From Terebella lapidaria (Eukaryota; Annelida; Polychaeta; Terebellida; Terebellidae), in the NCBI GenBank assembly GCA_949152475.1, contig OX424555.1, positions 22,338,868-22,402,867 of the forward strand: 64,000 bases of DNA. Direction: 5' to 3'. Below the pieces are notes generated by a model. It was not told where the DNA came from, did no database searches, and saw only the letters and a list, made by a program, of their open reading frames with translations. A program made the position numbers and the translations under genes. The first letter of the stretch is position 1, and each line of letters opens with the position of its first letter. Below, in pieces: positions 1-64,000 of this stretch.

Positions 1-715
1 TGGTAACTGACACAGGTGAGGGCAGAGCCAAGTTAGCTTCTGGTTTGGGAATGGTCTGAGTGGTCAACGGTAATGTTCTCTTAAAAACATGGACCTGACA
101 AAGAGCCAAAACAGAGAAGATAGTTACCAATTTGGTAAAGATGTGTGCACATTTTGTAGTCTACACATTTTTGCAATATTTTTAGAGCAGGTAGAAGTTA
201 AAGCAGAGAACACCAGGTGCCGGCAGGGACCAGAGAAGAACTCAGCACATGTAGTACTTTGGGTCTTCGGTCTTACAAGTCTGGATAAAGTTTTATGCAA
301 ACTTTTCCCTGCCAACTTAGTACCCTCTCATATTTATGTAAAACACTAAAATTTTGAAACTGGAAATATGAAGTGTATAGTATAGGCAAAGGACAAGAGA
401 AATATCTCTATTGGGGGGTAACGGTTGGAGGGTCATGGATCAAACCAGCAGCCTTCACTCAGCCTCCTGCCCTCACCTTTTGATGTTCCAAACATTGCAT
501 CAAATAATGTACATGTACATGTATTATTACCTGAGTAATATTTTGTCATCTGTAATATGCAAATGTTTGGTGCAAGCAATCAATTAACCAGTCTGGTCAA
601 TTGCAACTAACTACGATGATGCAGACATGTTTGTTCACTTGATGAGCACTGTTGTAACCAATAGCAACAACATCCAGTCCCCCCAGCACCCGAGTGTCAT
701 ACTTACGCCACATAC
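1..715. other. Left edge of window, intron after exon D2
   Basis: This should be the intron following D2, with the next exon beyond the window. No minus-strand exon able to complete finger 5 was seen. ACATGTACATGTA words occur near 509-522. Confidence 0.5.
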
Positions 716-900
716 CTTGGTGACGTGGTGGTTGAGACTGGCCTCGGTGGCGAAGCGCCGGTCACAGGTCGAGCAGCAGTAGGGTTTCTTGTCGGAGTTT
801 GCGGCCCGGGAGTCGTGGTTTTTGAGGTGCTGCTGCAGGTTGGCCAGCTGAGCGAAAGCCTTCGTACACGTCTCCACAGTACACTTGTACGGACGCTCAC
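716..900 (-). CDS. ZNF384/362-like: Distal alternative exon D2: fingers 4 and 5 (partial), continues off the window
   Basis: A 185-nt exon. The acceptor is cccaccag|GTGAGC at 900 and the donor is ACCAAG|gtatgt at 716/715. The phase-1 entry completes the glycine of TGERPYKC. Finger 4 has the same six-residue CxxxxC spacing as the proximal finger 4 and a very similar helix (QLANLQQH versus QLSNLQSH). A longer linker (DSRAANSDKK) follows. Finger 5 then begins CSTC, its first ligand histidine is present (…ASLNHH), and the exon stops at VTK in phase 0, one or two residues before the second histidine. The coding sequence must therefore continue in another exon, and none is visible in 1-715. Confidence 0.92.
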
Positions 901-1644
901 CTGGTGGGCAGTTTTCCAACAAATATCTCGAAATTATTAATTTCTATCATTTTCTTGAGATTTGGCAGCATTTGATGCAATATTTGAACAGGTTGAAAAT
1001 TGTAAAAAAAAAGTTGTCATATTGATGACTGTGCGATATATTTTTCTGAAGTACAGTACCTATTTCGCAATACCTCACCAAAATGCTAGCACGAGTAACC
1101 TGGCAACCTTAGCACGTGTTCGCCCAACTTCGCCTGACGTAGCATCGTGCGATCTGATACTAGCCTTGTGTATGTGAGCATCGCTCGATGCTAGCATTGC
1201 TTCTTGGCACTGTGGCACACTAAAAGCATTTTGCATTTCGCATTTTTTTGTGAAGGTCATTATAAGCTCGCATACGCTTGCAAATACATGGTCGAGTGGT
1301 TTATAGACAGTCTGTATCATGTAGATCGTATGGGCAAATGCAGTGTTTAAGTTCAGTTAATATTAAAGTCCGTATTTGCGTCCGAAATAAAGGATGCGCG
1401 CATCTGTGCGAGACAATGCTCGCCTGTTCAACCAAGACGATTGCCTGATGCGATGGCATTCCGCCCACTGGTCGTACCATGCGAGTTGATGCTAGCATCA
1501 AGTTGCGCGTAATCGCACGGCCTAGCATTTAGCATATAACATTCACATGGCTACGTGAGGTTTTGCGAAATTGCTACTGTAGGTGTTGATCGGAGAAGCT
1601 GAACCAACATTTTCAACACAATGTGGATGAAATAGTTAAAGAAC
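901..1644 (-). other. Intron between distal exons D1 and D2 (744 nt)
   Basis: The donor gttctt is at 1644 and the acceptor cccaccag ends at 901. Much of the intron (1081-1530) may be a degenerate inverted-repeat insertion, described separately. Confidence 0.85.
1081..1530. mobile_element. Possible degenerate inverted-repeat element in the D1-D2 intron
   Basis: The left end begins AAATGCTAGCACG and the right end, reverse-complemented, begins AAATGCTAGGCCG. The interior is rich in GCATCG/CGATGC words, unlike the flanks. The termini share only about ten bases, so chance is possible. Confidence 0.3.
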
Positions 1645-1867
1645 CTGTGTGTATGCGCTGGTGTTGCTGGACGTGGGACAGCTGTTTGAAGGACTTCTCG
1701 CAGTAGTGGCAGTGGAACTTTCTGATGTTGGTGTGGACGAGCGAGTGCTGAGCGAGCTGCTGGGACGTGGGGAACGACTTGAAGCACTTGGGACACTTGT
1801 GACCCTTCTCCTCCATCCCGTGAACGTCCTTCGAGTGCCGCGTCATCTCCGACTTGTTCGGAAACTC
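1645..1867 (-). CDS. ZNF384/362-like: Distal alternative exon D1: fingers 1b-3 of a second zinc-finger cassette
   Basis: A 223-nt exon. The acceptor is tttgttgcag|GAGTTT at 1867 and the donor is CACACAG|gttctt at 1645/1644. It starts in phase 0 inside a zinc finger (EFPNKSEMTRH-SKDV-H) with no CxxC of its own, so it needs an upstream exon ending CxxC plus two residues. Exon 27604-27863 is exactly that. Joined to it, the finger has C-x2-C-x12-H-x4-H spacing, and the next two fingers (CPKC…H-x3-H and CHYC…H-x3-H) fall at the same residue numbers as fingers 2 and 3 of the proximal exon. The exon ends in phase 1 within the TGERPYKC linker. It could instead belong to a separate tandem gene whose first exons I have missed between 2 and 20 kb, but I found none. 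Confidence 0.92.
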
Positions 1868-2274
1868 CTGCAACAAAACAAAAACACAAACATACAAAAT
1901 CAGTTTATACGTAGTGGGTCATTTTATTTCTTCAAGGCACTCACAGTTGTGTCCCAAAAGTCATGATTCTATGTTTTCACAATAAAATTTATTACTGATT
2001 GAAATTGTTGAGGTTAAATATTTTGTTGAAATATGAGGTCACAGAGATTTTCTAAATACATGTTTGCAGTAGAACAAAGATAGAATACATTTTGTCAGCA
2101 GGTGTACCTGTATTTGCTCCATGTCAAAGTTTGTTCATATTTTCTCGTGTTTCCGTGATGTACATGAAATTGTTACTGATAACAAATTTGCAAATTGATA
2201 GTTTAAACATAGATTCTACAATTTATGGCACATCAGTGGTTCATATATAAATATGTATAATTCAGATCAAACAA

Positions 2275-2393
2275 AATTAACCTATCCCAAATCGAGGTAT
2301 TCTGCAAAAACGGTGCTATTGGCCAAAGACAAGTTTTCTGACGTAATTTGTGAAACTCTGACAACTTTTGGGGGCATTTGGGATAGGTCAATT
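2275..2393. mobile_element. 119-bp inverted-repeat element (MITE-like)
   Basis: AATTAACCTATCCCAAAT at 2275-2292 is mirrored by ATTTGGGATAGGTCAATT at 2376-2393, giving 18-bp termini with one mismatch. The interior is about 83 bp and non-coding. No target duplication was seen. Confidence 0.5.
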
Positions 2394-5300
2394 GTCGATG
2401 AGAGATGATGATGTTGATGGACAAAACTGCAATGAGAATAACTTATCACACAAATTGATCACAGGGGTGACATAATCCTTAATGTTCAAGCATTGTATAC
2501 TTTATTTAATGGTTCTGATACCTTGGGATGTGATACATGTAATAATGTTCCTCACAAGAATTGAACCATAAGCAGATGGTACATGTAAACTTTCTGAAAA
2601 CTTGTTTGCGTACCTCCAATCATCCGACTCGTATTCATGTACATGTAGTTATATTTATTGACCATACAGTTAGATTTCAATGACAGATTTCAATGTATTG
2701 ATTTAGTAATTTGAGATCATCTATGTATTATAACCATGTACATGATTCCATTCCAGTTAATACTAATGACTTAGAAGATTAAAATCTCCATATAATATAT
2801 ATATCTTTTATTTTATATGATCAAAAATCATAGTGAAATATTGAGAAATGTGCTAGCACTGAAATTTAATAAATAATTCATACTCCATTCCCCAGGTGTC
2901 AGCAGTGATGCTAGGTTATGACATAATATCATATAACAGTGTCTACGACAGCTGGCAGGGGGCAGCACACATGTTGGTTATTACATAGTGTACGCAGGGC
3001 AGACGGTGACACCGCTCTAACGTAACGCGTTACCGAAGGCTACAGGTAACAAAAACCCCGCCGAAAAACATGTAGCGCCAACTGGAGCGTGAAAACAGGT
3101 CAGCAGACAGAAGCTATACAGCATATCACGGTCCTGGTAAACATCACTGTCTGACTCAACAGCGCTCTCCATCAATTTCAACATAAAAAAACTACAAAAA
3201 GTTTATAAATAGATACATGTACTCAAATGCATTATACTATCAAAAACTGAACAAATAAGTACCTTTCAGGTGCTTCAATTATGTACTCTGTCAACTGAGT
3301 AAATGTACTATGCTGTAATGCTTTTAAATCTATACGTGTGTACATATACTGTGAATTAGGTGACTAATTGAATATATTCTCATCTACTTTCATCAATAAT
3401 GTCTGGGTGATATGAACAGTTACTATCTGTATTAAAATGGTGATAGTCTTTCTTTTAAGCTCATCATGATTTATGTAGGTGGGTGTGTACTGTACGTGTT
3501 ACTTCATTCATTCAATATTAAATACATGCTTCAGTCTGTCTAACTGAAACAAGAACACCTGAGGTTTCACAAACATAATATCATAAAAATGCACTACCTC
3601 GCTTATTGCGTGGTACCGGTTTTTTCTTTACATGTATGAGAGGTACGAGTCTATCACACTATTTTATTGCCGTGATTTCCTGTTATTTATATCTTGTTTA
3701 TTAACTTGATTAAGAAACACCCCACATATCATGCACATAGATCATATGAATCACACCTGTGTTTTCAATAACATATTTCGTGAATGAATTAAACTTGATA
3801 TTTACACAAACAGAATATATTATGTTTAATGGTGTTTATAGATCACAATAGATACATTGATATTTGTGAGCTAGGCATCTAACATGATACACATGGTATG
3901 AGCCTAATTTTTTTCATAGATATTTGACGCATCTGTTCATAACGCTTATGGTATAACATAGGGTTACTGAATATGGAAGAATCATATATCATATATGCAC
4001 ATGGTAGTTTGAAAATATAATAGTTGAATTTCCAAGAACTGTCACATTAACTTGATGTATTTTAGTACTGTCACCCCTAACAGCTGGGCATCACACTATT
4101 CAGGGAATTGGTCAAAACAGCAAAACCTAATATTTGTTCCCACTCAAACATGTCAAATGAAAGCAGATACATGTACATGTATAGGTATTATCTTGTACAA
4201 GTTGCAACACACCAACAATTGGTGTGTTAATTGCAATCACAACACAAAAACCGGTGAAATCACCTGATGGCTATCATCCCCAATCAAGACTCACAATAAA
4301 AAATAATTTTCTTACCTGAGACAATCTTCTTGAAGTTGGCAAAATGTTCTCGTTTAAAAAAACAGGGGAATAATTTTTCTTACACATAGAAAATGATACA
4401 ACTGTCAAGACTACCTGTATTTTTCTTATTACTAGAGAGATGCATTGATTGGGCACTCGTTTTATGGAGGTGAAATAGAAAAAAAATAGCCATGAAAATG
4501 ATACTATCACCAAGCTGTTTGCCTGAAATAAAAAAAAAATACCAAAGTCCTTTGTCTAGTTGTCTAGAGCTATAATAAGAAATTGATAAGAAAACATCAG
4601 CTCAAAATTAGAAACAATTTTTGTAGTAACAAGATTTTTTTTTCTATATAAATCAAATCATTTTGAGAAATATTTTCTTAAAAAAGAGGACCTACAGTAC
4701 CAAAGCCTGGAAGTGACATGAAAAAAGAAAGAATCTGACTCGGTGGATTACTAATCTGTCCAAGCAAATTACTAACATTAAACAAAACAAATGTGTAAAA
4801 TCGCCAAGTCGATTAAGCAGATTTATAACATCTTAAGCTATGGTTTAATAAGTAATAGCCAGTGCTATTCGCCATAGAGAATTGGTACGTATTACGCCGT
4901 GGTGAATCACTTTTTTTTGGGTGTCATGTCATCAATACGCTTCCATAGAAAACCCATGAGACAACATCATACTTTAGAAGTTTATTTACATAAATGTTAG
5001 TAATTCACTCAGGCAGATTAGTAATCTTCATGATGGCTTTCAAATGAATTCAATCCCTGGGTATACGTAATTTTATTTCCTGTATTACAAGTTCTGATTG
5101 ATTCTCACAATTTGCGTAACTGTCACCCCCAGGAGCCCTTTCCCCCAGGCATGTCTCCAGGGCAACTACTGTAGGCAGTCTCCAGTTAGCGCAAAGCTCA
5201 GTCACATGTGTGCAGTTTCCCCTGACAACATGCAGACTTGCATAGGTTTTTTTTCTCCTCCCTTGAATATTTTGTAATGTGGAGATGCCAACTGTGCCAA

Positions 5301-8300
5301 ATGAGATGAACCTAGAAATCGGCAGCCTGTGCAGAGAAATCCGCACAAACAGAAAATCTCAGCAATAACATACACTGATGGAAAAAAAATTAATTGGCGT
5401 TTTTGAATTGGATTTTTTTATTGTGTGTGGGTAATGAAATGTTTTCCAAGATGAATTCTCAAGGTTATCTGATTTCTAATTGAATTCCTCCGCGCCATTT
5501 TTGCTACATGTATTAAATCCAAAAGTATATTAATATAGACAGCTTTATAATTTTGGTTCAGCATTGATTCACATGTATAGAATTTGCATTTATAAATAAC
5601 ACAATATCTTGTACAAACAGTAGGAAGATCTAGATAACTTTGCGGAACAATAAAGGACAATGGCCCATGTGCCGCACACACGGTCTCCTTCACGCAGACA
5701 GAGCACAAAGTCCATACAGTGTTATACAAATATGACAGGCATACATGTACATACACGGATCTCATATCAACAATATTGCTTTTTATCAGAACCAAATTGA
5801 GACCATGATGGCACTTCACAGTATTGAGAACACTACATTCAATCATTGGAAAATTGGCTACTCTATATGCCTGTAGTCATCCTGACATTGCAAGTGATTC
5901 AACATATTATAATAATGTTACTGCAATAATTTCATAGAAATAGAATATAACAGAAATAGAAACATGTACACTTCAACTGAAGAATTTCTATTGACCTAAA
6001 TACGATGTATGGTGTAATGCTGGTATATTTTTTTTTATCGAGAACCCAAATCAATCCCCCATCATTTTTGTTTTACCTCATCACTACATGTATATCTGCA
6101 CAACAAAACATGGTTGCGTTTGATGTCTTTATTTCTTTGGTCTAATTACTAGGAAAATGTTTTAAAAAGGAGGATTGATTTTATAAATATAAGGACAAAT
6201 CCTAATTTGGAGATATAACTTAAAAAATATTTTGGCTGGATCAATAATTTTGACTGAATGATCAGTTGTCAGATGAGTAGACTTTTTTTCTCGACTGGAC
6301 GAGCATATTCACGGGCGTTTTTAGCAAGAATAACAAAATACATGTACCTCTGATAACTAAGAAATGGCAGCCGGTACAGCCCAGTTAGACACCACACGTC
6401 TTGTGCTAATTAATGTGGACAATTAAGTGATAAAGAATATTACTCCAATATTTACCATTGCTAATGCCTTATCTCACAGTAGGAGCCAGCCAACACCGTG
6501 TCATGTACTGCACAAAAAACATTGATCAGTGCACATAATTTCATTGTACAAACCATGAATAATTCATTGTTCTTCACAAATCAACACAAGTTTGCTGTTT
6601 CAAATGTGTCCTGGTTTTGTGCCATGGTGGTTCGCCCTCCATATTTGCATTTATAAAAACAAATACAAGAAGCACTTGAGAGATGCTACAATATTCAGAA
6701 AGAAGTCATAATTTAAATTTTAATAAGTGTATTATCTCAAATAGTCTCAAAATACTTTTATTTTACTTTTATCAAATTATCTCAAAATACTTTTATTTTT
6801 TTACCATCATATGGTCAAGAAAATTATGGCATACATGTATAATCTTACGCATGCATGCAAATGGTATAAAGTTTCATATTTCTAATAATAAATATTGAAA
6901 TCAATGACATGAATTTTTTTTTAATTTCATAATATGCCAGTAAAAACTAGCTATTTATTTGAGATAGGAGTTCACGTTTTTGATATTTTCCCCCCAAGGA
7001 ACTGTGTTACTCAAGAGGTGGGTCAATCAATCATCAGACAAACCAAGCAATACAGCATGCACGTATATAGATCTGTATGCTCTCAACTCCCGGCAGACCT
7101 GCTTCTAAACCAGACAGCCTCCATTATGTAACCCAGTAATAAGTCCAAGCGCGTCTTCTCCCTGTACAGCCCAGCATCGCCCTGCCCTGCCCTCGCACGC
7201 TCGTAACGGAGCTTCTCACAGGTTTAATCTATTTTATGTGGTGCGAGTGTTCTTCAAGTTTTTTATTTTATTTTATTTTTTTAGCGAAGTTCTGCTCCTG
7301 TTATGTAACTGGTTTACCCGTAATAATGTAATCTGCACTGAAGTGAAGTAACTATATCGTGAGAGAAATACATCTGCAGACATTAACAATTCATACACAC
7401 TGACCTGGAAGGAGGATGAGGGGGGGGGGGGGGGTCAATGAAGACCAACATCTCACTATCATTAGCAAAAATATGTTGACTTTTATTTGAATTTACCTGT
7501 GAGACCAGAATAGATTATGAAAGAAAAGTATACATGTATAGTGGAGATCTAGCATGACGAATGCTGCCAAAAATACTTAAATTGGCAACAAGTCAAATGT
7601 TTGAAAGAATTTTATTCATGATGGAGAGAGAACCAGGAAGCAGAATAGGAAGTGGTCATATTTTTTTGAACATAAAAACAAATGATGTGTATCATAGGAG
7701 TTGTTTGTCACTGTTTAAAGTAGCATCAATGGTCTTGACCGTCCTACTCAATTGCCATCAGATCCTGTAACTGGTGATTTATGTCAACAACATTTTCATA
7801 GTTGGACCAAAACATAGTACCAAGGGTGCTGTACGTGTACCTTTTAAAACGGCAATGTATGATTCGTTCTTTCACAGTATAAATCCTAAAAACTACATAA
7901 TAGGACTCCAATAGGTTACTGGACCACGGCTTCAAATTGAAACCTTATCATGAATCCAATGAAGTGTCAAAATCATGAAACATCAGTTCAAGGGCCGCCA
8001 AAGTCCAAAAAAGGTACATGTAGTTTTCGCCAAGAATGGCTGTTTTGACCTTTCAATGTCATTCCCATTCGAATGAGCCAATATCTAAGCTCTATTTTTG
8101 AGCATTCTAGAAGTAAATATACATCTAGAGCTCCATTATAATGGAAAAAGCCACTTAAGTCCAAGAAACTTTTTTTCAAAGGCAAATTTTTTTCATTTTT
8201 ACCACAGGGGAATGGATCCAAACACATAGTGACTTGATTTCCGACGAATTTTTTTTTGCCTACCGACTCCTCGGTAAGTCAGAATGGCTGCCACATGCAG

Positions 8301-8588
8301 ATCAATGATTCAGGGGCAACCGAATTAAAACACATCATATAGGTAGGTACACATGGCCGTCCAATCCAAAACTATACATTTTTCATCGAAAGCAGCCTCT
8401 ATTTTGAGAAAAAAACAACAAACAACAAACTGATTCCGTGAAAAAAGGAAAACAAATCGAAGGTAATCAACATAAGAGATACAATACTCTAATTTCCAAA
8501 AAAAAACTTCCGACAGGACAACCCATGTTGATGAAAGGACGAGGGACAATGTCGAACGAAAACCCATGACTACGTAGCTTCTCCACCA

Positions 8589-8888
8589 ATACTGTATTGG
8601 TCCTAATAGTGGCACGTGCCCTAATAGTAGAGCTCCCCCTTCTTTTCCCAAAAAATATTCGATTTTTGTAACCTTGTAACTGACTTAACATCTTTCTAAT
8701 AAGATCTTGAAGTCTTCCAATCCACATAATTATGTTATTTGAATCATAATAAAGGGGATTGAAGGCTATAGGTGTATTATTCAGTGATTTTCTTAATTTT
8801 GACCCTAAGTTTGAAGTCATTTTTGCGCACGCTGCTGCAGGAGGTCTTGCTTTGGCTCGCCGTGCTACTATTAGGACCAATACGGTAT
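8589..8888. mobile_element. MITE copy A (about 300 bp)
   Basis: The termini share GTATTGGTCCTAATAG in inverted orientation, and a GGCACGTGCC palindrome lies just inside the left end. The interior is clearly similar to 59170-59450, including words such as GGATTGAAGGCTATAGG, and to the right end of 11125-11432. No coding capacity. Confidence 0.85.
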
Positions 8889-10001
8889 GCACTGGAAATG
8901 AGCCGGCATATAAGCACAGCTGATGCTGTAACAGGACTGGTTCTAATCATGATTACTCAGCGTGCTGTGCTCGTATTCAGGTCAAAATAAAAGCACCCTG
9001 TACATGGCTATTGGCAGAGTACATGTATGCAATGTGACATTTGATGAAAGTGATTACATTTTATATTGGGAATATGGTACCATTTGCATGGAATACACAC
9101 ACAATTATTCATCAGTTTATTTTTGTTCCGTCGTAACATACGAGTTCTCACTGACCAGGAGTTTTGCGTCGTCCTGCATGTCACATACAATTATATCACC
9201 ATTACTGCTTCAACATTGTCCAAAAACCAACTTCATCTGTAAGCACTAACTAGTGTACCAGCATTTATTGCATAAAGGTCTACCATCCGAAATATATACC
9301 TAAATGTATTTCTGGTGCCACTCCTCTGATGTTGCATGAAAATAGCCAGTAAATTGAAATTATATATCTGATGAAAGACTATGCCTTCCCCCAGGAAATA
9401 ATGTTGACACCATCCCTCTCTGTACACTCGTAGTCTCTTTATTACCTTCAACATTAATACCAGTAACACTGTGGTACTACAGAAGTGTAGCCCCAGTACA
9501 ATGGAATATCACGATTTAAAAACAACCGTAGTATCAGATAACTGCCCTCAAACCAGATTGTTATTATGATTACATCTCGTATTCAGCTGTAGAGTCTTTA
9601 TTCTCAAGAAAATTTAATTATTGCAATGCTATGAAGTTCTTGCTCTGTAATATAATGTACAGTAAAATACTAGAGGCTACTTTGAAAGATTCATTTTGAG
9701 CTCCTGTGGCATAACAAATCTTCAAATTAAAATCCCAGTGGTATAAGAGCAAATTCTGTGTCCAGCAATCACCCAAAGGTCCCGAGAACATGGCTACATA
9801 CGACAGGACTGTGTAACCATGGTTACATGCTGCAGGATCCTGAAAAGACCACAATAGATGTCGATCTACAACTTCGTGACTAGCTCTTTAGTTACAAAGG
9901 TATCACATTCTGATCAAAATTCAAAAATGACCAAAATTCACCCATAAAAGGTGTGCAGGAGAAAAGTTTCTAATGGCGTGATGGTTAAGCCCTTCTCCAC
10001 C

Positions 10002-10163
10002 TGCACCATCTTGCACATGACGGCCCAAGTATCGTATCCTGCGCCTTTCTCTATATTCAATAAGGATTTAAAAGGTGAGAGACGGATTAAATGGCATTCA
10101 TTTAGTGGCCGAGTAGTATTGAGGCGCAGCGTATGATATTTGGGCCCACATGGCCGAGGTGCA
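10002..10163. mobile_element. 162-bp inverted-repeat element
   Basis: The left arm contains GGCCCAAGTATCGTATCCTG followed by CGCCT. The reverse complement of the right arm reads GGCCCAAATATCATACGCTG followed by CGCCT. The arms extend imperfectly to about 45 bp around a loop of about 75 bp. It is MITE-like, with no second copy recognised. Confidence 0.5.
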
Positions 10164-11124
10164 TCACATAGGCCTACAAATGCATTTTTTCTGGGAACAT
10201 GACTTTTTACTCGGTTTGACCAAGTTTCTCGACTTGCCTATATTTACCAAACGCTAGTGAATTTCTACATGTATGAAAGCAAACAGGTTTAGTTTTTCAA
10301 CTTTATAACAGAGATCAATAGATGTATGTCAATTTATGTCAAGACCCATTACAATTCATCAATCAATGTTTCCACATATATTCAATCTAACCTATTTTGA
10401 AATCCTCCCCATGGCAAACCTCACGCCGGAAAAACTGTTTATTTGCTTTTCTTTTGCGCCATGAAAAAAAATATCGCGCCACAAGAGGGCAAAAAAAACC
10501 CCAACCCACGAGCACTTGATTGAAGACCAAAAAAATGTTGGCTAAAAAACAGGACAAGAACTTGGCAAACCATGCGCGGTATGCATACAAGTTTTATTGA
10601 GTTTTGGGTTGTTTCATACCACTGTTCTCTTCAGGTTGGATTTTCGTGGTGTTGAAATTTTACACTACTAGTAACACCGCTTCTCTTCCCTCCTCCCACT
10701 ACACAGCACATCCCTGTAACACTTGTACCATACATCACATCCCTTCTCAAATGTATAATAATCAAATACGGACAGACGCTATGTGACCAGCAATCCTTAT
10801 TAATTAAAGAAGTGAAGTGTAATTTGGATGCAATGCAATCCATGTATCATGACTATCACAGCACAAATTGTGCAGGACGGAAATGGAAAAAGTTGTACTG
10901 TAGTACATGTACTAATATTTTCTGACCACAATCATATTTTCACTCCTCAGAGACAGAGTGCTAATTTACTTAAGTCCTGAACACAAAACTCTCGTGTGTT
11001 AACCCACCATTATAAACAGTAATATTTTCTGAATGTCTTGTATGATGCCATTTTTATCTGAACTAGGAACACATCAACCAAAGTAAACGATTAGGTATTG
11101 GAATAAAAAGGTCGTGAAGCTGGT

Positions 11125-11432
11125 ATACTGTATTGGTCCGAACAGAAATGCAGTTCTCTAATGCAAGACTTTCAATATTAGCACGTGAGAAAATAGGTGA
11201 AATTTGAGACATCTTCAAGAAGACATTGATATAATACATGTACATATACAGTGTTCATTATGTGCTAATTTGGAGCAATTAGCCTAAATATGCTGTACAA
11301 ATTAATATGAGACCCTACTATAATAAAATAAGGACATTTATGAAGTGAAGAACGTGGCATTTTTTCTACAGAAAGGGGGGGGGGGGAATTCTTCTTTTAG
11401 GGCACGTGCTGCTATTAGGACCATTACGTTAT
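11125..11432. mobile_element. Degraded MITE copy C
   Basis: It begins ATACTGTATTGGTCC and ends with CTATTAGGACC and an ATTACGTTAT tail. The right end with GGGCACGTG matches the left end of copy A in reverse orientation. The middle no longer matches, and a poly-G run sits inside. Confidence 0.6.
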
Positions 11433-12999
11433 GCATTGTGAGTCACTGAGTATATATGTAGCTATCTTTAGGTCTGGTGCATAATTCAAATAAAGAATAG
11501 AATTGAACAGAAAACAATTTGTCGTTCAGCTATATTGAGACATGTGTAGACTGTATTGTATTAATGTTGATCAGTTTTTTGTGTCAATGTGTGTGCATCC
11601 ATGAGACGAAAACACATGAACAGTACAAGACGGTATATATAGATCTGTCTTTATTCACATAAAAGCTTGGAGCTAACAGCAAGCGACCAGACACTTACAG
11701 AAATGTTAGATATAGCTAGACAAAAAATGGGAAAAACCCAATAACAACAGATGACAATTGGAGTTCGCATTCTATCTACGTTAATTAGACGGGTCTCAAC
11801 CTTTCCCAGGTCACCACCATTAACCAATACACAAACTCTCCACGTAACACTCATGTCTTCTATATGTAAATATATATATATATGTATGGACATTTGCGGC
11901 TACAGAATTGACACAGGACACATTTAATCTTTAAGATATATCAATATGTATAGATGTACATCTCCCATTCGGAAAACAAAATGTTTTGTATAAACTGCAT
12001 CACAATACCATCTAAGGTATATCGCTGCACCATGTGCTTTTTGTTTTTAACAATATACAAGATAATTTCCAAGTGTGAGAAGATCAATAAAATTGTAAAA
12101 CCCAAAAGTGTAAAAGTCTACATCAGGAACCAGCCAATATGCAAGCATTCCATGCTTTATGAACCTAGGAGCTGGTCAGGTGGGACCGGTTCAGTGACCA
12201 CCTCGAGGACCACCCTGTCTGTCACACCACCCACACCAACAGGTGTCTGCACTCTAGCTTTTTTTAGCCATGAAGCTTCCGAGGCGAAACATGGTGGACA
12301 TGTAAGATGCATACGTATGTTACACGAGTATGCGTGTGATGATGAGATGTGGTGGTACATGAGTTGTGGTGTGACAGACAAGTCAGATACAGGGGCTTGT
12401 GATTGAGTCAACAACTGGGACAATTACCTTGTGAATATTACTCTGAAAACCATACACCTCCCACCCCAAGGAACCAAACAGATAGGAGTTCCATATGGTC
12501 TCTCCCCCCACAACACGACAGGAGTCAATGGTCAGTTGGTCAAGGTCATACATGAACAAGGTTAAAGACATAACGCTATAATCTACATCAATGAGTAATG
12601 CCCAAGGTGAACTCGAGTGGAAATTTCACAATTTCCAAATCAAGGACTTGGTCGGTTCAGTGCCACGTGAGAAGCTAATTGCTGACTTATCATTGTTCGC
12701 GTGTGTCCTGACAGCTCTACAATGGTGTGTCGAAGTGAGGGATCAAATATCCACGCAGCTGGCAGAACAATAGCATTACGAAAGGTCAAGTGTCGCCTTT
12801 GCTTCTGCAATCAAATCTCAGCAGAATCTGCCACCCAGTTGAACACATGATATGTCCATGTTCTGTAGAACACATGGCGTGGTGTAGCGCTACCCCAAGA
12901 CCCAGGGTCTCATACCCCTGGGAGCCATCTGATGACTTGAGGCCCTAACAAGCTGTGCTCAGAACTGACCGTGATTGTACACACATTATAGACGTGCCA

Positions 13000-13990
13000 C
13001 ACACAGGGTCCGCTCCCTTTACTCTCCCTCATTCCCCAACATTACCCTTTTCCCTTTCAAGTAGTTTTGAAGGTGAGCTTAACAAGCCAGAAGCAGACAT
13101 TTGAATATGCTCTACTTTCACTGGCAGTAGAGCATAAAAAAACTCAAAGAAGAAAAAAGTCCTTTTCAAATTCCTGAATCACTCCTTCGATCAGCTGCTT
13201 AAAGTTCCATGCCCCTTCAACAATAACCCTGCCCTCTTTCTAACGACCCTCTGCTTCCCCCCATTGCCTTGGTTCCTCACCCCAGCCACCCCCTGAACCC
13301 CTCCAGGACACCCCGCCCCCCCACCCCAGCACACAGATAGTGCACCCACTCCCTTACGTCATTCCGCTCTGATAACACAAGCACAGGCAGTTTGCCTTTC
13401 AAGCTATTTTTTTTTTTACTCTATTCTCTCTCTGCAGCTACCTTCCTCTCTCTCTCTTGCCCCAATGCGCCCAAACCTTGCGATGCGAGTGCCTGGGCTG
13501 CCTCCCCAACTCTATTTGCTGTCCTATTTTTATCTACACAGGCACCCAAAGCCCTCGTACTCTTTTGACTACTCAAGTAAGATTCTCACACCGCAAGCAA
13601 GCGTTCTCTTGCGCAACCCTCAAGGACGTGCTGTGTCTGGCCAGGCTGGGTCCCGCTAGCACAAAACCAGACACCTCTCAGTGCCACCCCCCTCCATAAA
13701 ACACACCACGCTGTCTGAAAAATTCTCCAACCCAGACACAGCCCCCGCGCGGCTGCACACACATTCGCTTTGCATGCGCGGGTTTTTTCCTGCTTTGTCC
13801 GTGACAAAATTGCGCACCGAAACAGAGGTCCGTGGCGTGCCTCCCGGCCGACTGGCCGAGATAGGTCCCCGATCTGGGTCAGACTGAGCCTCTCCCGCCT
13901 TCACGGCGCCCCGGCAACCCACTCCCAAAATACTCTCCGTAAAAAACAAGCCTGCTCCGCGCCAGCAGCACTAACACCAGGGTTCTAACT
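13000..13990. other. C/T-rich, strand-asymmetric region
   Basis: About 1 kb with strong excess of C and T on the plus strand, including CTCTCTCT runs near 13450, and higher GC than its surroundings. Several short overlapping open frames occur here, as expected from base composition. No exon was supported. Confidence 0.4.
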
Positions 13991-14198
13991 CTTTAATTCC
14001 CTAAATTCTATCTGGTGTACCTCATAGCCGCCAACAAAAAAACAGGCGAAGTTCATAGTTCTATCTCAGCTAGCTGAATAATTTTGACATACAAATGCAA
14101 AAAGTAGGTTAGTCCTGATGGCATAATTAATATTGTGAACCTAAAATCTATATCTCTACTGGGGTAAAACTTTTCCTATCTGCTACGTTCGCCTTCAA

Positions 14199-14260
14199 CC
14201 TTGACCCTGACATGATCTTCACCCTGACCATGACATGACCTTGACCCTGGCATGACCTGG
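14199..14260. promoter_or_regulatory. Cluster of TGACCTTGA/TGACCCTG-type motifs
   Basis: A short degenerate tandem run of TTGACCCTGACATGA-like words. It includes an exact TGACCTTGA at 14236-14244, the reverse complement of TCAAGGTCA, which is the monomer site of the SF-1/ERR nuclear receptors. It may be only a small tandem repeat. Confidence 0.3.
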
Positions 14261-17200
14261 ACTCCCCCATCATGTTCTAGTGTCCCACAATACGTTAACA
14301 AGGAAACACTGATCGTGCTGATAAAACTCCCAGAGTGGCCACTTTGAAACTAAATTTGGAAAATTATGTGTATTATATGGACAAATAAAGTAAGATGAAT
14401 ATGATGAATAAATCCAGCTCCTTCTCACAGAGTTTGACAATCTCCCTGTCATGCGACTTTGAGCCGAAGTTTCGACAGGGATCTCACGTGATATTCTGAC
14501 TCACCACTAGGTGGCTTTCCGCAACATACCAATGCAAACTTCTTAAACCGAAAAAAAAATGCATCAAAAATAATTTTGATACGATTACAAAATCTAGCTG
14601 CACATTTCAACAAGACTTAAATGGCTGCACACAAAAGCATCAATCTGAAGTCGCCGGTCGGCAGCTATGTACAATGTTCAGCGTGTTTCTGGGGGCTAGG
14701 TGCTTCTAGATGATAGACCTACGATCACTCTCTGTACAGCTGTACAATATACCATGTCATTCCATTGGTTGTCATACAACAGTCATCATACAGACACAGG
14801 TCGCTGGGGGTAGCAGTACACAGTACATACGGTACAGGAGAACAGACAGACACATCACTTGTGTTTGCTAAACAACAACAATACACATAATGTCCTATAA
14901 CTTGTTGTCACACGGAGAAGGCAGCTATTACATTTCCAGATACGCACGGTATATGAATAACCCAGGCAGCATGCAAATTGTGATATTTGATTATGTTCAG
15001 TGAAACAATGACATGTTAAATCATATTTCTACATGATCACATGTGTAAAATTTAGATGTGTTCCCATTGATTAGGTCTCGTTATTATCACACACAATAAA
15101 CCATTGACAGATAACACGGCATGCACTAGACATACTGAGATATAGCCTGTGTACACTTCGACAGTACAATCACACTCCCGACAGACAACATGATCCAGTA
15201 AGGTAGTAAGCCAGATGTACAGTTTGAATGTCCACCCTGTTGGTATTACAGTGTATAATGCTTCAGACAGACAGGACTGATAACACACAGCAGTGACAAC
15301 ACATTAACTCATGACATACCAAATCTTAACTGATTTATCAGTAATTCCCCAGATATCTATCCTGAACAAATACAGCTCAAGTGTTTCTTCCATCTCGTGT
15401 AAAATCATAATAATATATCAGACTACAGAACTTAGTCAAAACTGAGCTGCAATCTAGTAAACGTACATGTTTATATAATAGCTAATAAGCAAACAGCTTT
15501 CTAAGTAGTAATCAACAATGGTGCCTGTACCCCACAATAATCAGTAACTCATTTTGCAAATTGCTTTTTGTTATGAAATGTTCAATGAAACAGCTTCTGT
15601 CCATTTTATGGAACTTTCTCTTGCAGAATATTCTGGTCAAATGTATTGCACAAAGTGACAAAATACTGCAAAACAAGTTAGGTAGCTTCAATCAATTTGT
15701 GGAATATGGTCACTACTATATTCCAAAAAATAAAATCATATGTCTGACACCTTTAGATGTATGAAATCACATATTTGCATATAATTATCAGAATGCACTC
15801 GTCGATACCTTTTGCACTGCTGCACAATAACATGTGTTGCATGGACATTGTGTAAAAAAAAATTCTCGATCCAAATCAAAGTTCACTATTACTAAACCAA
15901 GTACACATATACAGAATATGTTAATGTGCCATGATATGTACAATATTAGTTATTTATTATGTGCATATATATATTTCATTTGAAACGAAAGTAATACCGC
16001 TCACTGCAAGTGACTCGAGTAATACAAGCAGGAAAATTTCTAGAGCATTGTGGTTTGTATGTGTTAGTTGCCGCAAATATCAGAATCGATATTAAAACAA
16101 AATCATGCATGTAAATAGCACTTAAAATCCAAGTTCCACCCACAAATATAGTGACAGGAGCAAATATGGCAAACTTTTATACTCATTTGAAACATCTTAT
16201 CCTGCCATAAAATATAACATGAACCAAACAATAATATAGGTCTGACAGTCAATGACAGATTGAACTTCAATATTCTGATGTATATGCTGATAACAGGCGG
16301 ATTAGCCAAGTTGTGTAATGTGCACACTGAGGGAGTGAATATATCATATATATCACTGCATGTCAACTTTGAATGCTGCACAAAAACGCACGTGCCATTG
16401 GGAATTTTTCTAGTTCAGCAGGCCTGCAGACGGCCCGTATTTCGGACATACAGGTCAATATTTAAGTATTGACTCGGTAGACTTGAGTCCACGGTACTCA
16501 TTAGACGGAGCCAAAAACTATACAGTATCTTGCTCTAGCTCTTCGACGAGCTGATAAAGAGTTGGGTTATTGCGCAATGCTCGTAACTCCCAGGTGACGT
16601 GCGATACGGATTGAACATTACCTCTGATACCCAGAGCTATAAATCTGAACAGGGGACGGTTCTTGTGTACTACAGCGCATACGATATTTAAGCTATCAAT
16701 TGATGGTAAAACCTAAAGGCAGGTTAAAACCTAAAGGCAGGTTTTTACTGTTAGTACTATGACTGCATTCTGCTGACAAGGCGATGTATACGTAGGATGG
16801 CATCAGGATGGCACTCGACCTGATGTCGGACAGATTGAGCTGACATGTAGGCAGGGGTTGTCGGTGACTCATAGTCTACCCCACCCACTCATCGAGCCCA
16901 GCGGATACCCCCACCCACCGCACCACACCCTAGATCCCTCCCTCAGTGTGCTGGCACCTCGACACTCGGATACTGCCTAATCCAATCTATTGACAACATC
17001 AGTGAAACTCACTCACAGCGGACAAACCACAACACACACGTACAGCATTATATCATTTATATAGCTACGCTAGTCATAAAGGCATGTTAGTAGAATGAAA
17101 TGCATTTTATAGACAAAGAGTCTGAACTGTGATTTGCATAACTATGCAGATACATGGTTTTTGAACCATTCAAATAACCTATTTGGAATAGGGATTTTAT

Positions 17201-20200
17201 ATTTAAATATTAGCATTTTAGACCCACTTTAAAATGTAATGTAAAAAAAGATCTAGCACTGAGGGTCCAACCTAAAATATGCTACAACACATGAATAACA
17301 AACATTTGAAATGTATATATATAGTACTGTAAAATACCTCAAAGGAACAAATTTAGTGCCAATACAAAAAGTAATTGGCATATTTCCAATAGTTCTGAAA
17401 GACCAGATTTCAATAGTTGCTATGTGATATTAAGTGACGTACAATACATTCTTCTTTTTTTTTGCAAGAAAGTGCAAGATTTATAGATCTGCAGAATACA
17501 TGACTGGTCTCGATTTAAAATCTGACCAACACAGTCAAAACACATATTTCTTGAACATAACCATGAATGACATAAATATAATGTTTGGATATTAGCTCAT
17601 ATATCTATCTGCTTTTTTTTTGTTGGAATTTCTCTCTCATGAGATGGCCAATTCATAACTTAAAAATTTTACATACTAAAGCATGTTTTAGAAAGTTCCA
17701 ATTTTGAATAATTATGTGGTGATAAAACCCTGTTAAAACAGCTTCCCCCAACTGCAGGCTACTAAATAAACTTGCCTGATCAAAAAAGGGACCATTCAGC
17801 AGTGTAGTCTTACTGCAGGAACTGATGCTATTATTCTTTCAAATAGTTTGAAAACTTTCTGGGAGAATATTCAATATTGTATCAGAACACACTAGAGCAC
17901 TAATTGGTGTGCTGATGGGGTTAGTTAAGCACCTGTAGGTCTGTCTGTATTATGTGGCGACACCCTTGGGATATTAGAGACAGTTGTACTGTAAACTGTA
18001 CCAAACAGCAGATAAACTTTGAACAATGCCTACACATATCAACTAAAGCCGTCTAGTAACAGGTCAAGTCAGAAAAAAACACAACACAAACAAACAAACA
18101 AACGAATAAACAAGCAAGCATGCAGTTATAGAATAAGACAATAATTTGACGTAATCAAGAAAAAGCTGCCTGAATCGAGTCTGGCACAGTTGCAACCTGA
18201 AATATTAACCCATAATTTATGTTTCCTTTTCAAGTGAGAAATACTATTGCACCTGCTGAGCCACTAGTAAGGTCTACAAACTGAAATGGACTGCTGATTT
18301 TGTCACCAGGACTGCAAACATGCAAAAAAAGCAGTATGGCACAGAATTCCTGATTCACAGTTTCAATGCATACAAATTTCACCGCGGTAGACTCCTGTTC
18401 CATTCTCAATGCCCATAGAGTTACCATAACACACCAGAGAAGTATGAGAGCATGTCATTATACCCTTGAACAAATTGTCTGTGGCAAGCTCGATTCAGCT
18501 AACTCTTTTATCATTCAAGATACAAAAACACATTCTTCTAATCTGAGAAAAGACAGTATACGGCATTTCATGCCCTGCTGACACAAATTCACACTCAATA
18601 TGTCCGTAACAACAATAACCAGGATAACAGTCACAACTCTATGGAAACATTTACAGGAATTATATGTAACAACTAGTAACTTCATTTATATGTACATGTA
18701 TCTATATATATTTATACATAAAACACACTTGTACTGAAAATGCACTTGTATACGTAACTTTAAAAGATTTATGCGTGAATATATCAATTAGTATAATCCA
18801 TGAATACAACTAACACAAAGAAAGTCAAGAAACAGATACAAGTGAATCTGAACACACAACTTTTCACATGAAGACCAAAACCAAACCATTAGCTATGTAT
18901 ACAAAGTATGACACTAACAAACTACAGTTATTTCGTATTTACATAACAGGCCCAGTTTTGAACCGAGCACTGTCCAATTCTTCCTCAGTGACACCACAAT
19001 TATTCAATGCCCACACAAACCTTCAAATGACATCTACATCTTTCTCAGCAAGTACTCTCACTAGTAGTCAATGGCCGACACAAGACACTGATGTAAAAAA
19101 CACTTTACATGTTGATGATGTTACCATGGATACCCTGCATCACGAAAGGACGACATTTTACCCCGGCCAATTCTAGTTCACATATTCCAACCATTCCCAA
19201 TGTTTTTTCTGAGGGTAGTCTTCTCACAGCTCAGTGAATTTATATCCTGTCGGAATTTCGGAAGGCTACCAACTCAAGATAACAAAAACTGTTGGAATCA
19301 CAGCTCTTGCGTCAAAATTTGTAACTAATTTTGCCCAATAGTATGTACCATGATCACAGTTCTGAAATCCAAACTACCTATAGGAGGTTTTCTCTCATGC
19401 AACATGGTCCATCAACAATACAGTTAATTCCCTAATGAATATTCAACAGGTAGACGGCATTCTCTTCAAGAAATGATGACACAGACGAATGACACTCGTA
19501 CAATGGTGTGAAATCCTGTCATGACCGATACAATACATCCGCAGTCATCAAACCTCATGCTGGGTGGGTACCACTGGTAGTGTGGGTCTAAATATTGAGC
19601 TCAGTGCATATGACAACATAATGTGTTTTGGAAACACCACAAACAGTACATTGTATTATACATAGGTACACACGTTATAATGATAATTGTATAATCCAAC
19701 ATTATATGCCTTCTGGTAGTACTTTATAAGTTGTAAACCTACCAGACTTGTATACAAGGTGATCTGCAGGTAGGCTACATTATCTATGCTATGTGAAGAT
19801 AACAGGCAATACCTCGCCCATATAGCTGCAAGAAGTGCTATGCCAGGCCAGATTAATGCGGTTACTCAGTAACAAAGGCTACAGCAGGGTACAGAACCAA
19901 CAGAATTTACTCCAGTCCCCTAAACTAGCTTGTTTATAGTGATGCCACTTGTAACATATAATTGTTCAGCTAAGCGTATATGCCCTGTGCGTCATCCTTA
20001 GTCACACACATAGTCATTTACAAACCAAAATACAAAAAATCTCTAAACAAATTTGATATTGTTTTCGAAAGACACTTTAAACACAAACTAAACTTTTTGG
20101 TTGTGTAGGGGTTAACACTACAAATATGTACAAGACAAGAGCACAGTGACGGAAGGAAAGATTACAGTATCATATAGGTATTATTATTTGATACATATCA

Positions 20201-20207
20201 TGGGACA

Positions 20208-20213
20208 TTTATT
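20208..20213 (-). terminator. Candidate polyadenylation signal (AATAAA)
   Basis: The minus strand reads AATAAA about 195 nt after the stop codon of the proximal terminal exon. Other AATAAA words occur further downstream, so the true 3' end may be later. Confidence 0.35.
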
Positions 20214-20407
20214 TTTTTACCCATTTTAAATGTAACTCTATGGCAGAATTAGTATTTTACAGCTTTTTTTACACTCAGTAAGTGATATACAATGATCCTA
20301 TATAACTGTAGATCGCAGGCTAACAAGTATCGGCATTTGCAGTGTTAGTGAGACAAACTCCCTGTGTCACAGGCACAGGCTGGGTGTGGTAGGTGGGGAG
20401 ACCATGC

Positions 20408-21457
20408 TCAGAAGTTGTCCTTGTGTCCCGGTGAGCTTGGCTCACTCTTGGGGAACACCGGGTGTGAACTGGAGAAGTTCTTGATCTGCTGGAGACTGAT
20501 CAGCGAGTTGGCGATCATGTCCTCGCGGGACATGCCCATGCGGGAGTCCATGGCGTCTCGTTTGGGCAGCGAGATAGGGTCGAAGGGGAAGTAGCTGCGA
20601 GAGGCCGACGACGGCGAGATGTGAGACAGCGGCGAGTTCAGGGTGTTGTTGGGCAGGCGTGGCGACGGGAACGGGAACGAAGTCGAAGGCACTGAACTGT
20701 TCATAAGACTAGGACTGGGGAACTGGTGAGCAAGGGGCATGAAAGCCGAGGCGCCGGTGGGGCCGGGTTTGCTGCTGTTGGGAAGGCCGCCCGTGTTCAG
20801 CCCATCCAGGAGAGCCGGCTTGACCTCCTGTGTCTGGTCACTGCTCAGCTGGTGGCTCAGGCCTAGTGGAGGCATGCCGCCCCCCGAGCCTCCCATTGAG
20901 TTGACCACCTTGTTGGCCAGCGGGTTGCGGTGGTGTCCCAGCATACCCTGGGGCGAGTACGGGTCGCCAGAGTGCTTGGTCATGTGGCGGGCCAGGTAGG
21001 TCTCCTGTGTGTAGGCCTTGCCACAGATACGACAGATGTGGGTTTTGATGTGCTTGGTCTCCGAGTGTTTGGGGATGTGCTCGCGCAGGCTCTGCTCGTC
21101 GGCGAAGCACTTGTAGCAGGAGTTGCAGCGGTAGGGCTTGTCGGTCATGTGGGAGCGGGAGTGGGACTGGAGGTTGGATAGCTGTGAGAAGGCCTTGCCA
21201 CAACCAGGGTGGGCACACTTGTAGGGCTTCTCTCCAGTGTGTGTGCGGATGTGCTGCTGCAGGTGACAGAGCTGGGTGAAGCGTCGCTCGCAGATCTGAC
21301 ACTTGTACGGCTTGATGCCCGAGTGTATCCGGGCATGTTGCGACAGATAGGATGAGTTGGCAAAGCACTTGTTGCACGTAGGACATTTATAGGGTTTAGG
21401 GTCCTGCTTGTGGACTTGTTGACTGTGCATCAGAAGGTCCGACTTGGACTCAAATAT
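20408..21457 (-). CDS. ZNF384/362-like: Proximal terminal exon: fingers 1b-6 and Ser/Pro-rich C-terminus
   Basis: The minus-strand acceptor tctttccag|ATATTT at 21457 begins a phase-0 open frame of 349 codons ending TGA at 20408. An in-frame ATG exists upstream at 21655, but those 66 codons are intronic and look non-coding. Predicted finger ligands are: F1 C122/C125/H138/H143 (His pair from this exon), F2 C152/C155/H168/H172, F3 C180/C183/H196/H200, F4 C208/C213/H226/H230, F5 C238/C241/H254/H258 and F6 C269/C272/H285/H289. TGEKPYKC and similar linkers join several fingers. Fingers 3 and 4 carry Gln/His/Asn contact residues of the kind expected for A-rich DNA, and vertebrate ZNF384 is known to favour A-tracts. 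The last 187 residues are Ser/Pro/Gly-rich and presumably disordered, ending near a FPKSEPSSPG motif. This is a DNA-binding nuclear protein; whether it activates or represses cannot be read from the sequence. Confidence 0.96.
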   Translation of the reverse strand: MFESKSDLLMHSQQVHKQDPKPYKCPTCNKCFANSSYLSQHARIHSGIKPYKCQICERRFTQLCHLQQHIRTHTGEKPYKCAHPGCGKAFSQLSNLQSHSRSHMTDKPYRCNSCYKCFADEQSLREHIPKHSETKHIKTHICRICGKAYTQETYLARHMTKHSGDPYSPQGMLGHHRNPLANKVVNSMGGSGGGMPPLGLSHQLSSDQTQEVKPALLDGLNTGGLPNSSKPGPTGASAFMPLAHQFPSPSLMNSSVPSTSFPFPSPRLPNNTLNSPLSHISPSSASRSYFPFDPISLPKRDAMDSRMGMSREDMIANSLISLQQIKNFSSSHPVFPKSEPSSPGHKDNF

Positions 21458-23450
21458 CTGGAAAGATAAGAAGCAGAAAGGAGCTCTGTATTCGCTTAGA
21501 TCTTCTCTTTGCATTTTGGTCCATCTTTTTGTAATTTCACGGTTCTCCATCAGAAAAATATATTCTCTGTCAGGTCCTAGAACTCCTACCATTATTAATC
21601 TCAAAATTTTGCAAAATGAGATGAATGCCATTGACAATATGAAATTGTTGGGCATGTTTGTCTATAAAAGTTATTTATAATAACTTTTCAAGTGGATAAA
21701 AGAAACTGATTAATGCAGAAAAAAGGCAAAATTCCGCTTTTACTCTTACTTTGTTGCCTGTTCGTTATACGAAAAATGGATTACCAACAAGATTTTGCAT
21801 TGGTATTCATGCAGCAAAACAGCCATCAATTTGGCACTTCAATATCTGGATAAGGTTTCATCATTGAATTTAGGGTTTTCTGCATTGTTTCATCAGTAAA
21901 AGTGGTGAAATTTGATTTGCCAAATATTGAAGCCAGTCCAAGCGACAGGTCTCTAATTTAATGCCTCCTTTCTGCTTGATCTTTCTTCTTTCCACATATC
22001 AACACAATGATGCAAGTCATGCCATTGGTGCACCCAACTCTCAACTTAACTAGAGCCAAATTCTTATCCAATCAATCGTTTAGTTACAAGAACATTATGG
22101 TGGAGTCCTAGGTCACAGAGACGAAATATTTTACCATCTTTTGCACTTCTTTTCCTCACCAATGGTGAAAAACAGCTCAAATCGGGTGAAAAAATGTTGA
22201 TGATTATGCTATGTTTTCTTTACAGAACAACATAATGCTTGGAAGCATAGTATGGTTGTTGTGTGTTCAGGTAAGTTTCAGCTTGATTTTTGTTCTTTGT
22301 GTGTTTTTCATGAGTTGGTATTGGACAATGCACACAAAGGGATGGTCTCAGATTTCTTTTCATAGACACTTCCGGCAATGCAAATGATCGTATGAACTTT
22401 CCAATATCACGTAATTTGTGCGGTTAGAAAAACACCTGATGCCCTGAGCTACTTGGGAGATATGTGACCAGTCAATTAGACAACAAGTTACCAAATGACA
22501 CCAGCACCTAGAGCGTCATAGGACCAAAGTTCAGGTCCAGGTAAGAGGGTAATTGTCATTAAAAGTCGGTCCTGGACATACCGAACAAATAACCTTCGAG
22601 ACCATGAAGACAGTAATCAGACCTTTGGAGGCAGCCTCAGCATTGCCAGATGCCTGACTTGTGATCTGCGAGAGCTATAGCTGCCAGCCTGGTATCGGTA
22701 ACAAGAGAAAGGACCACAGGGCGATAATTCTGCTAAGTGTTGAGTGGTGACACCGTGGTGCCACATTACCTCCTCACAGCCCTCCTGCGATGTCTGACCT
22801 GGACACTCGTTGATTCATTATTTTCTACTCAAACATACGGTCCTCGATTACCGAGGTCAAATGTCAACATTACGCGAGTGACCGCGCCATGCGAGAACCA
22901 TCCCTGGACACGTATCAGCCACGCACCAGACACTAGACTGCCACCCTGGCTGGCTCAGCCCTCGATCAGCTCATGTAATCTTACCTCTTCGAGGTTCAAT
23001 CCACCAAGGATTAGGACAATTTATTAAAGAATTGCAAAGTTAAGACGAATATCAAGGGGTGTCATTGACTCAAGTCTGATTAAATTTCAGTACATCATGG
23101 TCCTGCTTCCTTCAGTAAAATCACACCTCATACAAAAGTCAGCTGTCTGCAAACGGCTGTAGAACATGAAACGACCTGGAAATTATTTTTTTAAAATTAC
23201 GATAAGATCATTTGGTGGCCGTGTAAAATGTGAAATGAAGATTGGATGATGAGCAACTATTAGAACTGTAGGCTCTGGAACCAGGAAGTTGAACAGGACA
23301 CCAGCAGTGAGTCTGTCCCTTCCTAGATCAGACATTATCTACTGACAACAGGACACAGGTCCACATCCTACCAAATATATCAGAAAAAGCTCTGTTTGTG
23401 TCATAAGTATGGTCCTCTATTTTTTTCAATACTATAACGTATCCTATCAC

Positions 23451-23454
23451 AAAG
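23451..23454. repeat. Possible target-site duplication (AAAG), left copy
   Basis: AAAG directly precedes the left inverted terminus, and the same word follows the right terminus at 24373-24376. Four bases can match by chance. Confidence 0.35.
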
Positions 23455-24372
23455 GTACGGAAGCTCATATTCGCCACATAGAGGAGCACAAATTTTTTTT
23501 AGAGCGTTATAACGCTCTAATTACAGTGTAATAACGCTGTAATACAGCGTTATAACGCTCTAATTTACAGCGTTATAACGCTCTAATTTAGAGCGTTATT
23601 ACGCTCTAAATTAAACCGTTCACCTTCCTAGCATATTTCCATTATCGTGATTTGTAATAAACATATCTAGATCAGAATAATTTTGAGATTTCCCTACAAA
23701 TGATTGAGCTGATGAACTAGCAGGTCCGATAATGTCTCTGGCAGTGTAAATTAGAGCGTTATAACGCTGTAATTTACAGCGTAATTACGCTCTAATTACA
23801 GCGTAATAACGCTCTAATTTACAGCGTAATTACGCTCTAATACAGCGTTATAACGCTCTATTACAGCGTTATAACGCTCTAATTTATAGCGTAATTACGC
23901 TTTAATTTACAGCGTAATTACGCTCTAATTACAGCGTTATTACGCTGTAATTTAGGCGTTATTACGCTGTAAATTACAGCGTTATAACGCTCTAATTACA
24001 GCGTAATAACGCTGTAATTACAGCGTTATAACGCTCTAATACAGCGTAATAACGCTGTAATTAGAGCGTAATTACGCTGTAAATTACAGCGTTATAACGC
24101 TGTAATTAGAGCGTAATTACGCTGTAATTACAGCGTTATTACGCTGTATTAGAGCGTTATAACGCTGTAATTACAGCGTTATTACGCTGTAATTAGAGCG
24201 TTATAACGCTGTAATTTACAGCGTAATAACGCCTAAATTACAGCGTAATAACGCTGTAATTAGAGCGTAATTACGCTGTAAATTAAAGCGTAATTACGCT
24301 ATAAATTAGAGCGTTATAACGCTGTAAAGAAAAAAGTGCATTCCTCCACCTCGCGAATATGAGCCACCGTAC
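23455..24372. mobile_element. Foldback-like element with terminal inverted repeats and palindromic interior
   Basis: The left end reads GTACGGaaGCTCATATTCGC. The right end, reverse-complemented, reads GTACGGtgGCTCATATTCGC, and a GAGGA word and a T-rich tract follow at both ends. AAAG lies directly outside each end (23451-23454 and 24373-24376), a possible 4-bp target duplication. The interior (23501-23612 and 23744-24326) consists of roughly 30 copies of a 14-bp dyad, AGCGTWATWACGCT, joined by short TAATT linkers. About 130 bp of unrelated sequence interrupts it. No open reading frame is present, so it would be non-autonomous. I do not recognise the superfamily. Confidence 0.75.
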
Positions 24373-24376
24373 AAAG
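24373..24376. repeat. Possible target-site duplication (AAAG), right copy
   Basis: AAAG directly follows the right inverted terminus (…CCGTAC). It pairs with 23451-23454. Confidence 0.35.
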
Positions 24377-24549
24377 GCACTATGTTTTGCAAGGGCTCTG
24401 TTCTAAGTAAAGTAGTTTCAGTTTGTATTGTGCACATACCAGTATTGTCGTGATGTATCACTTCTGGGACTCAGTTCATAAGTATTTTCAGGACGACATG
24501 TCACATAATACATCTGGGGTGTGATTTATTGTTTTGCGATTTCATGTCA

Positions 24550-27500
24550 CTGTGACCAGGTTGTTGTTGTGACCTGAGGTTACTGTAGAGTTCAGGTTGT
24601 TGTTGTTGTGACCTGAGGTTACTGTAGAGTTCAGGTTGTTGTTGTTGTGACCTGAGGTTATTGTAGAGTTCAGGTTGTTGTGACCCGAGGTTACTGTAGA
24701 GTTCAGGCTGTTGTTGTGACCTGAGGTTACTGTAGAGTTCAGGTTGTTGTTGTGACCTGAGGTTACTGTAGAGTTCAGGTTGTTGTTGTTGTGACCTGAG
24801 GTTACTGTATAGTTCAGGTTGTTGTGACCTGAGGTTACTGTAGAGTTCAGGTTGTTGTTGTGACCTGAGGTTACTGTAGAGTTCTGGTTGTTGTTGTTGT
24901 GACCTGAGGTTATTGTAGAGTTCAGGTTGTTGTTGTGACCCGAGGTTATTGTAGAGTTCAGGTTGTTGTTGTGACCTGAGGTTACTGTAGAGTTCAGGTT
25001 GTTGTTGTTGTGACCTGAGGTTACTGTAGAGTTCAGGTTGTTGTTGTTGTGACCTGAGGTTACTGTAGAGTTCAGGTTGTTGTTGTGACCTGAGGTTACT
25101 GTAGAGTTCAGGTTGTTGTTGTGACCTGAGGTTGCTGTAGAGTTCAGGTTGTTGTTGTGACCTGAGGTTACTGTAGAGTTCAGGTTGTTGTTGTTGTGAC
25201 CTGAGGTTACTGTAGAGTTCAGGTTGTTGTTGTGACCTGAGGTTATTGTAGAGTTCAGGTTGTTGTTGTGACCTGAGGTTACTGTAGAGTTCAGGTTGTT
25301 GTTGTGACCTGAGGTTACTGTAGAGTTCTGGTTGTTGTTGTTGTGACCTGAGGTTACTGTAGAGTCCAGGTTGTTGTTGTGACCTGAGGTTACTGTAGAG
25401 TTCAGGTTGTTGTTGTTGTGACCTGAGGTTACTGTAGAGTTCAGATTGTTGTTGTTGTGACCTGAGGTTACTGTAGAGTTCAGGTCGCTGTTGTGACCTG
25501 AGGTTATTGTAGAGTTCAGGTTGTTGTTGTTGTGACCTGAGGTTACTGTAGAGTTCAGGTTGTTGTTGTGACCTGAGGTTACTGTAGAGTTCAGGTTGTT
25601 GTTGTTGTGACCTGAGGTTACTGTAGAGTTAAGGTTGTTGTTGTGACCTGAGGTTACTGTAGAGTTCAGGTTGTTGTTGTTGTGACCTGAGGTTACTGTA
25701 GAGTTCAGGTTGTTGTTGTTGTGACCTGAGGTTACTGTAGAGTTCAGGTTGTTGTTGTGACCTGAGGTTACTGTAGAATTCAGGTTGTTGTTGTTGTGAC
25801 CTGAGGTTACTGTAGAGTTCAGGTTGTTGTTGTTGTGACCTGAGGTTACTGTAGAGTTCAGGTTGTTGTTGTTGTGACCTGAGGTTACTGTAGAGTTCAG
25901 GTTGTTGTTGTTGTGACCTGAGGTTACTGTAGAGTTCAGGTTGTTGTTGTGACCTGAGGTTACTGTAGAGTTGAGGTTGTTGTGACCTGAGGTTACTGTA
26001 GAGTTCAGGTTGTTGTTGTGACCTGAGGTTACTGTAGAGTTGAGGTTGTTGTTGTTGTGACCTGAGGTTACTGTAGAGTTCAGGTTGTTGTTGTGACCTG
26101 AGGTTACTGTAGAGTTGAGGTTGTTGTTGTTGTGACCTGAGGTTACTGTAGAGTTCAGGTTGTTGTTGTGACCTGAGGTTACTGTAGAGTTGAGGTTGTT
26201 GTTGTTGTGACCTGAGGTTACTGTAGAGTTCAGGTTGTTGTTGTGACCTGAGGTTACTGTAGAGTTCAGGTTGTTGTTGTTGTGACCTGAGGTTACTGTA
26301 GAGTTCAGGTTGTTGTTGTGACCTGAGGTTACTGTAGAGTTCAGGTTGTTGTTGTTGTGACCTGAGGTTACTGTAGAGTTCAGGTTGTTGTTGAGACCTG
26401 AGGTTACTGTAGAGTTCAGGTTGTTGTTGTTGTGACCTGAGGTTACTGTAGAGTTCAGGTTGTTGTTGTTGTGACCTGAGGTTACTGTAGAGTTCAGGTT
26501 GTTGTTGTTGTGACCTGAGGTTACTGTAGAGTTCAGGTTGTTGTTGTTGTGACCTGAGGTTACTGTAGAGTTCAGGTTGTTGTTGTGACCTGAGGTTACT
26601 GTAGAGTTCAGGTTGTTGTTGTTGTGACCTGAGGTTACTGTAGAGTTCAGGTTGTTGTTGTTGTGACCTGAGGTTACTGTAGAGTTCAGGTTGTTGTTGA
26701 GACCTGAGGTTACTGTAGAGTTCAGGTTGTTGTTGTGACCTGAGGTTACTGTAGAGTTCAGGTTGTTGTTGTGACCTGAGGTTATTGTAGAGTTCAGGTT
26801 GTTGTTGTTGTGACCTGAGGTTACTGTAGAGTTCAGGTTGTTGTGACCTGAGGTTATTGTAGAGTTCAGGTTGTTGTTGTTGTGACCTGAGGTTACTGTA
26901 GAGTTCAGGTTGTTGTTGTGACCTGAGGTTATTGTAGAGTTCAGGTTGTTGTTGTTGTGACCTGAGGTTACTGTAGAGTTCAGGTTGTTGTTGTGACCTG
27001 AGGTTACTGTAGAGTTCAGGTTGTTGTTGTTGTGACCTGAGGTTACTGTAGAGTTCAGGTTGTTGTTGTTGTGACCTGATGTTACTGTAGAGTTCAGGTT
27101 GTTGTTGTTGTGACCTGAGGTGACTGTAGAGTTCAGGTTGTTGTTGTTGTGACCTGAGGTGACTGTAGAGTTCAGGTTGTTGTTGAGACCTGAGGTTACT
27201 GTAGAGTTCAGGTTGTTGTTGTGACCTGAGGTTACTGTAGAGTTCAGGTTGTTGTTGTTGTGACCTGAGGTTACTGTAGAGTTCAGGTTGTTGTTGTGAC
27301 CTGAGGTTACTGTAGAGTTCAGGTTGTTGTTGTGACCTGAGGTTACTGTAGAGTTCAGGTTGTTGTTGTTGTGACCTGAGGTTACTGTAGAGTTCAGGTT
27401 GTTGTTGTGACCTGAGGTTACTGTAGAGTTCAGGTTGTTGTTGTTGTGACCTGAGGTTACTGTAGAGTTCAGGTTGTTGTTGTGACCTGAGGTTACTGTA

Positions 27501-27575
27501 GAGTTCAGGTTGTTGTTGTGACCTGAGGTTAATGTAGAGTTCAGGTTGTTGTTGTGATTTAAGGTTGCTGTGGTT
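24550..27575. repeat. 3-kb minisatellite, about 80 units of 33/36/39 bp
   Basis: Head-to-tail units read, on the minus strand, CAC(AAC)2-4 CTG AAC TCT ACA GTA ACC TCA GGT. They differ mainly in the number of AAC triplets, so every length change is a multiple of three. One minus-strand frame stays open for 1018 codons, starting at an ATG five nt past the exon-3 donor and translating as HNN(N)(N)LNSTVTSG units. A second minus-strand frame also stays open inside the array, and no unrelated coding sequence is attached, so translation is doubtful. Each unit holds ACCTGA and TCAGGT separated by 14 nt, so the transcript could form a 6-bp hairpin per unit. Most units hold one AGGTCA. Confidence 0.97.
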
Positions 27576-27603
27576 TTCGGTTGAGTGGTGTATGGCATCT
27601 TAC

Positions 27604-27863
27604 CTGGTCACACATACGGCAGTGGTACGTTTTGATGGTCCTAGGTTTCATGGGCTGTGGTACGACCAGGGGGCTGGTGGTGGGGTTGCTGACCGGAGTT
27701 GGGGTGGGGGTGCCTGGGATGCCCCCACCCATGGGCCCTCCTCCTATGTCCCCAGGGTGACGTGGTGGCGCGGGCGTCGACGGCTGTGAGTGAGGCTGGG
27801 ACTGAAATAGGTGCCCTCCGTGACCGCTGTGCGCCATGGGCGGCGGTGGCCGTGTCATTGGCC
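27604..27863 (-). CDS. ZNF384/362-like: Exon 3: Pro/Gly-rich segment plus first half of zinc finger 1 (shared by both cassettes)
   Basis: A 260-nt exon. The acceptor is ttgttctag|GG at 27863 and the donor is GACCAG|gtaaga at 27604/27603. It enters in phase 1 and leaves in phase 0. The translation (residues 42-127 of the predicted protein) is rich in Pro, Gly, His and Met and then ends KTYHCRMCDQ. The two cysteines (C122, C125) are the CxxC knuckle of zinc finger 1, and the finger is cut after the second residue past the knuckle. Human ZNF384 has a very similar YRCRMC at the same place. The exon therefore needs a following exon supplying ten residues, then H-x4-H. Two such exons exist on this strand: 20408-21457 and 1645-1867. 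Its donor is a strong consensus and sits about 30 nt from the edge of a large minisatellite. Confidence 0.93.
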
Positions 27864-29631
27864 CTAGAACAACAACCATCAACTGACATCAAGCATCAAT
27901 GCTAACTGACATACCTCCTACATGGCATGAGTTACACAGAATAGAATTCATCCATGAACGCTTAATTGATATCTAGTTTCCATTATTGAATATGGAAAGT
28001 TTCCAAAATTGAAGATATTCAAATATATTTTACCAAATTGTGAAACTAAATAAATTATATTGATATCGGTATAAAGTAAATTGATCATGAATCATTTTTA
28101 TATATCTCAGTACATGTACCTTTAATTTAGTGTTTTGACACAGTATTGATGCTTTATAAAAGTTTTATTACTACACTGACACACAGGAACATAGACCCTC
28201 GGATGCAAACAACATGACACGCAATGTCGTAGATAATGATCTTACTGCTGTTTATTGTTGCAGAAAAAATATGAGTATGGACTTCCTGTTTGTCTGACTA
28301 CGCAATAAGAAACATGTAATCTAAACGTTGCACCGCTATAAAGCCAACAAAGTTCTTGAAAGAAACATGTATGAAAATAGATATATATTTAGCAGAAAAG
28401 CCATTAAAACTACACAGTCATGCAAAATTATACTAAACTTTGAGTTCAGGAAGAAACATGCTTTTTTGTGTCGTGATCACATGTTAGATTTCACATAGAT
28501 TTCACATGTACATTGGAAAACCCCATATATGTGTAATCAGTCTACAAAATACCATATCATAATATGATGCCTTACTTATTCTTGGTTGTTATTATAATGA
28601 AATCCCCAAAAAGAAACACTTGAGCAATTCTTTATATTAGTGGGGGGGGGGGTATACATGACTCCTCCCCCAACCCCCAGTGAATTTATACATTGTAGTT
28701 TGGTTTGTGCTTCAAAATAGTGCATGTGCAATATTATAATTACGAAAAACTTCAATGGAAGAAGAAATATGAAATACGACCCCACAGACAACAGTGACAT
28801 GATGAACAATTCTACTAATGCACATGCAGAACAATTAGTATCATGGATATTGTGATATTGAAGCCATGCGTACGAGTGAAGTTCCGTGTTCGCTACTGAT
28901 CCGTTCTGTAGTGTCCAGTGTACCTATCACACCTGTCTATCTGCACTTATTGGCATTCATTCAACTTTCTATGTAACTGTCAACTATACTTAGCAATTTG
29001 ATACAGGATGCAATTTTTTACTTATAGAAATATTGTAATGTTGCACAGGCAATATACACAGACGTTACAAACATAAAATACCCATTAGACAAATGGCTCA
29101 ATTTTTCAAAATCTCATGTTGCTGCTCCAGTATCTTGAAATTCTACATGACTACATCATAGATTGTTTTGTGTTCATTGTTTTGCAATGTTACTTAATTA
29201 AATGGGAGATTGAAATGTTACCTTTCTAGTAAAAATCAAATGTACTACAGTGATGATGTACTAGTTCTGTACCACTATAATACAATTATGATATTGCCTG
29301 ACCAATCATTACATTGAATTACTGAACTTAAAATATATTCCCAGTCAGTCCTTTTTGTGAAAACAGACTTTAAGAGTTACTTTAGTACTCCGCTGATAGA
29401 AAAGTCTGACGGCCGGATCACACCAGGTTTTTATTCTTTCATGAAACAGTCAAGTGGCACTGGGGCTTTATTGAATGGGTGGAGTGGTGTTTTCGTTTGA
29501 TAGATACATGTGCTACACAATATATCCACTATCTACCATGCATGTCTAGGACTACATGTATACCAGTACATGTATAATATCCAACCGCATGCATACAATA
29601 AAATAGAAGTAGAAAATATCCTGATTCGTAC
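27864..29631 (-). other. Intron 2 of the ZNF384/362-like gene (1.8 kb)
   Basis: AT-rich sequence with a poly-G run near 28642. No exon, repeat family or RNA gene was recognised. Confidence 0.7.
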
Positions 29632-29710
29632 CATTGGAGTGGGTTTCTAGTGACATACCGGTGTTATTGTCCATGTGATGGGTTACGTCGGAAGACGTAC
29701 TTCCAGGGCC
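29632..29710 (-). CDS. ZNF384/362-like: Exon 2, ZNF384/362-like gene
   Basis: A 79-nt exon. On the minus strand the acceptor reads tgtacttgcag|GGC (29710) and the donor AATG|gtacga (29632). It starts in phase 0 and ends in phase 1, adding 26 residues (a Ser/Thr/Asn/His-rich stretch beginning GPGSTSSDVT) plus the first base of a glycine codon. That base joins the GG at the start of the next exon to make GGG. The match of phases on both sides and the open frame across the whole exon are the evidence. There is no recognisable domain. It is probably part of a disordered N-terminal regulatory region. Confidence 0.8.
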
Positions 29711-32700
29711 CTGCAAGTACAAAACAATCACGTCATAACTACGAGGAAGTATGAAAAAGTACATAAAACATTCGAAAGTTTTAAACTCTTAACACAAGTT
29801 ACATCATCTACACCAACAGAAATAAATGACACCTATATTTCTGGTGCAACCTGTAAAAAGAAATGTGTTTTAGCATTAACATATACCTGAAATGTCCTTT
29901 CTGGAAATACCAAGGACACAGCTCATTGCCGGCAGAGCGGCTAAATGTAGTCCTTGTGGTTTTCATAATATCCATTATTACAACTCGTAGAATATTGCTC
30001 CCCGGTTTACTCCAGAACTCAGCTTTATCAGTTCTATACCATGTATTCATTTCCATCTATATGTTCAACGTGATTTCACATTCAATACTGGTTCTATATC
30101 CAGTGATCACTTCACCTACGGTAGTACACTCTGGCAAGTCAGACTACATACTCTCTCTACCTCAGTAAAGTGCAGCCATTTTATAGCAGCGTGCGAAAAA
30201 ATAACAGCACTCCAATCACCCCAAAAACTAAAACTCCAATAGTTATACTCACAATGAATGTAGATCATAGTTTTACATCTAGCATACTTCATGAAAAATA
30301 TAAAAGAAAATACAAGTGTCTAAGAGAAAGGCTGCCTGCTGCCTGCTGTGGAACAGTGGGTAACTAGATAAAAACCTGGGAAAGAATGAAATAGAAAACT
30401 GCCCACAACATCCGTCCGCATGTTTTCCACGGAGCCACGAGGGGCAAAGGTGAAACACTATACTACATCACATGCAATATAGTACAGCCAGGACGTCTCA
30501 ATGTCATACTATACCAGAGAGACACTTTGTAATACAATTATATTTTTGTAAAATGTCAACATTGGCAAGTTATCCATCCAAGATTTTGTACTTTTTTCTT
30601 TTGAAAAGTGGTACTGGGTTTCTTTGAGACCTGATACTGGACCATTACTCAACCGTAGACTATATCCCATTGCCAATATACATTGTGTACATGCATGTAT
30701 TAGAATCTAAATTTTTAGATTACATGTTTTTTATTGAATGGCAAAGGAGTCATGTATCTGAAAGCAACCACAACCCAAATGTTGTATTATCATCATGTTT
30801 CATGACAAAATCAATATTGGCACCAAGTCGATTGATAAACTTTGCGCATTCAACACTAGTTCAATACATAGATGATAAGATCTATACCTTATACAATGTT
30901 TACATGTGACTTTTTCATCAGTAAGATTTTTAAAGGAGTTCCCAAACTTTTTTTTCGTAAAAAACATATTATCTTCTGGATCAGTAACATTTTCTTTCAT
31001 AACCCAATGCCTGAATAAACATAATCGATAACTAATTAACGAGTATACATGTATGCATTTCAATATTCCTCGAAATAATGATATATGATATTTGTGTGCA
31101 TTTCGTAAGTTTTCCTTACATAGCAACACTGCATGATGACATTTCAAAAGTTGAGAAGTATGATAAAATTGTACATCGAAATTGTAAACGCGAACGTGTT
31201 CAGGCAGCCATTTATTTTTGCGCAACAGACGCTTTGCGCATCAAGCTAAGCGACGTGTGGATGGGTGTATGGAGCGAAATCGCTAGGGCCATCGCCATCT
31301 TTACAGGCAAACGGCGTCCAGCAAGATAAGTATCCAACGCACAACCCCACATATAATCATGATGGATTTGTATTACGATAAATCATTTTTTATTTTGAAA
31401 CATACTAAAAGTTATGTGATATAAGATGAAAGCAAAGAACAAAAATACACAAGGCTTACTGCTAATATGCCGAACGGGTACATCTGTAGGCCATACTAGA
31501 CTGGAAAAAAATGGAGTGAAGGCACGCCGGCGTGGTCGACCATTGACATAAAAATCACGTGTTCCTTTTTTTTGCCCTCTCTCAGGCTGGCTGGGTGATA
31601 CTCCCTCAGATTACCAAAGCCACAGCACTCTGGAGAGTACTTGCTTGAAAACTCTCCATGTTCAAGGTGAATTTCATCCATGCACACTCTTCAATATCCC
31701 AGTTTTTCCCCCGCTGTGTGTCAGTGTGCGAAACGCAGCAAAAATCCTCCATCACAGTTATGCTGCAGCTCGCACATGTGCAGACTCAAAAAGTCAGTGT
31801 GTGCAGAGACAAAAAGCGAAATCCCCTGCGCCCATGTGCATCCTCCGCTTGCTCTGATGTAATCATTCTGCAAAAAAGCTCGCAAAACTGCAGCCATTTT
31901 GTTTGACATAATCGTATTTGGGAGTTTTTGCATGGTCAAGGCCACGGATCCACATTGTGTCAATATAATGCCAAGTCCTGCTCGTGTGTGTTAAAAAATC
32001 AAACTCCAACATCGAACGGTTAGAAAAAGAGGTAAACACTCAATGCTGAAAACATTCAGCAGTTTGGAGGCGAGAGTGGCGTGGCACTTTTTCTTTCTCC
32101 TCCGGTCTTCACCTTGTTCTCTGCGACCAAACTAAGTCAAAATCACATGGCAAAAACGCTACCCCAACAAGCTGCTCGGAGATTTGGTACTTTAAAAAAA
32201 TCTTCGACAGTCCACTGATTAAGTCAAGCGAATGATACAACGAGAAATTCATGCCCTACTTTGAATACTCTCTAGTGTTAGGTAAAAAAAATCCCAACAC
32301 ATGTTAGCTCATAGGCTAAAAAGAGAAAAAAGTCAATACCTACATGTACATGAGTTAGATCATGCAGCCGGTAAAAAAATCTCTCCTCTGTGCATAGCGC
32401 CCAGACTAAAACCAGTCGATTTGAAACCCTGCTCAAATATCTGGCAGTCCGCTCCCTCCTCACTATGTCTGCCAGCCAAGAGGGTCTATTTTTGCCGGTA
32501 GAAGAGGGGGTAGTGGGTTGTTTTTATGCTTGTGTGAGTTTATGTCAGACGTTATGCCATGGAAGACCGTGTACGCACACAGACACCTTAGGCATGACCC
32601 TATCGGTTCCAGAAGAGGAATTTGAAGGTCTGGGGCTGGTGACCTGGTCGGGACAGGGCTGTTACTAGGGACACAGACAACAGTACTGGCAACGCCCGCA

Positions 32701-35700
32701 CTCCAGTACAGACAAACACACACAGCAGATAAAAATAGTGCTGGACTATCTGCCCGACCCTCCCAGCCAGAGAGAAAACATGGTGGCTTGTAGCGTCCAC
32801 AGACAGAGGCTAGATGGAGAGCCTCTCTTGTCTAGATGCTGGCTGCTGATAAAAGCCATGTCTATTGATTGTCCTACTGTCAAACACAGCACTACAGCCT
32901 CTCACTGGATCTCAGTACATAACCTTATTACATAATCAACGCTCAAACTTTTTTCATAAATCTAACCAGCGCCATTTTAAATATAAAATAAGTCAAGTCC
33001 CTCTCGATTACTGGCAGCGGTAGCGTGTGCCAGCTGAAATGATGAAAGGGAAAAACTGCCCAAGCATATACGTACAGCAGCTGTAGTATTGCATAATATG
33101 TCCTAAAACAGTGTTGACTTTGCTTATCTCCGTGCGATGTACACTACTCAGTGTTCAATCATATCTTGTACCGGTATATGATGTGTGTGTGTATGAATCA
33201 CCCTCAGCTACACGTAATTCAAAAATTCATGTATTTGAGACTTGATCAACAAAAAGGAAATCATCTTTCATGTGTCTCACTTTTGACAGTAGTAGACAAT
33301 TTTGATATAATTTACAGAAAACCCACGTATTACCGCTATGGGATCCTTGAAAATTAACCTAAAGCTTATTTAATTTTAAGTGCTCAAAAAAAATTTAAAC
33401 CAAAACAAAATGTAGAACTCAGATTTCTTCATGATCCTCTGATCTTTGTACATTCGAGTAGTTGCAAAAAGTAAGAAATCTGAAACACATACATTTTGTA
33501 TACAAACATAAAAAAAAATTCCTGAAGAAGATGACTGTACATGTATTAGACATATTATTTAATGTACTTGTTGACAAAGCATGTATAGTCATATACCTGA
33601 ATAATGATGTCAACAATATCATAAATATTGTACTCAATCAGACATGAATGAGTCAATATTACATATAGATATAATGATAACGTGGTAACAACTATTGGTT
33701 GAACACAATGTATGATTTTCCTTTTTAGTGATTTTATCTGATGTTCAGCAGCCGGCATCATTATCCATGATCACCAGAAATGGCACACACACACGTAATA
33801 TTTTAGGAAGGTTATTGAACTAGCAAACAAGCATGGTCAGTGCAGAATTACAGCCTATTGAACTTAACATCTGAGCAAACAATAATGCACACGAGTTGTT
33901 TTGATGTTTCGAAGAATGTCAAGTTCTGCGACCGAGGTGATTATGATCTAATCTGCAAACAAAACTAAGGGTTTGTCTACTTTCAGGCAATGTCATTAAA
34001 TATGATTCCGAGTATATATTCGGTTTGAGTATCATCTGTACAGGAAATAAATCACAATTTTGAAGTTCACTCCCACGCCCTAGTCATAATCCATATAAGG
34101 CCTAGCGAATTTGATTTCTTGTTTCACGTTACACTGAATTATAAAATGTATAAGTAGGGTACTGGTTGATAGGTACAATTTGTAATTTTGTTTACAAAAG
34201 AGTTTTATATGTGATTTGGCAGGGTAAGGTAGCCTGTATGTACGATTGGATTTACATTGATCAGATCAATGATCGATTGAAGAAAAATTTCAATCACTAA
34301 ACATGGTCAAAAATTTTAATTCCCAACCCTATGGGTAAAACACAAAACATTTATTTACATGTATGTCCTGCCAAATAAAATTTTTCGGAACACCTAAAAT
34401 TTCTTGCTCCCACTGTTGGAAGATTGTCCCCAGTAGGAGCAGGATCCTCTAACAGCAAGCTTGTATTGAGGTGGTAAGGATGATTTTTATGTGAACAATA
34501 AATTGACGAAATGCTTGGTAAAATCAGACTGAATATGAAACAGGGGTAGTTGTAAACTTAGGCCAGATTTTATGAGATTGGGTCGGAAAATTGTGATATT
34601 TATATCCCCCCAAAAAGATAAAGAAATCATTGGGGTCGGGAGAATTTTCTGGGGGCATGCGGGTACCAGAAAGAAGAAATCATTTTTTCTAGGCCTAAGG
34701 TATATAATACAGTGGTCCCTCTCAGATAAGACCTCCCTGAACAAAGACTTCCCCCTCTGTAAAGACTTTTTCTTATGGCGCCAGGATGACTTTAACATGT
34801 GGCAGAAAATTTTCGATTGAATTAACATTGCATCAGAATTTTCATGCAAGATGGAAATGTCTTACCTAAATATATATGTTCTGAATTAAAATATTTTAAA
34901 TCTTTTATATTGCTCTGCAGATTCCAGTTACTTGAATTTGCACATGTTCTATTGTTTCTTTTTCAGATTTACCAGTATATTTAACTTCACATTCAAGAAT
35001 TTATTTGAAGATGAGTTGTTCAGAAAAAGTCTGATATGACCAATCAGCATATATATGTGCGGGTTCAACAAACCTTATTACTTCACCTGGAGAGGTGACA
35101 TTTCACTTGTAGGCACAAGCTGATACAAATAGACACTCCCACACATTGAGGCAGGTTCAAGTGACAATTTAAACAAATTACTGCATAAACTATCTGATGC
35201 TTTAATAATCTTCATTTTCACACCTGTTACCTCATGAAAAGTTGCTCTAAAACAATTCTTCCAGTTCACAATCTGATAAGAACATTTTGTGCTGAAAAAC
35301 CTCACAACATTAACCCATCACGGCAAAACGCAAAACCCATATTTGCCGAGAAAAAATCACAAATTGAATCCACTTCACGTGCCTGAAAATCTGTGTAATT
35401 ATGCATACTTGTGTGATTTTTGTCATGTTTTGATAGGTTTACTGTTCCTTCAGTGAAGAAATAGCCACAGGAACCTCGATCGGCCTACATCTGCTTCAGT
35501 CGAGTTTTGTCTCTGCTCTTTTTTCCAACCAGCACTCACTGATATGATTGCAGCCGAGCAAAAATAATGCATGCAGAATTGTAGTTGAAAAAAGTGACCA
35601 CATCAATATAAACTGTCCGAGAGCTCGCACCAGTGTGAACTTCCGTGGTCACACTCACCGTGTCACGGAGTGTATGTTTATAGATCAGTCCACGGGATAC

Positions 35701-38700
35701 ACTTTATATCATCAGGTAATGCTTGTTTTTAGAATGCACATATCTGAATACCATGAATGCACTTTTCACATGTTTAAAATGTCAGTACCTAAAAAGATCA
35801 CACACTTTCTATATGATAGAAAAAAATGACAAATGGCAAAAAAAAACTTTTATATTGTATTGTATATTGTTCAGGAGAAATAAGATTTTGGAGGGAACCA
35901 AATCTTTCAGTTTTCAGTCTTTTTATTGAATGGCTTATTACGTTATACAGCGGACTGATAGTTCATTTATAATTGAACAGAACCAATTCTATATTTCACC
36001 CATGTAGAAGGGAACATGCACGCAACCGAACCAGCCCCTACAGAACTCGTACTCATAATGCCAAATAGTATTATTCTGAATGGACATAATACACAATGGG
36101 GACCCATAAACTAAGTAAATATTTAAGAGTATCTCTCAGACAATAATACCCACTACAAAAGTGAACATTGGGTTATCACAGGATGAGGCTCCATGGTAGC
36201 TACAAATTCCAACTGTCAAGGGCCGTTTTGGCAACGATTCAAGTCTGGCCTTAGCGGAGTGATCCATCCGGACAACCCATACACCCCTATGCCAGAATGT
36301 AGCCGGTCCCCGTGATGCAACGGGCTCCCACTGACATAACATAGCCAGCAGACCTCATTCTGTCAGCTCGCTTCAAGATTGAGCGATTGCGGCAGTCCGT
36401 GTTACCGGCCATGTGTGTGGAGCTAGGAGCGTCCGTCCCGACAGTAGAGGGGGTGGGGGGACGGCAGATTTTGGGGGGTGGAGGAGTGCAGGCCCCAGCA
36501 ACCCGCATGCATACTGGCAGGCCAGGGAGCCAGCTAGTGAGCAAGCATTGGGGAACGAACTGGGTGTACTCAGCTTGCACAATCCAAGTTACGTTACGCC
36601 AGCGACCCACCCGCCCGCCATAGCCATCGGTAGCTGGCCAGACTTGATATCAAACAACAAGCACACACACACCCAAGTCGTGTCTGGCAGCACTGTTCAA
36701 TAGTGGAGTGTTGGCTGGCTGGCTGGGGTCTGCCAGGCCGCCCCGCCACAGTCGAGGACATTCATCCTGTGAAGGCACGCTGTCTGTCTGGCTCTGTCTG
36801 GCCTGGCCCTGCTAACCCACACACTGACAGCACGCCACGACAATAAACTATATATACCCACAAGCAGTACACTGTTTACATCCTAAAACACACCAAACCA
36901 AGCGAAGAATTTCGGTCAACTCCATTATACATCAGCATTCTAGAAGATAAGTTCAATAACACCAAAAACTTGGCCTCCCTACAAGACTAAACATCAAACT
37001 GATTCCCAAAAATAGCAGACATACACGACAAGATTGAATAAATGATGAAAATCAAACTGGTGAACCACACTAATTACATTTCCTGACATATATTTTATTT
37101 TCATGTTAATCATGTTCTAATGAATTTATACTGCCATACAAAATAGATCTTGTCAGTTGGGACTCTGTAAAAGGTGTATGAATAAATAAAACACGTAAGT
37201 TTTCTCGAGTGTTGTACGTGGCACTTCTCGCAATATAATAACACAACTTGCCTGAGAAGTTACGCTGCATATTGTCAGACAGAGTTTGGCCTAATTTGTG
37301 GACAACTACACACAACTGCAAACAAATTATTGTTTCCTCTCAAGATTTCAAACCCCAGGTTCAGCGTTGGGTGTACCACTTAACCGACATGTGATAAATG
37401 ATTGTCTGTCTTGCACTTGATTTTATGCCTTTCTCGCACTGGTCACCGGTAGCCCCACGGCAGTCTGAAAGATCTGACACTCTACCTGATATAACAATAA
37501 CTGAACAGTGACCTACAAACAGCTGCTGGTCATCTCATGAAATTGCTCCAAGGGGCATAATGGTCATATCCACCACCTTGTTATAGGCATAGGTCCTGTC
37601 TACAGAGCACCACTGCTAGCCCCTCCCTGAAAGACTGTCTCTCGGTGCTCCTCACCCACTACTACCGGTACTACAACGTGACCCTGATCCTCTTCCCACT
37701 CAGCTCTTTTGCCCATTTCCTGCTGAAAACACCCAGAACTACTCATACGAATACCATCAGAAATCTCATTTGGCTCAGGGTATTACAGATCGGACATAAA
37801 AAGCCAGGGATAGTCACAAGTTGCTTACATCCCTGGTAGTGGTGGGCTGCAGAGAGAAGTAGAGGGGTGGTGGGGCACCTGTCTATGACTGACCATGATA
37901 GTAGTATGTCCAGCTCATTGCTGGTAGTAGATGCCCTGGTCGGTCCAGGCTTCTCCTCACACATGCCCGAGTGGCCTTGTCAGGTCAAGGACTCGGACAT
38001 TATGTCACTGGCCTTGTGGCTTTGTCCCTGGCAGACCTCGCTGTCTGGGTCACTCCCTCTCTTGCTAATTGATTACCAAGGGTGTGAGGGGGTGGTAGGT
38101 TGGAAGGGTGGGGGAGAGGGTGTAGAGTAGATATGAATGGTCAGCTACTGACCAGAGAGTGCAGTAAGTCTATAGCTTATTGTGTTGTGGAGTGGAAGGA
38201 TAATCAACAACAGGACAGCAACAATGGAACATCCAAGACTATCTAGAGTAAAAAGGATACAAACAAAGCATGAAACAGCTCATTAAACGGCTCTCAAGGG
38301 TCATTATAAGGCTGATTAAATGGAATCCAATCTGGAGAATGGTCTAAGAATACTTTTTGGGACACAACTTGCACAACCATAAACATGACAAAACCACTTC
38401 AATTAATGAATTCTACTTCCCATTTTGTGCAATAGTTATCATGAATGCAACACCCGTCGATTCAATTAATTACTCGTCTGTCCACTTGGCTTTGGAAATA
38501 TGATTAACATGATCAAGTTCAGCCTCCCTGGCTGATTGAGAGAGAAGACCCTCGCCGGGAGGAGCCTAGCGTAATGCCCTGTCAGGGCCACTCACTGTGC
38601 AGATCAAACGCACATTTTTTGTCCAAGCTTTTCGGGCCTGGATAGTGCATGATTTCTAACTAAATATAAACCTTGGGAGCACAAACACGCATGTACGCGT

Positions 38701-40471
38701 GCGCGTGCACGACCTCCAAGCATCCTCGCCGGGGCGCCCGGGATACATACGCAGCTTTACGCGTCCGTTGGCGGAGGCGATGGGGGAAGGGCGAAGGGTA
38801 GAGACGGACTTGGAAGGTACAGAGAGCACAATTATACACACTCACCAATAAGTCGCCACTGGGGGGACTCGCAGTGAAACCTCAAGAGAACACATCAAAC
38901 CAACCCGTCACTACACCTCACCAACTTTAATAATTCAGAACATGTAATGTCCAATTATTCAGGCACAACAAGGCAAATCTTTTTTGGCCTTTCTTGATCC
39001 GAAGTCACTTGCCTTACACTGTCACTGTGATCACATAATATGAGTAGGAATTGAAATAATTGGTAACTTTTGATCAAGAAACCTGAAAGACCAAGTAATC
39101 AATATATGGTTTTGTTGTGGAGATTCACACACACTTGATAGAAAAACATTCAACTATTTTTTTTTCAAACAAACTTACCAATATAATAAATATCTGTAAC
39201 TCGCAGAAATGACTCTAGCCTATGTCAGACATGATTTAAATCTATATAGCAATTAATTACATCAAAATCGAATCATATGTCAGTGATACCTGTTTTCCCA
39301 GAAACATATATGTGTAGATTCAAATGACAGACACAAATACTAAAACAAATTTCCCCGATAGTTTGTCAATATAAATAAATTGCACAGTTCTGGGAAAATG
39401 TCACATTTATGTTTCATGCCTCAGCCAGATGGCACCACCGTCTGAGTCGCCATGTTTGTGACACAGACGAGACAAGTCGGGCCATCTTCAGTCTAAAACA
39501 TGAACTACTTGTATTACATATTTGCCGACATTTTGACATTTATGCGTCTATGCGACAGTAATTGTAATTCTACTTTTAGAAGTAGGTTGAAGATTTTATT
39601 TCAACTTAATTCGAAACACCCTCCATGAAATGATAAACAATTAGTTTTGTAACATTTAGCAGAAACACTATTGAAAATCAATCCTGCGCTGGACTTGATG
39701 TGGCAAAGTCTGATGTTTTGCAATGCATGTTACGTTCGGCTGACATGATGAAATCGATAGAACAACATGTAATCAATTTAAAATTTAAAGTGAGTATCAG
39801 AAAATAACCACACTGGTAATTTAAAATCCGTCTTGATTTTTTTCCCATTCATACATTTGTTCCATGTATTCATAGTTTTAAACTGGTTCATTTTTGAGAA
39901 ATTTGAAATGTTTATATCGGAAATCATTGTTGTCTAGTAGGACATAAAACAGCATCAAGACAGTGCTCGACTATCTACAAACTGTGATGCTTGCCATTGA
40001 GCAGTATTTACAATCACTGCACATTGCCATCTTCAGAATGCTGGGAAAAGTCAGGTAAATTCTTCAAGAAGAAACCCTACACATAGCACAGAAAAACCGT
40101 GACTGGTCATATTCATTTACAACATCAGTTACATCCACTCCCAAGCTGGATCTTGGTCAGTTCTGCAGCGCAGTAACAAGTTACAAATACGTCATGTTAC
40201 AGAATCATTATTACTATACTGCGGAGATTATAATTTTAATCTCAAAAGACAAAAAAAAAAAACAACTAACCGATAAAAAGTAACGAGCAATAAACAACGC
40301 TCCCACTGACAGTGCATCCAACATTACAATATTTTTCCATCGCCGACAATCATGATGAAATTGAAGTGCAAAAAAATATATATTATACTCTCTCTACTTA
40401 CTAGAAATTTGACTACATGTATGCAGGATACATCGTTTACGTGCAGAGGATATCATTGGCTGGTGACTTAC
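29711..40471 (-). other. Large intron 1 of the ZNF384/362-like gene (10.8 kb)
   Basis: No exon compatible with phase 0 on both sides was found here. There are several GC- or CpG-rich patches, around 31.2-32.2, 36.4-36.8 and 38.68-38.83 kb. Some carry CCATTTT/AAGATGG words of the kind bound by YY1, for example near 31.29 kb, and they could be enhancers or internal promoters. Many ACATGTA words, a short (TG)n run near 33.18 kb and (CA)n near 36.66 kb are present. Nothing else could be supported. Confidence 0.6.
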
Positions 40472-40536
40472 CTCCATGTTCTCCCACATGTAGATGTCGG
40501 GTCGGTCCGCCATCCTGTACCGCGGACAGAACAGGT
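40472..40536 (-). CDS. ZNF384/362-like: Exon with start codon, ZNF384/362-like gene (coding part 40472-40513)
   Basis: The minus strand shows a pyrimidine-containing acceptor ending ctttcag before 40536, then 23 nt, then ATG at 40513-40511, 14 codons (MADRPDIYMWENME) and the donor GAG|gtaagt at 40472/40471. The start context is AGGATGG, a good animal initiation context with purine at -3 and G at +4. The exon ends in phase 0, which fits the phase-0 acceptor of the next exon at 29710. No stop interrupts the 23 nt 5' of the ATG in this frame, so coding could in principle extend into an unseen upstream exon. A Met start is still the simplest reading. The assignment rests on strong splice signals and phase agreement rather than on similarity, because this short N-terminus has no recognised domain. 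Confidence 0.75.
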
Positions 40537-41205
40537 CTGAAAGTACAGAACACAGTCAGTCAGTCATCAGCCATGAACTACACCGTGTACACATGTACAG
40601 CATGGTCAACAGGCTCACCGGGCGGATATCAACTGTCAAACTTAGTTATATCCATAATACATGTATTACATTATGGGAATCAAGACACGCCAATTCAACT
40701 GTGCCCTAAATTTTAGTATGTATCGTAATTGCCATGTGGAAAAGGTAGATCGAACCACACACACACTGAAATATTTGTTTGAAACATATAAGTGGCACAG
40801 GCTCCTTATTCCTATTTTTGGCAGAAAAAAGTTTTTTAATTATGCCAAAGGATTTTTTCTTTCAAAATGTTCTTACTTATATAGGTCAAACATGATAGAA
40901 GTCTTTTTTTTCTATCCTGAAGAAATTAACGAAACCACTGACACATAACTAAAATGACGTGTTGAATTTCATAGTTATTAAAGTATTTTCTATTTGCTAT
41001 CAGATGTAGCAAGTTGTTGCACATTTTCTTTGCGAAATGCCGCCTGAAAATTTACTGTTTACATGAAATTGATATGAATAAGCATGGGTGTTGTTATACA
41101 TCTCTACGTTTACATATATATAAACTTACATATTTACATTGTCAAACAAATAATCAATATAGTCAACTGGAGCTAATAAATATCTCTACAATACCATTGC
41201 ACTTG

Positions 41206-41237
41206 AGGTCTTGACCATGTCAGGTCTTGACCATGTC
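41206..41237. repeat. Two-copy tandem repeat of a 16-17 bp word
   Basis: AGGTCTTGACCATGTC occurs twice in direct succession. Confidence 0.7.
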
Positions 41238-41750
41238 AACTTCATGTACGGTAGTGTATATTTTTGAACATATACACAGAACAAGACTGACAGGCCTTGG
41301 TATGTTTTCTTCAAAATGATGAATATGCAGATGTATCATATACATGTTATGAGGATAGTTTATTAAGTAAACGCATTGACTAAAAAGGTATACATATATA
41401 TCATACATTGTCTAGGAGCATAAATCTCTCAATCCAATTTCCTTACAACCTTTGTGGCAAAAATTGGATCTTGGATCTTTTCAGAGTCCCTTTTTTCACT
41501 CATAAAATAAACCACCTACTGCAGCTTGTCTACTAATGTGGACAAAAACGATGCCACGAAAAACACCCCAATTCATAATCCTCTTTCTAACTTGTGTTCT
41601 GTTGTTTTAATAAAACGTGTTGGAAAAACTTCCTTATCTGTTGACGTTACATAATACAGGATGAGTGCTCTTTCACAAAAAAAGGTAAATACCATTCATT
41701 TCTTCATAAAGTGTTGGTCATAAAAACGAGCAAGTCGACTGCGGCGGTGT

Positions 41751-41758
41751 GTATAAAT
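41751..41758 (+). promoter_or_regulatory. Isolated TATA-box-like motif
   Basis: TATAAATA in a GC-richer context (GTGTATAAATACGCTGCAGG). No gene is visible downstream on the plus strand. Confidence 0.15.
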
Positions 41759-44700
41759 ACGCTGCAGGCAGATGGTGGGATTTCATGCTCGGTCCATACC
41801 CCAGAGGAGTAACCGAGCGACCTGAACAACTCCGCAGCATGCTGCACACACACTGTTTGCATTGTCTACTGTCCATGCAGGCTTACGGTCACTATTTGTC
41901 AACTTTTAAATGTGCAATTTTGTTGTTCACAAACAAGTAGCCACACTCCGTGGTAGTGGACGAGGTTGCAGCGTTGGAAAAACATGACGGACAGTTACAA
42001 TGCAGCTGCAGTACGACTGAGAACATTTGACAACGAGGTGAAGGATTACAATGACTTGTTGACACCGTGGCCACAATGTTAAGGACACTGGTTTATGACC
42101 GCGGTGTGTAAGGTGATCTCACCTGAATCAACGGCAGGGTGGAAGTGGGGAGAAGTGAAATAGGCCTTCTTTTGAGAGTTCATCTTGAATGAGTTGTCCA
42201 TATTCTCGTTTGAGGATACAACTAGCGAAAACTGTCAACGATTATTGCATCCTTTTTCGGAGTTCAACACGTGCACTTCTCAACCCTAGATGGGCATGGG
42301 CCATGTCCTGAACAGATTTTCTGCATGTGCATTCACTGAACTGGATCTTTTTGTATGTTGTGCTCAGCATTAAATACTGCCTGATGTCCAACAGCAGTGT
42401 CTCACGCACACACATTTTGTAACAAGGAATGGTTCCACAAATTCAAGTGATGTGTCGTGTGTTTTTTCCCACAAATTTCCAACAAAGTTCTCACTTACAT
42501 CTGTCCCACAACGTCCCCTTTCCCTCCACTTCATGTCAATCAAGAGTTTTCCTGATCAGTTTTTATTTATCCAACAAAGTTGGGAAAAGCCTCGTTCCAG
42601 CGGGCAGGAGAACACAAAAACCTTCAGCGGCAGTATGAAGCCAGTGGTGGAACACGTAAACTCATCATCCAGTTACAGTAATCTCCTTCGCACGGACTGC
42701 ATGTCTAGTTTTTGTGCGGTGTTTGACGCTGGTCTGCCCAGTTTTCTGGGGTGGTATCCTGGTTGCTGTCGGGAGGTCGTGCTGGAGGCCAGCCTCGTGT
42801 CGGGAGGCAATGTGACACCTGGCCCTTGGGGTCGCCTCACCCAGTCCGTCCGTCCCTCCGCGGCCCGTGTCGTACCACCCTCGCGCTCACCATCCCACCG
42901 TCCATTCCTCTTCCACTCATCCACACGATAAAATGCACACCGTCCATTTCTAATTGTCAACAAGTGTATTCCTAACTGCAGTTACCATAGTTACCAAGGT
43001 GTTACCGTTGGCAGCACAAAACGTGTGGCCTGTGATTGGTTTGTTCAAGCGGATGTCACAATCTAAGGCTCATGTTGCACTCTGCTGCGAGACTGGGTGT
43101 AGTCTGGGAGACTGTGCTGACTGTTCTAGTTACTCTCACTCAGGTCTGCTGGGTGTATCCCACTGACTGATGGCTCTGGATCGGGAGGAAGCGGGGAGTG
43201 TGAGCCAGCGATACTGGATCCACAGACAATACTGGATCCATGACCATGCATGCAGGCCATACACAGGTGACACTGCCTGCATGGTCATCTCCTAGAGCTC
43301 CCTACAGGACCTACTTGACCACCTCTACGCTCACGAAAGGATTTTTCACCCCCTATATATTTCATGAGATATGTTTTTGCCTGTTGCCGTTTGTGTTGGT
43401 CTTCACATGACTCAATACCATCCTTATGTTCTACTCGAGTTATTATCAGTGCAATCTGTGACAGATTGCTCGGAATCCAGCCAAGCAGGTGGCAGACATT
43501 TCAAACAATACCGGTGTTGTCTTCTTACGCACCACCGTCTGAGAAACACGCAGTAAACAACAGAAAGATGAAAATCCACCCATCCTTCCAATGCCCCCAT
43601 CCCCCCACCCCACACCACCCCCACGAGGCAAGACACTGTTGAAGACTTGAGGGTGACCGCTAGAACTACTAGAAGTATAGTAAGTGCCCTAGTTAGATCC
43701 CAGTCCACCACAAGACATACACCATGCTCTAGCTACATCACGCCCCATCACGTACAAACCCGTCCACGGGCGAGATCAAACTTACTACCTGGGACAAAAC
43801 TGTCACCACCTCAAACCCTCCACAAGATCCAACGATCAAGTATTACTGCTCAAAGGTTAATGAGTGCGCACTGAATAAGTTATTATGTAACCCCACAGCA
43901 ACCGACATAACACAAGAAGAAGTCTCATCAGGAAATGTGACACAAGAAGAGACGGGATTGATATCGACTTGAACTATATATCTACATAGCCGACTACACT
44001 ACCTGTCTCAAACTGCACTCGCATCGCAACAATTACCGTCATGGTTGACAAAGACGTCTGTTCATGGAAAAACTTACAAGCTTAAACGATCTGTCAATAA
44101 TATTATGTAATCTAATGATTATTATATCATATTACCCACTGACGCAACTAAAAATCTATCAACTAACAGAGGCTTTAAAACAAAATTGTTACCATCAGAC
44201 AGTGTAATACTGATAATCCTGAATTACATCTAGTCTACATGCCACGTGCTAAGTTCATTTTTCTCCAGAATTAGGACAACTTTGTTTATTATCATGATAA
44301 AATAATCAGCAGACACACTGCACTTCGGAAAATGTACTTCTTTGCAATAGATGACTCTTAAAAGTGAATTCTACAAACATCTGTTCTTTTTTCTTCCTCC
44401 AGAGCAAACTACAGCTGAGGAATATCCACTTTCTGAACTGAAAATGTTCCCAATTAAAAGTCGCCTGGGAACCGAGCACAATGTGAAAGATCACAATACA
44501 CCCATTTTAGTTGTGCCTAAATGCGCATAACGTAACCCTTGTGTTGTCGTGAAAGGTCATGTAAATTTTTAAAAGCCTCCCTGGAAGGGTGAGCCTTCCA
44601 AAGTCCCAGAGGGACGGGGCAGAACAGACCGCTATAGTGACGGGCAGCTTTCCCTGCATCAACATATAACGTAGCGACCATATGGGGACCAAATCAGGTT

Positions 44701-46261
44701 AAAAGGCTAGTCTAAGATCAATGAAATTTGAAACTTATTGCAAGCGAGTGCAAGTGGGGGGCACATAGGTCATCTGAGAACCTGAATGTTCAAATAATAG
44801 AGTGAGAAGGCAAGGAATGCAGGCCAACTCATTGTAATAGGACCAGCACTATAGTGGTGATCACTAAACAATGTTTTTGATATATTTTCCAATATATTTT
44901 TAAAAAGTTCCCGGGGAAAGCCAAGTTTCTTCTACAAACATTTTATTGTCAGTGATTATGCCAATTAATTATCATTTCATTATCTCAAAAAAAAATTTCA
45001 TTGTAATATACATTTGTGATTTAACACTTTGCGTCATCATGTGTGTTATCCCTTCAGTCCAGTTATAACATTTGATACATTTCCTTTCAAGCCAATGAAA
45101 GAAACATTACCCCAAGGTCCCGACAATAAGTTAGGAAATTCAATTAATTTTTCATACATTCAGAAACTAAGAACAAAGTAACACCAGGAGAATGTGACAA
45201 TTCAAATTCTCCTGACAAAGAGATGGCATACGATATTCTCTATTGTTACAGCTGCAAACAAATTCCTTACCTGTTGTGCTCGGTTATAATTAAAGAATTA
45301 AAAAATTGTGATTTGAGATCTCATTTCCCTTCATCATGTGAAAAAACACCCCCAATTTTTTTTGTAAACAAGCTAGACATTTACTGAACTAAACACTAGT
45401 TAACAATGTGCTTCAGGTGCATTAAAATCTGAACAATACCATTCCCATCACTGCAAATAAAAAACTTGAGGTGTCAACGAAAGCATAAAAATTCCACGCC
45501 TTCCACAATTACCCCAGCCAGTTAACAACGGAGTGTCTTTTTGGACACGCCCCTTAATCCTTCCAACCATTTCAATCCTCTTCTGTCTCTGTGAATTTGA
45601 GACAGATTACCACAAATATGAGAAGCTGCACTCAAATTGATAGAAGCCAGCGTGATGAAGCAGGGTGAGGCGACACCTCGGAAAACTGAGTCTCCCGCAA
45701 CGCTATACAGGCAACAATAGCTCTTCATCTGATTGGTCAATTGGCAGCATTTCAGATTCCAAATACGGAAAAAAAAGGCGGTTCTCATTTCAGAGTGAAA
45801 TTTCATAAGTGAATTCATGTCAATAGTCTGACTGTTTCAACCCTGCTGCTCTATAATGTGCTCCGTTTCTTATATTAAGGTGGTACAGGTAAACAATTAA
45901 GCTAATCACTGCACCCCAGTATATCTTTATTGATAAACATCTTGTCAGTATTAACTTCTTTGGGAAAGATCATAATTATTAATATAACTGATCAATTTTT
46001 ATCAACACTGATATGTCCATAAAATAATATATGATAATTTTAAATTTGAATTACAGTGCTTCATAGCATGAGGTGTCTAATTTTGATGTTTCCCTCAGAC
46101 ATTAAACTCCATCTGACCTTGAAATGAAGATACCCTGTACATGTAGGCAGCATGATTATATGCAACGTAATGTCCAAAAATGTCAAACTTGAACTGGGAG
46201 GTGTCAGATTGCCTGAATGGTGAGATTCATCATCATCACGCTTATTTCTCCAGTACAAAGC

Positions 46262-46366
46262 TTGAATTTTTTCTCGAGTACTTCTTTGTACTTTTTCCAC
46301 ACAAAAATATGTATTGAATTTTTTCTCGAGTACTTTTTTGTATTTTTTCCACACAAAAATATGTAT
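46262..46366. repeat. Tandem duplication of about 53 bp (two copies)
   Basis: Both copies contain TTTTTTCTCGAGTACTT and end CCACACAAAAATATGTAT. They differ at only a few bases. Confidence 0.85.
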
Positions 46367-48721
46367 ATTATTTTACTTCAGTATGCTACTGAATTTAGAA
46401 AAAAAAAATATGCATAGAATTAAAAGAAATAATTAATCATCATAGCAGTAGTTTGACAAAATTGGATGCACCGTCCACTTTTGAATGAAGTTCTAGCACA
46501 AACACGAAATGTGAATAAACATGAACAAATTCAATAAATAAAAAGATCGATACTAATATAATTTTGTAAAGCAAGAATATTAGCTTCAATTCGTTCAATC
46601 CCTGCAATTATTCATAATAATTTAAAGTAGAATCTACCCGTTATTAAAAATAAACAACAGTTGTACCCGCTGACCTACAGACATCACCCCCAAAATACTA
46701 AAAATTTAACCATTAATATCTGTCCAGTACACTGTACGGATGTCTCCATTGATGTCACCAACAATCTTACGGAACTAACAAAACGGCAGATGTCACACTT
46801 AGACACTCCGTAACCCAAATCTCTTCTCCCAAAATCTATTGCATGTGCTGTGTGCTTAGTCCCGATTTATGACCTTTGTAGATGTTTTTCCTGGATTCTT
46901 CACAAGCTACATATATCCAGTGTTTGAAAGTCTCTGACTCCAGATCCTAGTATGCATGCCGAAGCTCTACCTGAATGAGTACAGTTGTCAATTCTTTCTC
47001 CCGTTTTTGCCTCCTACACAAACAATGACAAAATTTGCAGCTTCTTTTGATGGCAAGATTTTGCATGTTTCTTACACAGATCCTTTTTTCATATCACTAT
47101 CTTTTCATTCCTGTTCTTATGACCCAACTTCACTTGTTTCCTTGCGGTGAGAAGTGCTGAAAAAGTGGCATGGTTTTTCGAAGTGTTTTAATATTTCAGC
47201 TCGTTTGCGGCCCACTGCCGACTGACTCCCTGATGTGCGAGGCTAAAGAAAGCTCGCTGTATACACGTTGTGGCTGCTCCGCATTGCGCAACTGCTGTAG
47301 ACAGTGGCCTTGAGATGTGAAAACTGTACAAAGGGGATTGGTAAAGCCTTGCAGGGCAACACAGGCCTCCCCCTAACCAACAAAACATCTTCTCCATACC
47401 AGCCCCTCAAATAGAACATCTTTCCATTAACACGTACAAATCTACATCAACTCCCCCTCAATGTGCTAACCAATATCCTTATACAAGACAGTCCTACTGC
47501 CAAGCAGCCAGTCTGGTCCCGAGTTTTTAGCAACTTTTGAAAACTCCACAAGGCAGAGGAGAGAGCAGAGGTGCCAGTTGAGGGGTTAGAAGCTGGCCTC
47601 CATGTGCATTCCTGCTTGTTAGTAGGAGTTGTCGTCAACAACAGGCACAATCCCTGCTGCCGTGGGGGCCAAGGAGACACAATCATTACGCCACGAAGAC
47701 CACAAAAACTAACCGGCTGGCATCAGCAAGAAACCCAAGGCAGCCCAAGGGAAGAATTCCTGTCATTTCTGCTTGGTGAAGCCCTTGTCCTTCTTGCCTA
47801 CGGCACTCCCCATTCTCCCGCTGTCGACAATGACTTTTTTAAGTTCATTCCCTGTACACATCCTCTCGTAAATTCCTTGAACAAGTGGTTGTAGTTTTCT
47901 ACGCACTTTCCGCACTTTCCGTGTTCCGGGAGAGAAGATGCTAGGTCACTGAGAACAATTCCTCCACTCTAGTAGTGTATGACATCTATACCCTGTCCGC
48001 CGACCTGGGACACTATATCCAACTCCGGAACCCCACGGAATGACCCGACCCCAACCCACAAAACTCCAGTCAAACTGACAGTCCATCACACACTGATAGT
48101 CCACTATTAATGATGTTTTAACCACCAGCTTGTATGATTTTCTGATCAGTGAATTCATGTAGTGGCACAGAAATGGCCCATACAGTATTTGCTCTTTCAG
48201 AATTCTTCCAAAACATACTGAACCCACCTGAACAGAAAACACTCCCTGGAGCCTCACGTGGCACCACACATGCTCACAACTATATCATTGATTACAGGTA
48301 ATAGCTATTAATTTAATATCATACAAACATGCAATTACGATGATATACTAACCACACTCCATGTCTACAAGAAAGTGCTCCAGAATACATTTTTAATCCC
48401 CACGTCTGTACAGATGCTGTTTATCCAAAAGAACTGCGGGAGAGTCAGTAACCGATAACATATCGCTCTCTGCTATGACAGCCCAGGGGCCACCACTGGG
48501 CCGGCCGACCAACCGCTGAAAACGTACAGTCCTTCTGGATTCCCAATCAGCCAACTAAACCAAGCCATCTAGCCACGAATGAACGAATACAGAGCGAAAA
48601 AAGTGTGGGATAACGCATCAACACATTATTTTTTCTATCATCAGTCAAGAGTTGTCCGTAAGATAGCGACACTAAGCGCCCTGCACAGTGACATACAAAA
48701 CTGTGGTATTCTGGATCTGTG

Positions 48722-48740
48722 AAGGGGGGGGGGGGGGGGG
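48722..48740. repeat. Poly-G tract
   Basis: An uninterrupted run of about 18 G on the plus strand, preceded by GAAG. Confidence 0.9.
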
Positions 48741-49959
48741 TGATGGGGGGATATGGAACATGGGGAGTCAAAGAGACCGCTGGTGGCGGCAGTGGGTTCT
48801 ACGTGATCCAGTGTCCTCGTTACCAGCCGTTAATCCTGAGGAGAAATGGGACAAACCGCCTGCACCTGAGGAGGTGTACAGTGAGTGAGTGGAGCAGTCT
48901 GCTGTCTGTCTGGAGCTGACTTGAGGAGGAGGAGGAGGAGGAGAAGGAGGGGGGCAGCACTGGGAGGGAAACAGCTCATGGATCTCAAGCAGATAGCTGC
49001 TTCTACAGGTAAACACCCCGGAGATAAACAACATGTCTCTGAATTTCAACAAACCTTTAAAAAATTCCAGACTGTATGGTACACAGAGCTGAACAGCGGA
49101 TTATTCTGCTGAACTAATTTGAACAAGAACATGATCAAGATGTATGGATGATTATTCAGAAGTCCTAATCTGGGTCTCATAAGTGCACACTTCACAGGGT
49201 GAGCAGTGTCCTCTCTTCATTCACAAGTCTTTGTCCAAAAAAATCGGACCAAAAAATATCGACACAAAAACTGAACAACAGCGGTCAAAAGACAACACAA
49301 CAACACCACTAGGAAATGACGACACAGTTGCCTACCTGAGTAAGAGGGTTTTGACCAGCTCGACCGAATCATTATTCTGTTTACTGTGAATTTTCCCTAG
49401 CGACAAAACTTGTGCGTTTTGCGAATGTACGGTTTTTCTCTGCAGTGTGTGCAGCGATGATTAACTGAGAGCGACTAGGAGAGAAATGAGGAAGCGAGGA
49501 TCATGCATTAGAAGATGACTGGCTGGCTGCATGGGGTGCAAACTGATTCCTGCTATCTCCAGGCCTGTTTAGTGGACGATATTATACACCACATTTTAAA
49601 CGTCATCATGTCTCACAAAATCTAGATATTTCATTCGTGCACGCGCCCCAATGTGGATATGAAATGTGTGGGTGTAATTCAAAACTTAAGCAGTTAGGAA
49701 CATACCACGATCGCGCAAGAGGGCCGAGTTTGTTTGGTGGGGGAAGAGGGTAGGGGGGTAACTAACTGACCAAACCCCCCCACTGACACCCCCAGCTGGT
49801 TACCCTGCCTGCCCACTACCTGGATAAAGCTAGAACCTGAAGTACCCTTCATCCCTCCCATTCATGCCTTCTTCCTAACATGGGCACGGCATCTCCCCAA
49901 GCCCTGTCCTTCTCCACAGACAAGTTACGTTCTTCCACAACTCGGCGCAGCCCGCTGAG

Positions 49960-50310
49960 CCAGGCAGCGCTTGTCACCTCCCACCGCGAGCAGGGCCGTC
50001 GCGCCATGGTGACGTAACGCCAGCCACTCACACGCCCATTGACAACGTAAGCTGAGAGCGAGCGAGCGTCGAGAAGCTGTCGCGAGGTCCTGGCCTCTGT
50101 AGTGGCCTCGTGCGGATAATCTCCGCTCCCTTACTACAATGACAACTGCGGCTCGTAGCCTTGCATCGACGGATGGCGGGATGGAGGGAGTGAGGGGAGG
50201 AGGGAAGGACGCAACAACATTCGGCAGCTAGCGACTCCCACCAAAAAAACCTGGATGGCGACGGAAGCCCGCGTAGTATGTGGCGACAACCGACGTACGC
50301 ACTATCCACT
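49960..50310 (-). promoter_or_regulatory. Candidate CpG-rich promoter / first-exon region
   Basis: One of the most CpG-dense patches upstream of the start exon. On the minus strand it carries TTACGTCA (a CRE-like word, 50010-50017) next to CCATGGCGCGAC, and a donor-like GGGAG|gtgaca follows. The location fits a first non-coding exon of the zinc-finger gene, but a promoter for a plus-strand gene to the right cannot be excluded. Confidence 0.3.
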
Positions 50311-53300
50311 GGGATCTGTCAAATCCAGGGACAACGAATATCTATCTCGTGTGCAGCATGCATGCTGAGCCTCTGAGTGAAATGGGCAGAGCATGTGATG
50401 GAATTTTTCTATTTATTCCGAGAGAGAAGCAGAGGGAAAGCCGGGGAGAGAACGGGCATTGTCTGAATGTATAAGTAGATTGTAATGGGGAGAGTCTCCT
50501 GGAATTTTCAATGCAGCTACGCCACACCACAGACATGAGAACAATGCTCAAATCAAACTGATATTGATGGAAATAACGAAAGCCCAAGACGAATGCGGGT
50601 TCATGGAACACAAATATCCCTAAATCACCAGAAATCACCAGATTGCCTGGATTTTTATCCATTTTATTTTCCTGCCTCCATCACCTTCCCGGCAGATGCC
50701 ACAAACATCTGAATTGAAAGTGGGAAATACTGGGGGTAGCTGAAACACCAGGGAAGGGAACATCTTCATACATTAGGCCAACATATTACCATGATTACCT
50801 CAGGGCTTTTCTGCTTGAGAATAATTTATACTTTCTGGTCACACAACAAATACAATTCAAAGATACTGCAAAAAATTATTTTTTTAAAAAATACAGTACA
50901 AAATAGAACACAGTATCCAAGAGCTGTGAATATGTGTATTTTTGTAATGGTCTAGCTATGCTGAGTGGGTACTTCTATAAATATGGCAAACCCATCTATG
51001 GTAAAATTGAGCCCGACTCAGATATTCAATCATGAGCAAGAAAACTGAGCATCACACATACTTCCATAGCAAGGTATTGAGACGGTCCCTATGACACAAT
51101 GCTATCTGTTATGGCTGTGGAGAATGGCCCTGGGGGCACTCCATCTTGCACCCACATGGCCACTGACAAGATGTAAACACAGGAGAAGGCAGACAAAACA
51201 TTCACACAGATCATATTGCACTGGCCCATGCACTGGCTCTAAGCCAATGTAACAAACAGAAAGAGAGAAAAGACTGAATGTACTTTTGTGTTGCAGATTT
51301 CAAAGTTGCTATTCCAATATAGCAAACATGGTTGGCTATTTTTTCTCCCGCATTCAGTTGAATGAGATTTCATAAATTGAAACAACAAGTGGTTCTGTGT
51401 AGTTTGCTTCACAAAAATTATTTTCTCAAAATATTCTGTGTGCTAAATACTGAGTAATTCAAACTTTCACAAGGACATGACAGAAGTTGACCTATATTAC
51501 CCTATAGGAAAAGTGATGTGTACGACACTCACAATACAGAACTATTCATACAATCATCATCATATGACTCTCGAGAAACCCATTGCAATTATGTTCTTTT
51601 CTTCCCTCAATATTCTGCGTCTACAAAAGCCTTTTTCTGCGAGAGACAACAAGAAGTGGGAAGACGGATACCGACACACTCGACATTCCATCGGAGATGT
51701 TCAGCCGTGGATTCCCTGCCCCGTGACCGTGTCATGAATGGGAGGGGAATGTCAGGCGGAGGTCCCCAGGAGCAGAGATTCGCACCACTCGTCCTTGCCT
51801 CACTAGCAGGCTGGCGACACTGGGACTGATCCCCCCCTCCCTGCCAGCCGTGCCCCCGCAAAACAAAAACAGCTCCCTGAGAACCACTCAGCTGCAGGCC
51901 TTATTAACAGTGCATTGCAAAGGCTCTTCAAAACTTTCTCGACATTTTTTCAGTATTTTTTTTCATTAATTTTTTCGCCCCCAACAACCACCATGGCCTT
52001 CACCACCACAAGTCCTCAGACATTATTCCATTCCCGATGTGGAATTTGCCAGATTCCGTTATGTGTTATCCTTGCTTCTCCATCAGAATTTCAAACATGG
52101 GTCCCTAACATCGCTGTCTTTGCATCATTTATCCCAATATTTTGAAATGCAGACAAGCTTTTATGTTAAGCGTTAGTGTGTTTTAATTTGCACAATGGAG
52201 GTTTTCCCACATAAGGAAAATTGTTTACCGGTATCACATATATTTATTAAATTTACACTATTTGGCATTGGAAAAATATGAACTTGAAAAGAAAAAAAAA
52301 AATCACAAAATGTAAATCGATCTTGCAACACCACAAGCAGTTAGACCTGTGTTATCTTCTAAAATGGAAAATTTATAGACTTGCAGCAAACTCTAATTTT
52401 TGTACATCATGCAAAAAATTAGGCAGCTCACATAACTGAGAACTCATGAAATAAGTTCTGATTAAAACATGCTAGTGAGAGAAGGCAAACTATAATCGAA
52501 TATCATTGATCATCCTACCCTGAGCTTTTGTCTCTGGTCTACCACCGACTTACTGGAGACTATGCCATTGTAAAGCCATGCTGTTGATTCACCAGATATT
52601 CATAATTATGGTTATACTTGTCTGGGTCTCTAATAATACATTAAAATCACATAATTTGATGGGCAGACCTGCAGGTGCCATCGAGAAAGATTGACAAAAG
52701 ATTATTTCTGTGAGCAATATAATTTTTTTTTTCATGTAGGACAAACCCCTAGCCATCTGCCTCCTGTACATGTACATCTGTACAAAAGACAGCAGCCGTC
52801 CTAGCTTGTAGGGTCGTCTGTGACTAACATAGAGCTCAGCACGAGTATGCTATCACCCCTCGATCGTGTCTACAGTGTCCTCAAACACGTAACCAAGTGT
52901 CAACGGGCCCCAACAAAAGGCTTTATTACGACACTAAACTTAATATCCTGGGAGTACACCAAAGATTGCGACCAGCGTGGTGACCTAATATAAACAGAGC
53001 GCGACTGATGAACGCGGGCCGACCAGGTGCCCACTTACCCGCACTGATGGTACCGCTGATAATCTGTCACCAGGGAAACTCAACCAGAAACAATGACATG
53101 CCGACTAGGGAAAGATTTTTCAGTTTTCAGATCATAAAAAAAAATCACTTTGGTTCATGACAAAGACATTGAGATGAGAAAAAAAAAGATTATTATACAC
53201 ATATAACTAAAGTGAATTCTTATTTTCTTTTTAAAAAAAAAAAAATTCCAAACTAAATATAGTCTACCTCTAATACCGATGTAATGGATTCCTGAGAATA

Positions 53301-54005
53301 ATTGCAGTACAGGTGAATGTGACCACAAGATTTTTTCTTCAATTAAACGAGAATAAAAAATAAAAGAATATCATAAATGGTCATCCTAAGTTTGTTATAT
53401 GCTCAGCGTTGATTTCTGATCCTGTGACCTACAGATGGAATTTTATTCATCAAGGTTATAAAGTATAAGGGATTTACTCATCAAATCTTCATCTTTCAGT
53501 AATGGGACACTCATCAAAGGTATGGAATTCCGACCTGTAATAAGATACTTATTGTGTTTGTCCCAAATGAAATTGGTCTAAACACTTACGGTATTGAATT
53601 TCATTTTTGATGTCAGCTCCTATTAAAATTTGTCAGCTGGAAAAAAAAATGTTAATGAAGTAAATCAGTAACAAGAGCGCGATAGAAAGTTGTGGCATGA
53701 CTGCCTATAACAACACACGGGACAAGTGCTAATGATGATCTGGGAATGTTTTTTTAACGTAATTTCTGGTGCTAGAGGGCCACGCAACCAAGGCCAGTAC
53801 ACGTGATAAGGAAGGTTGTAACAGGACTTCAAGGAAGCAAATCTGGCTGAGACAGTGTCATTGATAGAACAAACGACATTCGCACAGGTTCTAATGGTGT
53901 CTATGAATCTATATATATATATCACCAAATAATATCAACAGAAATACATAACGCTATGTAAATCTGATATCAATAATGATATAATTATAATTTAAAACAG
54001 AACTG

Positions 54006-54233
54006 CTATGATTGCTATCTATATATCTTTATTTTGGCTTATCATGTGAATAATGGGCATTGAAATATCCAACCATTTACTAGCAATGTTATGATTACTA
54101 TTTATATACCTTTATTTTTGCCTGCCATGTGAATAATGGGCGTTGTTATGATTACTATTTATATACCTTTATTTTTGCCTATCTTGTGAAAACTAGTAAT
54201 GGACATAGAAATATCCAAACATTGATCAGCAAT
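54006..54233. repeat. Three-copy degenerate tandem repeat
   Basis: ATGATTACTATTTATATACC followed by a TTTATTTTTGCC…TGTGAATAATGGGC pattern occurs two to three times with unit lengths of about 57-88 bp. The outer copies also share GAAATATCCAA. Confidence 0.8.
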
Positions 54234-56540
54234 TTCATACAAACAGGGGGAAATTGAATTATTTCCTTGTAAATAATCACAAAATTGTGAGAATGCACAT
54301 GGAATATAGCCATATGTAGTTATAGAAATATTGACTGCCAACACTATCAAGCTGAACATGGTAATATGATATCAATATTGTCCACTTGACTGCTCCTAAT
54401 GAATTACCAAATTCAATGGTACTATTTTAAACAAATATATACTATTAACAAACTGTTTATATGTGTGTGATAATAATGCATGCTGATTATTTCTGAGAAG
54501 TGTGAAAGTTGATTTATGCTCCTTCTTGGCTTTTTTCCCTCCTTGATCATCAATGAGATGGCCCCTTAACCATTGGTAACGTCCTTGACCTTGATTGCTG
54601 GCAACCATTAATCTCTTTATTGAACCAAGTCTGGAGGACTGTCTGGGTTCTGTCTAGGGACTGTGTCAATATACACACAACATTCGAATAATGATCAATA
54701 TTATACTGTATGGAACGCGTGCGAGTATTGTCGGTATGGGAATTGCAAAACAACATTGATTTTCGTCAAGCTTGCGCAGATAACAAGAAGTAGGTGAGCC
54801 GTCTATTTCTGATCAATACATGAGGAAGAAAGACGCAATTCTTTGACGTGAATATGATATAACGATAGTACAAATAGGTCATTGCCTAAAAACTTGCGAC
54901 ATCACTAAATGGAAACTCGAGTGTCCAGTAAATGATATAAAGTTTAGTGGCAAGTCCTGACTGAGGCGAGAGAGACACAAAGCCTTGAATTCACATCTTG
55001 CTGGGTCACAGACCATGTGAGAAAGTAGGAGTGTTTTGGCACCAGTGGACTGCCACAGTCGTGTTTACACAGATGAAGGGAGTGAAACCATACCAAGTTC
55101 TGGAGCGGGATTCTCCGTCGGACCCCGGCACAACAAGATATTTTGGGAGGAGAGATTCCGATAAAGCAGCTGCATGAAGCGTGTACGGATTCAGTTAGGC
55201 AACTAAAACAATAACGACCAGTGTGAAGGGTCGCATCTGTGCCGAGGCCATGTTCCCCTCCAGTGAGCGCGTTCTAGAATTATAAACAACTAATCAAGCC
55301 TTTCTTCCATAAACAAACCCATTTAGCTCATCTTCAATTTGCCTTTGAAAATATATATATGTAAACCAAAATGAGGTTTGAATAAATAATGTTTTGTTTG
55401 CTTAATTTGTACGTCAGAAAAAAAATGTTATATAACAATGATTTCCCAACGCAGATTTTCCCTGTAGACCTGTCCTAATCATCATAGACTTCCATTTATT
55501 ATCAACATGTCATTAAATGGTGCCACTTCCGCTGCCATCTGCATCTGTCATTATCAATACATGTATGCATCAGCATCAATAAGCAAAAGCTGACTTTTTT
55601 CTTGCCGTTTTTATTTAGTGTATTGCAAAATCTGCAGTCAATATTTCTATACCAGTATTATAGTCTTCACTATGCACCATCCTGGAAAAGATGTTGCATG
55701 GATGAAAAATTCATGAACAAAACAGCAAAACAATATTATTAAAATTTATACAAAAAAAATACAAGATGTATGGGAATGATGAAGCACTCAATGAGTACTA
55801 CATATATATCTGGTACTACATAACCAGGAGACACCTGGCAGAATAGACCTGTACTCTGCTACACTAACACTCCCATTGTTCCCAGCCTAGTGCCAGAGAA
55901 ATCTGCCTGCTCAGCCCACTTGGCTGCCCTGCGTATTGTGCAAGAGAGCTTAGAACTACCAGATCTATCCAAAAACCAACCCTCTGACAAAAATCATCTA
56001 AAAACATGCACTGCACGCACAACCAAAACATCACCTACCTTTTACATGATGCAACTTATTCATCTCTACAGCAGCCATGAAGAGATCCATCAGCAGGGGG
56101 GCCGACCATGTAAAATTTGTTGGTTTTTTGACAGTGTAGTAAAGTCAGTCGGAAGTCAGTTGGCGAGCACCCCACTGGGTCAGGGGGTCAGAGAGTTTAC
56201 GCACAGCAGAGCAGACCGCCGGCCTGTGACAACAGTTTTATGGCCGTTATGTAATACGACAACAGACTTGCGGACGGACCGCGATGGAGTAGCACTCGAC
56301 CAGCCTCCCTCCTGCCTCCAGCGCAACCTTGATAACGACTGCTCCGCCACAGAATTTTTCTGTCAATGTCGATCATGATTTAAAATGCGATGGGTAATAT
56401 AATGTTGGGGGAGGACGTAAAAATGACGCAACAGCGCCTGTAATGGCTAACCAATGATAGAGATGGGGGCCTGCGTGTCACCTCAGGGGGACAGCAGGGG
56501 GACAGAGTGGGGTGGAGAGGTGTGCAGACACACCAACAGA

Positions 56541-56562
56541 CGGACGGACGGACGGACGGACG
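56541..56562. repeat. (GACG)n microsatellite
   Basis: About five to six perfect GGAC/GACG units within ACAGACGGACGGACGG. Confidence 0.9.
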
Positions 56563-57799
56563 GAGAAATGGGAGGGCAGGGTGCTCACAACTTCGCAAGT
56601 CAATAGCTGGCACTCTAACATGTGACAAAACTGAAAGAAAATCCTCCCCCACCGGAACGAAAGCTGTATTATCTCGTACTCGTACACGAGCCACACTCAC
56701 CTGAATCACATCACCACACATGGACAAACTTCAAAGCGACCATTCAGAGAGCTGAAGAACAGCCAACAAAAAATCTTGTGGCATTCCTGGTCAACAAAAC
56801 ACAACAGCCACTGACCAAATTCTACCATATAAGTGGGGGATAGACAAGTTGGACAGCATTCAGCATACCCGACACATTTGGCCGCATTCCAGGGCACTGA
56901 AAATAAAGGACTTTCTGTCAACACAGTACTGCACAGCATGCACAAAAACAGACTGCCTCATACTTCACAATATCTCATTCATTAGTTCATGTAGTTCAAA
57001 ACATAGCACTAGGGTGCTCTGGCTTAACGGCAATTTGTTCAGTTTGTTCTTTTCGAAGAGTATATTACAAACCTGTCTACATGGGTATTATCTCTCAATG
57101 ACATACCTGGTAATCTGGACCTTGAGTACTCATGGTCATTTGAGGTGAAACTTTGAGGCCACCAATAAAGCTACCACGCATTGCTTCTCAACATGTTCAT
57201 TATACACTATTAAGCTCTATATATTAGGTGTCTTGCCAATTTTGAAGCCAATTTATACATTTCAGGTCAGAATTGTCTTTCAGACCAGTCGATGTCAATT
57301 GGTGTTGATTCTGATGTCACCAGAATTTCCACCTTTAACTTACAAATTCCTATATGCTGATAATACAATTCCAAGCTGTGTCTACAAGCATTTTATCTGT
57401 GAAAGTCAATTTGAATATTTCATATGGGCCTGTGAGCTAAAGATCTGTGTAAGAAGTTGTGAGTAGGAATCTCATAATTAGCACACAATAGCCAAGGCGT
57501 ATCAGGTATTAATTGACATCGAATAGGCTGCCAGCTGCAGAGAGCTTCTTGTGGTTGTCTCAAGTTCCCCCCTGGTTCCGAGATGGACAGAATAATGTTT
57601 GAGCATGGTATGGCGTGTCGATGTTGCTAATCATTTCCATCCTAATTAGTGATATATGTTAAATTAATTTGGATAACCGCACGCTGAAAACTAGACCTTC
57701 TGTCACAAATAGTGACGAGGGTGTATCTCCGGACTCCAACCCTTGATCTAATAGGTTCACTGACAGAATAATGACCGACTATAAAGCCCGAGTCCCACT

Positions 57800-58470
57800 G
57801 GCATCCGAGTGACGCCCCGGTAGTGTTACAGCAGAAAAATAGTCTGATCCAGGTTAACAGTAGTGTATCCGTAGTGCTACCGTCACAAACTGTCGTGATG
57901 AACCGGGTTCGGCCGGGGCACCATTGAGAAGGCCAAAAATATCTGATGGACGACCATCATATTTTTTCGAATGTAGCTCCCCTCGGGACATGAGCCCCAG
58001 ATTGCTGATCCGTAATGAAACCTTAGAGAAACCATCGTATTACTGAGACAACCGGGGCACGACCGTGGTGTTACCGTACCACTGCCTGGAACTCAGAATG
58101 AAACCATTTTGCAAGCCAGTAGCACAACGGTCTCACCATGGCTGCTTTACAGTTCTATGACAGATACACCACAGTTTCAAAACAGTTCTACCACGAATCT
58201 AACACGGATCACCTCGGTTATCACGGTTTCACATTGGTTCTACCACGGATCACCCCGGTTATTCACAGCAGAGACACGGTGGCATGACCAAAGTCGAACC
58301 GTAGCATGCCGACCGGGGTATATTTCGATGTGACCACTTCTGCTTTACTTTTGACCCACGGACGTCCCGGACCACGCCGGATCACCCATGCAGGTAGTGC
58401 CAAGGCTTTGGTGCTGTGAAATCCGTGGTGGTCAAGGACGTCCGAAGTAGACATGGGGCTCTATGAGACT
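57800..58470. repeat. Block of degenerate CCGTGGT/ACCACGG-rich repeats
   Basis: Words such as GTTCTACCACGGATCACC, ACCGTGGTGTTACC and CCCCGGTTAT recur in both orientations next to the long inverted repeat. No clear unit length could be set. Confidence 0.45.
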
Positions 58471-58497
58471 GTAGCATTAAGCATCAAATCTACATGA

Positions 58498-60306
58498 ATT
58501 TTGTTGTGGTTGCCATGGTGACAGTAATACAGGGTTTCTGTCGCAGGTTTTACTATAGTGTGGTTTCAGTTCTTGTGTTGAACATTATTCAACAAAGATT
58601 GGAGGTATTTCTCCTATTTATTAGGCCAAATAAAATTATTTTCTTGTTCCCGGTCACCTGTACAATATTTCAAAACCCATCCAATCACAAGGTTTCAAGG
58701 GACGACAGGAAAAAGTTGAAATATGTCCTACTCCATTAAAAAGTGTTGTTCATTTTATTGATAATGACAGATTATGGAAGTTTTCTTTTACAGAATGCAT
58801 ACAATGCAATTACAAATGTACCTCATTGTATAGTTCTGTTCAACTCTAATCCAGATAACTAATCCATGAACTGATGCCATCTGTGCTACATGTGTACACT
58901 AGTATAATGAAGTATACTAAAATGTAGATTCCTTATGAACATAGTATAAAATGGTGAAAGAACAAACCCACTTGACAATTTAGTATAATTGAAGATGTTT
59001 TAAAGTAAATATGCCATTTAGAAAATATACTTTATAATTTTCCAAAATAATTTGGAAATGGGATACAAGATTTGAAACAGTTCTTTTAGTAACCATCTAA
59101 ATCAAGTTTGCTTCACCCTCAGGATAACTATCAGTATGTTGCCTATTTCAACCATTCAATTATGCACATATACCGTATTGGTCCTAATAGTGGCACGTGC
59201 CCTTATAGTAGAGCGCCCCCCTCCAAAAAAAAATGTTCAATTTTTGTAATGTTGTAATTCACTTCATATCTTTCTAATAACATCTTGGAGTATTCCAATC
59301 CACACATTTATGTTATTTGAAACAAAATAAAAGGGATTGAAGGCTATAGGTTTATTATTCAGTGAATTCTTAAATTTGACCTCATTTTTGCACGCGTTGC
59401 AGCAGGAGGTTTTGCTTTGACACGCCGTGCTTCTATTAGGACCAATATATAAGGTATTTTTTTTATGTCACGAACTCTGGTGAATTTTTGTGATAGAAAT
59501 CTAATTGCTAATAAAGCTAGCAATACAGTTTTCAACGAACTCTTAATCTTAACTGCATATGAAATGTTTGTTTTTGAGACTCACCACTGTGTAAATACAA
59601 TTATCATGTTAATAAACTTACTACTACTTCTACTATACTAGGTCAGAACTAAGTATTTACGCACATTGTATCGATGTTTAATACAATTTATGACGTGATG
59701 AATTTCGCATCAAAATTGTTTTGTTATACAAAATGTATTTGTATCCCCCGACGAAGGTCGGTGGATACTATGGATTTGCGATCGTTGCACTTTAAAACAT
59801 CTTCAATTATACTAAATTATCAAGTGGGTTTGTTCTTTCACCATTTTATACTATGTTCATAAGGAATCTACATTTGAGTATACTTCATTATACTAGTGTA
59901 CACATGTAGCACAGATGGCATCAGTTCATGGATTAGTTATCTGGATTAGAGTTGAACCATGTGAACAGAACTATACAATGAGGTACATTTGTAATTGCAT
60001 TGTATGCATTCTGTAAAAGAAAACTTCCATAATTTGTCATTATCAATAAAATGAACAACACTTTTTAATGGAGTAGGACATATTTCAACTTTTTCCTGTC
60101 GTCCCTTGAAACCTTGTGATTGGATGGGTTTTGAAATATTGTACAGGTGACCGGGAACAAAAAAATAATTTTATTTGGCCTAATAAATAGGAGAAATACT
60201 TTCAATCTTTGTTGAATAATGTTCAACACAAGAACTGAAACCACACTATAGTAAAACCTGCGACAGAAACCCTGTATTACTGTCACCATGGCAACCACAA
60301 CAAAAT
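58498..60306. mobile_element. 1.8-kb long inverted repeat (foldback-type) with nested MITE
   Basis: The left arm (58498-59006, 509 bp) is repeated in reverse orientation at 59789-60306 (518 bp). By eye the arms differ by about six substitutions and one 9-bp indel, roughly 99% identity. The loop of about 780 bp contains MITE copy B. Each arm encodes a short open frame of 77-81 codons of identical type, without a recognisable domain. No clear target duplication flanks the arms. It could be a foldback transposon or the product of an inverted duplication. If transcribed it would make a hairpin of about 0.5 kb. Confidence 0.9.
59170..59450. mobile_element. MITE copy B, nested in the loop of the long inverted repeat
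   Basis: It begins ATACCGTATTGGTCC and ends TTCTATTAGGACCAATAT. It aligns along its whole length with copy A at 8589-8888, in the same orientation, with scattered substitutions and small deletions. Confidence 0.85.
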
Positions 60307-62100
60307 GGCTGCAAAAGGCTGAGGCTGCAATGTTGATGCAACAACCACAACTTTGTCAACAACTCTTTCTGCATGCAATAGTCGGAAGGGATAAAAACGT
60401 ACATAGCTTCCAATCCCATCAAAATTCTGTGAAGTCACCTTGTAAAGCCTCTGGAACTGTTTGCAGCTGAATCTAACTTCCAAGTCCCAATTACGTTTTC
60501 TACTGAATTTGAATACCCAGGAGTATTGCCGACCTCAATCTAGATCTTCATACGGCTGTCCTGTGTTCACTACTGCCATGCAAGAATTGAGGCAGAAATT
60601 CTTAACATCCAAAAAAGTCACTTTTTTTTATTGCGCACAACACATACCCGGTAGTAGCGACCACGAGACAAGTCGAGGGAGAATGCAGCCAGCTCTGCTG
60701 GGGCGTAGTATTTGGCTTAAATCAAGCAAACAGACTTAAATTAAGGGTAACATTGTACAGTGATTGTTCCCGGACTAACACACGACCCCGCCCACTTCGT
60801 TCAGATGGTAACAAGTGGATAAGTCAATTCAGCCCCCACACCCACAGAACCTCCACAAACATGCACTCACAGCACTTGTCAGGGCTGTAAAGCCTGCAAC
60901 TGTATCACTCCATGGCATTGTGAATATTGAAAGTTATTATAAACCAATATATTGGTACCGGCAATATAAATATCAGAATGATTTCTGAGAATATACCCTG
61001 AGTAATGAATGACCTCATAAAATAGTGAACCAATTTGTACATAACTGATGATCAACACTATCTGCTATCAATACTATCCTGATTAATTTTACTGAATTAT
61101 ACATTATGGACGGCATTTTGCAGGATTATTATTTATTTTTTCAAACATTTTCAATATAAATCTCAAATTCTTTTCCCCTTATTGTTTAATATTACATATT
61201 CTGAAAAATTTGTGTGAATTTATATGTGTGAACTCAATAAATCTATGGTAAAGTAAATGTCAATTTCAAAAGTTCCATTTTGTCAATTTTTAACCATGAA
61301 ATTTATATGAAAACAACAATGATACATGATGAGAAAAAAACCTTTTTCTTGTATTTTCTAAGGCTTATCAATCTGAGTACATAAGGTTTCTCGGTGGATC
61401 TCATGTCCAATATATCCAGACTGATTAATCACTACAGACTATTACTATATTAGACTTCAGGTGGATGCATTCGTTGTTCTTTCCAAAATAAAAACTATGC
61501 AAGAATAGACAGACTATTACGGATAAATTGATACTAAATAATCATGAGGACCTCCATGTAAACATATTGACAAATGGTCTAATTCGGGAGCATCTCCTGA
61601 CATCAATATTTAATATTTATACAGGAAATGACGAGTGTACATGATACACAATAGCGTCGTTATTGTGACGAGTAGTTCAAGCCTGGCTGGTCGGTGCACC
61701 TGAACCCAAGTCATCTATCATTCAGGGCACTAACAATGGTCCAGTTCCTCTGGCATTGGTGTGCTGGCTGCCAGAATAGAGCTCTGATCAACAGACTTGA
61801 GAACAATTTCTCCAGAACAAAACTAATGTAATAATATAGTTCATAAATTTCCGTAAACTACATGACATTGAAGCTTGCATAACTGACACAGTGTTGATTG
61901 TTTTGAATGATCAGAGCTTGCACCAGAATTGGCTGTCTACAAATAAAACAATGAAGTAACTTTTCAAACATGTACCATTCGAGCTTGGTTGAAGTAACAG
62001 GCAACATTATAACCTGTAACAAAACCATAGTATCTCTAATTTTTGGTGTATTCCATAGAGTGACATGAAGATTGAAAAAAGGTAATAAAGTTACATTAAA

Positions 62101-64000
62101 CCCACTGCCACCAAGACTACAGTGTGACTTCCCAAAACTCACTGCCACCACGACTGCAGTGTGACTTCCTACAACCCACTGCCACCAAGACTGCAGTGTG
62201 ACTTCCCACAACCCACCGCCACCAAGTCTGCAGTGTTACTTCCCACAACCCACTGCCACCAAGACTGCAGTGTGACTTTCCACAACCCACTGCCACCAAG
62301 ACTGCAGTGTGACTTCCCACAACCCACTGCCACCAAAACTGCAGTGTGACTTCCCACAACCCACTGCCATCAAGACTGCAGTGTGACTTCCCACAACCCA
62401 CTGCCATCAAGACTGCAGTGTGCTTCCACAATACACTGCCACCAAGACTACAGTGTGATTTCCCAAAACCCACTGCCACCAAGATAACAGTACGACTTCC
62501 CACAACCCACTGCCACCAAGACTGCAGTGTGACTTCCCACAACTCACTGCCACCAAGACTGCAGTGTGACTTCCCACAACCCACTGCCATCAAAACAGCA
62601 GTGTGACTTCCCACAGCCCACTGCCACCAAGACTACAGTGTGACTTCCCACAACCCACTGCCACCAAGACTGCAGTGTGACTTCCCACTGACACCAAGAC
62701 TGCAGTGTGACTTCCCACAACCCAAAGTCACCAAAACTGCAGTATGACTTCCAGCAACCCACTGCCACCAAGACTGCAGTGTGACTTTCCACAAAGGGAA
62801 GTCAAGACTGCCATCAAGACTGCAGTGTGACTTTCCACAACCCACTGCCATCAAGACTGCAGTGTGACTTTCCACAACCCACTGCCACCAAGACTGCAGT
62901 GTGACTTCCCACAACCCACTGCCACCAAGACTGCAGTGTGACTTCCCACAACCCACTGCCACCAAGACTGCAGTGTGACTTCCCACAACCCACTGTCACC
63001 AAGACTGCAGTGTGACTTCCCACAACCCACTGTCACCAAGACTGCAGTGTGACTTCCCACAACCCACTGCCACCAAGACTACAGTGTGACTTCCCACAAC
63101 CCACTGTCACCAAAACTGCAGTGTGACTTCCCACAACCCACTGCCACCAAGACTGCAGTGTGACTTCCCACAACCCACTGCCACCAAGACTACAGTGTGA
63201 CTTCCCACAACCCACTGCCACCAAGACTACAGTGTGACTTCCCACAACCCACTGCGACCAAGACTGCAGTATGACTTCCCACAACCCAAAGTCACCAAAA
63301 CTGCAGTATGACTTCCAACAACCCACTGCCACCAAGACTGCAGTGCGATTTCCCAAAACCCACTGCCACCAAGATAACAGTGTGAATTCCCACAACCCAC
63401 TGCCATCAAGACTGCAGTGTGACTTTCCACAACCCACTGCCACCAAGACTGCAGTGTGACTTTCCACAACCCACTGCCATCAAGACTGCAGTGTGACTTT
63501 CCACAACCCACTGCCACCAAGACTGCAGTGTGACTTCCCACAACCCACTGCCATCAAGACTGCAGTGTGACTTTCCACAACCCACTGCCACCAAGACTGC
63601 AGTGTGAATTCCCACAACCCACTGCCATCAAGACTGCAGTGTGACTTTCCACAACCCACTGCCACCAAGACTGCAGTGTGACTTTCCACAACCCACTGCC
63701 ATCAAGACTGCAGTGTGACTTTCCACAACCCACTGCCACCAAGACTGCAGTGTGACTTCCCACAACCCACTGCCATCAAGACTGCAGTGTGACTTCCCAC
63801 AACCCACTGCCATCAAGACTGCAGTGTGACTTTCCACAACCCACTGCCACCAAGACTGCAGTGTGAATTCCCACAACCCACTGCCATCAAGACTGCAGTG
63901 TGACTTTCCACAACCCACTGCCATCAAGACTGCAGTGTGACTTTCCACAACCCACTGCCACCAAGACTGCAGTGTGACTTCCCACAACCCACTGCCACCA
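62101..64000. repeat. 37-bp tandem array running off the right edge (about 51 units)
   Basis: The plus-strand unit reads CCCACTGCCACCAAGACTGC followed by AGTGTGACTTCCCACAA. Because 37 is not a multiple of three, open frames on the minus strand cycle through three frames every 111 bp and produce Trp/Gly/Ser/His-rich translations, which I regard as artefacts. Units vary mainly as CCACC versus CCATC and CTTCCC versus CTTTCC. In the last 600 bp these alternate, suggesting a dimeric higher-order unit. Confidence 0.97.

What the first reader, a model, noticed from the sequence alone, without database searches (positions are those of the whole stretch)
716..27863. One gene, two alternative 3' zinc-finger cassettes sharing a split finger 1
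Seen: exon 27604-27863 ends in phase 0 after CRMCDQ. Two downstream exons on the same strand (acceptors at 21457 and 1867) both begin in phase 0 with the missing half of a C2H2 finger. Each restores exact C-x2-C-x12-H-x4-H spacing. The proximal exon is terminal, and the distal one continues through 716-900 and beyond. The two arrays align without gaps over residues 128-230, with 50 of 103 positions identical by my hand count. Inference: an ancestral duplication of the DNA-binding exon inside the gene created mutually exclusive cassettes, so one N-terminus can be given either of two DNA-binding domains. Established parallel: Drosophila lola, broad and tramtrack splice a common 5' part to alternative zinc-finger ends. 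I know of no such description for the ZNF384/lin-29/rotund family, but I could not search.
Basis: partly seen in the sequence, partly recalled or inferred. Interest (0 to 1): 0.9.

Follow-up and report, generated by a model that had tools for sequence, protein, structure and literature searches.

The report
Zinc-finger gene with swappable DNA-binding ends
In this unnamed animal, probably a segmented worm, a single developmental regulator gene appears able to end in alternative DNA-reading tails that are joined on in the middle of a zinc finger, and a ribbon worm's public annotation shows the same switch, so it looks old and used rather than accidental.

Summary
Observation confirmed: exon 27604-27863 ends in phase 0 inside finger 1; the exons at 21457 and 1867 each complete that finger; 50 of 103 ungapped residues are identical. 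The common exon matches one place in the 761.6-Mb own genome. None of 9 possible half-finger donors on this strand of the window lies between 1.9 and 20.4 kb. In the nemertean Tubulanus, isoforms X4 and X2 of one gene share 192 identical residues up to exactly this point, then continue as proximal or distal type. An unnamed 1860-base contig carries the common-to-distal join in one open frame. New: outside the window the distal cassette splits again. Exon 716-900 ends inside finger 5, and two downstream exons each supply the missing histidine. So the gene has three possible 3' ends, most likely alternative last exons, as in lola. It belongs to the ZNF384/lin-29/rotund family. Against: no RNA of this species; 4 of 6 distal-type proteins found lack the common half-finger, so a second promoter is not excluded; by plain similarity the proximal array is hardly closer to the distal one than to other finger genes.

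The parts
40472..40513 (-). Likely first coding exon: MADRPDIYMWENME, donor GAG|GTAAGT. It ends in phase 0, while exon A (acceptor 27863) needs phase 1, so a further exon or another acceptor of exon A is missing from the model
   Evidence: tblastn with Owenia fusiformis P0174 (MAERHDMYMWEGMEA), E 0.080 and 0.007; Lineus P0131 E 2.5; donor
27604..27863 (-). Common exon A: low-complexity stretch, LVVPQP motif and first half of finger 1 (CRMCDQ), phase-0 donor
   Evidence: one match in the genome
20408..21457 (-). Proximal cassette: terminal exon with second half of finger 1, fingers 2-6, C-terminal tail and stop
20208..20213 (-). AATAAA 195 bases after the proximal stop (word match only, no control run)
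1645..1867 (-). Distal exon D1: second half of finger 1, fingers 2-3; ends in phase 1, weak donor GTTCTT
716..900 (-). Distal exon D2: finger 4 and most of finger 5; ends in phase 0 inside finger 5 (HHVTK|)
1..94 (-). In-window start of alternative last exon D3a (TTTGTCAG|GTC CAT): supplies the last His of finger 5 and a finger-free tail; runs on to 763 bases left of the window (genome C1:22338104-22338961), 285 aa. The other last exon, D3b, lies wholly outside (C1:22333426-22334814, L009:4559-5947): supplies the same His, two canonical fingers, a third with widened spacing and a long tail, 462 aa
   Evidence: D3a end matches Paralvinella P0079 at 27 of 42 residues, D3b matches P0032 at 59% over 138 residues and P0081 at 34% over 136
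24560..27555 (.). Tandem repeat array (about 80 copies of a unit of about 39 bases) that starts 49 bases after the exon A donor

Best explanation
This is one gene of the ZNF384/lin-29/rotund family with alternative last exons. A common 5' part ends inside finger 1. From there the transcript is spliced either to the proximal terminal exon (6 fingers, own stop) or, skipping it, to distal exons D1-D2, a diverged copy of the same DNA-binding region. D2 again stops inside a finger (finger 5) and is joined either to D3a (finger completed, no more fingers) or to D3b (finger completed, two or three more fingers). Every choice rebuilds an intact finger, so one N-terminus can be given one of three ends. 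Shown by sequence: exon ends, phases, finger completion, one match of exon A in the genome, and the same switch in a nemertean annotation. Inferred: that all three ends are made in this species, that the copy arose by duplication inside the gene, that the choice is regulated (splicing of the proximal exon against its poly-A site), and that the forms bind different sites. From the contact residues I predict a shared A-rich core (finger 3 and finger 4 contacts alike or close) with different flanks (fingers 1, 2 and 5 differ).
For: Exon ends and phases. Tubulanus X2 and X4: common prefix of 192 residues ending CKMCDQ, then distal or proximal type. P0081: a 594-aa open frame in a 1860-base contig holding CRMCDQ + EFENKSDMQRHAKDVH + fingers 2-4 + ARPHDLICQVC, i.e. 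A, D1, part of D2 (finger 5 missing), D3b. Exon A matches one place in the genome; 0 of 9 rival half-finger donors in the 1.9-20.4 kb stretch. Family finger 3-4 pattern (written by me after seeing the family) in both cassettes, in 98 of 239 proteins held and in 0 of 10 other finger loci of this genome. Distal rows form one group: 100/100 with 6 rows, 100/99 with 3. Junction elsewhere: of 19 proximal-type models without CxxCxx directly in front, 3 (chiton P0137, abalone P0152, mite P0140) carry short inserts just after CxxCxQ and 11 begin with what looks like intron reading that ends in Q at the exon edge. Window distal is 96% identical to Paralvinella P0079 over 97 columns.
Against: Only 6 of 239 proteins returned carry the distal signature; only 2 of these 6 (P0010, P0081) have the common half-finger. 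P0032 has other residues in front (SHPIV|EFPTKS), Candidula P0080 and P0114 lack finger 1, and P0079 begins inside it. Apart from Candidula, no mollusc hit and not Lingula carries the signature, though only 120 rows were shown per large search. The Tubulanus isoforms are automated predictions whose RNA support I could not see. The D1 donor is weak. D3a rests on one annelid gene model plus the open frame. By similarity alone the proximal array is not clearly nearer to the distal one than to other finger genes of this genome. Poly-A words after the three stops were not tested against chance. The N-terminal model is incomplete.
Confidence: 0.83

Rival explanations
1. The distal exons are a separate gene with its own promoter and N-terminus; the fit of phases to exon A is a leftover of a duplication.
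For: P0032 (716 aa) has different residues in front of the distal half-finger, and Candidula distal-type proteins P0080 and P0114 have long unrelated N-termini and no finger 1.
Against: 0 of 9 possible half-finger donors lie between 1.9 and 20.4 kb; the N-terminal parts of P0032, P0080 and P0114 have no convincing match in the window (best E 4.6, 5.2 and 3.0); Tubulanus X2 and P0081 carry the common half-finger.
Confidence: 0.1
2. Both are true: exon A is joined to D1 in some cells, and D1 or D2 is also used from a second promoter without an intact finger 1, giving another protein.
For: The P0032 and Candidula models alongside Tubulanus X2 and P0081.
Against: No candidate first exon found in the window; the models may be wrong.
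Confidence: 0.2
3. The distal cassette did not arise by duplication inside the gene but was captured from another finger gene and happens to fit the split finger.
For: With the proximal array as query, other finger genes of the genome score as high as the distal cassette.
Against: With the distal as query the proximal exon leads clearly (118.7 against 80 bits); the family's finger 3-4 pattern is in both and in 0 of 10 other loci checked; the finger 1 spacing and split are the same.
Confidence: 0.08
4. The distal cassette is a decaying relic or an annotation artefact.
For: Weak D1 donor; few database copies.
Against: Open frames, Cys and His of fingers 1-5 intact, 96% identity to Paralvinella, the same type in a nemertean and an unnamed contig.
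Confidence: 0.03

Closest known systems
ZNF384/ZNF362 - lin-29 - rotund/squeeze - dati family (ZFAM4)
   Same: LVVPQP motif and CxxC before the split finger, FANSSYLSQH finger 2, six fingers in the proximal form; passages of PMC2889900 and PMC4188565 treat these genes as one family
   Different: Isoforms in the passages I read differ at the N-terminus and share the fingers: rotund/roughened eye (PMC2889900), lin-29a/b (PMC7105380), schistosome ZNF362.1/.2 (PMC12965309). Here the N-terminal part is shared and the fingers differ
Drosophila lola
   Same: A common 5' part joined to alternative 3' exons, most of which contain zinc fingers (PMC1947980, passages read)
   Different: lola has a BTB domain, at least 20 isoforms and trans-splicing (same passages); here two of the ends are related arrays and the joint lies inside a finger
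Drosophila broad and tramtrack
   Same: Alternative zinc-finger ends (recalled, not checked)
   Different: BTB genes, not of this family (recalled)
Tubulanus polymorphus LOC141908629 isoforms X2 and X4
   Same: Same switch at the same residue between distal- and proximal-type cassettes
   Different: Distal form has finger 4 doubled; behind its fingers I found no clear match of its tail to D3a or D3b

Membership tests
ZNF384/lin-29/rotund family | LVVPQP-type motif and CxxC half-finger just before the array | tested here: met
   Exon A has LVVPQPMKP...CRMCDQ; the same pattern in 65 of the 239 proteins held
ZNF384/lin-29/rotund family | Conserved array of five to six fingers | tested here: met
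   Proximal cassette: six fingers; in the tree it falls among 17 other protostome proximal-type rows, one of them unnamed
ZNF384/lin-29/rotund family (distal cassette) | Family pattern of fingers 3-4 (QLxHxQQH, then C-x4-C and QLxNLQ) | tested here: met
   Present in window distal and in P0032 and P0081; not matched in P0010 (reads QISH), P0079, P0080 and P0114; 0 of 10 other finger loci. The pattern was written after seeing the family
ZNF384/lin-29/rotund family (distal cassette) | Distal array falls inside the group of canonical arrays | tested here: not met
   Distal rows form a group beside all canonical rows, 100/100; no other finger genes were in the tree. I call it a diverged cassette of a family gene
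lola-type alternative zinc-finger ends | Common 5' exons joined to alternative 3' zinc-finger exons | tested here: inconclusive
   Genomic anatomy and the Tubulanus isoforms agree; no RNA of this species
lola-type alternative zinc-finger ends | N-terminal BTB domain | not tested
   The Pfam scan covered only the exon A tail plus each array; the N-terminal model is incomplete
lola-type alternative zinc-finger ends | Trans-splicing | not testable with these tools
   needs transcripts

The most novel reading that the evidence does not exclude
An ancient intron inside finger 1 of a conserved developmental regulator acts as a socket into which lophotrochozoans plug alternative DNA-binding domains; the same trick is nested (finger 5, D3a or D3b), so a single N-terminus yields three regulators with a shared A-rich core but different flanking specificity and partners, perhaps switched in developmental time as lin-29 is.
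Probability: 0.33. Interest if true: 0.8.

Novelty: new variant of a known kind. Interest (0 to 1): 0.62.

Why it matters
Members of this family act in appendage and eye development in flies and in sexual maturation of schistosomes (passages of PMC12965309) and in the juvenile-to-adult transition of nematodes (PMC7105380). In the passages I read, isoforms differ at the N-terminus and keep one DNA-binding domain. A conserved switch of the DNA-binding domain itself would mean that target sets measured for one isoform need not hold for the other in lophotrochozoans, and it offers a natural test of how a regulator changes specificity by splicing while each product keeps an intact finger.

Tried and rejected
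Rejected: a separate half-finger exon serving D1; 9 places on the window's minus strand with C-x2-C + 2 residues + GT (at 61633, 60857, 59894, 56925, 46780, 41831, 32710, 28816 and 27604), 2 of them with a donor of at least 5 of 6 bases (exon A and 46780, CDICRF), none between 1.9 and 20.4 kb; other spacings were not scanned. Rejected: a second copy of exon A elsewhere (only the best candidates are scored).

Corrected on re-checking: I had taken the two cassettes to be each other's best match in the genome; the reverse search does not show this, and with the distal exons joined the lead is small or nil (only 10 other loci compared).

Led nowhere or weak: (narrow region around the junction) gave 1 candidate, already known. 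The PDB search listed 60 of 209 matches, multi-finger proteins that say nothing specific. tRNA scan: 0 genes. Age of the duplication: the test that distal plus spiralian proximal rows form one clade gave p 0.013 with 26 rows and 0.045 with 23 rows; both outputs warn of long branches, and there is no outgroup, so I claim only that both cassettes are present in the annelid-like and the nemertean lineage. Whether arthropod dati descends from the distal type was not tested; I saw no protein named dati among the rows shown. Similarity of the D3b tail to the proximal tail: one search used wrong frames for D3a and D3b and was not repeated for this question; no claim. In one search the positions 1642, 96 and -4052 were off by 1-3 bases; corrected ones are.

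Rows chosen or dropped: the tree had 26 rows, 24 picked by me from 239 proteins plus the window's two; Candidula P0114 and vertebrate P0037, P0113 and P0179 were left out; Tubulanus distal was cut by one doubled finger, Candidula P0080 by its extra fingers; P0079 lacks part of fingers 3-4 in its gene model. The 23-row tree left out P0079, P0080 and P0081.

Papers: passages read in PMC12965309 (also abstract and outline), PMC2889900, PMC4188565, PMC1947980, PMC7105380; others seen only in listings. Listings: 11 of 11 papers; 20 of 32; 12 of 12; 20 of 220; 0; 12 of 13. From titles and abstract starts none describes alternative DNA-binding cassettes in this family; only open-licence papers are held.

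Recalled, from no call: that Pomacea, Biomphalaria, Candidula and Haliotis are gastropods, Owenia an annelid, Leptotrombidium a mite; the contact-position rule for C2H2 fingers; broad and tramtrack. Looked up: Tubulanus, Paralvinella, Liolophura.

Full report
Observation. The exon ends, phases and finger spacings are as described. The common exon stops in phase 0 after CRMCDQ. The exons at 21457 and 1867 each supply the rest of a C-x2-C-x12-H-x4-H finger. The ungapped overlap of 103 residues has 50 identities. A scan for AG followed in phase by a half-finger finds 9 places on the minus strand of 104 kb, none on the plus strand, and 10 in all in 20 Markov sequences; the two named acceptors are the only ones of the 9 with a strong pyrimidine tract, the other 7 being fingers inside the same exons.

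One gene. The window lies in an unnamed 761.6-Mb assembly. Exon A matches one place in it. Of 9 places on the window's minus strand where a C-x2-C half-finger meets a phase-0 GT, none lies between 1.9 and 20.4 kb. A likely first coding exon, MADRPDIYMWENME, lies at 40513-40472, matched by Owenia (E 0.080, 0.007); its phase does not fit exon A's acceptor directly, so the N-terminal model is incomplete.

Origin of the second cassette. With the distal cassette as query, the best places in the genome are its own exons, then the proximal exon (118.7 bits, 48%), then other finger genes from 80 bits down. The reverse is less clear. With the proximal array as query, other finger genes lead (118.8 bits and below) and the distal exons, scored one by one, are not among the listed rows. 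With D1 and D2 joined, the distal cassette scores 119.3 bits by phmmer against at most 109.6 for the 10 other loci that I held, but 121 against 121 by BLASTP. What singles the two out is a pattern of fingers 3-4 (QLxHxQQH, then C-x4-C and QLxNLQ), present in both, in 98 of 239 proteins held (62 of the 65 with the LVVPQP tail among them) and in none of the 10 loci; I wrote this pattern after seeing the family. A duplication inside the gene remains the likeliest origin, by inference.

The same switch elsewhere. A search with the N-terminus of one Tubulanus isoform joined to the window's proximal exon returned isoform X4 of the same gene LOC141908629. X2 and X4 are identical for 192 residues, up to CKMCDQ, and then continue KFENKSDVFNHGKETHG (distal type) or MFESKSDLLVHSHQVHK (proximal type). 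P0081, a 594-residue open frame filling most of a 1860-base contig, carries CRMCDQ joined to a distal-type cassette (fingers 1-4; finger 5 is missing) and then ARPHDLICQVC, the start of what I call D3b. I read P0081 as transcript-derived because introns would separate these parts in a genome built like this one; its source is not named. Of 19 proximal-type models without CxxCxx directly in front of the exon edge, 3 (chiton, abalone, mite) have short inserts just after CxxCxQ and 11 begin in what looks like intron sequence running up to the same edge, so the intron position looks old.

Results against a simple picture. Of 239 proteins held, 6 match the distal signature LVHTxIRK or LVHTxVRK. Two of the 6 have the common half-finger. 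P0032 has other residues in front, the two Candidula proteins lack finger 1 and have many extra fingers, and Paralvinella P0079 starts inside finger 1. No other mollusc hit, and not Lingula, carries the signature. The two large searches showed 120 rows of 882 and of 2651, so absence is weak evidence, but a second promoter for the distal part in some lineages is not excluded.

A second, nested switch. I fetched 40 kb beyond the window. Exon D2 ends in phase 0 inside finger 5 (HHVTK|). Two downstream exons begin in phase 0 with the missing residues: D3a VH..., D3b LH.... D3a starts in the window at 94, codes 285 residues without fingers, and its end matches Paralvinella P0079 at 27 of 42 residues; in P0079 the same HHVTK is followed by VH. 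D3b starts 4053 bases left of the window, codes 462 residues with two canonical fingers and a third with widened spacing, and matches P0032 at 59% over 138 residues; in P0032 the junction reads VTKLH. The gene thus has three possible ends. AATAAA or ATTAAA follow each stop within 200 bases, a common word not tested against chance.

Kinship. In a tree of 26 cassettes the six distal rows stand apart with 100/100 support; with three gappy or long rows removed it is 100/99. Window distal pairs with Paralvinella (Annelida; 96% over 97 columns), which suggests an annelid; I did not establish the species. Whether the duplication is spiralian or older is unsettled (p 0.013 and 0.045 against a spiralian origin, with long-branch warnings and no outgroup).

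How it most likely works. The proximal exon is a terminal exon with its own stop, so the choice is between using it and skipping it for D1; D3a against D3b is the same kind of choice. Contact residues at positions -1, 2, 3, 6 are alike in finger 3 (QCHQ and QSHQ) and close in finger 4 (QSNS and QANQ) but differ in fingers 1, 2 and 5 (the position rule is recalled). The schistosome family member's top DAP-seq motif is AAAAAA (PMC12965309, passage). I therefore predict a common A-rich core with different flanks. The sequence shows neither regulation nor binding.

What is known. Passages read describe isoforms with shared fingers and different N-termini for rotund/roughened eye (PMC2889900), lin-29 (PMC7105380) and schistosome znf362 (PMC12965309). 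Lola is the parallel for alternative finger ends (PMC1947980). My six searches listed no account of alternative DNA-binding cassettes in this family, judged by titles and abstract starts. I rate it a new variant of a known kind: the variant features are related cassettes, a joint inside a finger, and the joint used twice.

Noticed in passing
window 24560-27555: A 3-kb tandem array (about 80 copies of a unit of about 39 bases) starts 49 bases after the exon A donor; its unit contains CTACAG and CAGGT, i.e. splice-like words, and it is open in two frames for up to 1021 and 656 codons. It might influence the choice of the downstream exon.
   Followed up: no
window 62099-64000 and 23498-24327: Two further groups of tandem arrays: a 37-base unit (about 51 copies, runs to the window end) and AT-rich units of 22-45 bases.
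   Followed up: no
P0122, P0125, P0126, P0127, P0129, P0133 (Pomacea); P0124, P0134 (Biomphalaria): Gastropod isoforms vary the number of fingers within the proximal array; the six Pomacea lengths 765, 705, 675, 675, 675, 645 differ by multiples of 30 residues, as if single-finger exons were alternatively included.
   Followed up: partly
P0080, P0114 (Candidula): Distal-type proteins without finger 1, with long unrelated N-termini and many extra fingers.
   Followed up: partly
P0010 (Tubulanus X2), residues about 267-345: Finger 4 of the distal cassette is doubled, its start fitting the D1-D2 phase-1 boundary, suggesting a doubled D2-like exon.
   Followed up: no
P0137, P0152, P0140: Chiton, abalone and mite isoforms with short in-frame inserts at the split-finger junction.
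   Followed up: partly
own genome, C1:23.07-23.12 Mb, C1:93.46 Mb, C7:17.96-18.01 Mb, C11:0.79-0.85 Mb, C194: Fifteen equal-scoring C2H2 matches each in an open frame of 210 codons, perhaps a mobile element or a recent array.
   Followed up: no
own genome, C5:1.1-2.8 Mb and 8.0-8.2 Mb: Large clusters of C2H2 genes.
   Followed up: no
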